Assembly (NCBI RefSeq): GCF_018889955.1
Contig: NZ_CP076545.1
Span: forward strand, 1,116,001 to 1,180,000
Length of the DNA: 64,000 bases
Source of the DNA: Collinsella sp. zg1085
Lineage (GTDB): Bacteria > Actinomycetota > Coriobacteriia > Coriobacteriales > Coriobacteriaceae
Direction of reading: 5' to 3'
The notes under the pieces were generated by a model. It made no database searches and was not told the DNA's origin. It saw nothing but the letters and a program-made list of their open reading frames with translations. Shown here piece after piece: positions 1 through 64,000 of the stretch. Numbering within the stretch: position 1 is the first letter of the stretch; each line of letters opens with the position of its first letter. The position numbers and the translations under genes are program-made.

Positions 1-47
1 AAGAGGTTGGACTAGAATCGCACGTGCACTACTGCTGACCTGCGCGA

Positions 48-572
48 TGGCAAAAATGACTAATTTGACGCAAAAATCTGTCATTTTTGACTAATTTGGC
101 GTAAAGCGACAACTGTAGCTTTACTCGCAGCTCATCTACCTGCAGTTTTGCAAATCAAATACTAACCCGCTGGGTTATAGAGAGTACTTTTTCGATATTT
201 TTGCCAAAGCGACAGGTGTAACTTATCGATGCGACAATAGTGCCAGTATCTGATGCAGTGTAATAGTTGTACTGCTATATGGAGCAGCCTAAATGTGCTG
301 TTGTCGCATATGCTCATACTATGTCGGTATACTGCTCCAACGCATAACGATACAATATTGATACACTGCAGTAATGACCTGACGTAATCGGAAGCCGTAG
401 ATATTCTCGGAGCTAACAACGTTCCAGCGAAGTTACGAAAATGCAGGGTTTCTAGTAAGTTAATCAATCTAGTGTACGAAATTTTGCCAGTAGTCTGTGT
501 ATAGGGGGGCTGTACAAGCAAAATTTTCAGCATTTTTGCAGGAAAGACGCTTTACTGTAGCGGAGTGTACTT
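48..572 (+). repeat. Diverged 0.5-kb repeat unit, copy 1
   Basis: I see no credible gene in 1-1326. This segment matches 58708-59217 in reverse orientation as a series of shared blocks. They include the TGGCAAAAATGAC end (48-60), inverted arms CAAAAATGAC/GTCATTTTTG (51-60 and 80-89), an AACCC-GCT-GGGTT hairpin (164-176), TTTTTGCCAAAGCGACAGG (about 199-216), CTAGTGTACGAA (469-480) and the GCAGGAAAGACGCTTTA block (538-554). The first 170 bp are also shared with 36778-36960 and 51391-51573. A reading frame on the minus strand across this segment is broken by stops in the 58.7-kb copy, so I treat it as non-coding. Confidence 0.75.
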
Positions 573-689
573 AACCTCTTGCAAAAAATCGTACACTGGG
601 TTCGTTTCCTCTGAGAGCGTTGATGTAATGCAGCACATATTACTTATTAGTTAAAAATAAACACTACAACAGAGGTAGTTTGAGTGGAG

Positions 690-753
690 AGACCAAGGTA
701 TTGCGTTTGGAGAATTCTGCGCAGCACATTCGTAGAATGCAATGCCTTGGTCT
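690..753. repeat. Hairpin H1 (GACCAAGG stem)
   Basis: Inverted arms of 18 bp (690-707 and 736-753) begin AGACCAAGG and end CCTTGGTCT, with two mismatches that would be G-U pairs in RNA. The enclosed core GGAGAATTCTGCGCAGCACA is almost the same as the core of H2, although the outer stems differ. An inverted relative lies at 50749-50814. There is no adjacent gene end, so a terminator role is not obvious. Confidence 0.8.
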
Positions 754-918
754 TTGCGCTGCCTTAGTGAGAGTGAAGTTCGCGGGCAAGTAAGTGTTTA
801 ACGGTAGGAAAGAGCTTCAACCCAAATCCTTTTTATCCCATACGTACTGCTTGTACATGGCGGGGTGTGGGAGTGAGCTGAGTGCCATATGTGTATTTGA
901 CATTTACTCTAAGGAAAA

Positions 919-980
919 GGACGAATGATTGTGCTTGGAGAATTCTGCGTAGTACATTTGTAAAGCACAATCATTCGTTC
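919..980. repeat. Hairpin H2 (GACGAATG stem)
   Basis: Arms of 18 bp (919-936 and 963-980), GGACGAATGATTGTGCTT against its near-perfect complement, enclose a core nearly identical to that of H1 (GGAGAATTCTGCGTAGTACA). The relative at 50480-50539 keeps the outer GACGAATGATTG stem but has an H1-like inner arm. Confidence 0.8.
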
Positions 981-1031
981 AGTTGAGGTGGAGCTGCAAT
1001 GCAAGGCGGGTGAGATAAAGTCGCAATACAA

Positions 1032-1097
1032 GGGTGGCATAGCTTTTCTAAGGGAACTTTCGCGAAGCGCAGTTCCCGTGAAAAGGCTATGCCACCC
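1032..1097. repeat. Hairpin H3 (GGGTGGCATAG stem)
   Basis: Outer arms GGGTGGCATAG / CTATGCCACCC extend through an A/T-rich stem with one bulge to an inner GGGAACT / AGTTCCC stem around TTCGCGAAGCGC. The reverse complement recurs almost base for base at 50333-50398. Confidence 0.85.
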
Positions 1098-1255
1098 CAT
1101 AGGTTTATGAATTACTCGTCCAATCGGCAAAGTGAAAACTATGCCACCCCGTAAGCTTACGAACCATTCGTTCAACTTAGAGAAGTGAAAAGTCTGTGCC
1201 ATCCCACAAGGCTTCAATTCACTCGCCCAGTTGGCAAAGTAAAACGAGCTGAAGT
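1088..1255 (+). repeat. Imperfect tandem repeat, about 52-55 bp period, three units
   Basis: Units begin with TATGCCACCCC at 1088, the same at 1140, and TGTGCCATCCC at 1195. Each ends in a GGCAAAGTGAAAA-like or similar segment. The first unit starts inside the right arm of hairpin H3, so the tandem looks like partial copies of that arm plus its flank. Confidence 0.6.
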
Positions 1256-1326
1256 CAAACAAAGACAGCAACCACAGCTCACCCTACACCCCGCCTTCTG
1301 GGAAACAAGCGAGCACGTATGCCCAC

Positions 1327-2538
1327 CTATGCTCGAAATCGCTCCCAACGCTCACGGATACTCACCTTGTGAGCGCTCTTCAAACCCAAGAGCGGCGCCG
1401 CAACAATAGTTGGCACAATAAAAGTAATCAATCGCCACAACAAATACCCTGCCGTTGCCGCCGAGCCATAAAAGTGCCCCAAAAACAGCGCAAAGCCGCC
1501 CTCTGCCCCACCGGTTCCACCCGGCAAGGGCACCGCAGAAGACAATAAATGAATAAACGCTGATGCCGCCATCACCGATAAAAAGTCTACGTCATGATGT
1601 CCAAATGCAAGCATTAAGTAATACGGAACCAGATAGAAAAAGCCAAGCTGTAACATGGTAATAACAACCGTTAAAGCCATCGATGACGCATGTTTTGCTG
1701 CATACTTAAAATTCTCGGAAAACGAATATACCTCATTGTCTACAAAGCCGCGCCAATGCTCGATTTTTTGCTGCGCCAACCCAAGACGCGCCAAGCAGCT
1801 AATCCCCCAGTGCGACACACGCGTCACCGTCTTAGGCATAAGCGCAATCGCAAAGATAAGCAGCAAAATCAGTACATGACCACCAAAACTAAATATGCAA
1901 AGAATAGTTAGAGCACCCACATCGGGATAGCGCTCCAGAAAAAACGGCATACGAAGCGCCAGCAGCAAACCACCCCACACCACAAGTCCAAACTGATACA
2001 CGATAAAGCGTGTAAACTGCGTGGCGCCAGCCTCTCCAACATTTTGACCCGCCTTGGTCAAGCGATAAATCTGTGCGGGCGTTGACCCCACCATCATTGG
2101 TGTTAGATTGCCAAAGAAAATGCCACTCGCCTCAACAGAAATAAGGTCGCGAATACCAACAGGCGAGTTTGGGTCTAACCATACGGCAATGGCATACGCT
2201 GCAATACCAAAAATGAGATACATCAACATGCACAGACAAGCCACGGTAAGCCACAGCACCTGAACGTTTGACAAGGCATCTACAAACTGTGCTACCTGCC
2301 CTGTTGCTACCAAATACACAACAAAGATAAGCAGCGTCGCCCCAATAAAAATAGCCCCGCGGCGCGCCCCTTTGTGATCATCTCCACCAGAAGGCGCGCT
2401 AGCTGTTGTAGATGCGTCCAGAGAACTGTCCGTACACGTGCTCGATACCGTATTGGCGTGAGCTTCTGAACTATCTTGAGACGTGTGCTGTGAACCCTGA
2501 GATTCATGCTCACGAGATGACCGATGGGTTTGCGACAT
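1327..2538 (-). CDS. YbhN/AglD-type flippase-like integral membrane protein
   Basis: Probable membrane protein of the lysylphosphatidylglycerol-synthase transmembrane (UPF0104, flippase-like) family. Members are thought to move lipid-linked substrates, or to form the membrane half of LPG synthase; here there is no attached synthase domain. I chose the ATG at 2538 because AAGGAG lies just upstream; an earlier TTG at 2589 has no clear ribosome site. The protein (403 residues) starts with about 60 Ser/Thr/His-rich hydrophilic residues, then has at least seven hydrophobic segments. The PLPGGTGGAEGGF segment is typical of the family. The substrate cannot be read from sequence. It appears to be a single gene. 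Confidence 0.75.
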   Translation of the reverse strand: MSQTHRSSREHESQGSQHTSQDSSEAHANTVSSTCTDSSLDASTTASAPSGGDDHKGARRGAIFIGATLLIFVVYLVATGQVAQFVDALSNVQVLWLTVACLCMLMYLIFGIAAYAIAVWLDPNSPVGIRDLISVEASGIFFGNLTPMMVGSTPAQIYRLTKAGQNVGEAGATQFTRFIVYQFGLVVWGGLLLALRMPFFLERYPDVGALTILCIFSFGGHVLILLLIFAIALMPKTVTRVSHWGISCLARLGLAQQKIEHWRGFVDNEVYSFSENFKYAAKHASSMALTVVITMLQLGFFYLVPYYLMLAFGHHDVDFLSVMAASAFIHLLSSAVPLPGGTGGAEGGFALFLGHFYGSAATAGYLLWRLITFIVPTIVAAPLLGLKSAHKVSIRERWERFRA

Positions 2539-2706
2539 AAGGCTCCTTGAGTGCCATGAAGTCTCAAAGCACCTGCCTTGAGACTTCAATCAACCTGACT
2601 GATTGTAACTCAGACGCACACAATCTCACGATTTCCCACGAATACCGCGCAGATTATGAACATATACCATGCTCTGTTAGATAAGCATCTCAGAAAACGT
2701 ACTGCC

Positions 2707-2775
2707 AAATCTGACCAATCTGACCAATCAAAATACGTGCTCTAAAAGGATTGCGCCGCATAATTGGTCAGATTT
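2707..2775. repeat. Long-loop inverted repeat
   Basis: Perfect 13-bp arms, AAATCTGACCAAT (2707-2719) and ATTGGTCAGATTT (2763-2775), separated by 43 bp. CTGACCAAT is repeated directly next to the left arm. It lies between the MFS gene and the flippase-like gene and has no T tract. In size it resembles hairpins H1-H4, but the core differs. Confidence 0.7.
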
Positions 2776-2839
2776 GCTCAACATAGCAAACACTACCCAA
2801 GCCTCAAACCTGCGCATCAGAAGCAAGCGCCGACCTAGC

Positions 2840-4042
2840 CTAGTGCTTGCCTGTCTCCTGCTCAAGACGCTCCATCTCTGCTAGTTGCGCGGGCGTAAGT
2901 TTGCGATAATGCATGCATCCAAACACAATCACAGCAATACAAATAACAATACCAATAATAAACTTACTCTCGATGCTACTGCCAAAAGGCGTGCTCACCG
3001 CCTCAAAAAACAAAGGAGACAAAGCCATACCCGCATTAATGCCCGCCATGCCAATAGCAAGGTTGAAGGCGCGTCCTTCCTTGGCACTATTACCGGCCGC
3101 AAAGTTTCCTTCAAGCGGCAGGAAAGTTTCCTTGCCAAGCGACAGCAAAAAGCCCGCCACACATACCAACGCAAAGCCCGGAGCTAGAAGTGTGAGCACC
3201 AATCCAAGCAAGCTCACCGTCCAGGTGAGCGGCATGGCAAGATTCTTAAACCTGCTAAAAAGGCTACCAACTACAAGCCCTGCGGGTATGCCAGCTAAAC
3301 TCACCACCTGTGTTGCTGCAGCTGCCTCAGCTACACCGCCCAATCCACGCGAGGCAATAATGAGCGATACGTTGCTGCTAAAGAGCTGAAATACCAGGAT
3401 AAAAACAAAGCTTACCAGCGTAATGATACGCACCTCGCGGGGCATGTTTGCAAACACATTCACCTGGCGCTGAGGCTCAAGCTCTCCTTTTGGCAAACAG
3501 ATAATCTCAATAATAATGAAGGGAATCATGGCATAAAAAGCCATATAAGACTGAGTCCAGCTCTCGGCTCCCAAAAAGCCTGATAAGCCGACCCAAAGCA
3601 CACCGCCTAAAGCTACAAAGGTGGAGTAGATGCCCATAACAAAACCGCGCTGCTTACCCTCAAAATAATCAGCAATCAAAGCATCTGAAGAATTTTGTAG
3701 CGCTCCAATACCTACGCCAATAAGCGCTGAGCCCACCAGCAACTCAACCAAGCTTGAGTGCAAAAAATAATAGACTGACAATCCTGCTACTGTTAGCAAA
3801 CAATGTCCGGCAATAGTCGTAATTTTTTTGGAGATGTGTTGCGCCAACAATGATGACACCAACATGGCAGATAGAGCCATAAACAGTGGAATCACGCCAA
3901 TAACCATCTGAACGAGCGCGATGTTTTCATCAGGAAACGAGGCAGCGATTTGTGCCAAGATAGGTACCGGCACCAACATGCCCATAATCGTCATGGCAGC
4001 AGCATAAATGCCCACCAAATACCGTTTCTTTTCTGTACTCAT
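2840..4042 (-). CDS. MFS transporter (module 1)
   Basis: Twelve-helix major facilitator superfamily protein, 400 residues, with a normal N-terminus and an AAGGAA ribosome site. It is the last gene of module 1, 147 bp behind the kinase gene; a strong hairpin (4120-4158) in that gap may lower or separate its expression. Because it follows an acyl-phosphate kinase, import of the substrate or export of the acid product is a reasonable guess. The closest MFS subfamily is not recognisable to me, and direction and substrate are unknown. Confidence 0.85.
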   Translation of the reverse strand: MSTEKKRYLVGIYAAAMTIMGMLVPVPILAQIAASFPDENIALVQMVIGVIPLFMALSAMLVSSLLAQHISKKITTIAGHCLLTVAGLSVYYFLHSSLVELLVGSALIGVGIGALQNSSDALIADYFEGKQRGFVMGIYSTFVALGGVLWVGLSGFLGAESWTQSYMAFYAMIPFIIIEIICLPKGELEPQRQVNVFANMPREVRIITLVSFVFILVFQLFSSNVSLIIASRGLGGVAEAAAATQVVSLAGIPAGLVVGSLFSRFKNLAMPLTWTVSLLGLVLTLLAPGFALVCVAGFLLSLGKETFLPLEGNFAAGNSAKEGRAFNLAIGMAGINAGMALSPLFFEAVSTPFGSSIESKFIIGIVICIAVIVFGCMHYRKLTPAQLAEMERLEQETGKH

Positions 4043-4119
4043 ATTATTTGTTCCTTTTCTGCTTCAACATAAATAAGCCCTATATATATGCATAGGCGCT
4101 CAAAACGCACTAAACAATA

Positions 4120-4158
4120 ACGGCCAGCAACTCAAGTACCCCTGAGTCTGCTGACCGT
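4120..4158 (-). terminator. Hairpin between kinase and MFS genes of module 1
   Basis: Arms ACGGCCAGCAACTCA and TGAGTCTGCTGACCGT pair with small bulges around an 8-nt loop. Read on the minus strand it is followed by TTATTG, so it could be a partial terminator or an mRNA-stabilising hairpin. Confidence 0.6.
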
Positions 4159-4189
4159 AGAGCTCTACGCGCTTATGTACGCGCCCACC

Positions 4190-5308
4190 TTATGCATTAT
4201 CAAAACCTTGAAACGCCGGAATACCCGAATATGTGCGCAGCGGCTCAACGCCCTCTAACACACGAATAGCACCTGCAGCCATAGCTTCAAGCTCAAATTC
4301 ACCGGGGTAGGCAGTGATAGGTGCAATCCAGGCACAACGCCGCTCAAGCCCCTCAAGCAGCTCGGTGCTATGCACCATACCGCCACCTAGCAAAATGCCA
4401 TCTACCTGACCCTCAAGCACACAGGCCATAGCGCCTATCCATTTTGCAATCTGATACAACATGGCTTCCCACGCACGACGAGCCGCACGGTCGCCGGCAT
4501 GCATGCGCGCACGCACTTCGCGCGCGTCGCTGGTATCAAGCAAATCAACAAAGCCGCCATTTTTCATGCAACGAGCACGCAGCTCAGCAGCAGAGATGCC
4601 CGCATCAACAAGCGAGGCAATCTCGGTTACCGGAATGCTTCCGCAACGCGTTGGTGTCATAGGGCCTTCGCCGCCCACAATATCGTTGCCATCTATCATG
4701 CGTCCGTGTTTGTGAGCAGAAATACTAATGCCACCGCCAATGTGGCAAACCACAAAGTTGCAGTCTTCGTATCGCTTGCCCAGCTGAGCAGCATGCCTAA
4801 TTGCCGTCTCTTTGAGATTAAGCGCGTGAAGATGCACATGCCGGTATACGCCAGCGAGCCCCGTCATACGAGCTAGCTCACAAAGCTCATCGGTGTCGGG
4901 TGGGTTTACCACAAAAGCCGGACGACCGCCCGCCTCTTCTGCAAAGGCATAGGCCAGCTGGCTTCCCAGCTGCGCTGGATGCTGAATACCATTTGCCCCC
5001 ACCTTTGCATGGCTGAGCAACAGCTCATCAACCTTATAGGTACCACCCTCAACAGGCACTAATCCACCGCCGCGCCCCACAAAAGCATCAATGCTTTCAA
5101 GCTCAACACCGTGTTCGCGCAAAAGTTCAAGCACCATATCACGCCGGTAACCAAGCTGATCGTTCATGGTCTCAAAGTCCGCAAGCACCTGTGCATCATG
5201 GTCGATGGTTTGCGCAAAGAGCTCATGTGTGCCTTCAAAAAGCCCAATTTTTGTGGAGGTAGAGCCCGGATTGATAGCCAAAACTCTCACAAGCTTCTCA
5301 GTGCTCAT
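4190..5308 (-). CDS. Butyrate-kinase-type acyl kinase (module 1)
   Basis: Acetokinase-superfamily kinase of the butyrate kinase type, 372 residues. It would transfer phosphate from a short-chain acyl phosphate to ADP, giving carboxylate and ATP. Visible signs are NPGSTSTK at residues 13-20, the GRGGGLVPVEGGTY segment, HIGGGIS, and a C-terminal ILLGGG segment; the acetate kinase signature is absent. The start is fixed by AGGAGG, which lies inside the last codons of the preceding pta-like gene. Only three bases separate the two genes, so translation is probably coupled. The chain length it prefers is unknown. A second copy with the same length is at 23479-24597. Confidence 0.88.
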   Translation of the reverse strand: MSTEKLVRVLAINPGSTSTKIGLFEGTHELFAQTIDHDAQVLADFETMNDQLGYRRDMVLELLREHGVELESIDAFVGRGGGLVPVEGGTYKVDELLLSHAKVGANGIQHPAQLGSQLAYAFAEEAGGRPAFVVNPPDTDELCELARMTGLAGVYRHVHLHALNLKETAIRHAAQLGKRYEDCNFVVCHIGGGISISAHKHGRMIDGNDIVGGEGPMTPTRCGSIPVTEIASLVDAGISAAELRARCMKNGGFVDLLDTSDAREVRARMHAGDRAARRAWEAMLYQIAKWIGAMACVLEGQVDGILLGGGMVHSTELLEGLERRCAWIAPITAYPGEFELEAMAAGAIRVLEGVEPLRTYSGIPAFQGFDNA

Positions 5309-5311
5309 ACG

Positions 5312-6319
5312 CTACTCCTCCTTGAGCGCAGCAGCACGCACGCAGCTCATAGCAACATTGCCAACAATTTCTTCTACACCGGCTGAGCGCGAACAATCAC
5401 ACACAATTTTATTGAAGCCCTGCAGCATAGGACCATAGGCTTCTGCCTGCGCAAACTGTTGTACCAATTTGACCGCAATGTTACCAACGTTTAAATCTGG
5501 CCAGATGAGCAAATTTGCCTGCCCAGCCACATCGCTTTCGCGCAACACCTTGCGCGCGGCAGTGCGTGGGTTAATAGCGCTATCAAGCTGGAACTCGCCA
5601 TCAATCTTTAGGTCAGGGCGGGCACTTCGAGCAATTTCGAGCGCTTCAACAACTTTTTCAACCAAAGGACCGGCACCGCTGCCGCATGTGCTATAAGAAA
5701 GCATGGCACAACGCGGCTCCCAGCCGGTAAGCGCATGCAAGGTATCGCAGGCAGAAATAGCAATAGAAGCTAGCTGGGTGGCGGTAGGGTTTTGACACAC
5801 CGCACTATCACCAAAGCCTAAATAAGCGCCTTCGCTTCCCTCAAAGCCAGGAATATCAAAGATGCCCATGCTTGAGATGGTCTCGATACCAGGAGCTAAG
5901 CCAACGATGCTTTGACCAGCAACAATAACATCTTCGGTGCTGGCGGTAATACCTGCAAAGCTCACGTCAACCTCATCGACTGCCTGCATAATGAGTGAGC
6001 GCTCAAGCGGCTTTGCAAGACGACGGCGCACGCCCTTTTCTTTATAGCGACAGCTCGGCAGCTCCAAAAAACGCTGGAGCAGCTCTTCGGTGGCAGTTTC
6101 GTCGGCAATATCAGCAAGCTCAACCATTGAGAGGTCAACGTCGCAGTCCTTGGCAACACGTTGCAACTCGTCAGTGTTTCCCACCAGCACACAATGCGCC
6201 AAATCGCGCTTAACAATCTCGCCCACAGCACGCATCATGGTTGGGTCAGTAGCCTCCGAAAATGCCACGCGCTGAGGCGCTGCTTTTGCGCGCTCAAACA
6301 TGCTATCCATTAAGCTCAT
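5312..6319 (-). CDS. Pta-type phosphotransacylase (module 1)
   Basis: Phosphate acetyl/butyryl-transferase family enzyme, 335 residues. It would swap an acyl group between a thioester and phosphate. The C-terminal half is closer to Pta than to Ptb, with SYSTCGSG (208-215), DGEFQLDSAI (240-249), VAGQANLLIWPDLN (264-277) and a GFNKIVCDCSRS segment (301-312). The ATG at 6319 follows AAAGGA at 7 nt; an upstream in-frame start would overlap the acyl carrier protein gene. Family members normally use CoA thioesters. Its position directly behind an acyl carrier protein gene raises the possibility that acyl-ACP is used, which is inference. The partner is at 25661-26659. Confidence 0.85.
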   Translation of the reverse strand: MSLMDSMFERAKAAPQRVAFSEATDPTMMRAVGEIVKRDLAHCVLVGNTDELQRVAKDCDVDLSMVELADIADETATEELLQRFLELPSCRYKEKGVRRRLAKPLERSLIMQAVDEVDVSFAGITASTEDVIVAGQSIVGLAPGIETISSMGIFDIPGFEGSEGAYLGFGDSAVCQNPTATQLASIAISACDTLHALTGWEPRCAMLSYSTCGSGAGPLVEKVVEALEIARSARPDLKIDGEFQLDSAINPRTAARKVLRESDVAGQANLLIWPDLNVGNIAVKLVQQFAQAEAYGPMLQGFNKIVCDCSRSAGVEEIVGNVAMSCVRAAALKEE

Positions 6320-6347
6320 AGCAAAATCCTTTATCTCAAAACACGTC

Positions 6348-6584
6348 CTAGAGCTCGTCTTCAACCCGCTCAATAAGCTCTTGCAGGCTCTTCATCTTCA
6401 TAATTTCATGAATGGTAATTTCAACATCAAGCTCATTCTCAAGGGTTGAGGTAAGTGCAATCATTTTCATGCTGCCGCCGCCCAGCTCATCAAAGCTGGT
6501 TTCTGGCGAAAGCTCTGCCACGTCAACACCATAGGCAGCTGCGGTAACCTCTAATACCTGCTCAGTAAGTTCTTGTGAAGCCAT
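6348..6584 (-). CDS. Acyl carrier protein 1 (module 1)
   Basis: Small acidic carrier protein of 78 residues, beginning MASQELTE; the start is set by GAAAGGA 8 nt upstream. The helix-II phosphopantetheine site reads GGGSMKM, with Ser38 aligned to the attachment serine. The Asp that precedes it in fatty-acid ACPs (DSL) is Gly here. The length and the following LxxELDVEI segment fit the ACP fold. It sits 28 bp before the pta-like gene and 90 bp behind the DUF35 gene, and not in a fatty-acid synthesis cluster, so a dedicated role in this pathway is likely. It could also be a D-alanyl-type or generic carrier. Confidence 0.85.
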   Translation of the reverse strand: MASQELTEQVLEVTAAAYGVDVAELSPETSFDELGGGSMKMIALTSTLENELDVEITIHEIMKMKSLQELIERVEDEL

Positions 6585-6674
6585 AACTACATTCCTTTCA
6601 AAACGTTTGTAAAAATCTGCGGGCGCAGAAAAAATCTGTCTGAACACGCGCCCATCTGTTCCTAAATGAGTTCT

Positions 6675-7094
6675 CTAATCAAGCTCAAAACAGAGCTGAT
6701 GCCAACCTTCACGCTCGACCACACGCGGATGCACCCCAATTATCTCCCCTGCCTGAATGCGTGCGTTAATCTCTGCGCGCTGCTTTTTGCCAGCTCCAAA
6801 CACCACAAAGGTATAGATTGGCCCCTCATCAAGCTGAACAGCACCATAGCCATATTTGCCCTCAGCCTTGAGATAGGGTTTGTCATTTTGCACACCAGGC
6901 GTAATAAACGACAACAAGTGCCCATGACCTGTCAGCTCAACCCATTCGGTCTTTAAGCCACCGCACGAATTGCACATAAGATGCGGGGGAAACTCAATAG
7001 CGCCGCACTCAGGACACTTGCGTCCATAATAGTGACCCTCTGCTACGCCGTCATAAAACTTTTTAACAATTGGCTCAATACGCTCTTTTTCCAT
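6675..7094 (-). CDS. DUF35 Zn-ribbon / OB-fold protein
   Basis: Protein of 139 residues with an N-terminal rubredoxin-like zinc ribbon (Cys27, Cys30, Cys41, Cys44) and a C-terminal OB-fold (about 50-135). Such proteins form complexes with thiolase-like enzymes; known examples are the archaeal acetoacetyl-CoA thiolase/HMG-CoA synthase complex and PhlB of diacetylphloroglucinol synthesis, where they bind the acyl carrier. The gene starts 11 bp behind the thiolase stop with an AGGAGG site, so the two are almost certainly partners. Its presence argues for C-C bond making or breaking on a thioester. Confidence 0.88.
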   Translation of the reverse strand: MEKERIEPIVKKFYDGVAEGHYYGRKCPECGAIEFPPHLMCNSCGGLKTEWVELTGHGHLLSFITPGVQNDKPYLKAEGKYGYGAVQLDEGPIYTFVVFGAGKKQRAEINARIQAGEIIGVHPRVVEREGWHQLCFELD

Positions 7095-7105
7095 GGCTTT
7101 TCCTC

Positions 7106-8386
7106 CTAGTCAACAGTCCGCAGAATCTGGCAACGAATATTTTGACCGCCGCCAAAACCACGCAAGAAGGTTGTCTTGGGGAGTCTCTTCACCTGCGTTG
7201 CGCCTGCCTGACCACGCATCTGCTTTACTGCGTCATAAATATCCGCCAAGCCTGATGCACCATGCGCATGACCAAAATTACAACGACCGCCATGTGGATT
7301 TACTGGCTTATCACCCTCAAACGACATACGACCGTCGCGGGCATACTGCCAAGCCTCGCCACGCGGAATGTAGCCCGCTTCCTCAGGAGCACAAATATCG
7401 CCACCCATAAAGAAGTCGTTCACATACATCAAATCAATCTCGTCAGGCGATACCTGTGTAAGCTCATATACCTGCGCTGTACCATCACGGGTGCCCTGAT
7501 ACTCGTTAAGCAGAGTTGCCCCCTCATAAGCCGCAGCTCCGGTACCCAAAACCTCAATTGCAGGCAGTCCGAGTGCCTTAGCTTTTTCGGTTGGCATAAG
7601 AATCGCTGCAGCCGCGCCGTCGCACTTTGTTTCAAAACCAGAGACGCGCAGGTATTGCGTGACCTTAGGGTTCATCATTGAATGCAGATATTCATCGGCG
7701 TTTGTCATGCCGTTTTCGCGGGCAATCTCATCAAAGCTTTTGTTATAAAAACCAAGCGGATTAAGTACTGCTGCACGGCGCAAATCTTGTGCCAGCTTGA
7801 TGAGCGCACCATCAATATCCTCATCTGATACGCCATAGTCGAGAACATATTTGTTAATCCAGTTATCAAATGAGATGCCAAAAGCGCTATCAAGCGGACG
7901 ACCATAAGCGCGATCATACACAAAGCCAATTGAGGGCAGCATGACCTCAAGGGGGAAATCCTTGCGCATATGCGCGGGAGCGTTATCAACAGGCAAAGTA
8001 GCCGCCAAATCAACCGCGCCCGTTAAAACGGTCTCGTAGGTTCCCGATGCAATAGCCATAACAGCCTGCTCAATAGAAACATAGCCGGTACAGCATGCCT
8101 CAGAATGATGAACCGATGCTTTTCCGCGCATGCCAATCCAATCTGCCACCTGCATGTTGGGAGTTAGCGATGCGCTAATCATAAATGGGTTGGCAGACCC
8201 ATGAAAAAAGTAATCAATATCGCGCGGTGCAAGCCCGCAGTCTTCCATAGCCTCAAGCGCTGCGTAAGCAAAGGCCTCGCCCTCGCCGAGCCCCTGCGTC
8301 TGAGGATCATCTTCAAAATTGGTAAAGGGCGTACAACCAACGCCAACAATCGACACGCTGCGCGCGTCCTTGCCCAACTTCACCAC
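7106..8386 (-). CDS. Thiolase-superfamily enzyme, SCP-x / lipid-transfer-like
   Basis: Thiolase-fold enzyme, 426 residues. The GTG at 8386 is chosen because AAAGGAG precedes it by 9 nt; an in-frame ATG 39 bases upstream has no such site. The nucleophile is probably Cys98 in SEACCTG. A C-terminal GHAHGASG (about 372-379) matches the catalytic His loop. The second cysteine of biosynthetic thiolases (CxGGG) is replaced by a GFGGGQ segment (about 410-415), as in synthase-like or DUF35-associated relatives. It may cleave a beta-keto thioester or a related C-C bond and hand the acyl group on. First gene of module 1, behind two inverted repeats that may be operators. Confidence 0.82.
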   Translation of the reverse strand: MVKLGKDARSVSIVGVGCTPFTNFEDDPQTQGLGEGEAFAYAALEAMEDCGLAPRDIDYFFHGSANPFMISASLTPNMQVADWIGMRGKASVHHSEACCTGYVSIEQAVMAIASGTYETVLTGAVDLAATLPVDNAPAHMRKDFPLEVMLPSIGFVYDRAYGRPLDSAFGISFDNWINKYVLDYGVSDEDIDGALIKLAQDLRRAAVLNPLGFYNKSFDEIARENGMTNADEYLHSMMNPKVTQYLRVSGFETKCDGAAAAILMPTEKAKALGLPAIEVLGTGAAAYEGATLLNEYQGTRDGTAQVYELTQVSPDEIDLMYVNDFFMGGDICAPEEAGYIPRGEAWQYARDGRMSFEGDKPVNPHGGRCNFGHAHGASGLADIYDAVKQMRGQAGATQVKRLPKTTFLRGFGGGQNIRCQILRTVD

Positions 8387-8551
8387 AGCAAACCACTCCT
8401 TTCTTATGCGATGCCAAAGTGACATCTACACATAGCTCTACATGGGCATCTTTGCACCCATATAGAAAGCTCAGCGTTCACTGCAGTGTTTGAACTTTAT
8501 GATGTAATCATAATAAGAAGCAAGCATTAAGAACAGAACAGGAGGCGTGCG

Positions 8552-8578
8552 GCTATCTATCAAACTGATTTAGATAGC
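8552..8578. promoter_or_regulatory. Inverted repeat in the module 1 leader
   Basis: Perfect 8-bp arms GCTATCTA (8552-8559) and TAGATAGC (8571-8578) around 11 bp. It lies in the 350-bp gap between tetR and the thiolase gene and is a candidate binding site. Confidence 0.55.
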
Positions 8579-8598
8579 GCGTAATTGTCTATGATAGC

Positions 8599-8623
8599 GA
8601 GACAGTTTTGGACAAAATGTCTC
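8599..8623. promoter_or_regulatory. Probable TetR operator of module 1
   Basis: GAGACA-G-TTTTG-GA-CAAAA-TGTCTC is a near-perfect 25-bp palindrome with one unpaired base. Size and symmetry fit a TetR-family operator, and the tetR gene lies immediately upstream (8737-9354). The rest of 8387-8736 is AT-rich with no gene. Confidence 0.65.
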
Positions 8624-8736
8624 AGTGTGAGGTGTTATATATTAAAAACATGTTAACCAAGGCAACTGTGCGATTAGCCACGATATTAGGCGCGATGAGT
8701 GCTGGTTGCTAGTTACAATTCCTTGCGTGAGCTGCC

Positions 8737-9354
8737 CTATTCCAGCTCAAACTCAGGTGCGCATGGCAGCTTATTTCCGCCTTCGGTATTCACAAAAAAG
8801 TAGGCATAATACATACGACACAACATGGCCGCCGCGGTTTTGGGGGATATGTCTGAGCGCTCAGAGAGCCAATACTTTACAAAACTATGGTGTCCACCAA
8901 CCATAAATACCAAATACAGGTCCTGATACTCCTGAATACCTGGTATGGTTTTCACTCGCTCGCGCAAATAGTCATACATAAACAAGGTGGCTTTATGCAA
9001 AAACTGAGGGTCGCCGTGCGGGCCAGTAAGCAATAGCACCTCATCCCGATATTCAAAGAGGGTTTCCATGCGCTGTATCATCGAAAACGTAGGCTCAAGC
9101 TGCGCTTGTGTAAAGCGCACCTTAAGGGCAACTTCATTTATATCTGCTAACAACTCAAGCAGCTGGTCTTCAAATACCTTAACCGCCGCATCAACAGAAT
9201 TAAAATGGCGATAAAAGGTAGAACGCGCAATACCCGCATAATGAGCAACATCATCAACCGTGATATGTGGAATATCCTTTGTCTGCATGACATGAAAGAT
9301 GCCTTTCATGATGCTTGTTTTTGTATCATCTTCGCGCGATATTTCTAAAGACAT
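8737..9354 (-). CDS. TetR-family transcriptional regulator
   Basis: Regulator of 205 residues. The N-terminal helix-turn-helix is clear at about 31-51 (ITVDDVAHYAGIARSTFYRHF is the recognition region), and the C-terminal part should be the ligand-binding dimer domain. The start has an AAGGAA site. It is co-directional with module 1 and directly upstream of it, so it probably represses that operon, and possibly itself, in response to a substrate or thioester. The ligand is unknown. Confidence 0.88.
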   Translation of the reverse strand: MSLEISREDDTKTSIMKGIFHVMQTKDIPHITVDDVAHYAGIARSTFYRHFNSVDAAVKVFEDQLLELLADINEVALKVRFTQAQLEPTFSMIQRMETLFEYRDEVLLLTGPHGDPQFLHKATLFMYDYLRERVKTIPGIQEYQDLYLVFMVGGHHSFVKYWLSERSDISPKTAAAMLCRMYYAYFFVNTEGGNKLPCAPEFELE

Positions 9355-9571
9355 AGCGTTCCTTCACCCAGCAACTCAGCATGCTCATTATATCAAGTTA
9401 TGTTTTTGGTGCTTGTTGTATAAGGTTCCATGAATTGCGAACAACGTGCATAGCCAGTATTTCAACACCGGTAGCAGCAATTATATGTTTCATTGGCAAA
9501 ACATACAGATAAACAATTAACCAATAATATAAAAAGTCATCCAATGTGCATCAAATGACTTGAGTAGGTGG

Positions 9572-9645
9572 TAGCCCGTACCGGATTCGAACCGGTGATC
9601 TCCGCCTTGAGAGGGCGGCGTCCTGAACCGCTAGACGAACGGGCC
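9572..9645 (-). tRNA. tRNA-Glu (CTC), copy 1
   Basis: Cloverleaf on the minus strand with acceptor GGCCCGT / ACGGGCT, anticodon stem CCGCC / GGCGG with loop CTCTCAA (anticodon CTC), and TTCGAAT in the T loop. The 3' CCA is encoded (9569-9571). Confidence 0.95.
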
Positions 9646-9683
9646 ATATGTTGAGGGCACAGCGCACCCTGAGAAAGCAGTGG

Positions 9684-9757
9684 TAGCCCGTACCGGATTC
9701 GAACCGGTGATCTCCGCCTTGAGAGGGCGGCGTCCTGAACCGCTAGACGAACGGGCC
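9684..9757 (-). tRNA. tRNA-Glu (CTC), copy 2
   Basis: Identical in sequence to the copy at 9572-9645, including the encoded CCA (9681-9683). The two are 38 bp apart and probably co-transcribed. Confidence 0.95.
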
Positions 9758-9783
9758 ACATACTAAGGAGAGGCAGACATTGG

Positions 9784-9854
9784 CTGGGATGGAGGGAGTC
9801 GAACCCCCATTGACGGAACCAGAATCCGCTGTCCTGCCATTAGACGACATCCCA
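9784..9854 (-). tRNA. tRNA-Gln (CTG)
   Basis: Minus-strand cloverleaf with acceptor TGGGATG / CATCCCA, anticodon loop TTCTGGT (anticodon CTG), T loop TTCGACT, and encoded CCA at 9781-9783. It would be read first, followed by the two Glu copies. Confidence 0.93.
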
Positions 9855-10077
9855 ATTGATGTGTCCGCGCTCCTCAGCGCAAGCATGTATATTACGGGAC
9901 AGTTTGTTTTGGCGCAAGTCCTAATTTATGCGAATTGCCATGAATCTCACAGTTTTACCTTCATATTCGGCTAGCTGCTGTAGAAGTACCTGCGCTTGAT
10001 GTGGTTGCGCGTGTAGACTCGTGCATCGTCAACGTGGTACGCATGGAAAGCTCATACCCCATCACAGCGGCAAAGCC

Positions 10078-11472
10078 CTATATCAAAGCCTCTTGACGCA
10101 GTGCCCCAAGCAAACTCGCGCGCTCATTGGGCACAGCATCTACCATATGCAGCTCAAGTGCACGATTGAGCGCATGCCCAAGCTGTGGACCTGGCTCCAT
10201 ATCTGCCTCCAGCAAATCCCTACCCGATAGCTCAAGCGTTGCTAAGCTATACGCCTCCCCTGCCTCCAGCAGCTCATGGGTATATATGCGCATATGCTCT
10301 ATCTCCTGCACGTAGTTATGATATGCCGGAGCTTTTCCCAGCGCGTCGGCACATTTAATATCAAAGAGCTCGTCCATAAGCTGTGGTGCGTCCAGATGCA
10401 TGTCAGCAAAGCGCTTAAGCATGCCCAACAAGCTAGCACGCGCACATTGCAAAGGAATATCGTGATAGCGCACAAGCGCCTGAGTGTTGCGAATAAGCTG
10501 CTCAGGCAGACACAAGCGGCGCATAATCCTTGTGGCGGTAATTGCCCCTGCCTCAGGGTGACCATAAAAATGTCCTTGACCCTGCTCATCAAGACTAAAG
10601 CATGTTGGCTTTTCAATATCATGAAGAAGAGCTGCCCAGAGCAGAGACAATGAGGCACGAGGCATCTCAGACGTGACTGCAAGCACTCGGGCAGTATGCT
10701 CATAGACATCGGCATCATGATAGCGGCTCTGCTGGTCAAAGCCCATAAGTGGTGCAAGTTCCGGAATTGCGGCACACCAAACCTCAGGGTAGCTCAAAAG
10801 CGTAACAGATGCACGGCGCGTATCTAAAATGCCAGTCAGTTCATGCCCCACCCGCTCGCGCGCAATACGGTCAAGCAGAGGTGCCGTAACTTTAAGCGCA
10901 TCTGCAGTTTGAGTCTCTATGGCAAAGTTTAAGCGTGCCGCAAACCGAAGCGCTCTCAAGATTCGCAGCGCATCTTCCTCAAAGCGCTTTTGTGGCTTGC
11001 CAACCGCACGTATAAGCCCTGTATTCAAATCGTGCATGCCGCCATATACATCGAGTATCCCGCGCTGTGGATGCCACGCCATAGCATTTACCGTAAAGTC
11101 ACGTCGCGCAAGGTCGTCCTGTATAGTGCGTGCAAAGCTTACCGTCTCGGGGTGACGACCATCAGTATAAAAACCATCAAGGCGATACGTTGTAATCTCA
11201 AAGCGCTCTCCTGCCGCACAAGCAGTAATACCGCCAAAGGCAATACCAGTCTCAAGAACCGTCATACCGGCTTCAACAAGTGCCGCCTTATTTTCTTGCC
11301 AGGTTCCTGACGAGCATATATCAATATCGTGTGAAGGGACTCCGCGCAAAGCATCGCGCACCCAGCCACCCACCAACCAAGCCTCAAGGCCAGTTGCCTC
11401 AAGCGCTACGAGTACGGCGAGTGCCGCAGGAGAGGGTTTTGTATTGTTGAGATGCGCACTATCGTAATTCAT
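10078..11472 (-). CDS. cca: CCA tRNA nucleotidyltransferase
   Basis: Adds or repairs the 3' CCA of tRNAs; 464 residues. The nucleotidyltransferase head shows LVGGWVRD (33-40) and the metal-binding DID (49-51). A central tRNA-binding region follows. An HD domain (AALLHDIEKP, roughly 270-280) marks the CCA-adding type with phosphohydrolase-like tail. The start follows a short GGAG. It lies next to three tRNA genes that already encode CCA, so a repair role is likely for those at least. Confidence 0.9.
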   Translation of the reverse strand: MNYDSAHLNNTKPSPAALAVLVALEATGLEAWLVGGWVRDALRGVPSHDIDICSSGTWQENKAALVEAGMTVLETGIAFGGITACAAGERFEITTYRLDGFYTDGRHPETVSFARTIQDDLARRDFTVNAMAWHPQRGILDVYGGMHDLNTGLIRAVGKPQKRFEEDALRILRALRFAARLNFAIETQTADALKVTAPLLDRIARERVGHELTGILDTRRASVTLLSYPEVWCAAIPELAPLMGFDQQSRYHDADVYEHTARVLAVTSEMPRASLSLLWAALLHDIEKPTCFSLDEQGQGHFYGHPEAGAITATRIMRRLCLPEQLIRNTQALVRYHDIPLQCARASLLGMLKRFADMHLDAPQLMDELFDIKCADALGKAPAYHNYVQEIEHMRIYTHELLEAGEAYSLATLELSGRDLLEADMEPGPQLGHALNRALELHMVDAVPNERASLLGALRQEALI

Positions 11473-11512
11473 AAGCTCCAGTATACGCGCCTGAGCGCAA
11501 AAGGTAATCGAA

Positions 11513-11540
11513 AAGCCCTTGCCTTACGTGACAAGGGCTT
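11513..11540 (-). terminator. Terminator behind pepC
   Basis: AAGCCCTTG (11513-11521) and CAAGGGCTT (11532-11540) pair perfectly. On the minus strand the stem is followed by TTTTC. Confidence 0.8.
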
Positions 11541-11620
11541 AGCACTTCTAATATTTACTGTACGCATGGCAGACTATACGCCGCACACGCAGGTAGTACA
11601 CCCGTTGTAAACAAAAACCC

Positions 11621-12967
11621 TTACGCCAGCGCACCCATGGGATCCCAAGGAGCAAGCTCGATTGGCTCAGACTCATAGGCTTTAAGCTCGTCGGCGGTGA
11701 GGTACTTTTTATCAACAACTACCTGATAAACATACTCATCAAACCAGAGCTCAGAGCCAATGTCATAGCCTTTCTTGCCATGGTCATCACCCCAGCTGTT
11801 CTCAATGCGCCAGAGCACCGGCGCTCCTTCCGCATCAAGATTTACGCCCTGGATTGTCATAGCGTGTGTCATCAGCGACTCGCCATAATCAAGGCGTGCC
11901 GCCTTATCAAGACCTGCCTCAATAGGAAGCTTAAACAGGGTATCCACATCAACACCTGCCGGGTCCAATACGCCATCGTCGCGCAAGAAGCCCTGGTCAA
12001 CATCAGAGCCAAACCAAACCGGCAGACCATCTTTGAGCTGTGCCACTGCAACGCGCTTTAAGGCTTCGATAGGCAAATTAACGTAGCGCACGCCACCATC
12101 TTCAACAAGATTGCCCAAATACTTAACTGTGTAGGAGCGCATGTAGGGCTTATCCTGTGTGGGTGCATTGATGATTGAAATATAGTCGTCGAGGTTCATG
12201 TCAACAAACTCAGAAAAGAACTGCTGCGGCGTATAGGTACCACTCACCTTAAGTTCGTTCTTATCATCGCGAATACGCACGTCAAAGCTTTGCGGAGGCT
12301 CTCCTAAAGAAATAGACAAAAAGCGATACACGCCCTGCAAGAGCTCTGCTTTAAGCTGGCGAAGCTCATCGACGGACTCACCAGCAGCGGCTGCATCGCG
12401 CAACTGCTTAGCGCCTGAGCGCAGGTAGCGCGTGAGATATTTATTGAGGTCTGCGGTATTACAGGAGTTGGCGGTTTCCGGCATAGCCTCTTTGGGCACC
12501 ACACCATACTTTTTTACTAGCGAGCGAAACATATCCCACTGACCACCATCGCACAAGGGGTCAAAGAGCAAAAACGCAAGCTCTCGACCGTTAAGCGGCT
12601 CATTGGCGCTCGAAATAATGTTCTCAAAGAACCAATTAGCGCGCTCGTATTTATCCCAGAAAAGAGGATAGGCCTGAGAAAGCTCAAAGGTCTTAAGACC
12701 AAGCTTTTTCATAATACGAAACCGCATGGTATTAAGACTTGCAAACATCCAGCACCGACCCGAGCGCTGCTGATTGGTTGGCTCGCCTTGTTCGAGCTGA
12801 ATGTCAAAGCTCGTGGTTGCGTGTGCAACTGATGACATAGTGCGTGCCGCCTTGCGAATGCCTGTTGATGTTGTGGCATTTTGCGCAAGCTGAAAGGCGT
12901 GTTCGTCTGCGCAAGCAAGACGGGCAGCTTCGGTTTGTTCAGCAGAAATTGCTGCAGAAACACTCAT
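11621..12967 (-). CDS. pepC: Aminopeptidase C (C1B, bleomycin hydrolase family)
   Basis: Cytoplasmic cysteine aminopeptidase of 448 residues, the normal length for PepC. The active-site Cys72 lies in RSGRCWMFASLN, the His in ESLMTHAMTI and the Asn in IENSWGDDHGKKGY. AAAGGAG precedes the start. The family degrades peptides from the N-terminus, usually as a hexamer. It fits the peptide-using lifestyle suggested by the opp operon and the M20 dipeptidase. Confidence 0.92.
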   Translation of the reverse strand: MSVSAAISAEQTEAARLACADEHAFQLAQNATTSTGIRKAARTMSSVAHATTSFDIQLEQGEPTNQQRSGRCWMFASLNTMRFRIMKKLGLKTFELSQAYPLFWDKYERANWFFENIISSANEPLNGRELAFLLFDPLCDGGQWDMFRSLVKKYGVVPKEAMPETANSCNTADLNKYLTRYLRSGAKQLRDAAAAGESVDELRQLKAELLQGVYRFLSISLGEPPQSFDVRIRDDKNELKVSGTYTPQQFFSEFVDMNLDDYISIINAPTQDKPYMRSYTVKYLGNLVEDGGVRYVNLPIEALKRVAVAQLKDGLPVWFGSDVDQGFLRDDGVLDPAGVDVDTLFKLPIEAGLDKAARLDYGESLMTHAMTIQGVNLDAEGAPVLWRIENSWGDDHGKKGYDIGSELWFDEYVYQVVVDKKYLTADELKAYESEPIELAPWDPMGALA

Positions 12968-13076
12968 GTGTACTCCTTTTGGTTGGAGATGATTACCTGA
13001 GAACCACCATACCCCAGCAGGAGTTAGTCAACACAAACCTATACAGCAGTCGCATAAAAAACAGGCTCCATCAGGC

Positions 13077-13382
13077 TTAAGAGCACATGAGTTGCATCAC
13101 CAGAAGCACGACAAAAAGAACACTCCCGATGACAGAAAGAATAAGTTGCCACCGTCGTACACTTTGTGACATTGGCGTGCCTTTTGCGGTATAACCGTAA
13201 AAGCCCAGAACAATGCCCAGCAAACATAAAAGCAAAAAACAAAGGTCACGCGCCAACTCACCATATTTCCAACCCAGCAGTTGCGACACAAATGAAAGCA
13301 ACAAAAGCGCCCCTGAGATTCTATACATAATCCACCAGCGCTGAGCAGCCACTTGCGTATGAGTGCGTGATGCTAAAGACAT
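13077..13382 (-). CDS. Small membrane protein, unknown (paralogue of next gene)
   Basis: 101 residues with about four hydrophobic segments and a basic start. It shares a pattern with the 106-residue protein at 13398-13718: an Arg/Trp/Tyr-rich start, a central LC-rich helix, then GYTxxGTxMSQ-like residues and a final hydrophobic helix. No family is recognised. It is in a three-gene cassette on the minus strand. Confidence 0.6.
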   Translation of the reverse strand: MSLASRTHTQVAAQRWWIMYRISGALLLLSFVSQLLGWKYGELARDLCFLLLCLLGIVLGFYGYTAKGTPMSQSVRRWQLILSVIGSVLFVVLLVMQLMCS

Positions 13383-13397
13383 GATAAACCTAGCCTA

Positions 13398-13718
13398 TCA
13401 TCTAAATAATTGTTGCAGAAAAGGCGGCAAAGCAATTAACAACACAATGAGTAGTACTGGGTAACTTAAAAGAAAAATCTTGTAAGTCTGCGTCATTGTG
13501 TTGCCATTTCTTGTATATCCAATTCGACACAATACAATGCCTGATACTTCTAACAAAATAGCACAGACTATAGATAATGTACGTCCAAATTCCCCTTCTA
13601 AAAAAATGGGGAGCGGGTATAAACATAGTACAATACTTACGAACCTTCTTGCTAACCATATGCGATTAGTTGCTCTCCTCGTTTTATCTGGAATTGATTG
13701 AAAAGTATCCACACTCAT
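13398..13718 (-). CDS. Small membrane protein, unknown
   Basis: 106 residues with about four hydrophobic segments and a GYTRNGNTMTQ segment like that of its downstream neighbour. Its ATG overlaps the stop of the preceding small gene by one base (TAATG), which suggests translational coupling. The DNA is visibly more AT-rich than the flanking pepC. Function unknown. Confidence 0.6.
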   Translation of the reverse strand: MSVDTFQSIPDKTRRATNRIWLARRFVSIVLCLYPLPIFLEGEFGRTLSIVCAILLEVSGIVLCRIGYTRNGNTMTQTYKIFLLSYPVLLIVLLIALPPFLQQLFR

Positions 13719-13903
13719 TAGTATGTTCCAATCCCTGCAACTTCTGTATTTGTTCGATATGGAATATGATTTTTACGGCGGAAATACTTTGTAATTTTCT
13801 TTTTGACCCATACGCCATGGTTTTTCTGATACGGCAAAGCTTTTGAGAAGGCATCTTTCATTTGGCGCTCCCAGCTCTTTCGCGTAAGCTGATTCTTACT
13901 CAT
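13718..13903 (-). CDS. Small basic protein, unknown
   Basis: 61 residues from the ATG at 13903 (a TTG start 15 bases earlier is possible). Strongly basic, with a KKKITKYFRRK stretch and few acidic residues. No signal peptide or membrane segment is visible. It is first in the cassette with two small membrane proteins. I cannot name it; it could be a small secreted or DNA-binding peptide, or a remnant of a larger gene. Confidence 0.45.
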   Translation of the reverse strand: MSKNQLTRKSWERQMKDAFSKALPYQKNHGVWVKKKITKYFRRKNHIPYRTNTEVAGIGTY

Positions 13904-14213
13904 GCATATTCTACGCAAAAGAGTTAACCAACTTATACTATCTATTCAACACATCGGTAAGCGGTAGAAAAACGCCCGCAAACGGTAGTATTTTCAACCT
14001 GTTGCGAGCTTTCAAACTCTTTGCAGCTAATGAAGGTATCCTCACCAATACTAGTCTATATTTGTATACACCACTCACGGCATAAAACTAACCGTCCACC
14101 GAATTATGAAACTAAATAGTTAATTATGTCTAATACAATAGCTCTGAACGTTTCGAACACGGTTTCGTGGAACTTTAAGTCAACAATGACTCGGGGAACA
14201 GATTCGTACTATC

Positions 14214-14954
14214 ATGGCTCAAAAGATTTCTATGTCTAAAATACAACACCCTGTTAATATTTGTTTTGACAGTACCGTATTTGCGGTTCTCAATCTTGCA
14301 AAGCTCGCACATGTATGCACTCATGAGCTCGATGAAATTATTGAGATGCCTGACAATATGACGCTTGGATCACTCGATGACCTGAGCCCTGAGGCACGTT
14401 ATGCTGCATATTTACAATATGCAGACTTTCCAAAACCTGATTTTATCGAGCGCATGCATAACTTTCATCAACGTATTTCCCACATGGCACAAGTTCGCAT
14501 CTGGACAAGTAACCGACTTCACGAACGCGTTGGTATGCTCTATCTAGCAAGTTTACTTGCGCCCAATACAACAGCCACCTATATAAACTATGAACAAAGT
14601 GGATTACGTTCGCCTGAAAACGCTATTGAACCTGAACGATATTTGACGTGTCTCACCCATGAGCAAGTCTTTGACATTACATACGCTTGTGCACAATGGC
14701 AACAGCTTGTTAGAGAGAATGCGTACGTGCGGGTTTTAAACAACAATTGTGTTCGTAGCCTACCAGAGGATGCATTTGACTCTATCATTTATAAAACCCT
14801 TTTAGATGCCGAGCCTCATCAGAGCTTGCCTGAGCTTGCCTATCGCGCAATGCACGCCTCTGCAAAACAGGCAGGAGGTCTTTTAAGTGACGATTTTTTC
14901 CGACATCGGATATTGACACTCAAAGCAGCAGGTAAAGTTGATTTCGATGCTTAA
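14214..14954 (+). CDS. DUF1835/DUF3658-like protein
   Basis: 246 residues. The N-terminal half shows the DUF1835 pattern: ICFDST near the start, a PDNMTLGSLDD segment, then VRIWTSNRLHERVGMLYLASLL. The C-terminal 70 residues resemble the helical DUF3658 (an SIIYKTLLD helix and a terminal FFRHRILTLKAAGKVDF). The molecular role of this family is not established. It is a single gene on the plus strand; 13919-14213 upstream is AT-rich without another gene. Confidence 0.65.
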   Translation: MAQKISMSKIQHPVNICFDSTVFAVLNLAKLAHVCTHELDEIIEMPDNMTLGSLDDLSPEARYAAYLQYADFPKPDFIERMHNFHQRISHMAQVRIWTSNRLHERVGMLYLASLLAPNTTATYINYEQSGLRSPENAIEPERYLTCLTHEQVFDITYACAQWQQLVRENAYVRVLNNNCVRSLPEDAFDSIIYKTLLDAEPHQSLPELAYRAMHASAKQAGGLLSDDFFRHRILTLKAAGKVDFDA

Positions 14955-14999
14955 AAGAACTTATGTTGAGTACTCGTGCAGCTAGAAAAAACAACTACG

Positions 15000-15644
15000 C
15001 TACCCTTGCGAAAACTCAGCAAAAATTGCCGGCATACACTCAAGCTGAACCCGAGATGCAAACATTTCTCGCGCAGTATAAACAAACGCATCTTCTTTTC
15101 CAGCTTGAAATTGCGCCGTCAGAGTCACATTATCAGTAAAGCTGGTATCAGTAATCTGACCCCCTAGCTGCTTAATAATATGCAACACCCTATCATAATC
15201 TGCATAAGCAAGCTGTAGGCGCACCGGCACCAACTCTTTCATTTCAACCAATACATGAGCATCTCGCGCCGCATTAAGCGCCGCTGCTGCCGCTGCACTA
15301 TAAGCACGAACAAGCCCGCCGGGGCCCAAGAGAATGCCTCCAAAATAGCGCACGGTTACACAACATACATCAGCTAAACCCGCACCGCGTAAAACCTCAA
15401 GCGTTGGCATACCGCTTGTACGCTGCGGCTCCCCATCATCGCTCGCACGCTCTGTTCCATCAGATAAAATCCAAGCTGACACATGATGGCGCGCATCATA
15501 ATGCTCAGCACGAAGCGTTGCCAAAAACTCTTGAGCCTCAGATACAGACGAACAGCGTGTAAGGTGGGCACAAAACCGGCTGCGTCGGTCCTCAACAGTC
15601 GCGCGAATTATTTCTTTATCCCGCAGGGTAATATAGCTGTCCAC
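15000..15644 (-). CDS. yigZ: YigZ/IMPACT-family protein
   Basis: UPF0029/IMPACT family, 214 residues, starting at a GTG with AAGGG upstream. The family core is plain: HVSAWILSDG, ASDDGEPQRTSGMP and VTVRYFGGILLGPGGLVRAYS. A C-terminal DUF1949-like domain follows. The exact role in bacteria is unclear; translation-related functions have been proposed. Found next to rnpB on the same strand. Confidence 0.85.
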   Translation of the reverse strand: MDSYITLRDKEIIRATVEDRRSRFCAHLTRCSSVSEAQEFLATLRAEHYDARHHVSAWILSDGTERASDDGEPQRTSGMPTLEVLRGAGLADVCCVTVRYFGGILLGPGGLVRAYSAAAAAALNAARDAHVLVEMKELVPVRLQLAYADYDRVLHIIKQLGGQITDTSFTDNVTLTAQFQAGKEDAFVYTAREMFASRVQLECMPAIFAEFSQG

Positions 15645-15680
15645 ATGTGCCCTTCATCGTAGCTGCTCCATGCTCAAAAA

Positions 15681-16044
15681 AGCGAAGTGAGCCGATAAGC
15701 CGGGTTCTGTCGTGGACGATCATTTATCTTGGGCACCTGTTACCAGGGGTCTCTTCGCACGCTACCCGAGTGCGGATTGGGCCAATCCATAGCACTCCTA
15801 TTTGCGCTTGCTCCGGATGGGGCTTGCCAAGCCGCTGTGTTACCACAACGCTGGTGGTCTCTTACACCACCGTTTCAGCTTTTCCCTTAACGGTTGCCCG
15901 CCAGTGGGAGTCTTCTTTTCTGCGGCGCTTTCCGTCAGATCACTCCGCCCGGTTGTTAACCGGCATCCTGCCCTATGGAGCCCGGACTTTCCTCACCTGC
16001 ATGAGCGATATACCACACAGGCGCGACCGTCTAGCTCACTTCGC
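15681..16044 (-). ncRNA. rnpB: RNase P RNA (class A)
   Basis: On the minus strand the 5' end GCGAAGTGAGC pairs with the 3' GCTCACTTCGC. The diagnostic core GAGGAAAGTCCGGGCTCC lies near the 5' third, followed by the GGCAGGATGCCGG hairpin. The segment GAACCCGGCTTATCGGC closes the 3' part. Length about 364 nt. This is the catalytic RNA that trims tRNA 5' ends. Confidence 0.95.
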
Positions 16045-16132
16045 GCTCGATATTGTACCATCTGTCCACCCCTTTTTAGTGCTGATATGTTAAAGTAGGC
16101 GCTACGTACATGCTTCAGCGAACAGGAGGGAT

Positions 16133-16558
16133 ATGGCCGTGCAACGTCGCAACACGCACCAGCGGCAGCTTGTGCTTAATGCGGTTCTTGCGCGCAATGA
16201 CCACCCCAGCGCTGAAGATATATACCTTGACGTGCGAAACATTGAGGCCACCATAAGTCGCGGAACGGTCTATCGCAATCTTAATTTGCTTGAAGAGTCT
16301 GGTCTTATCTCGTCAGTTCATGTGCCAGGCGGTAATCGTTTTGATTGGCGGCTCGATAATCATGCTCATGCCGTATGCACATCGTGTGGCATGTTGGTTG
16401 ACGCACCTATGAGCTATAGCACGCAGGACGATTGCGCTGCTGAGGCATCAACAGGCTTTCAGATTATGTCGCATACCACCGTATATACGGGGCTCTGTCC
16501 ACGCTGCCAGACAGCGCAGACAGAACTTGACGGCGATTCATCTACTTGCTCAATTTAG
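16133..16558 (+). CDS. Fur-family regulator (PerR-like)
   Basis: 141 residues. The winged helix covers about 1-80 (THQRQLVLNAV; SRGTVYRNLNLLEESG). Metal and structural ligands are visible: a DNHAHAVCTSC segment and a C-terminal CPRC pair, so both Cys-x2-Cys sites for structural zinc are present. An AGGAGGG site sets the start. PerR, Fur and Zur cannot be told apart safely. It stands alone, opposite degV. Confidence 0.85.
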   Translation: MAVQRRNTHQRQLVLNAVLARNDHPSAEDIYLDVRNIEATISRGTVYRNLNLLEESGLISSVHVPGGNRFDWRLDNHAHAVCTSCGMLVDAPMSYSTQDDCAAEASTGFQIMSHTTVYTGLCPRCQTAQTELDGDSSTCSI

Positions 16559-16592
16559 AACGCTTTACACACCTCATACACACCCAGATAGT

Positions 16593-17456
16593 CTAGCCCA
16601 AGGTAAAACAAGCAAGTGCTATAGCTCCAGGCCCTGTATGAGTGCCAATGGTTGCACCAACCTGCACAATAGGCAGCTCTTCGCGGCGAAGCGCCTGCTC
16701 CCAGAGCATTGCAGAGTCGTCAATATATTTTTGCAGCAAATGGTCTGACTGACCGCTATAGCCCAAACAAAGCGGCATAGAAAAATCAACACCACCAGCC
16801 GTGGTAATCTCTCGATTGAGCAAGTTGCGACCATTTTTTGAGCCACGCGCCCGACCAAGCATCACTACTTCACCATCGCGCACGCCAATAACCGGCTTGA
16901 TAGACAAAAGTTCGCCGAGCGCCGCTGCCGCTGCCGGAACGCGACCTCCCCGACGAAGAAATTCAAGCGTATCCAACAAGCCAAGGGTGCAGATACGCCC
17001 GCGTGCTGCTTCAAGCTCGCCCACTAGCTCCGGCGCTGTCATGCCCGCATCACGCAAGCGAAGCGCATATTCCACCAGAATACCCTCGCCTATTGTTGCC
17101 TGCTTACTATCAAGCACATAAATACCGGCTGATGTGCCGCCTGCCTCGTGTGCCGCAATACAAGCACTTTCATGGGTGCCTGACAACTTTGACGAAAGCG
17201 TGATAATAACAATCTCATCAGCTCCTGTTGCACGAGCTTGCTCAATAGCTTGTGAATAAGCAAATGGGTTAACTTGACCCGTTGTTGGTAGATGGTCGCC
17301 CTCAATCAATAGGTCATAGAAGCGCTCAACACTCAAATCAACACCGTCTTGATAAATTGCCGTGCCAAACGCAATGCTCAGGGGCAAAATTGTGAGCTTG
17401 TCATGAGTGCCGGCTGGTATATCAGATGCTGAGTCAGTAATAATATGCATAGTCAT
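16593..17456 (-). CDS. DegV-family fatty-acid-binding protein
   Basis: 287 residues from the third Met codon, which has AAGGGG at 6 nt; an ATG two codons upstream is possible. The family start HIITDSASDIP, the segment TTGQVNPFAY, the LSSKLSGTHESA loop and LLDTLEFLRRGGR are clear. DegV/FakB proteins bind a fatty acid and present it to the FakA kinase to form acyl phosphate. No fakA is nearby, so the use made of it here is not shown. It is convergent with the Fur-family gene. Confidence 0.88.
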   Translation of the reverse strand: MTMHIITDSASDIPAGTHDKLTILPLSIAFGTAIYQDGVDLSVERFYDLLIEGDHLPTTGQVNPFAYSQAIEQARATGADEIVIITLSSKLSGTHESACIAAHEAGGTSAGIYVLDSKQATIGEGILVEYALRLRDAGMTAPELVGELEAARGRICTLGLLDTLEFLRRGGRVPAAAAALGELLSIKPVIGVRDGEVVMLGRARGSKNGRNLLNREITTAGGVDFSMPLCLGYSGQSDHLLQKYIDDSAMLWEQALRREELPIVQVGATIGTHTGPGAIALACFTLG

Positions 17457-17609
17457 GTTCATCCCCTTCTCTCAAAGTTATTGAACACTATATAGTATTT
17501 TGTCCATTATCATATGAACCTCATAGTATAGAAGCCACATCGCTGTAATTGCCAAAGCATCGGTATAATAAAGACTTCACCTACGCAGAGAAAGCCTTGA
17601 CGATACGGT

Positions 17610-19049
17610 ATGAAGCTATATGACGTGCTTTGTGCGCTTCGCAAAAAACAACCTAGCAATCGCTCGTCAGTGAAGCGAGCAACCATGCTTCCTGCCACAT
17701 CAATGCTCTCAGAGCTCATCAACGCTTGGTGGACACGGCTTTTGCAAGCAATCTATCAGGGTTCACTTTCTCAACAGGAAGCCGCGCTGCCTGAACACGA
17801 AACCCGACGCGACTATCTCTGGAATACCCTTGGAACATCGCTTTGGGGTTTCTCCTTTCCTCTGCTCACCATCATTGCCACCCAGCTTGTAGGCGTTGAG
17901 GCTGCCGGTATGTTTTCGATGGCTTTTGTTACCGGAACCATTTTGATGATTGGTGCAAGCTATGGCGTGCGCAATCATCAGGTTTCAGACATTGATGAAG
18001 CAAGTTCGTTTAGCTCATATCAGCTGCATCGCCTGCTCAGTGTTATCGTTGCCTTTATTCTGGGCTTGCTCTATATATCTGTGCGCGGCTATCAGCCTGC
18101 TATGGCGAGTATGTGTACAGGCGTTTATGTGTACAAAGTTATAGACGCGTTTGCCGATGTACATGAGGGACGCTTACAGCAAGCCGACAAACTCTACCTT
18201 GCCGGCATTAGCCAGACCATCCGCTCAGGCGCTGTCATATTTACGTTTATTATACTGCTTGTCCTAAGCCATAATCTCACGGTAGCCTCAATTGCCATGG
18301 CAATTGTTGCAACAGCAAGTCTTTTGTTTGTTACTGTTCCGCTTGCCTATTTTGAAACCACCCACTCGCGCGGTATTTCTGTACACGAAGTTAGTGACCT
18401 GTTCAAACAATGCCTACCGGTGGCGCTCGCACTTGTTCTTTTTAACCTCATTGAATCGAGCCCCAAATTTGTTATGGAAGGCATGCTTGCCTACGAGAAC
18501 CAGCTGTATTTCAATGCATTGTTCTTTCCTGCACAAGGCATACTGCTAAGCGTTGGATTTTTATACAAACCCCAGCTCTTGCGCCTTGCAAGTATCTGGA
18601 GTAACCCGCGCCGGAGGCGGCGCTTTGACCTAATTGTCTTTGCCGTATTAGGCATGGTAGTACTACTTACAATTGGAATGATTGTCTTTATGGGAAGTGT
18701 GGGCATAGGTCTTTTGAGCTTTGTCTACGGTCTTGATTTTGAACGCTTCCGCACGCTTGCCATCCTCATGATTGTGGCAGGTGGCATAAGCGCGGCAATC
18801 GACTTTCTCTATGCCATTATTACAGTGCTTCGCCGCGGTCAGGATGTGCTCAAGCTCTATGCGCTTGCCTTTGTAGCATCAATTGTTCTACCGTTTGCAC
18901 TTATTGCACTCATGGGGCTTGAAGGCGCTGTTATAAGCTACCTTGCAAGCATGACACTGTTGTTAATAGCATTGCTTATTGCGTATCTGCATATTCGCCG
19001 TGCCATCACCCGTGAGCGCAACCCCTTTCACGAACAAAAAGCCTCATAG
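17610..19049 (+). CDS. Polysaccharide-type flippase (MOP superfamily)
   Basis: 479 residues with 12 or more hydrophobic segments after a soluble start of about 75 residues. Overall pattern and length fit Wzx/oligosaccharide flippases. The ribosome site is weak, and an internal Met (residue 26) could be the true start. No glycosyltransferases are adjacent, so the lipid-linked substrate cannot be guessed. Confidence 0.72.
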   Translation: MKLYDVLCALRKKQPSNRSSVKRATMLPATSMLSELINAWWTRLLQAIYQGSLSQQEAALPEHETRRDYLWNTLGTSLWGFSFPLLTIIATQLVGVEAAGMFSMAFVTGTILMIGASYGVRNHQVSDIDEASSFSSYQLHRLLSVIVAFILGLLYISVRGYQPAMASMCTGVYVYKVIDAFADVHEGRLQQADKLYLAGISQTIRSGAVIFTFIILLVLSHNLTVASIAMAIVATASLLFVTVPLAYFETTHSRGISVHEVSDLFKQCLPVALALVLFNLIESSPKFVMEGMLAYENQLYFNALFFPAQGILLSVGFLYKPQLLRLASIWSNPRRRRRFDLIVFAVLGMVVLLTIGMIVFMGSVGIGLLSFVYGLDFERFRTLAILMIVAGGISAAIDFLYAIITVLRRGQDVLKLYALAFVASIVLPFALIALMGLEGAVISYLASMTLLLIALLIAYLHIRRAITRERNPFHEQKAS

Positions 19050-19115
19050 CTTTATTCAGCTGCGCGTCTCACTCGTTACACACCCAGAGGTCACACCTAA
19101 GGCGTATGCAAGAGC

Positions 19116-20279
19116 CTATTTAATGACGCGCACGCGATACATTGCAGAAATACGCTTGAGTGCCTCAATGGTTGAATCGTTGAGATGCTCATCAGTATCA
19201 AACATGGTATAAGCGTTCTCTCCGGCACTCTCGTTTACCATACGCTGCACGTTTGCATTGTCACCAGCCAAAATAGCGGTAATCTGACCAATCATGTTGG
19301 GCACATTGGCATGCAAGCATGCAATACGGCTTGCTGCGCGCGCCTTACCCATAGAGCAAGCGGGATAGTTAACAGAATGAGCAATATTGCCATGCTCTAA
19401 ATAATCTTTAAGCTCAGAGATGGCCATATCAGCACAGTTGGCCTCAGCTTCTACCGTACCTGCCCCCGAATGCGTTGTAATAAACGTATTTGGCATTACA
19501 ACCGTTGCCGGAGTGGCAAAGTCAGTAGCAAACCACGAAAGCTTGCCTGTCTCAAGAGCTTTAGCAACCGCTGCCTCATCAACTACAGTTTCGCGGGCAA
19601 AGTTAATAAGCACAGCGTTTGGCGCTAAAAGCTCTAGCTGCTCAGTTGAAATCATCTGAATGGTGTCAGCTTTAGACGGAACATGCAGGCTTAGATAATC
19701 GCAGTCACGGCACAAATCCTCAAGCGTGCCGGTGCGCTGCACCTGCTGAGAGAGCGCCCAAGCATGTTCGATAGAGATAAAGGGGTCATAACCATATACA
19801 TCCATACCCAAATCAACCGCTGCATTGGCCACTTTAGACCCAACGTTTCCAAGACCCACAACGCCCAAGCGCTTACCGCGAATCTCGTGTCCTACAAAGG
19901 CTTTCTTTGCTGCTTCGGCACGTGTAAAAATATCAGCCTCATGTGCATGCTCGCGAACCCAATTCATGGATTGAACAACACCTCTGCTTGAAAGCACCAT
20001 CATAGCAATAACTATCTCTTTTACAGCATTAGCGTTAGCGCCTGGTGCATTAAAGACCACCACGCCTTGACGTGCGTAATCTGCAATGGGGATATTATTA
20101 ACACCTGCTCCGCAGCGTGCAATAGCTCGAATAGACTCAGGCAACTCATAACCGTGCAAATCGGTTGAACGCATAAGAATGGCATCGGCCTCATGAGCAT
20201 CATCTACAAAGTCATACCCATCGCCAAATTCAATTGCACCGTCTTTGGTAATGTCATCAATGGTTTTGATATAGCGCAT
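19116..20279 (-). CDS. serA: D-3-phosphoglycerate dehydrogenase
   Basis: First step of serine synthesis, oxidising 3-phosphoglycerate with NAD. 387 residues; the ATG at 20279 follows AAGGAGG at 5 nt. It has the NAD-binding GVVGLGNVGSKVA segment, a catalytic Arg in INFARETVVDE, a His in ITTHSGAGT and a C-terminal ACT domain (about 315-387), i.e. the short two-domain type plus ACT. It lies 99 bp behind serC in the same direction, with two hairpins between. Confidence 0.93.
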   Translation of the reverse strand: MRYIKTIDDITKDGAIEFGDGYDFVDDAHEADAILMRSTDLHGYELPESIRAIARCGAGVNNIPIADYARQGVVVFNAPGANANAVKEIVIAMMVLSSRGVVQSMNWVREHAHEADIFTRAEAAKKAFVGHEIRGKRLGVVGLGNVGSKVANAAVDLGMDVYGYDPFISIEHAWALSQQVQRTGTLEDLCRDCDYLSLHVPSKADTIQMISTEQLELLAPNAVLINFARETVVDEAAVAKALETGKLSWFATDFATPATVVMPNTFITTHSGAGTVEAEANCADMAISELKDYLEHGNIAHSVNYPACSMGKARAASRIACLHANVPNMIGQITAILAGDNANVQRMVNESAGENAYTMFDTDEHLNDSTIEALKRISAMYRVRVIK

Positions 20280-20316
20280 AACTGCCTCCTTGAGCATGAT
20301 GTAAGTTTCTTAAACG

Positions 20317-20356
20317 CCCCGCATGTCGCGGGACTTTGAGCAGCAAGAAACTGCTC
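20317..20356 (-). promoter_or_regulatory. Paired hairpins between serC and serA
   Basis: Two stem-loops stand in the gap: GAGCAG-CAAGAAA-CTGCTC (20338-20356) and CCCGC-ATGTC-GCGGG (about 20318-20332). They could attenuate or space expression of serA behind serC. No typical T tract follows. Confidence 0.45.
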
Positions 20357-20378
20357 TTATTAAAAATCAACGCCGAAA

Positions 20379-21464
20379 TTACTCAAAACTTTTTAGATAG
20401 TTGATGAGCGCCTGAACACTCTCCATACTCACTGCATTATACAAACTCGCACGCATGCCTCCCACCAGCCGGTGTCCGCGAATGCCTACGATACCCGCAG
20501 CGTCAGCGCCTGCTAGCACCGCAGCTTCAAGCGCATCATCTTGTGCCCGAAACGTCACATTCATCCAAGACCGTGAGTTTTTCTCTGCAGTGCCATAAAA
20601 ACACGGTGAGCTATCCAAAAAGTCATACAGTGCACGGGCCTTAGCGCGATTATGCGCCGCTATAGCTTCAAGCCCACCAAACTGTTCAATCCAGCGAAAG
20701 ACAAGACCTGCCACATAGATACCAAAGGTATTGGGCGTATTGTATAGCGAGCCTTGCTGCGCCTGAATGTGATAGTTCATATAGCTCGGACAAATATCGG
20801 CACGTGCAGCGCCTTTTGCAATAAGCTCATCGCGCACAATAACAATGGTCACACCTGCCGGTCCAGCATTTTTTTGAGCGCCGGCATACAATAAGTCAAA
20901 GCGCTCAATATCAAACGGAGCGCTCAAAAAACAACTTGATACATCAGCTACCAGCGGAGTATTTCCCAGATAGGGTAGTTCATAAAAAGCCGTGCCAAAT
21001 ATGGTGTTATTGAGACACATATAAACGTAGTCAAGCGGTTGAAGAGCTGCAGCGCCTTCAATATCGGCAAGTGTGGGAAGCTGTGCAAAATTGAGTTGCT
21101 CGGTGCTTGCCAGAACATGTGCCTCGCCGTATTTCTGCGCTTCTTGCCAGGCTTTTTTTGCAAAATTACCTGAAATAACGTAGCCCGCCTGCCCTGTTTT
21201 CATTAAATTGAGCGGAATACCGGCAAATTGAAGCGTTGCCCCACCCTGTAAAAAGAGCACACGATAGCGCGCCGGAATCTTAAGTAGGCGTCGAAGGCTT
21301 GCCTCAGCATCGTCAATAATGGATTGAAAGCTTTGCGATCGGTGGCTCATCTCCAGGATTGACATACCAGAACCATCATAGTTGAGAAGATTGTCCTGAA
21401 CCTCTCTCAATACTTCTTGTGGCAATGCTGCAGGTCCTGCATTAAAGATATGCTTGCGTTGCAA
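20379..21464 (-). CDS. serC: Phosphoserine aminotransferase
   Basis: Second step of serine synthesis; PLP enzyme, 361 residues. I place the start at TTG 21464 because GGGAGG precedes it by 6 nt and the protein then begins LQRKHIFNAGPAALP as in the family; an earlier in-frame start adds 24 unrelated residues. The PLP lysine is Lys198 in YAGAQKNAGP. It lies directly behind acpS (111 bp) and before serA. Confidence 0.93.
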   Translation of the reverse strand: MQRKHIFNAGPAALPQEVLREVQDNLLNYDGSGMSILEMSHRSQSFQSIIDDAEASLRRLLKIPARYRVLFLQGGATLQFAGIPLNLMKTGQAGYVISGNFAKKAWQEAQKYGEAHVLASTEQLNFAQLPTLADIEGAAALQPLDYVYMCLNNTIFGTAFYELPYLGNTPLVADVSSCFLSAPFDIERFDLLYAGAQKNAGPAGVTIVIVRDELIAKGAARADICPSYMNYHIQAQQGSLYNTPNTFGIYVAGLVFRWIEQFGGLEAIAAHNRAKARALYDFLDSSPCFYGTAEKNSRSWMNVTFRAQDDALEAAVLAGADAAGIVGIRGHRLVGGMRASLYNAVSMESVQALINYLKSFE

Positions 21465-21575
21465 GGCGAACCTCCCGCTTAGATGCTCGTTAAGAAAGCC
21501 AAACTCTAGCACACGAGCCAGATGCTGTAGCGGCAAGTTTAGTGGTTCATCACTCTGTAATTATTTGGAGGGCGC

Positions 21576-22022
21576 CTAATGGGTGTCAAAGCCTTGAGCA
21601 AGTGCCATCGCTATAGCCATATCGGCTTCATGCGTTAGAGAGAGAAGCACTTCTGCAACACCCACGTCGTGCAGAAGTGCTTGTAGTTCTTTTGTTCCCT
21701 CAAATACCGGCTCACCACTTGCGCGGTCATAGCTTGTCACATCACGCAGGTCAAAACCGGCTGGTGTACGGGGAGCTACCGCCTTAAATACCGCCTCTTT
21801 AATCGCAAACCGACCGGCAAGATAGGTACTGCCCCGTCGCCCACGCGCACAGGCATCACTCAGCTCTCGAGCAGAAAAAGTCCGACTCAAAAATGGGTCA
21901 AGCTTAAGCGCATCAAGACCTCGCTCAAGGTCTTGTGCTTCAAAGCGCGACCAATATTTATCGATGTCGGATATACTCACCGAATCAATGCCAATGCCTA
22001 AAATCATGTCAGCAACACCCAC
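21576..22022 (-). CDS. acpS: Holo-ACP synthase
   Basis: Transfers 4'-phosphopantetheine from CoA to the serine of carrier proteins; 148 residues from a GTG, or 143 from an internal ATG (22007). Motifs are ILGIGIDSV near the start and RFAIKEAVFKA in the middle, with Mg-binding Asp and Glu respectively. It begins 33 bp behind the MFS gene of module 2 in the same direction, so it can be co-transcribed with that operon's acyl carrier protein. It may also be the cell's general AcpS. The ribosome site is weak, consistent with coupling to the gene upstream. Confidence 0.9.
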   Translation of the reverse strand: MGVADMILGIGIDSVSISDIDKYWSRFEAQDLERGLDALKLDPFLSRTFSARELSDACARGRRGSTYLAGRFAIKEAVFKAVAPRTPAGFDLRDVTSYDRASGEPVFEGTKELQALLHDVGVAEVLLSLTHEADMAIAMALAQGFDTH

Positions 22023-22055
22023 ATACTACTCAAGCTTCTAAGGGCGTACATGCCG

Positions 22056-23378
22056 CTATGCCGTATGCACACGCCGCCTTAAAGCATACACGCCTAATAC
22101 CCAACATGCTGCCATAACCACAAGGCTGAGTACAAACATCCAAATATAGCCATGGGGAAGCTCACAAATCCATGCCCAAAATACTGCTGCTACCGCCCCC
22201 ATAAGAGAGCCCACCATAGAAATACGCGCATACACATCGGTATAAGAAGCTCCTCCAAACACCGAGCGCGTCAGAAGAGGTGTTTGTACCGTTGTGCAGG
22301 AATACACAAGACCAAACAGCAAAGAGCCGCCCAAGAGTGCAAAGGGAAGCTCAGGAGCAAGCATCATAATCAGTACACCCACCATGCCAGCTCCAATGCC
22401 AAGCGAGAGGCTGCCCACAATACTGCGGTCGCTCAAGCCACCAAGCGCAACCTTACCAAAGGCCTGTCCAGCCATACAAGCAGCAGCAACAATACCGCTC
22501 ACGCCCGCAGCAGCGCCCACGCCCCCATCGGCCAAAAAGCTCGTGTATGAGGGTAAGAACTGATACACCGTCTGGTTGAGCGTAATAAGACCACAAAAGC
22601 ACGCCAAGGCAAGAAATGCAGGGCTTTTGTACAAGCTCGAATGACTGTCAGGCGCTGGCGCATCTTCTGAGCTTTGTGACGTGGAGCTACCAGCCGATGT
22701 TTGCTCAGACGCTCTAGCTGCTGCAGGTGCCTCACCTAAACGGTTGAGCCCAAGCTCTTCGGGGCGCGCACGTACCAAGCATGCAATAAGGGGCAAAGCA
22801 CCAATACAAATAATAAGACCAAAGACCAGATATGCTAGGCGCCAGCCTTCGGGTCCGGTAGCGATAAGTGCTGAGCCTAGAGGATTAAAAACCACACCAC
22901 CAATACCGGTAAACGCCATGCAAAGACCTACAAAAAAGCCTACACGCTCCGCGCACCACGCGTTAATAAGAGTGGGTACTGCAAGATATAACAGCGGAGC
23001 CACGCCTGCACCAATAAAGGCGCTTACCACGTAGAACTGCCACAATTCTTGGAGCTGCGAAAATACAATAAGCCCCACTCCACATAAGGCGCATGCCACA
23101 CTTAACACCACGCGAATATTTCCATGGCTCATTAAACGCCCAGCAAAAGGCAACGACAGCATCATAGCAATGTTAGCGATGCTAAAGTACAGCGAAAATG
23201 CTGCTTTTGAAACGCCGAAGGCGGCGCTTACCGGTGTGAAGAAAATACCCGCACAAGAATATACCAGCGCACAAGGAACCCCGGTCATAATAATGCCAGT
23301 TAGCACAATAATATAGGCATAGTGAAAGCGTGGCTTACCAGCAGAAGATGCCTGCACCTGAGAACTCACTCGTTTCAT
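22056..23378 (-). CDS. MFS transporter, oxalate/formate-antiporter-like (module 2)
   Basis: 440 residues from the ATG at 23378, 12 hydrophobic segments. An FHYAYIIVLTGIIMTGV start, RVGFFVGLCMAFTGIGG and a Ser/Ala-rich central loop (about 205-240) resemble OFA/monocarboxylate MFS carriers. It follows the Buk-type kinase by 100 bp and precedes acpS by 33 bp. Export or exchange of a carboxylic acid would fit the pathway, but this is inference. It is only distantly like the module 1 transporter. Confidence 0.82.
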   Translation of the reverse strand: MKRVSSQVQASSAGKPRFHYAYIIVLTGIIMTGVPCALVYSCAGIFFTPVSAAFGVSKAAFSLYFSIANIAMMLSLPFAGRLMSHGNIRVVLSVACALCGVGLIVFSQLQELWQFYVVSAFIGAGVAPLLYLAVPTLINAWCAERVGFFVGLCMAFTGIGGVVFNPLGSALIATGPEGWRLAYLVFGLIICIGALPLIACLVRARPEELGLNRLGEAPAAARASEQTSAGSSTSQSSEDAPAPDSHSSLYKSPAFLALACFCGLITLNQTVYQFLPSYTSFLADGGVGAAAGVSGIVAAACMAGQAFGKVALGGLSDRSIVGSLSLGIGAGMVGVLIMMLAPELPFALLGGSLLFGLVYSCTTVQTPLLTRSVFGGASYTDVYARISMVGSLMGAVAAVFWAWICELPHGYIWMFVLSLVVMAACWVLGVYALRRRVHTA

Positions 23379-23478
23379 CTCATTTCTAACTTTGACGTAC
23401 GAACACACAGGATGAGCAGAGCGCGCCTAACAGCTATCGAAACAGCTACCACGCTCAACTCATCGCAGCCCTATTCAG

Positions 23479-24597
23479 CTAGCACGCTGCAAAAGCTCCC
23501 GGCATATCAAAACCGTCCCATGAAGGCTCACCGCTAAATTGCATGACGGCCTCTTCACCCTCAAGGGCGCGAATAGCGCCGCTTGCCAACGCATCCATCT
23601 CAAAGTCACCTGCATAGACCTCAAGAGGAGCAATCCAACCCACGCGCTCACGGACATAAGCAACAAAACCAGGGTCATGGCTCACGCCGCCGGTAAGCAC
23701 AATTGCGTCAACCTGACCTTTAAGTACGGCCGCAAAGCCACCAATGGCTTTTGCCACCTGATAGGCCATAGCTTCATATACCAGCTTAGCCCAGCTATCC
23801 CCCGCTTCAATGCGCGCAATAAGCTCACGCGTATCATCGGTGCCCGTAAGACCAAGGAGTCCCCCGCGCTTGCCCACAACCGCACTCATATCTTGCTTAG
23901 ACAGCTTGCCCGCAAATGCCATATCAATCAGCGGCTTAGCCGGAACATCGCCTGAACGATTAGGAGCAAAAGGACCCGAGCCTTCCAATACATCATTAGC
24001 ATCTACCATACGACCCTGCTCATGCGCTGCAACCGATAAACCGCCGCCCACATGAGCAACAATGATATTTGCCTGCGCGTAGGACTTACCTTGTGCCTGA
24101 GCTGCGCGCAGGGCACACTCTTTTTGATTAAGGCAGTGCACGTGGCTCTTGCGATACACCCCCGGATAGCCGGTAATACGCGCCACATCGGCAAGCTCGT
24201 CGGTATCAGGCTGGTTCACTGCATAGGCAGGCTTGCCGTGCAGCTGAGCGAGAGCAAACAACAATGGAGCACCCAAAACTGCCGGGTGATTAACACCGGA
24301 ATTCATCACGTGGTTGCATACCTTCTGGTCAATTGCAAAAATGCCGCCCACCGTGGGACCCATAGCGCCACAATAGCCTGAGAACGCATCGATGTCTTCT
24401 AAAGCAACACCTTGCGCCTCAAGCGTTGTAAGAATGGTTTGATAGCGATAATCAAACTGGTCAACAGCAAAGTCAAATGCTGCAAGCTCATCTGCTGGGT
24501 GCGTTATATTGCAACGAAAAACTGCCTCTGAATCTCGAAATACTGCCACCTTGGTTGAAGTTGAACCAGGAGATAGCGTCAAAATGGTATGCGTCAC
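23479..24597 (-). CDS. Butyrate-kinase-type acyl kinase (module 2)
   Basis: 372 residues from a GTG at 24597, which has AAAGGA at 6 nt; an earlier GTG overlaps that site. Family motifs are SPGSTSTK (9-16), HVGGGLSVAAH, a DGSGPFAPNRSGD-like substrate loop (LEGSGPFAPNRSG) and IVLTGGVSHD. It has the same length as the module 1 kinase but differs throughout, so the duplication is old or the two were acquired separately. Expected reaction: acyl phosphate plus ADP to carboxylate plus ATP. Confidence 0.88.
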   Translation of the reverse strand: MTHTILTLSPGSTSTKVAVFRDSEAVFRCNITHPADELAAFDFAVDQFDYRYQTILTTLEAQGVALEDIDAFSGYCGAMGPTVGGIFAIDQKVCNHVMNSGVNHPAVLGAPLLFALAQLHGKPAYAVNQPDTDELADVARITGYPGVYRKSHVHCLNQKECALRAAQAQGKSYAQANIIVAHVGGGLSVAAHEQGRMVDANDVLEGSGPFAPNRSGDVPAKPLIDMAFAGKLSKQDMSAVVGKRGGLLGLTGTDDTRELIARIEAGDSWAKLVYEAMAYQVAKAIGGFAAVLKGQVDAIVLTGGVSHDPGFVAYVRERVGWIAPLEVYAGDFEMDALASGAIRALEGEEAVMQFSGEPSWDGFDMPGAFAAC

Positions 24598-24623
24598 ATC
24601 AATTCCTTTCACGTGCTAAACAC

Positions 24624-24655
24624 AGCACACCGCACGAGCAATCGCACGGTGTGCT
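24624..24655 (-). terminator. Intercistronic hairpin before the kinase gene
   Basis: AGCACACCG (24624-24632) pairs with CGGTGTGCT (24647-24655). It lies in the 104-bp gap between the second membrane protein gene and the kinase. There is no T tract, so mRNA processing or stability is as likely as termination. Confidence 0.5.
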
Positions 24656-24701
24656 CATATCTTGGCTCTATACGTTTACCTCTATACGGCAAATGGGATA
24701 T

Positions 24702-25127
24702 TTATTGCTGTTTTTGAGCCTGCGCGCGCATCAGCGCACCCATAACAACATCAATAACCACCACAGTAACATAGCTAACAGCCATCAAAATTGGGAAGGT
24801 TCCCAGCCATGCCTCAACAAAGTGATTGCCACCCGTTGCCAACGCCGTCATGCTTGCCGACATAATAATCATGTAGATTAAATCGGTAACCAACAGCTCA
24901 AATGCATGTGCCAGCATCGACTCACCCAAGGGCTGAGCTGCACGCTTTGCAAGATCTGGCACCGGAATTACCAGCTGAATGAGAACGTTGACACAAAAGG
25001 CGCTTGAAGTACCCATAAACCAAGGAATAAAGCTTATCGGTGTTCCGCTCACTAGCATAGCTGTGGTATTGATGATGCAAGCAATCACCAAATTGATTAC
25101 CAACGTTACTGCACTCCACCTTACCAT
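24702..25127 (-). CDS. Four-helix membrane protein A of module 2
   Basis: 141 residues from the ATG at 25127 (GGGGAG at 6 nt). Four hydrophobic segments with short loops. The first two helices share LVxACIINTTAMLVS and a GTxSAFCxNVLxQLVxPVP pattern with its neighbour. The layout resembles DUF2798-type small membrane proteins, which have no firm function. Its place between the phosphotransacylase and the kinase suggests work with the pathway, for example substrate movement. Confidence 0.7.
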   Translation of the reverse strand: MVRWSAVTLVINLVIACIINTTAMLVSGTPISFIPWFMGTSSAFCVNVLIQLVIPVPDLAKRAAQPLGESMLAHAFELLVTDLIYMIIMSASMTALATGGNHFVEAWLGTFPILMAVSYVTVVVIDVVMGALMRAQAQKQQ

Positions 25128-25156
25128 ATACAACTCCCCTCTCGAGTCGATTAAAC

Positions 25157-25214
25157 AAGACAAGCCCTACCTTATGGGCTTGTCTTACCTATCAATACGG
25201 ATACCGCCCGTATT
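25157..25214 (-). terminator. Two hairpins between the membrane protein genes
   Basis: Perfect 11-bp stem AAGACAAGCCC / GGGCTTGTCTT (25157-25167, 25176-25186), then AATACGG / CCGTATT (25194-25200, 25208-25214). Stacked stems in an 89-bp gap inside the operon may set different RNA levels for the upstream and downstream halves. Confidence 0.6.
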
Positions 25215-25216
25215 GC

Positions 25217-25633
25217 TTACTCCTCATGTTTGTGAGCTAGCCTTTGCGCCGCTGCGTCGCAGCCAAGAGTTGCAACATATCCAACCAGCAGCAAGGTGAT
25301 ATAGCTTTGCCACCAGAAATCAAAGATATTCACACCCCCTGTTGCTAGATATGCCATCGATAACGAAATACAACTCACATAACAGGCATTAACCACAAAC
25401 AACTCAGCTAGATGCTGCACGACAGCTGATTTAAGCGGAGCGGTGATTCGCGCCGCAAAAGCCGGTACCGGCAGCACGAGCTGTAATAAAACATTGATAC
25501 AAAAGGCACTTGCCGTACCAGGAACCCAAGATAAGACAGAGAGCGGAGCTGCGCTAACAAGCATCGCCGTTGTATTGATAATGCATGCAAGCACTAAATC
25601 AATTACTAGAGTTGATGTGTTCCACCTTGTCAT
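25217..25633 (-). CDS. Four-helix membrane protein B of module 2
   Basis: 138 residues from the ATG at 25633 (AGGGG at 6 nt). Paralogue of the protein at 24702-25127: same four-helix layout and the same ACIINTTAMLVS segment. Probable tandem duplication; the two may form a heteromer, as small paired membrane proteins often do. It starts 27 bp behind the pta-like gene. No enzymatic residues are evident. Confidence 0.7.
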   Translation of the reverse strand: MTRWNTSTLVIDLVLACIINTTAMLVSAAPLSVLSWVPGTASAFCINVLLQLVLPVPAFAARITAPLKSAVVQHLAELFVVNACYVSCISLSMAYLATGGVNIFDFWWQSYITLLLVGYVATLGCDAAAQRLAHKHEE

Positions 25634-25660
25634 ATGCAACCCCTCTCTCGCGTCAACAAT

Positions 25661-26659
25661 CTAGCGGGCTGCTAACACCAGCATGGCAATATCGCCGACG
25701 ATTTCATCTACCGTGGCACCGCGCGACGAATCGGCAACGGGGCGCTTAAATCCAGAAAGCGTATGACCATAGGCCGAGCCACCTGCAAAGCGCTGAATCA
25801 TTTTGACAGCAATATTTGCTGCATTAAGGTCTGGGAATACCAGCACGTTAGCCTTACCAGCAACCTCGCTTGCGCGGTTGAGCTTCTTTGCAGCAACAGC
25901 AGAATCTAATGCGGTATCCAGCTGAAATTCTCCGTCGGCAAAGATGTCAGGGCGACGCTCATGCACAAGCTGAACCGCCTCTTGCACGCGGTCAACCGAT
26001 GCGCCAGCTCCTGACCCCACGCTAGAGAAAGACAAGAAAGCAACGCGCGGTGTCCAGCCCATCATGGCCTGCACACTATCTGCTGCTGCAATGGCAATTG
26101 AAGCAAGCTCAGCAGCAGTTGGCTCAGGATTAAGACCGCAGTCGGTAAACGCGATAAGGTTTCCCTCTGGCCCTTCGAGATGAGGGGTGGTAACCAATGC
26201 CACAATGCTTGGTACATCAACCCCCTCAGCTAATCCAAGCATGGTAGATGCTGCCATGAGCACATCACCGGTGGTATTGGTGTGTCCACAAAAACTTGCG
26301 TCAACCTTGCCCATCTCTTCAAGCATGAGCGCATAGTGCATAGGGTCTTTTATCTTGCGACGAGAACCCTTAGCCGAGAGCAGACGCGGCGCAGCCTCCA
26401 TAAACGATGCGGCCAGCGCATCTGCTGCCGCCTCATCGGTGGTATCAATGAGTTCAAGGTCTGATACATCAACACCTGCAGAGGCAGCCGTCGCTCTAAC
26501 GACATCGGCTGGACTCACCAGCACCGGAATAGCAATGCCCAAGTCTGCAATCTTTCGAGCTGCTAACAAGGTGTTCTCAGCTTCGCACTCTGGTAGCGCA
26601 ACACGCTTTTTAGGTGCTTGTTGTGCCTCAGCAATCAACTGCTCAATTAGGGTATCCAT
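25661..26659 (-). CDS. Pta-type phosphotransacylase (module 2)
   Basis: 332 residues from the ATG at 26659; another ATG two codons earlier is too close to the AGAGGGG site. Pta-type features are SFSSVGSGAG (210-219), DGEFQLDTAL (242-251), EVAGKANVLVFPDLNAANIAVK (from 265) and a terminal SSRGATVDEIVGDIA. It starts 46 bp behind the second acyl carrier protein gene, the same order as in module 1. The expected product is an acyl phosphate for the Buk-type kinase downstream. Confidence 0.85.
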   Translation of the reverse strand: MDTLIEQLIAEAQQAPKKRVALPECEAENTLLAARKIADLGIAIPVLVSPADVVRATAASAGVDVSDLELIDTTDEAAADALAASFMEAAPRLLSAKGSRRKIKDPMHYALMLEEMGKVDASFCGHTNTTGDVLMAASTMLGLAEGVDVPSIVALVTTPHLEGPEGNLIAFTDCGLNPEPTAAELASIAIAAADSVQAMMGWTPRVAFLSFSSVGSGAGASVDRVQEAVQLVHERRPDIFADGEFQLDTALDSAVAAKKLNRASEVAGKANVLVFPDLNAANIAVKMIQRFAGGSAYGHTLSGFKRPVADSSRGATVDEIVGDIAMLVLAAR

Positions 26660-26705
26660 ACCCATAGCCCCTCTAATCAATGTCTATCAACGCGTCTTTT
26701 GACAA

Positions 26706-26957
26706 CTACATAGACAGCTTGTCATCAATAAACTGAGCGGCATCGGCAAAGGTTGCCATCTTGTTGAGCTCCATATACGGAACCTCAACCTCATACTCGT
26801 CCTCAAGTGCCGAGGCAAACTGAACAATATTTACTGACTTGGCATGAAGGTCATCGACAAACGAGGTTTTCTCAGAAAGCGTTGCTGCGTCAACACCAAA
26901 AATTTCTGCTGCCTTGTTCTTAAGGATGTCTACAACTTCTTCTTGAAACTCATTCAT
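26706..26957 (-). CDS. Acyl carrier protein 2 (module 2)
   Basis: 83 residues, acidic, with AAAGGAA upstream. The ACP pattern is FGVDAATLSEKTSFVDDL followed by HAKSVNIVQF; Ser41 aligns with the phosphopantetheine serine. The usual DSL triplet reads KSV, with a Lys where fatty-acid ACPs have Asp. It lies between the CocE-type hydrolase (51 bp upstream) and the pta-like gene (46 bp downstream). It is distinct from ACP 1, so each module seems to carry its own carrier. Confidence 0.87.
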   Translation of the reverse strand: MNEFQEEVVDILKNKAAEIFGVDAATLSEKTSFVDDLHAKSVNIVQFASALEDEYEVEVPYMELNKMATFADAAQFIDDKLSM

Positions 26958-27008
26958 GATAGTTCCTTTCGCATTAGTAAGAGTTCTCTACATATCCATC
27001 CATCGCAC

Positions 27009-28802
27009 TTAGCCACGATAGATATAATCACCAACCTGATATTTTGGCGGCACAACCGGAATCTGAAGGTACGAATCGTAGTCACCACCGGTATGGATAA
27101 CATGCATACCATCACCGTTGTCGGTTGCATGGTTCATATCGTTATCGTGGAACCACTCAGTCTTGATAAAACGACCAGCTACAACAACTGATAGCTGCTC
27201 GCCCTTATGCCAGATGCGTGAGTGTGGATACAGCTCAATATCAACCGGAACAATCTCTCCTGGCTTCATGCGCTCCTCGCCAGTGTGTGCATGTACCGGC
27301 TGAAAATCTGTTGCAAGTTTTGGATCAAGCTCGCGATGAGAGCAACGAAGGAAGCCCCATGCGCCACGGAAAGGAGCACCCATAACACGCAGAGGCACAT
27401 AGTTGCCCTCAGCGTCGAGCTTGATAATCCACGGGAAGAGATCCATATTGTCGTGACCACGGCATTCAACATGAAGATGCAGCTTCATAAAGCCGGTAAT
27501 CTCGGTATCCTCTTGGAACTGATAGGTAAAGCTTGTCGTATCTGTCTTGGGGTCATAAACCACCTCAGCAGGCGTAGCAACTGGCTCAGCTGAAGCGCCA
27601 CCATTGCTTGCATCAAGATAAATCTTGCGATACTCCGTGCGCTTAATGGGGAAGGTTTCCTCAGCGCGCTTTGATGCAAAGTCATAGTCATAAGCATCCA
27701 TAACATCAATGCGTACACGCGGCGTAAACTCCCAGCCGTTATTGATGTCCTTGAGATAGCGATCAAAGAATCGCTTCAAATCCTCAAGATTCTCTGGGTT
27801 ATAGCTATCAGGCCACTCAAAATCGCGGTGAGCACGCATCCACTTTTTAGGTGAGCGAATACGGCGGAAGCCCTCAAAAGCACCGCGCAGGTGATGATGC
27901 ACCCAGCCTGCTGTTACATAGGTTGGGATACGAATCTTATTCCAGTCAACAATCTTGTCTTTGTAATAGGCATTCATATAAGGATACTTAGCAATCATTG
28001 CGGTTGTATCCTCAATGTAGTTGTTAACCGCAAGCGCCTGAATAATGTGTGTCTCATAGTCAGGATTGGGAATGCCTCCGCAGAAATAGCTTTCGCGGTA
28101 GAGGTCGCCGGTGCCCTCCCAAGCAGCAAGGCAGGCAAGATGAGGTGGACGCTGAGCAGCAATGCGCCAGTGGCTCATGCATACACCTGAGTTACCCAGC
28201 ATGGTGGCCTTACCGTTGCACCAGTCTTGTGCGGTAACCCACTCAATAAAGTCGTAACCGTCCTCAGCGTCTTGGTGACCCCACAAATACACATCACCCT
28301 CAGAGTTGCCCACGCCGCGCGGGTCAACATTAGCAACTGCATAGCCATGGCGGCACCAATATCCCGGGTCTGGTGACTCAAACTTGGCATAGGTAGATAC
28401 CGTCTTAGGCGGAACACCCATCAACTGCCACGAATCCATACCTTCACTGGGATTTTTACCAAAAGGACCAAAGGCGCAAATAACAGGCACTTTTTCGGTG
28501 GTATTTGCCGGGCGATAAATATCGCAATAAATAGTTACTCCATCGCGGAGCACACATGCCTGGTCGCGCTCACAAATAACACCTGGAAGCTCTGTCATAT
28601 AGGTATGCGGCTGATACGGAGCGCAATAGCCCATGGTCGCAACCATCTCTCCATCGCCACCGTCACCACTCTCACGCAAACGGCGCTTAATCTCGTCAAG
28701 CTCCTCACGCGATTTACCAGGGTTACCCTTAGCAAAGGGAACCTCAAACTCCTCATCACCAAAGCGTATTGTTTTGGTAATACCTTGGTTGGGCTCAGCC
28801 AT
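27009..28802 (-). CDS. CocE/NonD-family alpha/beta hydrolase
   Basis: 597 residues, first gene of module 2, with AAAGGAG upstream. Alpha/beta-hydrolase domain (about 75-350) with nucleophile Ser205 in LGNSGVCM, RGVGNSEGD (162-170) and a helical cap; the C-terminal jelly-roll domain (about 370-590) is that of X-Pro dipeptidyl peptidase/CocE proteins. Likely catalytic His is His325. The Asp normally seen in the GWxD loop appears as His302 (GWVHHH). The N-terminus (1-60) has no signal peptide. Known members cleave esters, amides or peptides. Here it may release or transfer an acyl group that enters the ACP-Pta-Buk route; the substrate is unknown. Confidence 0.82.
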   Translation of the reverse strand: MAEPNQGITKTIRFGDEEFEVPFAKGNPGKSREELDEIKRRLRESGDGGDGEMVATMGYCAPYQPHTYMTELPGVICERDQACVLRDGVTIYCDIYRPANTTEKVPVICAFGPFGKNPSEGMDSWQLMGVPPKTVSTYAKFESPDPGYWCRHGYAVANVDPRGVGNSEGDVYLWGHQDAEDGYDFIEWVTAQDWCNGKATMLGNSGVCMSHWRIAAQRPPHLACLAAWEGTGDLYRESYFCGGIPNPDYETHIIQALAVNNYIEDTTAMIAKYPYMNAYYKDKIVDWNKIRIPTYVTAGWVHHHLRGAFEGFRRIRSPKKWMRAHRDFEWPDSYNPENLEDLKRFFDRYLKDINNGWEFTPRVRIDVMDAYDYDFASKRAEETFPIKRTEYRKIYLDASNGGASAEPVATPAEVVYDPKTDTTSFTYQFQEDTEITGFMKLHLHVECRGHDNMDLFPWIIKLDAEGNYVPLRVMGAPFRGAWGFLRCSHRELDPKLATDFQPVHAHTGEERMKPGEIVPVDIELYPHSRIWHKGEQLSVVVAGRFIKTEWFHDNDMNHATDNGDGMHVIHTGGDYDSYLQIPVVPPKYQVGDYIYRG

Positions 28803-29020
28803 ACGTGGCTCCTTTCACAACCTGTGCCCCATATTCTGGGCAAAATCCTTTATTTAATGGTCGATGAAATGCAAACATATGTCTTTGTACAAAATTCTAA
28901 TTATTTGTATTGAAGTGAGCTGCGAAGGTAGCTATGAGGCAAAGATGTTCAGCGGAGGCTCAGAATATATTGCACGATTTGCTATAATTTCCTGAGAAAA
29001 TATTGCGATTGGAAACGATT
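28803..29020. promoter_or_regulatory. Divergent promoter region of module 2 and its regulator
   Basis: 218 bp between two divergent genes. A TGC-TATAAT extended minus-10 box at 28983-28988 suits the rightward PucR-type gene. The rest is AT-rich. The PucR-type protein would be expected to bind here, but no clear palindrome stands out. Confidence 0.5.
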
Positions 29021-30652
29021 ATGAACCTTCAAGAGCTGTTAAACCAATTGGAATTTATTCCAAAAACCAATCTCTCTCAGCAGGCATTAGCGTACGAAAT
29101 TGCAGGCGTATACCTCTACACTCCCCACATGCACATTCAAGTACATGGCGAGCGTTTTATCTACTTTATTGAAGAGCGCAACATGGCAAAAGTTGATAGC
29201 GCATGTAGCAAGCATCATATCTGGTTTGTATTAACCGAGCACGCCTCCGCTCACGCGCACGCCACTCAGCTGCAAAGCTGTAGTGTTGCAGACCGAACGC
29301 GCTGGATTGATGCCTATACATGCTTTGTTAGTGAGTTTCAGCGCATTGCCGCCAAACACGAAATGCTGCTCGCACTCACCGCAGCTATAAATAACGGCGC
29401 AAGCCTTGAGCGCATAGCAAACGATGCAGCTGAAATTTTGGAAGGCCCTGTATCAATTCTTGATACATCGCTTGCTTTTCGTGCGCGCTCAAAAAGCTTT
29501 CTTGCCATGTTTGCTGGTCAAAAAGATGCTGAAGAGCAAATGATTCCCGAAAATGCGCTTCCGCTCATGCGCGCACGGGGCTTTGTCAACCCATGGAAAC
29601 CCACCGAACTTGCTATTTTTAGCTGGACGGGTGAGGACCAAAACCACTATACCAATCACTATGCCTCAGTGTTTAATCATGACGTGCTCGTGGGGTCGGT
29701 GAGTTACTTCACCAAAAATGAAGCTGCTCGACCGAGCCGCGTTGCACTTATTCCTGTTATCGCGCAGCTTGTAAGTATTGCCATGCAGCGCCAAAACAGC
29801 CACACGCTGAACAAAGGCTTGTACTACACGCATCTATTTCAGCAGCTTGAGGACAAAACCATCAGCATTGAGCCTGATGAAATAGCGCGGCGTTTAGTAT
29901 TTTATGGCTACCAGCTTAAACGCCATCTTCATGTGGTTGGGGTTGATATGCGAGCAAACTGGCTTCCTGCCGAGCGACTGCGCCCGCTTGCTGAGCAACT
30001 TCAAAGCTATATTCCACACAGCCTCTATGTTATACGTGATGACGCAATTCTTTTTTTGACCAGCCATGACACCTGGTATGAAGAAAGTGCGGCAGACCAG
30101 CCTGGTCTTGCAGAGCTAGCACAGCGCATGGGGCTGAGGCTAGGCATTTCGGCAAGCTTTACCGACATTCGAGAGCTTCCGGTTAAAATACGCGAGCTGC
30201 GGCGTGCTATAGAAATTGGTTTGCAGCGTGAACCTCAGCTTTTGGTGTGGCCGTATAGCAGGTTTCGCGTTGCAGATTTTGTATCTCGCATGAGCACGAG
30301 CGTTGATGCAGAATTCTTTTTGTATCCCCCGCTCATGCGCTTAATTATCCATGATGAAACACATGGCACGCAGCTCACCCAAACGCTTGCCTGTTACCTA
30401 GATGCTCACCAGCAAGTTGATACCGCCGCCGACCAGCTTTTTATCCACAAAAACACCCTCTACTATCGCCTCGCTCAAATAAAAGAAATCATGCAGGTCA
30501 ATCTGGGCGATGGCAAGGTAATTTGTCAGATTATTATTGGGCTTGAGCTCACGTGCCAGCAAGGACGTATCACGCTTACTTATCGTGAAAAAGCCTCTAC
30601 CAGCCAAGCACCTGCTGCATCTGTTGCTGCTCAATCAAAGACTCAAAACTAA
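29021..30652 (+). CDS. PucR-type transcriptional regulator
   Basis: 543 residues from the ATG at 29021 (GGAAA upstream). The last 60 residues form the PucR C-terminal helix-turn-helix (VDTAADQLFIHKNTLYYRLAQI), preceded by a GGDEF-like sensing domain typical of CdaR/PucR activators. It is divergent from module 2, so control of that operon is likely. Its 3' end overlaps the convergent phosphatase gene by 56 bp. Confidence 0.85.
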   Translation: MNLQELLNQLEFIPKTNLSQQALAYEIAGVYLYTPHMHIQVHGERFIYFIEERNMAKVDSACSKHHIWFVLTEHASAHAHATQLQSCSVADRTRWIDAYTCFVSEFQRIAAKHEMLLALTAAINNGASLERIANDAAEILEGPVSILDTSLAFRARSKSFLAMFAGQKDAEEQMIPENALPLMRARGFVNPWKPTELAIFSWTGEDQNHYTNHYASVFNHDVLVGSVSYFTKNEAARPSRVALIPVIAQLVSIAMQRQNSHTLNKGLYYTHLFQQLEDKTISIEPDEIARRLVFYGYQLKRHLHVVGVDMRANWLPAERLRPLAEQLQSYIPHSLYVIRDDAILFLTSHDTWYEESAADQPGLAELAQRMGLRLGISASFTDIRELPVKIRELRRAIEIGLQREPQLLVWPYSRFRVADFVSRMSTSVDAEFFLYPPLMRLIIHDETHGTQLTQTLACYLDAHQQVDTAADQLFIHKNTLYYRLAQIKEIMQVNLGDGKVICQIIIGLELTCQQGRITLTYREKASTSQAPAASVAAQSKTQN

Positions 30653-31187
30653 AGCGACCCTCATCTACATGATAGGTTGCAAGCGAGCAATTGCCCGGTA
30701 CCTCATGCAGCTCTAAAGAGGTCTCAGGGGCAACACAATGAAGGATAATCCGGCTTACTGAGCCATGGCTCACCACCAATACACGCTGATGATTGGGGCG
30801 CGCCATAATGCGCGTAAGAGCTGCCATCACCCGCTCCTGAAACCTATCCTGCCGCTCGCCACCATATGGCTCAAAGAAATTACCCCACGGGTAGGCTGGC
30901 ATCAGCTCCACGCGCTCAGCCTCAAAGCTTCCAAAGCCCCATTCACGCAAATCGGCAACGCGCTCAAAGGGCATATCGGTAATATGCTCAAGCGTTTGAT
31001 GTGTGCGTGCAAGTGTTGAGGCGTACGCATAATCAAAGCTGATACCGCGCTGCTGGCAAAAGGCACCCACGCGTTTTGCCTGTTCATGACCTAGGTCAGT
31101 TAAAGGAGAATCAACCCAGCCCTGTATCAAGCGACGCTCGTTAAAGAGAGTTTTCCCATGACGAACAATGTATAAGGTTTGACTCAT
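30597..31187 (-). CDS. Histidine phosphatase family protein
   Basis: 196 residues. The phosphate-binding LYIVRHGKTLFNE places the catalytic His near residue 10; the second His is in VVSHGSVSR, with an Arg in STLARTHQT. GGAGAG precedes the ATG. The family includes phosphoglycerate mutase-like and PhoE-type phosphatases; the substrate is not predictable. The C-terminal 18 codons overlap the end of the regulator gene on the other strand. Confidence 0.85.
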   Translation of the reverse strand: MSQTLYIVRHGKTLFNERRLIQGWVDSPLTDLGHEQAKRVGAFCQQRGISFDYAYASTLARTHQTLEHITDMPFERVADLREWGFGSFEAERVELMPAYPWGNFFEPYGGERQDRFQERVMAALTRIMARPNHQRVLVVSHGSVSRIILHCVAPETSLELHEVPGNCSLATYHVDEGRFSFESLIEQQQMQQVLGW

Positions 31188-31348
31188 ATGCGCTCTCCAT
31201 ACAACGATGTTTAGATGTTAGCTTAGGTAAGTTCGTGTAGTTGTGCAAGCGAAGCACTATGTTTGGGGGCAAGGTGCGCTAAGGTAGAAGCACATAACAT
31301 GTTGGATACAGATACTCATATCTGCTTTTTAAATTGGAAGGACGCTTC

Positions 31349-32320
31349 ATGAATCTCAATCAAGCGCTGGAATATGCAAACGCCTTTTATTTTCCTGAGC
31401 TTATTTTTGCATCAGGCTATGAATCAATCGAGGCTGAGCGACAGAAAGGCGAGGAGGCGCTGAGAGCGCTCCTCGATGAATGGGCTAGCGCTGAGCCAGC
31501 CAGCTTTAGTTTTGATGTGGTGCGTGAGCTCGCCGATCGCAATCGTGGCGTGTGTGATGCCATTGGTGAGGCGCGCTTGCGCAATACCCCAAGCATTGCG
31601 CTTGCGCGTGCACTTTCAGATAAAGATTTGTGCGCAGGAATTGCGGCTATGCAAGGTCGAAGCGCCGCAAGTGTTGAGCGAGAGGTAAGAGGTGCTCGCG
31701 ACGCTTATGCAGTTGCTTATGTTCGCAAACCCATAAAGGGCACCGTGCTGGGCATTGACATTGAGACCACAGGAACAGCACCTGAGCGCGGATATATTGT
31801 TAATGTAGGCTGGGAGTTGATGCAGCTCACAAGCGATGCAACACCAAGCGACGGTGAAGCTGTCTTTTGCGGACTTCCTGAGGAGCCTTATAAAACAAGT
31901 GGCGTTCCCATGGAGAAAATTCACCATATCACCTGGGATATGATTGAAGGGTCAACTCCCTTCCGTGAAGACAGCGCACTACAGGCTCGCCTTCTTAAGC
32001 TCATGACCAAGTATCCCATCATGGCGCATAACGCCGCATTTGAAGACTCATGGTTTATGCTGCATCTTGCAGGCTACGCTGAGGCACGAAAAGCAGGAAA
32101 GATTACTGTCATTGACTCGCGTGACATCTGCCGTAAGCTTGATGGTGATGTTGCGGGTCTACCGCGTGAGTCTGCACCAGCTGCGCTTGAGAATTGGGCA
32201 CGTCGCCGAGGTACCCTTGATGCTAACGACACCGAACGCCACCTCGGTCTTGATGACACCGACCTTATGCTGCGGACGGTTCAGGCAGAAATGAACCTCA
32301 AGAATATGTTTGCAAAGTAG
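31349..32320 (+). CDS. DnaQ-like 3'-5' exonuclease
   Basis: 323 residues from the ATG at 31349 (GGAAGGA at 6 nt). DEDD exonuclease domain at about 130-320 with DIETTGT (Exo I), HNAAFEDSWF (Exo II) and a late HLGLDDT segment (Exo III), so the catalytic acids are present. The first 125 residues are a helical, Glu-rich region I cannot assign. It may act in repair or RNA/DNA trimming; it is not a polymerase subunit by context. Confidence 0.8.
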   Translation: MNLNQALEYANAFYFPELIFASGYESIEAERQKGEEALRALLDEWASAEPASFSFDVVRELADRNRGVCDAIGEARLRNTPSIALARALSDKDLCAGIAAMQGRSAASVEREVRGARDAYAVAYVRKPIKGTVLGIDIETTGTAPERGYIVNVGWELMQLTSDATPSDGEAVFCGLPEEPYKTSGVPMEKIHHITWDMIEGSTPFREDSALQARLLKLMTKYPIMAHNAAFEDSWFMLHLAGYAEARKAGKITVIDSRDICRKLDGDVAGLPRESAPAALENWARRRGTLDANDTERHLGLDDTDLMLRTVQAEMNLKNMFAK

Positions 32321-32360
32321 ATGTGCGCAAAGAGCATGTCTTAACGGGAAAACAAGACCT

Positions 32361-34304
32361 CTAGGTGGTGCGCGGAGCGCGCATGGCTCTCATGGCATTC
32401 AAAATAGCCAGAACCGCCACACCCACATCGCCAAATACCGCAAGCCACATGCTTGCCATGCCCGCCGCTGCAAGCGCTAAGATAAGCAGCTTAACGCCAA
32501 GGGCAAAGGCAATGTTTTCCCAAACAATTCGCATAGTGCGGCGCGCCAGGCGAATAGCAGCAGCAATATTGAGCGGGTTATCGTCCATCAAGACAACGTC
32601 GGCGGCTTCTATAGCTGCGTCACTCCCCATAGCCCCCATAGCAATACCTACATCGGCGCGGGTGAGCACAGGCGCATCGTTAATGCCATCCCCCACAAAG
32701 GCAAGTTTTGCACGGTCAGACTGTTCATCAAGAAGCTGCTCAACAATTCTCACTTTATCCGCAGGCAAAAGCTGAGCGTGCGTCTCATCAATTTTTAGCT
32801 CCGTAGCTACCGCTGCTGCAACTTCTTGCCGATCGCCTGAAAGCATAACAGTTCTTGCCACGCCAGCCTCGCGCAAGCCATCAAGTGCGGCGGCAGCATG
32901 TTCCTTAATGACATCAGCGATAACCATATGGCCAATGTAGCGCTCATCAAGACTTACATGGAGCACCGTGCCGGTAAGGGTGCATTGATGATAGTCTCGT
33001 CCTTGCTCGCTCATAAGTTTGTCGTTGCCCACGACAACCACATGCTCATCAATTTGCGCCATAACCCCATGACCGCTCAGCTCCTGAACCTCGCACAAAC
33101 GCTCGGTATCAATCACACCGCTATAAGCCGCCAAAATAGAAAGCGCAATAGGGTGCTCAGAGTATGCCTCAGCATGCGCAGCAAGCGAGAGTAGATAATC
33201 TTGGTCAATACCCTCTTCCGGATGAATTGCCACTACATGAAAACTACCATTGGTCAGTGTTCCGGTTTTGTCAAAAACAACAGTATCAACATCGGCAAGG
33301 GTCTCTAGGTAGTTAGCACCTTTAATCAAAATGCCCAGCTTTGAAGCACCGCCAACGCCGCCAAAGAAGGACAGTGGCACGCTAATAACAAGTGCGCAAG
33401 GGCAGCTCACCACCAAGAAGGTAAGCCCGCGCAGCAACCACGTACTCCAAGCGCCCATGCCCAAAAGGGGCGGAAGTATTGCAAGCGCAAGTGCAGCGCA
33501 GCAAACTATCGGGGTGTATAGGCGTGCAAAGCGCGTAATAAAACGCTCGGTATGTGCCTTTTTTTCGCTCGCATGCTCAACCAACTCAAGAATCCTGCTC
33601 ACCGTTGAGGCTTCATAGGGCTTTGTGGTGCTTACACGCAAGACGCCCGTCATGTTTATACAGCCCGAAATAATCTGGCTCCCCGGACCAACTACGCGTG
33701 GCACCGATTCACCTGTAAGCGCTGCGGTGTTAAGCTGTGACTCTCCATCTATAACAACACCATCAAGCGGAACGCGCTCGCCCGGCTTGATAAGAATGGT
33801 GCTGCCCACACTAACCTCATCAGGGTCTACCTCATGAATATCAGCACCCTGTATGAGGTTGGCATACTCAGGAGCAATATCCATCATAGCGGCAATTGAT
33901 GTACGGCTCTTTCCAACGGCATAGGACTGAAAAATCTCCCCCACCTGATAAAACAGCATAACCGCCGCGCCTTCTGCCATGTGTGGGTCAGTATGCGGAA
34001 AACAAATCATTGCAAACGACCCAAGCGTTGCTATGGTCATGAGGAAGTTTTCATCAAAGACCTCACCGCGGGCAATATTGCGAACAGCACGCGTGAGTAC
34101 ATCATGGCCAGCAATGCCATACGGAATGAGATAGAGCGCAAAACGAACGTATAACTCGGCGGGAGTTGGCACGAGAGTCTTAAGATAGCCTGTTTCATCA
34201 AGTGCGAGAACAACAGCAAATATCACAAGCGCTATGCCAATACGACGAACGCGGTGCGCCAAGGTTTCGCGACGACGACGTTTTTTACGACGAGGTGTTG
34301 CCAT
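32361..34304 (-). CDS. Zinc/cadmium-type P1B ATPase
   Basis: Metal-exporting P-type ATPase, about 647 residues. Transmembrane CPC motif at 301-303, phosphorylation site DKTGT at about 345-349, TGES actuator loop and GDGINDAP. There is no N-terminal metal-binding domain: the protein begins with a very basic tail (RRKKRRRRE). A separate HMA protein is encoded upstream instead. The start is not certain; this ATG has GGAG at 9 nt and an ATG two codons earlier is closer. The ArsR-type sensor next to it indicates zinc, cadmium or cobalt. Confidence 0.9.
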   Translation of the reverse strand: MATPRRKKRRRRETLAHRVRRIGIALVIFAVVLALDETGYLKTLVPTPAELYVRFALYLIPYGIAGHDVLTRAVRNIARGEVFDENFLMTIATLGSFAMICFPHTDPHMAEGAAVMLFYQVGEIFQSYAVGKSRTSIAAMMDIAPEYANLIQGADIHEVDPDEVSVGSTILIKPGERVPLDGVVIDGESQLNTAALTGESVPRVVGPGSQIISGCINMTGVLRVSTTKPYEASTVSRILELVEHASEKKAHTERFITRFARLYTPIVCCAALALAILPPLLGMGAWSTWLLRGLTFLVVSCPCALVISVPLSFFGGVGGASKLGILIKGANYLETLADVDTVVFDKTGTLTNGSFHVVAIHPEEGIDQDYLLSLAAHAEAYSEHPIALSILAAYSGVIDTERLCEVQELSGHGVMAQIDEHVVVVGNDKLMSEQGRDYHQCTLTGTVLHVSLDERYIGHMVIADVIKEHAAAALDGLREAGVARTVMLSGDRQEVAAAVATELKIDETHAQLLPADKVRIVEQLLDEQSDRAKLAFVGDGINDAPVLTRADVGIAMGAMGSDAAIEAADVVLMDDNPLNIAAAIRLARRTMRIVWENIAFALGVKLLILALAAAGMASMWLAVFGDVGVAVLAILNAMRAMRAPRTT

Positions 34305-34430
34305 GCTCATGTTCTCCGTTCTACTCTTTTCCACCTGATGGAGCTGCTCTAGCTACGAAATGTGTATATGAACATTTCTGCATGTATGAGGATGTGGCGT
34401 GTACGCCCTATATCAGCCTGCGCTGGACAC

Positions 34431-34649
34431 CTATACCAGTACGGCGCAATCGGGCTCAAGGTCTTCAACACGCTCGATAACTCGGTCAAGCACCTCATCA
34501 AACTGAGCGTCCTCTGCCTCAAGCGTTAGCTTTTGCGTAAAAAAATTAACCTTAACCGACATAACACCAGACACCTCAGAAAGATTGTCTTCGAGTTTTT
34601 GTGCACAGTTTGCGCAATCAATTTCATCGAGTTTATAGGTCTTTCGCAT
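34431..34649 (-). CDS. Free-standing HMA metal-binding protein
   Basis: 72 residues with the ferredoxin-like heavy-metal-associated fold. The metal site is DCANCAQ (Cys14 and Cys17), preceded by Asp as in zinc-type HMA domains. AAAGGAG gives a firm start. It probably loads or senses metal for the ATPase 127 bp downstream, in place of the missing fused domain. Confidence 0.87.
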   Translation of the reverse strand: MRKTYKLDEIDCANCAQKLEDNLSEVSGVMSVKVNFFTQKLTLEAEDAQFDEVLDRVIERVEDLEPDCAVLV

Positions 34650-34695
34650 AGTTCACTCCTTTGATAAAAATGACACCTTTAGCTCATAGCTTGGG

Positions 34696-35169
34696 CTACG
34701 ACGCATGCATCAAGCTTTGTGTTGCCTGAGCTGATACATGTGCATACGGCAAAGCTTGCAATGTATCACGTGCTAGAAAATCGGCAGCAGACGCGCGATT
34801 AGCATGCGGTTCTAACACATGGCTCATGCCTTGGTCCAAAATAGTTGCAACGTGCCCGTCAGCGAGTGAATACAAAATATTGCGACCCTCGCGTCGGTAG
34901 CGCACCAAATGAGCCTGACGAAGCGTGCGCAGCTGATGGGACACCGCGCTCTGAGATGAACCTGTAACCTCTGCAAGGTCACTCACCGAACGCTCACACG
35001 ACATAAGCGCATAGAGCAGTTTTATGCGTGTGGTATCTGAAAACATGCGGAACAAATCTGCCAAGTCATAGAGGATTTCCTCGGCAGGCAGCGCTTTGTT
35101 GCCCGCAGGCTGATGCATAAGCTTATCCGGTGAGTTGTTTGAGACTTGTACGTCTTTGGCATGCATCAT
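34696..35169 (-). CDS. ArsR/SmtB-family zinc-type metal sensor
   Basis: 157 residues; start chosen by AGGGGAG at 5 nt. The winged helix is clear (FSDTTRIKLLYAL; SSQSAVSHQLRTLRQAHLVRY). The alpha-5 metal site DGH-x10-HVLE exactly fits the DxHx10HxxE/H consensus of SmtB/CzrA-type zinc sensors, while the alpha-3 Cys pair of CadC is incomplete. It is first in the operon with the HMA protein and ATPase, and two matching palindromes precede it, so it should repress its own operon until metal binds. Confidence 0.88.
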   Translation of the reverse strand: MMHAKDVQVSNNSPDKLMHQPAGNKALPAEEILYDLADLFRMFSDTTRIKLLYALMSCERSVSDLAEVTGSSQSAVSHQLRTLRQAHLVRYRREGRNILYSLADGHVATILDQGMSHVLEPHANRASAADFLARDTLQALPYAHVSAQATQSLMHAS

Positions 35170-35182
35170 GAGCACTCCCCTC

Positions 35183-35202
35183 ATATGAACAATCACTCAT
35201 AT
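35183..35202. promoter_or_regulatory. ArsR-type operator 1
   Basis: ATATGA-8-TCATAT, a 20-bp palindrome a few bases upstream of the sensor start. It has the same geometry as the site at 35218. Confidence 0.75.
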
Positions 35203-35217
35203 AATATATATTTGATT

Positions 35218-35237
35218 ATATGAACGTCTATTCATAT
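35218..35237. promoter_or_regulatory. ArsR-type operator 2
   Basis: ATATGAA-6-TTCATAT, 20 bp, with arms one base longer than operator 1. The centres of the two sites are 35 bp apart. Confidence 0.75.
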
Positions 35238-35305
35238 GTCAAGGGCACGCAAAACACCCGCATGCTTTGTGATGTTCCCAAAGCTTGAGTGGTTATGCTA
35301 GCACG

Positions 35306-35333
35306 CGAACAACGCTCCTACGAGCGCTGTTCG
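35306..35333. terminator. Hairpin behind the FKBP gene
   Basis: CGAACA(A)CGCTC pairs with GAGCG(C)TGTTCG around CTAC. It lies between two minus-strand units; the T tract is poor. Confidence 0.5.
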
Positions 35334-35387
35334 TCATGTAAACCTACCTACGGGGATTTCTGCAGTTAATCTGCGACGCCTTCGTTG

Positions 35388-35816
35388 TTAGTCCTCAATA
35401 CTCACAAGCTCAATTTCAAAGATTAAATCTTTGCCTGCAAGTTCATGATTGGCATCGAGCGTTAAACTGTCGAGCGTTTTCTCAGTCACCGTAACCGGCA
35501 TTGGCTGTCCGCCAGGACCGGTTAAATAGAGCTTATCTCCCACCGTAATGTCAGCAAAATTCGGGACGCGCTCCGCTGGAAATTGCAGCAATAAATCATC
35601 ACGGTACTCACCATATGCCTGATTGGCAGGAATTTGAACGCGACGAGACTCGCCTAGACTCATGTTCTCTACCGCAGCATCAAAACCCTGAATCATCTGA
35701 CCAGCACCACAGACAAACTCAAGTGGCTCGCCGCGATCATATGAACTATCAAATTGTGTACCGTCAACTAAGGTTCCCCGATAATGGGTACGAACTCGCT
35801 TGCCTTGATTTGACAT
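35388..35816 (-). CDS. FKBP-type peptidyl-prolyl isomerase, SlyD-like
   Basis: 142 residues. N-terminal FKBP half YRGTLVDGTQFDSSYDRGEPLEFVCG, an inserted flap (about 65-125) and a return to the FKBP domain at the end (DLIFEIELVSIED) as in SlyD. It lacks the His-rich SlyD tail. Cytoplasmic folding helper; single gene. Confidence 0.88.
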   Translation of the reverse strand: MSNQGKRVRTHYRGTLVDGTQFDSSYDRGEPLEFVCGAGQMIQGFDAAVENMSLGESRRVQIPANQAYGEYRDDLLLQFPAERVPNFADITVGDKLYLTGPGGQPMPVTVTEKTLDSLTLDANHELAGKDLIFEIELVSIED

Positions 35817-35920
35817 AATTACTCACTTTCAACGCGATACATAGACAGGCGTCAACTATAGTTGATGGACATGACTATGCAGGCGTTACAAATCAAATGC
35901 ATGAAAGGGACAGCCGCAGT

Positions 35921-36634
35921 ATGAAAACCCCGTATGACTATAAACTCGTACTGCCTGACGGACAGTCCTGTACCATTGAGGTTCATCCGAAGCATGTAAA
36001 GAATTGCACCTTACGTCTCACCCGTGATGGTCGCTTCACCGCAAGTGTTCCTAGTCGCTTATCCTCAGCGCAAATAGCTGAGTTTTTGGAACGTCATCGC
36101 ATGTGGGTTGCTACAAAAGCAGTTCTCTTTGCAGAACAACATAACAAACGACTAGCATATGCAAACATGTTTCCCCTGTGGGGAAGGCTTTTATCTGCAG
36201 CAGAGCTTTTGAAGCACTATGAACAGCTCAGTTCAATGAGGTGTAATGGGCATGAACACCTAAAGCTTGAGAAGCTTTGCATAGATGTCTATCACCTTGA
36301 AACAGAGCGGGCACTTCTCCCACTTGTCGAGGAACTTGAAGCTACAATGCATGTTCATGCCGCACACTGGAGCGTGCGCAGCATGAAAAGCCGCTGGGGC
36401 TCGTGCACACCGGCTTCTGCACGCATACGCATCAATGCTCGCTTGGCTGCCTATCCTCCTGAGTGCCTGCGCGTTGTTGTAGCCCATGAGTTGGTGCATC
36501 TGATTGAACGGGGGCATACAAAGCGCTTTCACATGCTGCTTGATTGCTACGCCCCTAACAACCGTGAGGTTATGGCCATATTAAAACGAGACCCTATACT
36601 CCTTGCTGCAGAAAACGTATCGTCAGAAGTTTGA
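35921..36634 (+). CDS. YgjP-like (DUF45) metallopeptidase
   Basis: 237 residues from the ATG at 35921 (AAAGGGA at 10 nt; an ATG 24 bases upstream overlaps that site). The zinc motif AHELVHLIERGH (HExxH) and the preceding RSMKSRWGSC segment are characteristic of the YgjP/WLM group. Substrate unknown. Single gene. Confidence 0.85.
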   Translation: MKTPYDYKLVLPDGQSCTIEVHPKHVKNCTLRLTRDGRFTASVPSRLSSAQIAEFLERHRMWVATKAVLFAEQHNKRLAYANMFPLWGRLLSAAELLKHYEQLSSMRCNGHEHLKLEKLCIDVYHLETERALLPLVEELEATMHVHAAHWSVRSMKSRWGSCTPASARIRINARLAAYPPECLRVVVAHELVHLIERGHTKRFHMLLDCYAPNNREVMAILKRDPILLAAENVSSEV

Positions 36635-36777
36635 ACGTCAGACAGTGCTGGTGGTGAAAAGCACGTTGCAACACAACCAAGAAAGAATATGCGACCGCTG
36701 GAGACTGTCTCTCTTTTTGCACTGTTAAAAGGCGCTATGCATCAGGTATCCGAACGAGTTTTGAATGAATATCTATC

Positions 36778-36960
36778 ACTTTGGCAAAAATGACTAATTT
36801 GACGCAAAAATCTGTCATTTTTGACTAGTTTGGTATAAAAAGACAATTGTTGTTTTTCTCGCAGCCCATTTACCTGCAGCTTTATAAAACAAATATTAAC
36901 CCGCTGGGTCATACAGAGTACTTTTTCGTCATTTTTGCCAAAGCGACAGGTGTAACTTAT
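36778..36960. repeat. Inverted-end repeat element, copy B
   Basis: Ends CTTTGGCAAAAATGAC and GTCATTTTTGCCAAAG are perfect inverted copies (about 36778-36793 and 36928-36943). Inside are CAAAAATGAC/GTCATTTTTG arms and an AACCCGCTGGGT hairpin. Same orientation as the copy starting at 48. No gene is seen in 36635-37180. Confidence 0.85.
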
Positions 36961-37044
36961 TTATGCGACGGTAATAATAGACGTAGTTTAGTGTATGAGC
37001 TGCTCGATACATTACTCAAACATAGAATGGCACGCTTCCAAAAA

Positions 37045-37110
37045 GGACGGAATACGTGTTCCACAAGAACCTTCACATAGAAGAGCACTTATGAAAAACG
37101 TATTCCGCCC
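37045..37110. repeat. Hairpin H4 (GGACGGAATACGT stem)
   Basis: Arms GGACGGAATACGT (37045-37057) and ACGTATTCCGCCC (37098-37110) around 40 bp. Same size class as H1-H3 and next to a repeat element as they are, but with a different core. Confidence 0.7.
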
Positions 37111-37180
37111 ATGCAAGTACAAAAAGTAACCTGCAAAAGCAAACAGACACCAAGCTCCCCGTTTGTACAGGCATACTCAC

Positions 37181-38206
37181 TTAGAGATTGATGTGGCTTT
37201 CTTTAATTGGGAATGCCTCAGCAAAGTGACATGCACAATGATGCCCTAGTTTTACCTCGTTGAACTCAGGGGTCTTCTCAGAGCAAACCGCCTGTGCAAT
37301 GGGACAGCGCGTATGGAAGCGGCAGCCCGAAGGCGGATTGATGGGTGAAGGCGGGTCACCGGCCAAAATAATACGGCGGCGTTCACGCTGAATATCCGGG
37401 TCGGGAATAGGCACCGCACTCAACAGTGACTGAGTATAGGGGTGGTGAGGCTCAGCGTAGAGTGACTTCCAGTCGGAAACCTCAACCATCTTGCCTAGAT
37501 ACATTACGGCAACACGGTCGGAAATATGCTGAACAACCGAAAGGTCATGCGCAATAAAAAGATACGCGGTGCCAAAACGCTCTTGAAGCTCTTTTAACAG
37601 ATTGAGAACCTGTGCCTGAATAGACACGTCTAAAGCCGAAACCGGTTCGTCACAGATGATGAGCTTGGGACGCAGCGCAAAGGCACGTGCAATACCAATA
37701 CGCTGGCGTTGTCCACCCGAAAACTCATGCGGATAGCGATTGATATGCTCAGGGTTTAAGCCCACTACATCAAGCAGCTCGCGCACACGCTCCAGGCGTT
37801 CAGATTTCGTGCCAACCTTATGAATAACCATAGGCTCAGAAACAATCTCACCAATGGTCATGCGCGGGTTCAGACTTGCATAGGGGTCTTGGAAAATAAA
37901 CTGCATGTCCCGGCGCATAGCTTTAAGCTCTTTGCTGTTCATGGCAGCAACATCGCGACCCTCAAAAAAGACATGGCCAGAGGTGGGCTTGTTGAGGCGC
38001 ATAATCGTGCGACCGGTTGTTGACTTGCCGCAACCCGACTCGCCTACCAGACCAAAGGTCTCACCTGGATAAATCTCAAACGAGACGTCGTGTACTGCCG
38101 AAACAACACTCTTAGAAAAATAGCTGCTAAAGACACCAGAGCCAGCAACAAACTCTTTTGAGAGGTGCTCAACCTTCAGCAGGGGTTCTTTTGTAGTATC
38201 TGCCAT
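37181..38206 (-). CDS. oppF: Oligopeptide ABC transporter ATPase OppF
   Basis: 341 residues. Walker [10 protein letters not shown], signature [14 protein letters not shown], Walker [13 protein letters not shown], and the C-terminal oligopeptide/dipeptide Cys-containing extension ([15 protein letters not shown]). Second ATPase of the heterodimer, last gene of oppABCDF. Confidence 0.92.
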
Positions 38207-38211
38207 AGGTC

Positions 38212-39342
38212 TTATGCCTCAACTTCCTGCGTATGAGACGGTGTGGACATCTGCGGTTCTCCTGTTGCAATCGTGCCGCGAGAACGTGATGTATCAGGAG
38301 CATTCCGCGCAAACTCAGCATCAGCTGCATAGTGACACGCTGCGTAGTGCCCACTCTCAAAGCTTACCTTTTGAGGACGCTCGCGGTGGCACAGCTCAGT
38401 TGCATAAGGACAGCGCGGGGCAAAGGCACAACCTGTGGGCAAATTGACAAGGGAAGGCGGATTGCCCTGAATGGGGGTTAAGGGCTTCTTTTCGTCCATT
38501 GCCTGCTCTGGAATTGAGCGAATCAAACCCCACGTATAGGGATGACGGCTCTGGTAGAAAATCTCATCTGCCGTGCCAAACTCAACCGGATGACCAGCAT
38601 ACATGACCATAATTTTGTCGGCCATATCGGCAACAACGCCCAAGTCATGCGTAATCATAACAATGGCGTTACCGTTTTTCTGCTGCATCTCCTGCATGAG
38701 CTCAATAATCTGAGCCTGAATGGTTACGTCAAGTGCCGTGGTAGGTTCGTCTGCAATCAAAATATCAGGATCGCAGGCAAGCGCCATAGCAATCATAACG
38801 CGCTGACGCATGCCGCCTGAGAACTGATGCGGATACTCGTTTGCACGCTTCTCGGGCTCAGGAATACCAACCAAATCAAGGAGTTCTACCGCGGCCTTAT
38901 GCGCCTCTTCTTTTGAGTAACCGCGATGCAGGCGCAATCCCTCGCCAACCTGCTTGCCAACCTTATAGACAGGGTTCAGCGAAGTCATGGGGTCTTGGAA
39001 AATCATTGCAATATCGTTACCACGAACGTGCTGCATCTCTTCTTCACTCATATTGAGCAAATCATGTCCACGATAACTTACACGTCCGCCCTCAACCCGT
39101 CCGGGAGGCATTGGGATAAGACCCATGATGGTCATCGCGGTAACAGACTTACCAGAGCCAGACTCACCCACAACGCCCAGTGTCTCACCACGGTCAAGCG
39201 TATAGCTCACACCATCAACCGCATGCACAACACCGTCTTGCGTGTGAAAATACATCTTGAGGTCATCAACCTCTAAGAGATGCTGTCCCTCAGGTACGGG
39301 AAGAGTTTTCAAATCAACGTAGCTTGTCTTTTTCTTTGCCAT
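38212..39342 (-). CDS. oppD: Oligopeptide ABC transporter ATPase OppD
   Basis: 376 residues. Walker [10 protein letters not shown], signature [14 protein letters not shown], Walker [13 protein letters not shown], then a [15 protein letters not shown] extension. Five bases separate its stop from the next start, so oppD and oppF are closely coupled. Confidence 0.92.
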
Positions 39343-39347
39343 GGCTA

Positions 39348-40292
39348 TTACGCATCCTTCATTTTGACATCAAGAGCGTCGCGCAAGCCATCGCCCAGCA
39401 GCGTAAAGGCCAGCACGGTCGAAAGAATTGCCAGACCAGGCATAATCATGAGCCAAGGGGCATCCATAATATGCTGCTGACCATCTTGAATCATTATTCC
39501 CCACGAAGGAGTTGGCGGGACAACACCCATACCAAGGAAGGACAGAGCGCTCTCAGTAAGAATTGCACCACCGATGTTCATCGTGGCATAAACCACAATA
39601 GAAGCTACTGAGTTGGGGAAGATATGGCGCGTAACAATACGAGCGTCAGAGGCACCCATAGCACGGGCTGCATCTACGTAATCATTCTCTTTAACGGTAA
39701 GAATAGCCGACCTAAACACACGCGCAATTGATGGCCAGCCCAAAATACCAATCGCGATAAATACGTTTGTGAGCGAGCGGCCAATAACAGAAATGAGCGA
39801 CACAACAAACAAAACGTAGGGAAACGCGAGGAAAATATCAGCAGAGCGCATGATAATGGTATCCCAAATGCCGCCATAAAAGCCCGCAAGCGCACCCAAA
39901 ACCAAACCAATAGCGGTTGAGATGGCCGTAGCCATAATTCCAACCTGCAGCGACACACGCGCACCATAGATGACGCGCACCAAAATATCGCGACCTAGCA
40001 AGTCGGTACCAAACGGATGCTCAAGACTTGGCGCAACAAGTGAGGTTTGTGCAATGGTTTCTGAATCTGAAGCGATTGGCGAGCCGAGCCACTGTTGTGC
40101 CCAAAAATCTGCCGTTAAAGAAACCACAACAATAAACAATATCCAAGCAATAGAAATTATGGCAAGTTTATTGCGGCGAATACGCTTAAAAGCATCTCCC
40201 CACAGCGTACGGTTAGGCTTTGCCGACACGGGAGCCCCAGCCGCTTGTTGCTCAGCTGTTTTATCAGGGCTCGTACCCTGCATGTCATTCAT
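39348..40292 (-). CDS. oppC: Oligopeptide ABC permease OppC
   Basis: 314 residues with six membrane segments and a hydrophilic start of about 35 residues. The EAA loop reads DYVDAARAMGASDARIVTRHIFPN. GGAGG precedes the ATG. Confidence 0.92.
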   Translation of the reverse strand: MNDMQGTSPDKTAEQQAAGAPVSAKPNRTLWGDAFKRIRRNKLAIISIAWILFIVVVSLTADFWAQQWLGSPIASDSETIAQTSLVAPSLEHPFGTDLLGRDILVRVIYGARVSLQVGIMATAISTAIGLVLGALAGFYGGIWDTIIMRSADIFLAFPYVLFVVSLISVIGRSLTNVFIAIGILGWPSIARVFRSAILTVKENDYVDAARAMGASDARIVTRHIFPNSVASIVVYATMNIGGAILTESALSFLGMGVVPPTPSWGIMIQDGQQHIMDAPWLMIMPGLAILSTVLAFTLLGDGLRDALDVKMKDA

Positions 40293-40308
40293 GTTCTACC
40301 TCCGAGCC

Positions 40309-41325
40309 CTAATTTGAATTATTGGAGCCGTCATAGCGAATACGCGGATCCAAGAAGGCGTAACTTACATCAACCAAGAGATTTACTACCATAACCACCA
40401 CAACAACGATGGTGACGCCGCCCATAACAACAGGCCAGTCGCGCATAGAGATAGCACGATAAATCTCATAGCCAACACCAGGCCAGTTAAAGACGGTCTC
40501 GGTGAGAATAGCACCCGATAACATAGCGCCAAAGTCAACACCAATATAGGTAACAACGGGAATCAAGGCATTTTTGAGCGCATGCTTGATAATAATGGCG
40601 CGATTAGAGAGGCCTTTTGCCTTGGCCGTGCGAATATAGTCTTGATTTAAGACATCCAGAAGTTGCGAGCGCATAATACGCGCTGCATAGGCGGTAGACA
40701 CCGAGGCCAGTGTGATACTTGGCAAGATATAGTGCATCCAGTCTTGGTATTGCGAGGCAGCGCCACCTGCGCCTGATAGTGGCAAAACTTTGAGATATAC
40801 ACCAAAGCTAAGCTGCAAAATCATACCAAGCCAAAACGCTGGCACCGCAACCAAGGTAGACGTGGAGAGGGTAACGAGAATATCCCAGAACGAGTATCGT
40901 TTAACCGCAGAGATAATACCAGCACCAATACCCATAACTGCCTCAAGCACAATTGCACAAAGCGCCAGCATAACAGTATAGGGATATTTTGAAGCAAACA
41001 ACTGAGTAACCGGAATCTTGCGCTGATACGAGTTTCCTAAATCGCCCTGAATCAGTTTCACCATGTATGAGCTGTAACGTTCCCACAATCCAGTTGGTAT
41101 GGGTTTGCCCTGCTCATCCAAAATTGGCTTACCGGCATCATCAACCTGCACTAAGTGATGTGCAACGCGCAACTGCAACTCAATCTCAGGAGGAACCGAT
41201 TTCTCTCCTGCTATGAGTTTAATTGGATCACCCGGTACGATATTTTGCAATGCAAAAAGTATGAGCGTTACGCCCAAAAATACCGGAATGAACTGGAGTA
41301 TACGCTTGAGGATATACCTTCCCAT
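40309..41325 (-). CDS. oppB: Oligopeptide ABC permease OppB
   Basis: 338 residues from the ATG at 41325 (AGGGGAG just upstream). An RYILKRILQFIPVFLGVTLI first helix, six membrane segments, and the EAA loop DYIRTAKAKGLSNRAIIIKHALKN. It pairs with OppC to form the pore. Confidence 0.92.
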   Translation of the reverse strand: MGRYILKRILQFIPVFLGVTLILFALQNIVPGDPIKLIAGEKSVPPEIELQLRVAHHLVQVDDAGKPILDEQGKPIPTGLWERYSSYMVKLIQGDLGNSYQRKIPVTQLFASKYPYTVMLALCAIVLEAVMGIGAGIISAVKRYSFWDILVTLSTSTLVAVPAFWLGMILQLSFGVYLKVLPLSGAGGAASQYQDWMHYILPSITLASVSTAYAARIMRSQLLDVLNQDYIRTAKAKGLSNRAIIIKHALKNALIPVVTYIGVDFGAMLSGAILTETVFNWPGVGYEIYRAISMRDWPVVMGGVTIVVVVVMVVNLLVDVSYAFLDPRIRYDGSNNSN

Positions 41326-41441
41326 GCCACTCCCCTGTCGTAGGAATACAACCCAAACGGGATGCCTGCTGAATGCAGACATCCCGTTTCTGCGAAAAAC
41401 AGTATAACCGACTTTTACGGTATCTGCTAAATCTGCCGAAA

Positions 41442-43118
41442 CTATGCGCTCAGCTCAATACTGCTCATGTCAATTTGCTTCTGCGGATTGCAGTACAGCT
41501 TCTTTACACGATCAGAGCCGGCATAGAGTGCACAGTAGTACATGATAGGAATAACTGGGCTATCCTCGCCAGCCATATCATCTGCTGCCTGCATCTTCTT
41601 AATACGCTCAGCAGCATCAATGGTAGTACGAGCCTCATTAACCATCTTATCAAACTCAGGGTTGCTATAACCAGAACGGTTGTCACCCTCAAGTGAGTCA
41701 GTGTGCAGCAGCGGATACAGGAAGTTATCCATAATTGGATAGTCTGCAGTCCAGCCAAGACGGCCAAACTCAAAGTTGCCCTCTTGGTACTGCGTTAGCA
41801 ATGCTGTCCAGTCTGGAGTATCAGAGGTAACAGTAACGCCTACCTTGGCAAGGTCACCAATGATTGACTCCATAATCTCTTTATGACCACCATCTTGGTT
41901 GTATGAAAGAGTCAAGTTGATGCCACGTGAGTCACCATTCATAGGAGCAACCTTATCGAGGTACTCATTTGCCTTAGCAACGTCATATTTTGCATATGGC
42001 CATGCGCCCTCACGATAACCATCAATTCCTGGAGGAATCAATCCGCCAGCAGGGGTACGTGAACCCTTAAAGATGGTATCGGTAATAGCGGCGCGGTTAA
42101 TTGCCAAAGAAACACCGCGACGCAAATCGGCATTATTAAACGGCGCCTTAGTTACATTGAGCAGGAGATAATAGGTTGCAGGCTGTGCACCCATCAGCAT
42201 ACGCTGACCATCAGACATGTTGTAACCATCTTTGGAAACACCACGGTCTTTCTTAGTGCTCTCAATCTGCGGAACAGGAACATCAACAAGATCAAGGTTT
42301 CCTGCCTGGAACTCCTTAAATGCTGTCTCAACATCCTTAAAGAGGTTAAAGTGAATGGCAGAAATCTTTGCCTTTGAGCCATAGTAATCGTCGTTGCGCA
42401 TCAGGTGGATGTACTGGCCATCCTCCCACTTGCCGTCCATCTTGAAAGGACCGTTGCCCACAGGAGCATAGTAGTAGGTTTCAACCTCAGTATCTGCAAC
42501 CTTAGGTACAGGAGACAGAGCGATATGGCTTACTACATAAGGGAAGTCGCCATAAGGCATGTTCAGCTTAACAACAAGCGTGTTGTCGTCTTTAGCTACA
42601 ACACCAGTGAACTCCTTAGATTCACCCTTCTGCAGAGCGTCATAGCCATCAACCATCGAGAGGTGATAGCCAATTTCGCTGGGGCCAAACTTAAGAGCAA
42701 TGGCAGATTTGGGGTCTACTATACGGGTCCAAGCACGCTTAAATGACTCAGCGTTAACAGGCTCACCGTTGTGGAACTTAGCACCCTCAACTAAGTGGAA
42801 CGTAAACTCAGTAGCGGTTTCGTTAACATCCCAGCTCTTAGCAGCTAATCCCACGAGCTCATTCTTATTATAATCAAACTCGGTCAGTGGATCAAAAAGC
42901 TGATAGTCAACCTGAATTCCCTGATCTTCCTGCGCATTGTACGGGTCAATGCTCTTAGGGGTGTTGAGGTTCATGGTGAACGTTGCACCCGCTGCTGCAG
43001 CAGCGCTACCAGCAGCTCCCCCATCGGACTTCTTGCCACAAGCTGCGAGTGTTGCAAGTACGCCCGTTGCGAGCGAACCACCAACAAACGCGCGGCGCGT
43101 TACCTTGGTTTCAGCCAT
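41442..43118 (-). CDS. oppA: Oligopeptide-binding lipoprotein OppA
   Basis: 558 residues from the ATG at 43118 (AGGAGG at 5 nt). The signal peptide contains a twin-arginine TRRAFVGG and a lipobox LAAC with Cys27, so it is probably a Tat-exported lipoprotein. A family-5 solute-binding domain follows. First gene of oppABCDF; captures peptides outside the membrane. The 288 bp upstream hold no gene and should carry the operon promoter. Confidence 0.9.
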   Translation of the reverse strand: MAETKVTRRAFVGGSLATGVLATLAACGKKSDGGAAGSAAAAAGATFTMNLNTPKSIDPYNAQEDQGIQVDYQLFDPLTEFDYNKNELVGLAAKSWDVNETATEFTFHLVEGAKFHNGEPVNAESFKRAWTRIVDPKSAIALKFGPSEIGYHLSMVDGYDALQKGESKEFTGVVAKDDNTLVVKLNMPYGDFPYVVSHIALSPVPKVADTEVETYYYAPVGNGPFKMDGKWEDGQYIHLMRNDDYYGSKAKISAIHFNLFKDVETAFKEFQAGNLDLVDVPVPQIESTKKDRGVSKDGYNMSDGQRMLMGAQPATYYLLLNVTKAPFNNADLRRGVSLAINRAAITDTIFKGSRTPAGGLIPPGIDGYREGAWPYAKYDVAKANEYLDKVAPMNGDSRGINLTLSYNQDGGHKEIMESIIGDLAKVGVTVTSDTPDWTALLTQYQEGNFEFGRLGWTADYPIMDNFLYPLLHTDSLEGDNRSGYSNPEFDKMVNEARTTIDAAERIKKMQAADDMAGEDSPVIPIMYYCALYAGSDRVKKLYCNPQKQIDMSSIELSA

Positions 43119-43406
43119 GCCATCCTCCTTTATGAGAAAACCGAACGAGCAAAGATGCTTAACTGAGCATCTAGGTGCCCGCAACGCACGTCAAAGACCC
43201 CGAGGCTGGATACGGTGACCCGACGTTTGCGTTCTGTCTACCATAGCCTACTTTAGGCAGGTAGAGCCCCAGTAATTTATTTGTACGCAATTTTTTCTAT
43301 AAAACTTCTCAAATATGCAGGTCAACTATGACGTGAACGTATGTTGGGCAGGGGCTACAGGGTGCTTGTAATGGTCTTGAAACATAGCTAACAAGACTCT
43401 AACAAC

Positions 43407-43433
43407 AAAAGCCGGAGTCTGACCCCGGCTTTT
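43407..43433 (-). terminator. Terminator behind secG
   Basis: AAAAGCCGG(A)GTC / GACCCCGGCTTTT stem with T-rich ends on both strands. Confidence 0.8.
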
Positions 43434-43482
43434 GGTAACCACATAGGTATGCAACGAGTGCGTATATGCAAGTTAGACGTGC

Positions 43483-43737
43483 TTAAATGCCCACAATTCC
43501 TTGCGGGAAGAAGAACATGCATAGCAACACGCATACGCCAAAGACCACCGACATGATAATAGTAATCTTGTCGAGGTTTTGCTCCATAACACCTGTTGCA
43601 GCGCTTGCGTTATACAGAGAGCTTGCAATCATATCTGAGACGCCGGTACCTTTACCGGAGTGCATGAGCACAAGCGCAATAAGCGAAAGCGTTGAAAATG
43701 CCCATACAACAAAGATGACATACTGGAAGGGACCCAC
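43483..43737 (-). CDS. secG: Preprotein translocase subunit SecG
   Basis: 84 residues with two membrane helices and the conserved loop LMHSGKGTGVSDM between them. GTG start with AGAGGAG at 5 nt. It assists SecYE in protein export and commonly follows gap-pgk-tpi in Gram-positive bacteria. Confidence 0.92.
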   Translation of the reverse strand: MGPFQYVIFVVWAFSTLSLIALVLMHSGKGTGVSDMIASSLYNASAATGVMEQNLDKITIIMSVVFGVCVLLCMFFFPQGIVGI

Positions 43738-43833
43738 AAAGACTCCTCTTAACTCATGAAACCGAACAGCATCCTAGTATAAAACAAGAGGATAGCTTCA
43801 TGCTAGTTACACATAACACAAGCATCTACAAAA

Positions 43834-43856
43834 GGGGCGAGCACGGTGCTCGCCCC
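43834..43856 (-). terminator. Terminator behind tpiA
   Basis: GGGGCGAGCAC and GTGCTCGCCCC pair fully; on the minus strand TTTTG follows. It should separate the glycolytic operon from secG. Confidence 0.85.
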
Positions 43857-43864
43857 GCTTAGTT

Positions 43865-44644
43865 TTAGGCACCAGCCTTAAGCACCATGCTTGCAAAGTC
43901 ACGAGCGTTGAGTGAAGCGCCACCTACCAGTGCACCGTCAACGTCTGGCTTAGCTACCAGCTCAGCAATGTTGCCGGGCTTTGCAGAGCCGCCATACAGC
44001 ACTCGAATGCCATCAGCCATCTCTTGTCCAAAGAGCTCAGCCAACTGAACGCGAACAGCGGCGCAAACCTCTTGAGCATCGTCTGCAGTTGCAGTTTTAC
44101 CAGTACCAATTGCCCAAATTGGCTCATAGGCAACAACTAGCTGGTTAGGTGAAGAAAGCTCAAGACCAAGAAGGCCAGCCTTAACCTGTGCACACACATA
44201 GTCGATATAGGTTCCTGCTTCGCGAACCTCCTCAGGCTCACCGCAGCAGAACACCGGAACAATGCCGCCTGCAACCAGAGCTTTAGCTTTCTTGTTTTGG
44301 TCCTCGTCAGTCTCATGGAAATATTCACGACGCTCAGAGTGTCCAATAATGCAATAGCTCACCTCAACCGATTGCAGCATAGCAACCGAGGTTTCACCGG
44401 TATATGCACCACTTGGCTCCCAGTGTACATTTTGAGCACCCAGCTTAATGGAGCTTGAAAGGATACCACCGTGGCAGCCAACAAATTTAAGCTCAACTGT
44501 GGGTGGGCACACCAATACTTCAACCCCTGATGGAATCTCAGGTAAAGCTTGTACCAGCTCAGAAGCCAGCTTGGCACCCTCAGGCAGGTCGTTGTTCATC
44601 TTCCAGTTGCCTGCAATGAGGACCGTCCGCTTACTCTGCGTCAT
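43865..44644 (-). CDS. tpiA: Triosephosphate isomerase
   Basis: 259 residues from the ATG at 44644, with GGAGG at 6 nt inside the end of pgk; the two genes overlap by 14 bp. Catalytic features: NWKMN (Lys), GHSERR (His) and AYEPIWAIGTG (Glu). Interconverts the two triose phosphates. Confidence 0.95.
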   Translation of the reverse strand: MTQSKRTVLIAGNWKMNNDLPEGAKLASELVQALPEIPSGVEVLVCPPTVELKFVGCHGGILSSSIKLGAQNVHWEPSGAYTGETSVAMLQSVEVSYCIIGHSERREYFHETDEDQNKKAKALVAGGIVPVFCCGEPEEVREAGTYIDYVCAQVKAGLLGLELSSPNQLVVAYEPIWAIGTGKTATADDAQEVCAAVRVQLAELFGQEMADGIRVLYGGSAKPGNIAELVAKPDVDGALVGGASLNARDFASMVLKAGA

Positions 44645-45827
44645 TGAGCGCCTCCACTCCTGGCAATGGCTTGCCCTCGACGAGCTGCATAGAAGCACCG
44701 CCGCCGGTTGAAATAAAGGTCATCTTATCAGCAAGACCAAACTTGTTAACAGCCGCGACTGAATCGCCGCCACCAATAACCGAGTCACAGCTCTCATTAG
44801 CGGCAATTGCCTCAGCAATTGCTTTTGTACCATGCGCAAAAGCATCCATCTCAAAGACGCCACAAGGACCATTCCAAAAGACGGTCTTAGCGTCTGCTAC
44901 TGCCTTAGCAAAAAGCTGCTCGGTCTCAGGACCAATGTCAAGACCCTCCCAGCCACTTTCAATCTCGCCGGTCTTGGCAAGCTTGGTATTGGCATCCTCA
45001 GCAAAGGCATCGGCAACTACGTTATCAATAGGCAGCAAGAACTGTACGCCATTTTTCTCAGCCTTGGCAAGCATCTCAAGTGCGCGATCACACCAGTCAT
45101 CTTCACACAGAGAGTCACCAATCTGTCCGCCCTGAGCCTTTGCAAAGGTATAGGCCATGCCGCCACCAACAATTACCGTATCGGCAGAATCGAGCAAACG
45201 GTTGATTACACCAATCTTATCGGAGACTTTCGAGCCGCCCAAAATAGCAACAAAGGGACGCTTAGGATTGGAGAAAAGTCCACTCAATGTAGAAACTTCT
45301 TTTTCGAGCAACAAACCAGCCACTGCTGGGATAAACTCGGCAGGTCCCACTACCGAGCCCTGTGCGCGGTGAGCAGTGCCAAAGGCGTCAAGCACAAACA
45401 CATCACCATATGATGCCAGTGTGCGAGCAATCTCTGGGTCGTTTTTCTTTTCACGCTTATCAAAGCGAACATTCTCAAGTACCAACACCTGACCAGGCGC
45501 AAGCTCAGCAACAGCAGCAGCAGCGCGCTCGCCATAGGTATCGTCAACAAAGTGAACATCTAAACCTGAAAGCTCAGCAAGCTTTTCTGCAACAGGTGCC
45601 AGCGAAAAAGCAGCCTCCGGACCATCGCCTTTAGGACGACCCAGATGACTCATCAAAATGACACGAGCCTTATGCTCAACCAAATATGAAATGGTTGGCA
45701 AAGCAGCCTGAATACGGGTGGTATCGCCCACCACACCATCAGCCACCGGAACGTTAAAGTCAACACGCACCAGCACGCGCTTACCATCAACGTCAATGTC
45801 GCGAATAGTCTTTTTTGTAAAAGCCAT
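44631..45827 (-). CDS. pgk: Phosphoglycerate kinase
   Basis: 398 residues from the ATG at 45827 (GGGAG upstream). Substrate motif RVDFNVP, LGRPKG and the nucleotide segment GGGDSVAA. Produces ATP from 1,3-bisphosphoglycerate. Between gapA and tpiA. Confidence 0.95.
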   Translation of the reverse strand: MAFTKKTIRDIDVDGKRVLVRVDFNVPVADGVVGDTTRIQAALPTISYLVEHKARVILMSHLGRPKGDGPEAAFSLAPVAEKLAELSGLDVHFVDDTYGERAAAAVAELAPGQVLVLENVRFDKREKKNDPEIARTLASYGDVFVLDAFGTAHRAQGSVVGPAEFIPAVAGLLLEKEVSTLSGLFSNPKRPFVAILGGSKVSDKIGVINRLLDSADTVIVGGGMAYTFAKAQGGQIGDSLCEDDWCDRALEMLAKAEKNGVQFLLPIDNVVADAFAEDANTKLAKTGEIESGWEGLDIGPETEQLFAKAVADAKTVFWNGPCGVFEMDAFAHGTKAIAEAIAANESCDSVIGGGDSVAAVNKFGLADKMTFISTGGGASMQLVEGKPLPGVEALNDAE

Positions 45828-45850
45828 TATCGCTCCCTTCATACGTAAAA

Positions 45851-45892
45851 AGAGGGCCGCGACGCGCCACACCTGGCAGGCCGCGTCCCTCT
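45851..45892 (-). promoter_or_regulatory. Hairpin between gapA and pgk
   Basis: AGAGGG(C)CGCG pairs with CGCG(T)CCCTCT around a GC-rich loop. No T tract, so mRNA processing or partial termination between gapA and pgk is possible. Confidence 0.55.
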
Positions 45893-45926
45893 AAGGCGCT
45901 TAATTGAGCAAGGGTATGCTCATCAC

Positions 45927-46952
45927 TTAGGCAACAAACTTCTCAAAGTACTTAATGGTACGAACCATCTGAGAGGTGTAGGAGTTCTCGTTGTCATACC
46001 AAGAAGTGACCTGAACCAGGCTCTGACCATTACCAAGGTCTTGAACCATGGTCTGAGTAGCGTCAAAGATTGAACCGTGCGTATCGCCAATGATGTCGCG
46101 AGAAACAATCTCGTCCTCAACATAGCCAAAGGTCTCGGAGATGGTGTCAGCATATGCCTTCATAGCTGCGTTGACCTCCTCAACCGTAACCTTCTTGTCA
46201 ACAACGGCATAAAGATTGGTGAGCGATCCGGTTGGGGTAGGAACGCGCTGAGCAGCACCAATGAGCTTGCCGTTAAGCTCAGGAAGCACCAGACCAATAG
46301 CCTTTGCAGCACCAGTGGAGTTAGGAACAATGTTCTCAGAAGCAGCACGGCTACGACGCTTATCGCCCTTGCGCTGCGGACCGTCGAGGGTCATCTGGTC
46401 GCCTGTGAAAGCATGAATGGTGGTCATGATGCCTGAAACAATGGGGGCAAAGTCGTTAAGACCCTTTGCCATAGGAGCCAGGCAGTTGGTGGTGCAGGAA
46501 GCTGCGGAGATGATGTTATCCTCAGCGGTGAGCTCCTCATGGTTTACGTTGTAAACAATGGTTGGAAGGTCCTTGCCAGCTGGGGCAGAAATAACAACCT
46601 TCTTAGCACCAGCGTTAAGATGAGCCTGTGCCTTCTCCTTAGAGGTGTAAAAACCAGTGCACTCAAGTACAACGTCTACATCCAGCTCACCCCAAGGCAG
46701 ATTATTTGCATCAGCCTCGGCATAAATCTTGATGGTCTTGCCGTCAACAACGATTGCGTCATCGGTGGCGCTTACCTCGTGATCACGGGAATAATTACCC
46801 TGTGTAGAGTCATACTTCAAGAGATATGCGAGCATATCGGGAGAGGTGAGGTCGTTGATAGCAACAATCTCGGAACCCTCATGGCCAAACATCTGGCGGA
46901 ATGCCAAGCGACCAATGCGACCAAAACCGTTAATCGCAACCTTTACTGCCAT
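45927..46952 (-). CDS. gapA: Glyceraldehyde-3-phosphate dehydrogenase
   Basis: 341 residues from the ATG at 46952 (AAAGGAG at 6 nt). NAD site [12 protein letters not shown], catalytic Cys in SAASCTTNC, and a WYDNENSY end. First gene of the gap-pgk-tpi operon. Confidence 0.95.
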
Positions 46953-47065
46953 GTGCGTCTCCTTTCGCAAGGCCCCGGCAACCTCTTTTATTGCCGCTCA
47001 GGCCCACAAACTAACCACTCACCAAATATACCTTCTTTTTGAAAAGCTAATCATGACATTGATAG

Positions 47066-47079
47066 GTTTTCGCGAAAAC
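47066..47079. promoter_or_regulatory. Perfect palindrome upstream of gapA
   Basis: GTTTTCGCGAAAAC is a 14-bp palindrome about 115 bp before the gapA start. It may be a regulator site; no regulator is nearby. Confidence 0.4.
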
Positions 47080-47230
47080 ACGACGTTGAAGCGTATTTAT
47101 TTTTTCAATAAACTATGGTTGAAACGCTTCATTATCTCTCGTTTAAGAGTCGTTTTGTATAAAAATTACTTCAGAAGAGCGTATATGCATAAAATATGGT
47201 ATGTTTAGAGTCAAAAATGAATACTTTAAC

Positions 47231-48178
47231 TCAATTACTCGTATGTGCTGCAAGATGAGCTTCTAATAGGCGCGACAAACGCAGCACCCGATGATAGAGC
47301 GCTGATTTTGACAATGGAGGCGTGGCATATGCACCCAAATCGCGCAGCGACAAATCTGGGTGAGCTACCCGCAGCTGACAAAACTCCTCAAGTGCCTCGG
47401 GTAAAGTATCACGCAAACCAGCAGCTTCAAGCTGCGCAATAAGGTCAAGTTGTTGCTGTGCAGCTCCTGCCGAGCGCCCCTGATTTGCCATTTCCGCATT
47501 GACGCGGCGATTTACGTCGTTTTTAACCAGCTTAACCGCGCGAGCGTCTTCAATTTCTGCAACCGAGCGCTCAGCCCCCACAATCTCAAGCAGCTCTTTA
47601 ATACCAGCTGCGCTTTTAATATAGACCGCATAGCTTGATCGGCGCGGATTCACGCGAGCAGCTATGCCTATCTTTGATATAAGACCCGCCAGCGCTTGAG
47701 CCAACTCAGCGCCATTGATAGCAATCTCAAGATGAAAATCACCGCGCGGATCAGCAACAAAACCACCAGCAATCAAAGCACCCCGAATGTAGGCCTTTGC
47801 GCAACACGGGCGTGCCACAATATGATGTGGTATTCCACCCACCAAAGCTCCTTGGCGGTCAAGAATACCCAGCAATACCAGCGCCTTTTTTAGGTCGGGC
47901 TGGTCGGGCAGCGTAATGAGGTAATTTCGGACCTTATGGAGCACCGACCGGCGCACCGTAAACTCCGTCTTGAGTTTTAAGATTTGATGCGTAAGACCAA
48001 TCATCGTGCGTGCCACCGCACCAGTTTCTGTAGCAATTGCAAGACGATAATGCTCAGGACCTGTAATTGAGAGGGTGCCGCAGACGCGCGTAAGCGCTGC
48101 AAGCGTTGCCAGGTTGCAGTACTCACATGTTGGAGCGCAGCGTGCAAGCTCGTCTCTCACCTCTGCGCTAAACGACAT
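47231..48178 (-). CDS. whiA: WhiA homologue
   Basis: 315 residues from the ATG at 48178 (AGGAGG upstream). LAGLIDADG-like N-terminal domain (FSAEVRDELARCAP; GGFVADPRGDFHLEI) and a C-terminal helix-turn-helix (SLRDLGAYATPPLSKSALYHR). DNA-binding regulator of division or sporulation genes in actinobacteria. It overlaps the end of yvcK by 22 bp. Confidence 0.92.
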   Translation of the reverse strand: MSFSAEVRDELARCAPTCEYCNLATLAALTRVCGTLSITGPEHYRLAIATETGAVARTMIGLTHQILKLKTEFTVRRSVLHKVRNYLITLPDQPDLKKALVLLGILDRQGALVGGIPHHIVARPCCAKAYIRGALIAGGFVADPRGDFHLEIAINGAELAQALAGLISKIGIAARVNPRRSSYAVYIKSAAGIKELLEIVGAERSVAEIEDARAVKLVKNDVNRRVNAEMANQGRSAGAAQQQLDLIAQLEAAGLRDTLPEALEEFCQLRVAHPDLSLRDLGAYATPPLSKSALYHRVLRLSRLLEAHLAAHTSN

Positions 48179-49239
48179 GAGCCGCAAACCTCCTTTAGTG
48201 TTGAGGCAAGCTTTATAACATTATGACTTGTTTCTGAGATAGGGTCGCTAAAATCGGAAACAATGACCTGTGATACGCGCTCACGCAAAGCTCGCTCATC
48301 AGCAGCACCTAGTACTACTGGTGAATATAGATGCGATTTCTGCACCGTTTGAGACAAGTGTGCGGGTCTTGGCGCGTGAAAGACCGCCGTATCAATTACA
48401 CCAACCATACCGTGGGCTTCAAGCGCGTCGATGTAGTCAATGGCAGACATGCCCTCAGTCTCACCCGGAACGTCTGCTATCGAACCAATAAAGATGCGTT
48501 TCGCCTGACTTTGACGCAGGCTTTGAGCAAGTTCTGGAACCAATACATTAGGCATAAGTGACGTAAAAAGCGAGCCTGGTCCCATGATGATGACATCTGC
48601 CGCTGCAAGTGCCTCGCGCGCGCCAGCATAAATCTTTGGGCTTTCTGGGTCGAGCCAAACACGACGCAGACGAGATGAGCCATACGAAAGGAGCGCCTGA
48701 CCACGCACAAGCTCTCCTCTTGCAGTCTCCCCCACCAGCTGAATATCTTCAAGCGTTGAGGGATGTACATGACCTACGCAGCCAAGCATCTCCTCACAAA
48801 TTGCAAGGGCCTCCGGAACACTTGCACCCTCAAGGTTTAGAGCAGCTAAGAACAGATTACCCACCGTGTGATGTTCAAGGTATGAAAAGCGATGCTCAAA
48901 GCTTTGAGCAAGAACACCCTGGGGGTCATATGATAGAGCTACGAGGCATTTTCTAAGGTCACCGGGAGGAAGAATATGTTCATGAGCACGCAGACTCCCA
49001 CTTGAACGACCATCGTCTGCCATTGCTACAATCGCGTCAATGTGCACTGGTATATGCATAGCACGAAGAGCTGCAATGAGTGTTGGTTGGCCAGTCCCGC
49101 CGCCCAAAGACACCACCCGAAGCGGCCGTTGAGTCAGAGGCGGCTGGTGGTGTTGTGGCTGCAGCTGGTGGTGTGGCTGCAACGGCTGTTGTGGTTGTAT
49201 CTGCTGCAACAGATGTGCTTGTTGGTCTGGAGTGTTCAT
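48157..49239 (-). CDS. yvcK: YvcK/GlmR (CofD-like) protein
   Basis: About 360 residues. The core starts with VVSLGGGTGQPTLI and contains MADDGRSSGSLR and a GPGSLFTSLMPN segment, typical of YvcK. It acts in carbon and cell-wall balance and binds UDP-GlcNAc in relatives. The first 40 residues are an odd Gln/His/Pro-rich stretch. No good ribosome site precedes either possible start; translation may be coupled to rapZ, which ends 15 bp upstream of this start. Confidence 0.9.
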   Translation of the reverse strand: MNTPDQQAHLLQQIQPQQPLQPHHQLQPQHHQPPLTQRPLRVVSLGGGTGQPTLIAALRAMHIPVHIDAIVAMADDGRSSGSLRAHEHILPPGDLRKCLVALSYDPQGVLAQSFEHRFSYLEHHTVGNLFLAALNLEGASVPEALAICEEMLGCVGHVHPSTLEDIQLVGETARGELVRGQALLSYGSSRLRRVWLDPESPKIYAGAREALAAADVIIMGPGSLFTSLMPNVLVPELAQSLRQSQAKRIFIGSIADVPGETEGMSAIDYIDALEAHGMVGVIDTAVFHAPRPAHLSQTVQKSHLYSPVVLGAADERALRERVSQVIVSDFSDPISETSHNVIKLASTLKEVCGSCRLAQR

Positions 49240-49254
49240 ACTCACGCGCAAACT

Positions 49255-50181
49255 TTAGTTTGAAGTATTCGCACGTGGTAGGTCGCGGTGCGAAATGCTT
49301 ACGTGGTACTGTTGGCGCTCCAAATAACGAGCGGTAGCCTCGGCAATTGCAACTGAGCGGTGCTGCCCGCCTGTACAGCCAATTGCAATAGATAGCTGCG
49401 GTTTTCCTTCGGTGATATAGCCAGGCATTACCGAGTCGAGAAGCTGAAACCAAGCGTTTAAGAAGCCTTTAGTTACCTCATGTTCTAGCACAAAGCTTGA
49501 TACGGCTTGGTCAAGACCTGTGAGAGTGCGCATAGCTGGGTCATAAAAGGGGTTAGGCAAAAACCGAACATCAATCATTAGGTCTGCCTCGACCGGCATG
49601 CCGTGCTTAAAGCCAAATGAGAAAACATGTACGTCCATAAGCTGCTGATCTGAAAGCTCAGAAAAGGCCGCACGCAGGCGTGTACGCAGGGCTGTTGTAC
49701 GCAGGCGTGTGGTGTCAATAACCATATCGGCGCGGTCTTTAACGCTCGCAAGCTGTACTCGTTCGCGCTGAATGGCATCAGCAGTTGTTTCACCATGAGC
49801 AGCAAGTGGATGCCGACGACGATTCTCGCTATAGCGACGGATAAGCACCTCGTCTGAGGTTTCGAGAAAAACAATCTTGCAAGAAATCTCATGCTCTTCA
49901 AGAGCCTGAATAACATCAAGCAGCTCATCGAAAAGACCTTGGCTGCGCAGGTCGCAGGTCACAGCAAGATGGCGACCAATGCCCGCATTAATGCCAATAA
50001 TATCGGCAAGGGTATGGATTAAACGCGGAGGCAGGTTGTCGATACAAAAATAGCCCATGTCCTCAAAGACATGCATAGCTTGCGTACGACCAGAGCCAGA
50101 CATGCCAGTGATAATCACAATATCAGGCACTCGGTCAGCGCGCTCAGCTCGCGTAATTGACTCAGGCGACATTTCAGACAT
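49255..50181 (-). CDS. rapZ: RapZ nucleotide-binding protein
   Basis: 308 residues from the ATG at 50181 (AAAGGAGG). The P-loop reads GMSGSGRTQ: Arg replaces the usual Lys, as I recall from actinobacterial members. YFCIDNLPP and a terminal GCTGGQHRSVAIAE are family marks. Regulates amino-sugar metabolism in E. coli. First gene of rapZ-yvcK-whiA. Confidence 0.93.
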   Translation of the reverse strand: MSEMSPESITRAERADRVPDIVIITGMSGSGRTQAMHVFEDMGYFCIDNLPPRLIHTLADIIGINAGIGRHLAVTCDLRSQGLFDELLDVIQALEEHEISCKIVFLETSDEVLIRRYSENRRRHPLAAHGETTADAIQRERVQLASVKDRADMVIDTTRLRTTALRTRLRAAFSELSDQQLMDVHVFSFGFKHGMPVEADLMIDVRFLPNPFYDPAMRTLTGLDQAVSSFVLEHEVTKGFLNAWFQLLDSVMPGYITEGKPQLSIAIGCTGGQHRSVAIAEATARYLERQQYHVSISHRDLPRANTSN

Positions 50182-50332
50182 GAGACCTCCTTTTCCTGTT
50201 AAGGTATGCCCAGTATACAACAGGGTATACGCGTTTGCCTGTTTTCCGGAGGCGTGGTGTGGTGTAAGCTATGGTTGCTGCACTGGTTTCGTTTTTCACT
50301 CAGTTGTGGCTAGGATTTTTGCGTCGTCAGTT

Positions 50333-50398
50333 GGGTGGCATAGTCTTTTCACGGGAACTGCGCTTCGCGAAAGTTCCCTTAGAAAAGCTATGCCACCC
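50333..50398. repeat. Hairpin H3, inverted copy
   Basis: Nearly exact reverse complement of 1032-1097: GGGTGGCATAG stem, inner GGGAACT / AGTTCCC with a CGCTTCGCGA loop region. It opens a gene-free stretch (50182-52036). Confidence 0.85.
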
Positions 50399-50479
50399 TT
50401 ATGTTGTAGCTCAGTTATTCCTAGTTCACGGGTCAGTTTGCTCCCACTTCGCAGACAGCTTTTCACTGCATCTCAACGA

Positions 50480-50539
50480 GACGAATGATTGCATTCTACG
50501 AATGTGCTTCGCAAAATTCTCCGAACACAATCATTCGTC
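50480..50539. repeat. Hairpin H2, inverted relative
   Basis: GACGAATGATTG (50480-50491) pairs with CAATCATTCGTC (50528-50539). The inner left part, CATTCTACGAATGTGCTTCGC, is like that of H1, so the element appears chimeric. Confidence 0.8.
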
Positions 50540-50748
50540 CCTTTCTCACAGTAAATGTCAATCACACATACAGCGGTCAGTTTGCCCTCTACACCCTGCC
50601 ATATGGCAAGCAGCGCGTATAGGATGAAAGGGATTGGGTTGTAACTCTTACGTAACTAAAGAGAAATCCCACTTCAAGGGCGTTTCTACTCGAAAGTCTG
50701 CCTAGAAACGTAAGCTCAGCATAATTGCTCGTTGCTCAACTTAAATAA

Positions 50749-50814
50749 GACCAAGGTATTGCATTTTACGAATGTGCTTCGCAGAATTCTCCGAACGCAA
50801 TACCTTGGTCTTTC
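50749..50814. repeat. Hairpin H1, inverted relative
   Basis: A perfect 16-bp stem AAGACCAAGGTATTGC / GCAATACCTTGGTCTT encloses GAATGTGCTTCGCAGAATTC, the reverse of the H1 core. Confidence 0.85.
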
Positions 50815-50943
50815 ACCTATTTACCGTGCTTTCCAAAATCTCAAATCAAGAAAAGAGTAGTTCACAAGCACTTTTCCTGAAAAAGCAGCTCGGTTCTCTC
50901 TTGCGTGGGCAGATTTCAAAACACTGCCAACTTGAATGAGCAG

Positions 50944-51108
50944 TTTTGACAGAAACGGGCAATCTGGCAGTAAAAACTGACAAAAATGGGCAATCTGGCA
51001 ATAAACCCCCTGTAGCAGGAAAACTGCACTTTATCTACCAGCAGGTTTATAAAACAATGAATAACCCACGGGGGTTCTACACTGCCACATTGCCCGTTTC
51101 TGTCAAAA
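50944..51108. repeat. Inverted-end repeat element, copy E (diverged)
   Basis: 165 bp bounded by 28-bp inverted ends with one mismatch (50944-50971 and 51081-51108; TTTTGACAGAAACGGGCAAT). A second, 31-bp shifted copy of the left end follows at 50979. The centre has CTACCAGCAG and AACCCACGGGGGTT, corresponding to CTACCTGCAG and AACCCGCTGGGTT in copies A and B. An open frame across it is probably fortuitous. Confidence 0.85.
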
Positions 51109-51340
51109 AAGGTTGGCTGGCACTTGCTTCAAATAGTGAAATCAAGGCAGAATGCAAAACTGCACTACTGAGTATGTGTAGAGCGACCTTCAGCATACAT
51201 CGCAGCTGCCGCTTCAACAAGGATGATGAAGTCGATGTTCTCGCACTACCCGCAGTCTATGCATTGGCAAAAACAAACAAATTTGGCATTCAAGCATTGC
51301 TTATGACCTGTACGAATTATCCACTCAAGCTACCTCTCTT

Positions 51341-51600
51341 ACCTGCATCTCGGCAAAAATGATGCATCTGACTCATAAACAACCCGTCTGACCTGCCCTT
51401 TGGCAAAAATGACGAAAATGTACTCTGTATAACCCAGCGGGTTAATATTTGATTTACAGAAGCACAGGTAGATACGTTGAAAGTAAAACTACAGATGTCG
51501 CTTTACGCCAAATTAGTCAAAAATGACAGAATTTTGCGTCAAATTCGTCATTTTTGCCAAAGCACAGGTCAGAGGCATTGTTTGTACGCCAAATTGTGCA
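51341..51600. repeat. Inverted-end repeat element, copy C, with 50-bp iterations
   Basis: Core 51391-51573, in opposite orientation to copy A: TTTGGCAAAAATGACG, AACCCAGCGGGTT, and a right end TCATTTTTGCCAAAGCACAGG. The left edge repeats with exactly 50-bp spacing (ACCTG..GGCAAAAATGA at 51341 and 51391) and the right edge too (TTCGTC at 51544, TTGTGC at 51594). Confidence 0.8.
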
Positions 51601-51617
51601 ATTTTTCCACTTAAAAG

Positions 51618-51730
51618 GAAACGAGCCTAGCGCGTGGCACAGACTCGTTTCTCGTACACCGTTGATCGCACAGAGGGGAGGGATGCGATTCAAACTCAAC
51701 GTTGAGGAATTATGTCGCCGTTTCCTCAAC
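51618..51730. repeat. Two short hairpins
   Basis: GAAACGAG / CTCGTTTC (51618-51651) and GTTGAGGAA / TTCCTCAAC (51701-51730). They lie 300 bp beyond the ABC-F gene end. From 51731 to 52036 I see only AT-rich sequence. Confidence 0.5.
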
Positions 51731-52036
51731 CGCTGTTAAGTTAACTATATGCAACTCAATATAAACTGTCCAGAGCTTAAGCATATTTCACAGAGCATAC
51801 ACAAGTTAGTATTCCGTAACTTTTCCTATTCTGAGAGCGTCAAAACAGTTATCTATACCCTACCAAGCACTGTTATACCCTATATACGCTGGTACATTAC
51901 CTAGCTTCAAGCTCATTGTACACAGACTAACGCACGAACCCAAAAGCAGAGCCCGCTTGCGAACAAGTAAACATATGCAAAAAATTACGCTTAATATCCG
52001 TTTTTATCCGTTAATACCTACCCATATATACTCGAT

Positions 52037-53860
52037 TTAGCCCTCAAGACGCTCCTCAAGTTCAAGCCACTCAGTTTCCATCTCATCAAGCTCAAGCTGA
52101 GCCGCATTGATTTCTTCTTGCGCCTGCGTCAACGCCTGATAATCAGTCTGGTCAAGCTCCAACAGAGCCTGAGTGAGCATATCCAGCTGCTCGTGCCTGC
52201 TCGTAATACGCCGCTCAAGCGACGATGCTTGGCGCCGAAGCTGCTGGCGCTCAGCATTGCTTAGTGCTATTGCCGCCGATTCGCCCTCATTAACCTGCGA
52301 ACTCTGCGCCGCCATGCATGCTTGCTCGAACACGGCTGTTCTGTTTGCGCGCTCAAGCTCAGCTGCCAAACGCAAATACTCATCCACACCGCCCGGAACA
52401 TGACGAAGCGTCCCTTCTAGCAGCGCAAACTGATGATCGGTCACCCGTTCCATTAAAAAGCGGTCATGGGTTACCAAAATAAGCGTACCCGGCCAACCAT
52501 CAAGCAAATCCTCAACAAGACCAAGCATGTCCGTATCAAGGTCGTTACCAGGCTCGTCAAGAATCAAAACATTTGGCTCAGCAAGAATCGTTAACAAAAG
52601 CGCAAGACGCCGACGCTGTCCGCCCGAAAGGTCACAGATTCTATTCATAAGTTGTGCTGCACTAAACCCTAAACGCTCGCATAACTTCTCGGGGCTCGTC
52701 TCTTTACCATCAATCACATAGACACGTCTGCCTTTCGCAAGGACCTCGCGAATCGTCTGCGTCTCATAGGGTTCAAGCTCATATAATTGCTGGCTGAGCA
52801 TGCCAAAGTGCACCGTACTACCAATGCGAACCTGACCTGATTGAGGAGTTAGCTGCTTGCAAATTGCCTCGATTAAGGTGGTTTTGCCAGCACCATTTGC
52901 ACCGAGCAAACCAAAACGGTCACCCGCACCAATACGCCATGTCACACCTTTGAGAATCGGCTCTTGATGTGGATACTGAACCACCACATCAAACAAATCA
53001 ATAACACGTTTTCCAAGGCGAGCAACAGCCAAGCGCTTGAGTTCCAGCTCATCGCGCAAAGGCGGTACATCGGCAATTAAAGCCCGCGCTGCGTCAACGC
53101 GAAACTTAGGCTTCGTACTTCGTGCTTGTGCACCACGGGAAAGCCATGCAAGCTCTTTACGTGCCATATTGCGGCGGCGCTCTTCACTTACGTGTGCTTG
53201 GCGATCGCGCTCAACACGTTGGAGAATATATGCCGAATATCCTCCTTCAAACGGATCAACCACGCCATCATGAACCTCCCACATGGAGGTGCATACCTCA
53301 TCTAGGAACCAGCGATCGTGCGTAACCAGCACCAGCCCACCACTTCCCCGCTGCCAGCGATGCTTGAGATGCTGTGCCAGCCAATGAATAGTTCGCATAT
53401 CAAGGTGATTGGTTGGCTCATCGAGCATAAGAACATCCCATGAGCCAATCAAAAGGCGAGCTAAATCGACACGTCGACGCTGTCCTCCTGAAAGTGATGA
53501 GATTGTTGCATGCAAATCCAGATTGCCTAAAAGCCCGTCCAAAATATCGCGTACCCGCGCATCTGATGCCCACTCGTAAGCAGGAAGATTTCCCACCACA
53601 GCTTCTTGCACACTAAGCTCAGGCTCAAACTGATCGCGCTGCGACAACAAACCAACCCGTGTATCCCGCTTATAGGTAACACGCCCCTCATCAGGCTCAA
53701 TAGCAAGCGCAAGCACAGATAATAGACTTGATTTTCCCTCACCATTGGCACCAACAACACCAATTCTGTCGCCCTCATGAACGCTGAGCGTTACCTGCTG
53801 AAGAACCTGTTTTGTTGGAAACTCTAAACTTACCTGATCACAGCCAAGCAATACACCCAT
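52037..53860 (-). CDS. ABC-F family ATPase (Uup-like)
   Basis: 607 residues from the ATG at 53860 (AGAGG at 6 nt). Two ABC domains: GANGEGKSS / SGGQRRRVDLARLL / LMLDEPTNHLD, then GANGAGKTT / LSGGQRRRLALLL / LILDEPGNDLD. A linker of about 80 residues separates them, and a C-terminal coiled coil (about 530-607) marks the Uup type. No membrane domain; these proteins act on ribosomes or DNA. The second Walker B loop has GND instead of TNH. Confidence 0.88.
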   Translation of the reverse strand: MGVLLGCDQVSLEFPTKQVLQQVTLSVHEGDRIGVVGANGEGKSSLLSVLALAIEPDEGRVTYKRDTRVGLLSQRDQFEPELSVQEAVVGNLPAYEWASDARVRDILDGLLGNLDLHATISSLSGGQRRRVDLARLLIGSWDVLMLDEPTNHLDMRTIHWLAQHLKHRWQRGSGGLVLVTHDRWFLDEVCTSMWEVHDGVVDPFEGGYSAYILQRVERDRQAHVSEERRRNMARKELAWLSRGAQARSTKPKFRVDAARALIADVPPLRDELELKRLAVARLGKRVIDLFDVVVQYPHQEPILKGVTWRIGAGDRFGLLGANGAGKTTLIEAICKQLTPQSGQVRIGSTVHFGMLSQQLYELEPYETQTIREVLAKGRRVYVIDGKETSPEKLCERLGFSAAQLMNRICDLSGGQRRRLALLLTILAEPNVLILDEPGNDLDTDMLGLVEDLLDGWPGTLILVTHDRFLMERVTDHQFALLEGTLRHVPGGVDEYLRLAAELERANRTAVFEQACMAAQSSQVNEGESAAIALSNAERQQLRRQASSLERRITSRHEQLDMLTQALLELDQTDYQALTQAQEEINAAQLELDEMETEWLELEERLEG

Positions 53861-53999
53861 AACGTACCTCTCATGCGCTGGCAACATAAACTTTGCTACC
53901 TGCGTCAATTATGTCAGCTACCACCTGCATGGTAGTTTCATGTAGCTCATTACCGCTTGTAAGCAGGCGACGCAAGGAGCTATCCCCCGCTAAAACGTC

Positions 54000-54350
54000 T
54001 TACTGCTCAATGCCTGCTGGCCATTGTCCGCGGCTCAAATCAACCCGACCATCATCAGTAAACGGAACACCCTCGTCTTCAAGCAGCTGCCGCTGAGCTT
54101 CTTGTCCACCAAAGGCAAAGCCATCAGCCAGACGGCCATCAGCAAAAACCACACGATGGCAGGGAATCTCGTCCGGACGTGGATTTACATGCAGAGCAAA
54201 GCCCACAAAACGCGCTTTTCGTGGCTCACCTATCAAACGCGCAACCTGCCCATAACTAGCAACCATACCTGGCGGAATCTGCTCGACTATCTCATACACA
54301 CGCTCGAAAAAGCCCGTGCGTTGAGACTCTTGAGAGTTACCACTCCTCAT
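54000..54350 (-). CDS. MGMT-family alkyltransferase-like protein
   Basis: 116 residues from the ATG at 54350 (GAGGA at 5 nt). It contains VASYGQVARLIG, FVGFALHVNP and IPCHRVV, so the alkyl-accepting Cys is present although the protein has the short size of alkyltransferase-like proteins without the N-terminal domain. Probably handles O6-alkylguanine damage. Its start overlaps the end of the dipeptidase gene. Confidence 0.85.
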   Translation of the reverse strand: MRSGNSQESQRTGFFERVYEIVEQIPPGMVASYGQVARLIGEPRKARFVGFALHVNPRPDEIPCHRVVFADGRLADGFAFGGQEAQRQLLEDEGVPFTDDGRVDLSRGQWPAGIEQ

Positions 54351-55788
54351 GGGAATCCTCAAAATCAAGAGCGTCTAGGCGCAATAATGCCAAAATGTAA
54401 ATCTTTAACGCTTGGCGAAGTAAGGCCTCAGATGCACATTCGTTAGGGCCATGCATGGGACCGCCAAAGCTGGGAAGCTCAAGGTTATTTTCTTCTGGAC
54501 CAAAGGATACTGCCTGTGCAAAGTTGCGCGCATACGTGCCGCCACCCATACTAAAGGGCTGAGCTGGCTTGCCGGTTACCTCACTATACGTTGCGAGCAA
54601 TTCCTGAACCGCAGGACTCTCAGCAGAAACTGAAAACGGTGGCTTAACCAGATTAACTTGAAGTGTGGCACCCTCTGATGCAGCTAGAACGCTCAGGCGC
54701 TTTGTCAGCTCAGCCTCAGTGGTACTGTCGGGGAAACGAATATCAATACTTTGCTCAAAGCTCCCGTCGGCGCGCACTTCAATGGTGCCGGCATTTAAGG
54801 TAAGTGGACCAAAGGCATCATTTGAGCTTGCAATGCCTGCCTCTTGTCCATAGGCATCAGCCAACAGCGCATGTAATACGCGCATAAACGCACGCTCACC
54901 CGCACTAAAGAACTGAGGGTTGTGCGCATCTAGCTCTTCAAAATATCCCAAAACCACGCCGATGGCATTGAGCGTTCCTTCTGGAAGCGAGGCGTGACCG
55001 CCAATACCATGAGCAACAACGCGTGTTGTGCCCGAACCCGCATCAATCAGCTCAATTCTATCGGCATACGCTACCGGTTGAGGCAGCTCAGTGAGCGGCG
55101 CACGAAGCAGAGCCTCTGAGCGTCCCGGAATCGCATTAGAAGCCTCAGCACCGCTCCATGAACAGATGCGCGAAGCCGTTTGAGCTGGCGATATAATCGA
55201 GGCAAAGTAGCCGCCTTTTTCGGCATTGCCTACAGGAAACTCAGCATCAGGTGTAAACAAAAACGCTGGCTCGGGATAGCGCTCAAGATAGTGATGAACA
55301 TCGGTCATACCCACTTCTTCATCACTACCCAACAAGGCTCGAAAGCTATGACGCGGGCGAATTCCACGTGACAGCATGTATGCGCCTGCATATAGCGAAA
55401 GTACCGCCGGCCCCTTATCGTCAATAACACCTCGACCTACAAGCCAGCCATCGCGGCGTTGCATACAAAACGGATCACCCGTCCAACCAGGACCTGCTGG
55501 CACAACATCAACATGAGCAATCGTTGCAATCTGCTGCTCAGATGTACCAGCAATGTCAGCCATGCCAACATAACCTTCATCATCAGAGACGGTATAGCCC
55601 AAGCGTTTGGCAATACCCAAGGCTTCATCAAGAGCTGCACGGGCAGGAGCGCCAAACGGTGCTCCTGGCTCAGCTGCGTGCGCGTTAGCAACAGAAGGAT
55701 GTGCTACTAGCCGGGCAATGTCAGCAATCACATCTTCCCAAACCTCATCAATATAGGCATCAATATCGCTATGCAGTGCGGTATCCAT
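54337..55788 (-). CDS. M20 dipeptidase (PepV/Sapep type)
   Basis: 483 residues. Zinc-binding HVDVVPAG and DDKGP motifs, GSDEEVG with the general-base Glu, and a large inserted lid domain as in PepV. AAAGGA precedes the ATG. Cytosolic hydrolysis of dipeptides; complements Opp uptake and PepC. Confidence 0.9.
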   Translation of the reverse strand: MDTALHSDIDAYIDEVWEDVIADIARLVAHPSVANAHAAEPGAPFGAPARAALDEALGIAKRLGYTVSDDEGYVGMADIAGTSEQQIATIAHVDVVPAGPGWTGDPFCMQRRDGWLVGRGVIDDKGPAVLSLYAGAYMLSRGIRPRHSFRALLGSDEEVGMTDVHHYLERYPEPAFLFTPDAEFPVGNAEKGGYFASIISPAQTASRICSWSGAEASNAIPGRSEALLRAPLTELPQPVAYADRIELIDAGSGTTRVVAHGIGGHASLPEGTLNAIGVVLGYFEELDAHNPQFFSAGERAFMRVLHALLADAYGQEAGIASSNDAFGPLTLNAGTIEVRADGSFEQSIDIRFPDSTTEAELTKRLSVLAASEGATLQVNLVKPPFSVSAESPAVQELLATYSEVTGKPAQPFSMGGGTYARNFAQAVSFGPEENNLELPSFGGPMHGPNECASEALLRQALKIYILALLRLDALDFEDSHEEW

Positions 55789-55816
55789 ATATATCCTTTC
55801 AAAACGCTGTATGTGT

Positions 55817-56488
55817 TTATGCAGATGCTACCCCAAGGAGCACCGATAACTCATGGACATTCTGAACCGTTGCATAAGCTCCAGCAGCTTCCAGCTCACC
55901 TGCGGCGGCAGCACCCGAATAGATTCCAATACAAGGCATGTTGCACGCACGCGCACCCACAACATCATGATAACGGTCACCAATCATCAGTGCTTCATCA
56001 GACGTACTATGAAGCGCCTCAAGCGCTGCCGCAATTGAGGCCGGCTTGGTGTTTCGTATGCCATCTACGCGCCCACACACTGCCTCAAACTGCGTTAAGG
56101 CATGGGCATTCAAAATATCTAGTGCGGTATATTCATACCGAGATGTCGCTATAGCAAGACGTCGCCCTTGTGAGCGCAAACTATCAAGTAAGGTCTGCAT
56201 ACCTGGGAACAATGAAATATCACGCGGGGCAATATCGCGTTCAAAGCGTTCGCGATACTCAACCGCTAACGTGTGAGCCTCAGCTTTACTCAAGCCCGAT
56301 ATTAACTCAAAGCCTTCCTCAAGCGGAGGACCAATCATTGGCAAAAAGTCAGCATCGCTCATATTTGTTATACCGTGTTCTTCAAGCACCAAGCGTGCTA
56401 CATGAATAATCGCAGGCTGCGTATCAACCACTGTGCCGTCAAAATCAAACAGCACAACCGGACGTTGCGCAATATCGCTCGTTTGCAT
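55817..56488 (-). CDS. HAD hydrolase, phosphoglycolate-phosphatase-like
   Basis: 223 residues. Motif I VLFDFDGTVVDTQ, motif II IATSR, motif III/IV MIGDRYHDVVGA. GAGGAGC before the ATG. Substrate uncertain (phosphoglycolate, beta-phosphoglucomutase and others share this pattern). Confidence 0.87.
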   Translation of the reverse strand: MQTSDIAQRPVVLFDFDGTVVDTQPAIIHVARLVLEEHGITNMSDADFLPMIGPPLEEGFELISGLSKAEAHTLAVEYRERFERDIAPRDISLFPGMQTLLDSLRSQGRRLAIATSRYEYTALDILNAHALTQFEAVCGRVDGIRNTKPASIAAALEALHSTSDEALMIGDRYHDVVGARACNMPCIGIYSGAAAAGELEAAGAYATVQNVHELSVLLGVASA

Positions 56489-56561
56489 CTTGCTCCTCAG
56501 GTTTTTCTACATGAGAGACGCCTGTTTGTATCCACTGGACTCCACAGGCATCTAAACAAAA

Positions 56562-56592
56562 CAAGCCCCATTCTCAGTGAGAACAGGGCTTG
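56562..56592 (-). terminator. Terminator behind rpsA
   Basis: CAAGCCC-CA-TTCTC pairs with GAGAA-CA-GGGCTTG; TTTTG follows on the minus strand. Confidence 0.85.
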
Positions 56593-56614
56593 AAATAGCT
56601 ACATCAAAAGATGC

Positions 56615-57823
56615 CTACTCAGCAGCAGGCTCCTCCTCAACTGCGACGTCAGCCTCAAGCTCAACCTCAGCCTGTGGCTCCTTCTCATCAGAAGGAAGCG
56701 GTGTAACGTCAATATCGATGCCCAAAGTCTCAGCAGCAGACTTCATGGACAAAGAGATACGACGACGGTCGAGGTCAATCTCCATGACCTTAACCTGTAC
56801 CTTGTCGCCCACGTGAGCAACCTGACCAGGCTGGTCAACATGCTTAGATGCCATCTCAGAAATGTGGACAAGACCCTCAATGCCATCGCCCAAATCAACA
56901 AAGGCACCAAAGGGCACGAGCTTGGTTACGCTGCCCTCAACAATGGCACCAACAGGATACTTCTTAACGAGTGCACGCCAAGGATCCTCGGTGGTTTGCT
57001 TAAGACCAAGTGAAATGCGCTCGCGGGAAAGGTCAACGTCGAGTACCTCCACCTCAACCTCTTGCCCAACCTTGACAACCTCAGAAGGATGATTGACGTG
57101 GTTCCAAGAGAGCTCAGAAATATGAATGAGACCGTCGATACCACCAAGGTCAACAAATGCACCAAAGTCAACGATAGAAGAAACGCTGCCCTTAAGGCGC
57201 ATGCCGCCCTTAAGCTTAGAAAGAATCTCGGAGCGCTCTGCTTTGCGGGACTCTTCAAGCACGACGCGACGGGAGAGAACCACGTTATTGCGATTGCGAT
57301 CCATCTCGATAACACGAGCCTCAATAGAGGTGCCCATGTAGGAGGTGAGGTCCTTCACACGACGCAGGTCAACCAAGGAAGCAGGCAAGAAGCCACGGAG
57401 ACCAATGTCAAGAATCAAGCCGCCCTTAACAACCTCGATAACCTCGCCCTCAACATTTTGGCCAGCGTTAAACATGTCCTCAATGCGGTTCCAAGCGCGC
57501 TCGTACTCGGCACGCTTCTTAGAAAGAACCAGACGGCCGTCCTTGTCCTCTTTCTGGAGAACGAGCGCCTCAATGGGGTCGCCCAAGTTCACCAAATCGG
57601 AAGGATCAGCATCCTTGCGGATGGAGAGCTCGCGAACGGGAATGACGCCTTCGGACTTAAAGCCGATGTCAACAAGAACCTCGTCGTGCTCAATCTTCAC
57701 GACGGTGCCGTTGACCAGATCGCCCTCATCGAAGTCAGTAATAGTGCCATCGATAAGGCTGTTCATTTCCTCCTCATTGACGTCATCAAGGGAGAAAATG
57801 GACGAGTTCTGAATCTCACTCAA
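56615..57823 (-). CDS. rpsA: 30S ribosomal protein S1
   Basis: 402 residues from a TTG at 57823 with GAAAGGGG 7 nt upstream; this start gives the usual acidic N-terminus. Four S1 repeats (about 30-345), e.g. [29 protein letters not shown], and a Glu-rich tail. It has four rather than six repeats, as in actinobacteria and Firmicutes. Confidence 0.93.
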
Positions 57824-57979
57824 AGGTGGACCCCTTTCAAACTTTGGGGCCCCGATTGCGATACTCTCGGGGGCCAACAGATACATGTGTGACCTCGCAT
57901 ATAGTCACGCTTTCCTAGATTACGTTGAAATGCCATGAAATTCAAGCTATAAGTTTGATTTTTAGACGAATGGTCACAG

Positions 57980-58189
57980 CTAATCGGTGAGCGTATACTT
58001 TGCGTCCGCTGAAAGCGTGGTTTTGCGAACGGCATACTCGATACTATCCAAGCTGTAAATGGCATTTTGTGGAGGCTTTTGCAAGGTTACCTTGTACTCT
58101 GGGAGGTATAGCTCTGTAGGATTAGCTGTACCCCTAAGCGCACATATTTTGCTCGGAAAAACTTTACCGTTTCTGTAAATTTTAGGTAC
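57980..58189 (-). pseudogene. Orphan open frame, possibly a gene fragment
   Basis: An open frame of 69 codons without a start codon, ending at TAG (57980-57982). The translation has a protein-like look (NPTELYLPEYKVTLQKPP; IEYAVRKTTLSADAKYTLTD). I do not recognise it. It lies next to a decayed ATPase gene. Confidence 0.35.
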
Positions 58190-58198
58190 TTACAGCAT

Positions 58199-58555
58199 TT
58201 AGGTGCTTACAGCACCGCTATTACGCCACCAAGCGCGAAATCTGAGGATTACCCAAAGCGAAATATTACCGAGGTGCGTCTCATCTCTAAACGGCGAGAG
58301 AGAACTGCGCACCGCGCGCGTTAACCTAAATTTGCCACATGATACCCGTAGGCTCTTAGTGCGCAAATTCTCAACAGCCTTTACTTCAAACGGAATGACG
58401 CTACCCAACTACTCAAACACAAAATCTATCTCCACGCTACCCTATGCAGACAACCAATACCACGTGCAGAAGCCCTGATACGGTAGCTCTTGAGCAACAT
58501 ACTGCTCAGTGAGCGCATCCTTGAACTCGGTCATGCACAAAGCCCCCTCGAAAAA
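58199..58555 (-). pseudogene. Remnant of an AAA/DUF4143 ATPase gene
   Basis: One minus-strand frame reads FFEGALCMTEF, YVAQELPYQGFCTWYWLSA, stop, GSVEIDFVFE, stop, then GSVIPFEVKAVENLRTKSLR and RSSLSPFRDE. This is the typical C-terminal half of DUF4143 proteins (FEGxLxEnyVAqEL, EIDF, VIPiEVKAgxnxxSkSL). There are two in-frame stops and no ATPase domain upstream, so the gene is dead. Confidence 0.8.
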
Positions 58556-58707
58556 TGTGGGAGGTGAGGTGTTTTGCCACAGATTCAACAATTAGGTAAT
58601 GCTGTTTTAAGACAATGACTGTCAGATGCCCGCCTGAGTTTGCGTTGTTGGCACATGCTCATGCTGAGGGCAAATCCGTTTAATGTTCGAATTTTTTACT
58701 AGTAGTA

Positions 58708-59217
58708 AAGTACACTCTACTAAGATAAAGCGTCTTTCCTGCGGAAATGTTGAAAAACTCGCTTGTACAGACCCCCTATACTTGGGTTGCCGGCAACAAT
58801 TCGTACACTAGGCCAATTTACTTCCAGAAACTCTGAGTTTTCGCAATTTCGTAGGAACATTGCTTGCTTCAAGAACCTTGTAACTACCAATTAACTCAGG
58901 ACATTATTCCAGTGTACTAGGGTTGTATCGCGCATGCTTAAGCAACGTAGCGACATTACATTGCAGAACGAAAAGCAGCACCATTTCGCCGTATCGAGTG
59001 CTAGCGCTCTTGCCACATTGATAAGTTACATCTGTCGCTTTGGCAAAAATGACGAAAAAAGTACTCTCAATAACCCAGCGGGTTAATATTTGTTTAACAA
59101 AGTCTCAGGTAGATAAGCCGCATGTAAAGCGACAGCTGTCGCTTTATGCCAAATTAGTCAAAAATGACAGATTTTTGCGTCAAATTCGTCATTTTTGCCA
59201 ACGTGCAGGTTAGAACT
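58708..59217 (-). repeat. Diverged 0.5-kb repeat unit, copy 2 (contains element D)
   Basis: Inverted partner of 48-572. Shared blocks: TAAAGCGTCTTTCCTGC (58726-58742), GCTTGTACAG (58761-58770), TTCGTACACTAG (58800-58811), and the whole inverted-end element from ATAAGTTACATCTGTCGC (59021) to GTCATTTTTGCCAACG (about 59204). Remaining parts of 57824-59531 hold no gene. Confidence 0.75.
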
Positions 59218-59340
59218 GTTGTTTGAACATCAACTTCGTTAGTTTTGCCAATGTGCAGGTTAGAGCTATTGTTTGAACACCAATTTCGGTAGTTTTGCCA
59301 ACGTGTTGGTTAAAGGCGTTATCTGTGCGTCGAATTAACC
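59185..59340 (+). repeat. 50-bp tandem repeat
   Basis: TTCGTCATTTTTGCC, TTCGTTAGTTTTGCC and TTCGGTAGTTTTGCC start at 59185, 59235 and 59285, each followed by an ACGTGCAGGTTA-like and a TTGTTTGAAC-like segment; a partial fourth begins at 59335. Copies of the outer edge of element D. Confidence 0.85.
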
Positions 59341-59436
59341 AGCTTTACCAAATCGCCGCTCAAGACAGTGCTTATGCACCAAGCTCATCACTTTTATCGT
59401 CGCGAACACTACCACGGTTCCCTAGTCAATAAACCA

Positions 59437-59468
59437 AAAGCCGAGGTGCATAAATTCACCCCGGCTTT
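59437..59468 (-). terminator. Terminator behind the glycoside hydrolase gene
   Basis: AAAGCCG(A)GGTG pairs with CACC(C)CGGCTTT; a T-rich tail follows on the minus strand. Confidence 0.75.
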
Positions 59469-59531
59469 ATCTCATGGCTCACACTGAAATGTCGCTAGCA
59501 ATACAACAACGTATGAGCAACAACTCAAGCT

Positions 59532-60848
59532 CTACCGCTTCTCAACCACAAGCAGTACGTCATGCGTAAAGGAATGCTGCAAAATGCGCAGAGTATCAGC
59601 CTTTCCATCATACACAGACCCAACATGTGCAAGCCGCTTAAGCTCTAAATCAAAGACCTTCGCCTGCCAACCATTGTTTGCTACTCCCAGCAGAGCTGCA
59701 ACACCGGTAAGCCTAAGCTCAGTTGCATAGGGCACATATATAATAAGTTTATCACCCGCTCGCCCCACGCGAATCTGCTCACGCGTATCGTCTAACAAAT
59801 CCTGTGCCGGCTCAACGGTATAGCCTCCGCTCACATGCTGCAACAACTCCGGAATAAGACCGAAATCCCAAATACCCGGAAACTGCAAACATTCCTGCCA
59901 ACGAAAAGCGGCATCAAAGCCTTCGCCCAATGCGCTACTTGCGCTCTGCGAAGTATTCCAATTCCACACACCGTGCGTACCATAGGTCACACCACCACAC
60001 GCGCCTGCTAAAATGCCAGACCAAGCGCTTGCACGACAATCTGCAGCGTCAAAGCGGCGGTATACCCCACGACTTGAACTAATCTGCTCATAGCAGGGCT
60101 CCGAGTTTATCAGCGGCTTTTTAGGATATGCCGCGCGTATATCCTCTGGTAGCTTCCACGCTTCAAATTGAGCAGCATAGTTATGACCAGGCTGATACAT
60201 ATAGAAATGCAAGCGCGACAAATATGATTGTGGAATCGTGCGATTGCCGCGGTTAACATGCATGCAACGTAGCGCCTGAGGTGCTGCAGCTATAAGCTCA
60301 TCCAGTACCTGGTTGTAATACGCGACAGTCTCATCAGAGTTAAAGTCGGTGTCACCACTCACAATATAGATGGGGTCAAATTCACCCAACTCTGCAACAA
60401 CACGGCGAACATGAGCACGCGCCTCATCAAGGGGCATCAACGCCGAACCCAAACCAACAGCATAATTCGCCGCCCAAGTACCTGGAACATAATTGCACCA
60501 TACTAGTACAAGCGCCAATCGAATCCCGTGTTCCTTGGCCATTGTTGCCATCACCCGTGCGCGTTCCCAGAATGCCGGATTAGAACAAGTCCAATCAAAG
60601 CTGGTACCGTCATGGCTTGTATAAGGATACACACCTAAATCTGGGCGAGCACGATCCCACTGCGGAAGTGTGTTGACCTGCAACACATTTATGCCCTGCT
60701 CAGCGCGACGACACAAATAATAATCCCAGTCTTCAAGTGAAATACTCGTAAATGCACTCCAACAGGTGTCTGCTAGCCAAAACCAAGGTTTTCCATCAAG
60801 TAAAAACCCATCTTGTGCATCGTTTACCGTCAAATTTCCAAGTCCCAT
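59532..60848 (-). CDS. DUF4038-type glycoside hydrolase (GH140-like)
   Basis: 438 residues with a TIM-barrel start typical of DUF4038 (DGKPWFWLADTCWSAF; GINVLQVNTLPQW). Probable catalytic acids are in VSGDTDF and PLINSEPCYE. A C-terminal beta domain (about 355-438) completes it. No signal peptide, so it acts on imported sugars. It lies 132 bp behind a PTS EIIBC gene in the same direction, which suggests hydrolysis of a phosphorylated or transported glycoside. Confidence 0.8.
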   Translation of the reverse strand: MGLGNLTVNDAQDGFLLDGKPWFWLADTCWSAFTSISLEDWDYYLCRRAEQGINVLQVNTLPQWDRARPDLGVYPYTSHDGTSFDWTCSNPAFWERARVMATMAKEHGIRLALVLVWCNYVPGTWAANYAVGLGSALMPLDEARAHVRRVVAELGEFDPIYIVSGDTDFNSDETVAYYNQVLDELIAAAPQALRCMHVNRGNRTIPQSYLSRLHFYMYQPGHNYAAQFEAWKLPEDIRAAYPKKPLINSEPCYEQISSSRGVYRRFDAADCRASAWSGILAGACGGVTYGTHGVWNWNTSQSASSALGEGFDAAFRWQECLQFPGIWDFGLIPELLQHVSGGYTVEPAQDLLDDTREQIRVGRAGDKLIIYVPYATELRLTGVAALLGVANNGWQAKVFDLELKRLAHVGSVYDGKADTLRILQHSFTHDVLLVVEKR

Positions 60849-60980
60849 ATCTTCACCTCATCAAAGCGCACATCACTTGTACAACTGCATACCTTAACGT
60901 ACAACTCTATTCACGCACTGCCCTACACACTCACGCTCAACCTATACGTTTATGTGCAACCCTGTGCACACGTGTGCTCC

Positions 60981-62408
60981 CTAAGCCCTGTCCATGTCAG
61001 CAAGGTCTTCCTTTGAGTACCCCGTGAAATACACCACAATAGCCGCAATCACAAAAGACACTGCCATGCCAAGAATGGCATAGATGACATTCATCTGACC
61101 GCCCTGAATATAATTCAGAATGACCAAGAAATTGGACGAACCTCCTGCGAGATAATAGGTAACACCAAGCACTCCCGATACCACCGCACCAATAGCGCCG
61201 CCAATAAACATGCCAAGCATTGTTTTTCTAAAACGAAGCAAAATACCAAAGAGCGCAGGCTCAGTAACACCACCAGCAATAGCAGAAATGACATAACCGA
61301 GCGCCATAGACTTCTCCTCTTTGTTGCGCATACGCAAAAAAGACCCAAAGGCGCATCCCCATACGGCAGTCATAGCGCAGTTGGTAGCAACAAATACAAA
61401 GGGGTCATAACCCATAGCAACAATTTGGACTTGCGTAAGAATGATGACGGGCATATGCATACCAGCAACAACAAAAAGCTGCCAAAAGCCCCCAAGGATT
61501 GCCATAACAATCAAAATGCCAAAACCACCCAAATCTGCCAGACTAAAGAGCGCGTTTGCAATCAGCGTGCCCAGCTCTTGTCCAACAGGCGCAAGTACAA
61601 TCAATGCAATAGGCACGGTGACAATCATGGTGCAAAACGGTGTAAATACCGTTGATAACACGTCGGGCATATGCTTTTTGAAAAACTTTTCAACCACATA
61701 AAGCACGGGAATGGTCAGTATGATGGGCAACACGCTCTGCGAATAATTTGCAGCATGAATGCTTAGACCGTAGACACTTATAATACCGCTGCCATCTTTT
61801 GCAGCCGCAGCAACAATACTTGGCGCAATAAGCAAACCGCCGCATAGCATGCCTAATACTGGGCTTGCTCCCAATTTCTTAGCAGCTGCATACCCTAAAT
61901 AAATGGGTAGGAAATAAAAGGTTGCTTCATACAGTGTTGTAAAGAAGAAGGTATAGGTTGGGTCTGTTGCCTCTATGACATGAAGCATCTGGGGACCCAG
62001 TACGACAGCAAAGGTGCGAAACAAACCGCCCGCCATAACAAGCGGGAGAAGCTGCGTCATCGAACCGGAAAGATAATCAAGAATCCAATTGCCGATTGCG
62101 GCAGGTGTCAGCTTTACTTTAGGTGCATCGAGGTTTTCTTCAACCACCGCGCCGCGGCTAGCACCTGAAAGCGCAATAAACTCTTCGAGCACTTTGGGCA
62201 CATTCTGTCCAATAATAACTTGCAGCTGTGAGCCCGACCACTGAGCCCCCAATACGCCTTTAATTGTTTTAATATCCTCAACATCTGCTTTTGCACTGTC
62301 TTTAAGCGTAAGGCGCAGACGTGTCATACAGTTAGTTGCCGAAATAACATTGTCTGCTCCACCTACCTTCTCCAAGACATCAATTGCAATTTGCTTGTTA
62401 TCAGCCAT
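60981..62408 (-). CDS. PTS beta-glucoside-type EIIBC
   Basis: 475 residues. EIIB domain (1-90) with phospho-Cys27 in ATNCMTRLRL; EIIC domain (about 105-460) with ten or so membrane segments and GVTEPALFG. No EIIA domain, which must be supplied elsewhere. AGGGAGG before the ATG. Imports and phosphorylates a glucoside-type sugar; first gene of the unit with the DUF4038 hydrolase. Confidence 0.9.
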   Translation of the reverse strand: MADNKQIAIDVLEKVGGADNVISATNCMTRLRLTLKDSAKADVEDIKTIKGVLGAQWSGSQLQVIIGQNVPKVLEEFIALSGASRGAVVEENLDAPKVKLTPAAIGNWILDYLSGSMTQLLPLVMAGGLFRTFAVVLGPQMLHVIEATDPTYTFFFTTLYEATFYFLPIYLGYAAAKKLGASPVLGMLCGGLLIAPSIVAAAAKDGSGIISVYGLSIHAANYSQSVLPIILTIPVLYVVEKFFKKHMPDVLSTVFTPFCTMIVTVPIALIVLAPVGQELGTLIANALFSLADLGGFGILIVMAILGGFWQLFVVAGMHMPVIILTQVQIVAMGYDPFVFVATNCAMTAVWGCAFGSFLRMRNKEEKSMALGYVISAIAGGVTEPALFGILLRFRKTMLGMFIGGAIGAVVSGVLGVTYYLAGGSSNFLVILNYIQGGQMNVIYAILGMAVSFVIAAIVVYFTGYSKEDLADMDRA

Positions 62409-62464
62409 GGATTCCTCCCTGTGTGCGTATGAAGGCGAGTTTTACCCGTCTTCATCTTACTTAT

Positions 62465-62485
62465 CAGTAAACAAAATGTTTACTG
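62465..62485. promoter_or_regulatory. Operator candidate upstream of the PTS gene
   Basis: CAGTAAAC-AAAAT-GTTTACTG is a perfect 8-bp inverted repeat 57 bp before the EIIBC start. Fits a LacI- or GntR-type regulator not present in the window. Confidence 0.65.
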
Positions 62486-62741
62486 AACGTTTATGTATTG
62501 TATAGTATGTAAGTGCTCAATCACGCGCCTAACTTATCGGTAAACGGTAGTAAATTAGCGGTGAACGTATCTTAGCATGAAGCGTCATACCCTATGCTTT
62601 TGAAATAAAAGATGCCTCATATATCTTGTAATATAGCTGGTAAATATATATTTTTTACCACCATTTTGCTCACGTATATACTATTTCTCCACCAACATTC
62701 TCTCTGTTTACATACATTCACTATTCACAAAACCTGTATAC

Positions 62742-62753
62742 TAAACATGTTTA
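62742..62753. promoter_or_regulatory. Palindrome upstream of the esterase gene
   Basis: TAAACATGTTTA, a 12-bp palindrome directly after a TATACT box. It shares the TAAAC / GTTTA half-sites with the site at 62465, so one regulator might control both divergent genes. Confidence 0.5.
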
Positions 62754-62779
62754 TTTACATCAAGCGGCAAGGAGCAATG

Positions 62780-64000
62780 ATGCGCGACTATGAACTCAGC
62801 TATACCACGATAAGCACACTCGGAGATTTCGGACCGTGGATTTCATCGATTGTTCTAAAACTTCCAACTCAAGTACGCGCAGCAGACCTTAACCCTCTAC
62901 CCTTCAATGTGTATGTTGAACGCCATGAACAAGACGGTACCCTACTCATGCGCCAGGAAGCTCATGAGACACGTGCTATACCATCGCGCGGATACCTTGA
63001 CGTTCTCACTGCATATCCCTGCGACGCCGAAGGGCGACGATGCGCTGAAAGCTCCTATGTTGCCCTAGAACTTCCTGAGTGCCGTCTTACCAAAACCATC
63101 GAGGGTTCTGTTCTGCACTCACGTTTTGTTGAACCCCAATTTCGCATCACGCAAACTGCCACGCTTGCAGGCTCTGAGCCCGTTTGCGGGCTTGTGTATA
63201 CCACATGTGAGCGCTCGCTCACACCTCAGCTAAAGGGCTGGAATAAAGCTCGCATGCAAGAAGCTGTTGATGATATTCAGCTAGAATATGGCTATTTCAC
63301 CCCTAATTTTTGTGATGAGAAGCCACCATTTAGCGGCTTTAGAAAGCAACAGCACAAACCCGAGCGAGCAGCCTTGATTATTTGGCTCCATGGTGCAGGA
63401 GAAGGCGGCCATGAGGTAGAGCGTGCTTATACCGGCAATCGCGTTACCGCACTCTCACAGGCGCCAATTCAAACATATTTTGACGGAGCCGCCTGGGTTT
63501 TAGTTCCTCAATGCCCAAGCTTTTGGATGGACGATGGAGATGAGCAGCTTGGTCGCTCTAATCAAAGCATCTATAGCCGCCCGCTTAAAGCGCTCATTGA
63601 TGAGTTTATTTGTGCACATCAAGACCAAATTGACCCAACGCGCATTATTATTGGTGGACTTTCTAATGGCGGCTTTATGACCATTCGTATGTGTATTGAT
63701 TATCCTGACTTTTTTGCAGGTGGCCTTGCGGTTTGCGCACCCTTTTTCAAAGAAAACCAAGGTGCTGAGGTATTACACGCACTGCACACAACACCTCTTT
63801 GGTTTGTTCATGCTAAGGGTGATGAGTTGGTAAATCCTGCAGACACCGCACTTCCGCTCTATCATGCGCTTATCGCACAAGGGTCAAGGGCGCATTTCAC
63901 CTACTTTGACCGCGTTGAAGACCTCACCGGTGTCTACCGTGAGCCAGATGGGCGCCGAAAGCGCATCTTTAACCATGGAGTCTGGATACATGTCTACAAC
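62780..64000 (+). CDS. Alpha/beta-hydrolase esterase, truncated by the window end
   Basis: Open to the right edge (407 codons seen). The start is the second of two adjacent ATGs, 5 nt behind AAGGAG. The first 185 residues are a beta-rich domain; the hydrolase domain begins at LIIWLHGAGEGG (oxyanion region), with the nucleophile in GGLSNGGFM and an Asp in FVHAKGDELVNP; the His is probably NHGVW near the end. Resembles predicted peptidase/phospholipase or acetyl-xylan-type esterases with an N-terminal immunoglobulin-like domain. Divergent from the PTS gene, so perhaps involved in sugar ester removal. Confidence 0.75.
   Translation, partial: MRDYELSYTTISTLGDFGPWISSIVLKLPTQVRAADLNPLPFNVYVERHEQDGTLLMRQEAHETRAIPSRGYLDVLTAYPCDAEGRRCAESSYVALELPECRLTKTIEGSVLHSRFVEPQFRITQTATLAGSEPVCGLVYTTCERSLTPQLKGWNKARMQEAVDDIQLEYGYFTPNFCDEKPPFSGFRKQQHKPERAALIIWLHGAGEGGHEVERAYTGNRVTALSQAPIQTYFDGAAWVLVPQCPSFWMDDGDEQLGRSNQSIYSRPLKALIDEFICAHQDQIDPTRIIIGGLSNGGFMTIRMCIDYPDFFAGGLAVCAPFFKENQGAEVLHALHTTPLWFVHAKGDELVNPADTALPLYHALIAQGSRAHFTYFDRVEDLTGVYREPDGRRKRIFNHGVWIHVYN

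Follow-up and report, generated by a model that had tools for sequence, protein, structure and literature searches.

ATP formation from thioesters by substrate-level phosphorylation is commonly presented as a matter of coenzyme A (CoA). A 64,000-nucleotide stretch of the Collinsella sp. zg1085 genome, hereafter the window, holds two operons in which a gene for an acyl carrier protein (ACP) accompanies genes for a Pta-family phosphotransacylase and a butyrate-kinase-type acyl kinase (Buk). These operons raise the question whether ATP may be formed there from acyl groups held on a carrier protein.

Gene content of the two modules and a proposed route

Open reading frames and family searches placed module A on the minus strand, from 9354 to 2840, in the order TetR, thiolase, DUF35/OB, ACP, Pta, Buk, MFS. 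The TetR-type regulator (8737–9354, PF00440/PF14278) has homologues in other loci of the module A kind, where they too are encoded ahead of the thiolase. The SCP-x-like thiolase (7106–8425, PF22691, E 1.9e-23), proposed as the acyl-cleaving first enzyme, has the benzoylsuccinyl-CoA thiolase subunit and PhlC among its sequence relatives; its proposed nucleophile, Cys111, was present in 22 of 22 aligned homologues and His386 in 21 of 22. Its partner is a DUF35/OB-fold Zn-ribbon protein (6675–7094, above the cut-off of PF12172), whose gene adjoins the thiolase gene in relatives too. The pair was assigned to the SCP-x-like thiolase and DUF35 class on the family match, the catalytic Cys and His and the adjacent DUF35 gene, the latter scoring below the PF01796 cut-off. 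There follow the ACP (6348–6584, PF00550, E 2.8e-13), with its attachment serine at Ser38, the Pta (5312–6319, PF01515, E 1.4e-85, 288 bits), a proposed acyl-ACP:phosphate acyltransferase, the Buk (4190–5308) and an MFS transporter (2840–4042, PF07690).

Module B, also on the minus strand, extends from 28802 to 21576 on the same kind of evidence, and a PucR-type regulator is encoded divergently from it (29003–30652, plus strand, PF13556/PF17853). Its first gene encodes a CocE/NonD (S15) alpha/beta hydrolase (27009–28802), proposed to load the acyl group; it scores 202 bits for TIGR00976 (cut-off 66.3), and Ser205 and His325 are conserved in 17 of 17 sequences. On our reading of the alignment, the Asp of cocaine esterase has no counterpart at the corresponding place. 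The ACP (26706–26957, PF00550, E 3e-7, attachment Ser conserved) and the Pta (25661–26680, PF01515, E 9.8e-84, 282 bits) are followed by two small uncharacterised proteins without Pfam match (a, 25217–25639; b, 24702–25163), the first of which has homologues in other module loci by tblastn. The Buk (23479–24612) and an MFS transporter (22056–23408, PF07690) come next. The last gene, which begins 33 bp after the MFS gene, encodes an AcpS-type phosphopantetheinyl transferase (PPTase), a second holo-ACP synthase (21576–22022, above the cut-offs of PF01648 and TIGR00556).

The original prediction of a common minus-strand order of acp, pta, buk and MFS genes was thus confirmed in both operons by frames and families, except that in module B the two small proteins separate pta from buk. 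It had overlooked the terminal PPTase gene, and it was right that each operon has a different first enzyme and regulator type (thiolase and TetR in A, CocE and PucR in B).

Both kinases are full-length members of the TIGR02707 butyrate kinases (376.8 bits in A, 381.5 bits in B, cut-off 289.1). The Ptas belong to PF01515, although their scores for the Pta equivalog TIGR00651, 241 and 251 bits, stay below its cut-off of 311.2. An identity as Ptb-type acyl-CoA enzymes was rejected, since they score 81.6 and 77 bits for TIGR02706 (cut-off 410.5) and branch apart from Ptb in the tree. Nor were they assigned to PlsX, as no TIGR00182 match was listed for them, whereas the genome's own PlsX scores 260.9 bits. 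In the whole genome (1,720,218 bases, one contig), three Pta family members and three acetate/butyrate kinases were found, namely a housekeeping Pta and AckA pair at 577–580 kb and the two module pairs.

We propose that each module is probably a CoA-independent unit of substrate-level phosphorylation, leading from acyl-ACP through acyl phosphate to ATP. The linked PPTase would turn the small ACP into its holo form. A module-specific first enzyme that forms an acyl-enzyme, the thiolase with DUF35 in A and CocE in B, would then cleave the substrate and load the ACP thiol; since Cys111 and His386 in one, and Ser205 and His325 in the other, are conserved, both can be expected to form acyl-enzymes. 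The Pta-family enzyme, which lacks the CoA-site arginines (see below), would use phosphate to release the acyl group from the ACP as acyl phosphate, leaving the ACP free. Finally, the Buk-type kinase would yield ATP and a carboxylic acid, and the MFS protein would carry the substrate or the product. In this scheme the use of acyl-ACP by the Pta, the loading of the ACP by the first enzyme, the direction towards ATP and the identity of the acyl group are inferred.

Linkage across relatives and the direction of the route

A survey of 398 genomes of the class Coriobacteriia revealed 71 with a butyrate-kinase match, for a total of about 113 matches. Stretches were fetched around a choice of these, and 69 loci, window included, hold a Buk gene. 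Within the fetched stretches, an ACP was present in 40 of the 46 Buk loci with a module-type Pta, but in none of the 23 others (Fisher test, p=4e-13), which rules out chance neighbourhood as the cause of the clustering. In one of the six module-type loci without ACP in the fetched stretch, an ACP gene lies about 8 kb off on the same contig. Many of the 23 other loci have an aldehyde dehydrogenase (c14, PF00171) beside a Ptb-type Pta and Buk, and no ACP. Such loci would correspond to the acyl-CoA arrangement, with a presumed CoA-acylating dehydrogenase.

The original prediction suggested looking for acp genes linked to pta- and buk-type genes in relatives, and the linkage indeed holds from one family to another and extends to Bacillota. 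When named genomes were scanned, the set also turned up in Lachnospiraceae, Oscillospiraceae and Bacilli. The ACP-Pta-Buk set recurs in Coriobacteriia and Bacillota behind a thiolase with DUF35, a CocE or an Abhydrolase_3 protein: when the class survey and the relatives from the scan were taken together, the nearest neighbour of the ACP was a thiolase/DUF35 gene in 30 cases, a CocE gene in 22 and an Abhydrolase_3 gene in three. In one locus the order is rearranged to TetR-Pta-Buk-thiolase-OB-ACP-MFS (L047), with the parts still together. Some Bacillota loci hold part of the set. Secundilactobacillus folii has Pta-ACP-thiolase-DUF35 with a PPTase-like gene, and Enterococcus raffinosus has ACP, AcpS and Pta at a contig end; no Buk was detected in either. 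In a Lachnospiraceae metagenome-assembled genome (MAG), a URO-D family protein replaces the usual first enzyme before ACP-Pta, and no Buk was found (L142:8333-11002). ACP proximity to pta alone is not diagnostic, as several Bacillota contigs pair a housekeeping-type pta and kinase with a nearby ACP; as a group, these Ptas keep the CoA-site arginines.

Two side observations concern the kinase genes. At L143:8869-12121, one Pta is flanked by two Buk-type genes in a single operon, and the Buk of L061 (G315:C107:13079-14128) contains one in-frame TAG.

Every step of the route is reversible in principle, and the modules could be run the opposite way: Buk would spend ATP on an imported acid, Pta would load the ACP, and the thiolase or CocE would pass the acyl group to an acceptor, in biosynthesis or detoxification, like a Friedel-Crafts acylase. 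Each module does include a transporter, and thiolase/DUF35 complexes of the PhlABC type acylate phenols (PMC12329534). However, several of the alternative first enzymes belong to hydrolase families, and no further synthetic enzymes were seen within the modules. Moreover, in two loci (L149:2739-12105 and L150:2628-12126) proteins of the FMN_red and FAD_binding_2 families and two Fe-S proteins, of which one binds flavin as well, are encoded directly before thiolase, DUF35, ACP, Pta and Buk, an arrangement that looks catabolic and may point to a reduction ahead of C-C cleavage. In other genomes, homologues of these proteins are likewise found close to modules. We therefore consider the opposite direction unlikely, although it is the alternative that fares best.

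For the ATP-forming direction, energetics differ with the first enzyme. A 1,3-dicarbonyl cleaved thiolytically would release enough energy for ATP. The cleavage of a simple alkyl ester falls short of this under standard conditions, so that CocE would need an activated substrate or low product concentrations. The linkage of CocE to ACP, and in one case their fusion, suggests acyl transfer to a thiol and not hydrolysis. The fusion is a single 717-aa open reading frame (L146:3768-5921) that runs from an ACP domain through an Ala/Pro-rich linker to CocE, and is followed by AcpS, Pta and Buk. Its frame is open throughout, and it is the sole such fusion noticed; as the sequence comes from a MAG, an assembly error is possible. 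In module B and its relatives, the esterase-family enzyme may transfer the acyl group of an ester to holo-ACP without hydrolysis, the bond energy being kept in acyl-ACP, then acyl phosphate and then ATP, so that the ester would be used phosphorolytically with no CoA involved, a tentative reading to which we give slightly less than an even chance.

The carrier protein, its PPTase and the lost CoA-site arginines

The two module ACPs of the window were classed as acyl carrier proteins on their PP-binding domain (PF00550) and attachment serine, a residue present in 43 of 43 module ACPs. In the organism's own family, a second PPTase was found in 7 of 7 genomes with an ACP module, versus 1 of 60 others (p=9e-9), and the two genomes with Buk but without ACP have one PPTase each. 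A weak second match (27 bits, G019:C15:390127-390501) marks the sole genome of the family having a second PPTase without a detected ACP-Buk module. Of 20 genomes surveyed, about 15 have the second PPTase gene no more than about 10 kb from a module, on our reading of the coordinates; in the window genome, the other PPTase gene is at 143 kb. Two reduced Bacilli MAGs (1.0–1.2 Mb, possibly incomplete) have one detected ACP, one PPTase and one Pta each, all in the module. These observations indirectly support the view that the module ACPs are meant to be modified to the holo form, by a dedicated PPTase.

Alignment to the reference enzyme MtPta revealed a difference at the CoA site, shared by the Ptas of modules A and B. 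Arginine was found in module Ptas at position R28 in at most 2 of 68 sequences, at R87 in 1 of 68 and at R133 in 0 of 68, versus 92, 91 and 78 of 93 comparison Ptas, respectively. In contrast, none of the 68 module Ptas has lost the catalytic Ser309 or Arg310, and the same is true of all comparison Ptas. R28 is reportedly a CoA-site arginine of MtPta, from the work of Iyer and Ferry in 2001. Mutations of R87 and R133 in MtPta mainly alter Km, and those of S309 and R310 kcat (PMC6461089), and work on PgPta indicated that the equivalents of R87 and R133 are not essential for catalysis. After the stretch where R87 is lost, module Ptas have a Lys that never varies and an Arg that almost never does, which could possibly contact the ACP. 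Since the module Ptas largely form one clade in the tree, the shared losses may represent one event. They are consistent with the use of ACP, and would fit another thiol carrier too.

The arginine losses also bear on a second alternative, already raised in the original prediction, in which the ACP serves the first enzyme only and the acyl group then goes to CoA, for an ordinary Pta-Buk couple to make ATP. The ACP is indeed nearest to the first enzyme, and in many CocE-type loci it sits with CocE while the Pta is kilobases off; the Pta lies within 500 bp of the ACP in 8 of 22 such loci. Yet the CoA-site arginines are gone from module Ptas and kept in comparison Ptas, none of the genes in either operon was recognised as encoding an ACP:CoA transacylase, and Ptb-Buk loci with an aldehyde dehydrogenase do without ACP. 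This alternative is thereby weakened, and we regard it as improbable.

A role in lipid synthesis, with short or branched acyl groups fed to fatty acid synthesis or phospholipids in a PlsX/Fak-like manner, is the least probable: PlsX, of related fold, does exchange acyl-ACP and acyl phosphate, but no part in lipid metabolism is apparent for the thiolase or CocE, the genes for PlsX and the ACP next to it lie elsewhere in the genome, and the ketoacyl-synthase C-domain PF02801 had no match at E<=0.001 in the whole window genome, despite the ACP beside plsX, nor was a FabF-type (PF02801) match found in the two Bacilli MAGs. Because of this missing match, type II fatty acid synthesis may be absent from the organism. 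Besides the ACP beside plsX, the genome encodes three carrier proteins, two in the modules and one PP-binding protein between dltB and dltD, in the position of dltC.

Taken together, linkage, attachment serine, PPTase, lost arginines and the ACP-free Ptb-Buk loci support, at the level of sequence, the original proposal that energy would be conserved from acyl-ACP rather than acyl-CoA.

Relation to known systems

The original prediction knew of no described route of this kind, and a search of open-access papers found no earlier description of ATP formation fed by acyl-ACP. Among the closest parallels are Ptb-Buk and Pta-AckA, which also lead from a thioester through acyl phosphate to ATP, the module Buks being TIGR02707 members. 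The modules differ from them by an ACP with its own PPTase, and by a Pta that is of the Pta type, not the Ptb type, and lacks R28, R87 and R133. PlsX with FakAB shares the exchange between acyl-ACP and acyl phosphate and a related fold, but PlsX serves lipid synthesis and not ATP formation, and the module enzymes belong to the PTA_PTB family. Protein C of glycine reductase converts a protein-bound acyl thioester to acetyl phosphate for ATP (PMC10298544). It resembles the modules in this respect, whereas its thioester is on the enzyme itself, without ACP or PPTase, and its acyl group comes from a selenoprotein reaction.

The first enzymes have known counterparts too. BbsAB, PhlBC and Sal/Ltp2 combine a thiolase-fold enzyme with a DUF35 partner and are sequence relatives of the module A pair; those with known substrates act on CoA thioesters or acyl phenols, whereas the module A pair is linked to ACP-Pta-Buk. 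Similarly, the module B CocE matches the family of the CocE/NonD hydrolases (cocaine esterase, S15), with Ser and His conserved, and differs in that module-type CocE is linked or fused to ACP.

The modules would thus represent a CoA-free variant of Pta-kinase energy conservation, and suggest that protein-held pantetheine is used instead of CoA in many gut anaerobes. A standard ACP-Pta-Buk adaptor would take acyl groups from different front-end enzymes. If so, this would explain why such genomes have additional carrier proteins and a second PPTase, and a Pta without R28, R87 and R133, together with ACP and Buk, would serve in Coriobacteriia and Bacillota as a genomic marker for a so far unassigned way of conserving energy. 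It would then become possible to find what the thiolase and CocE front ends act on.
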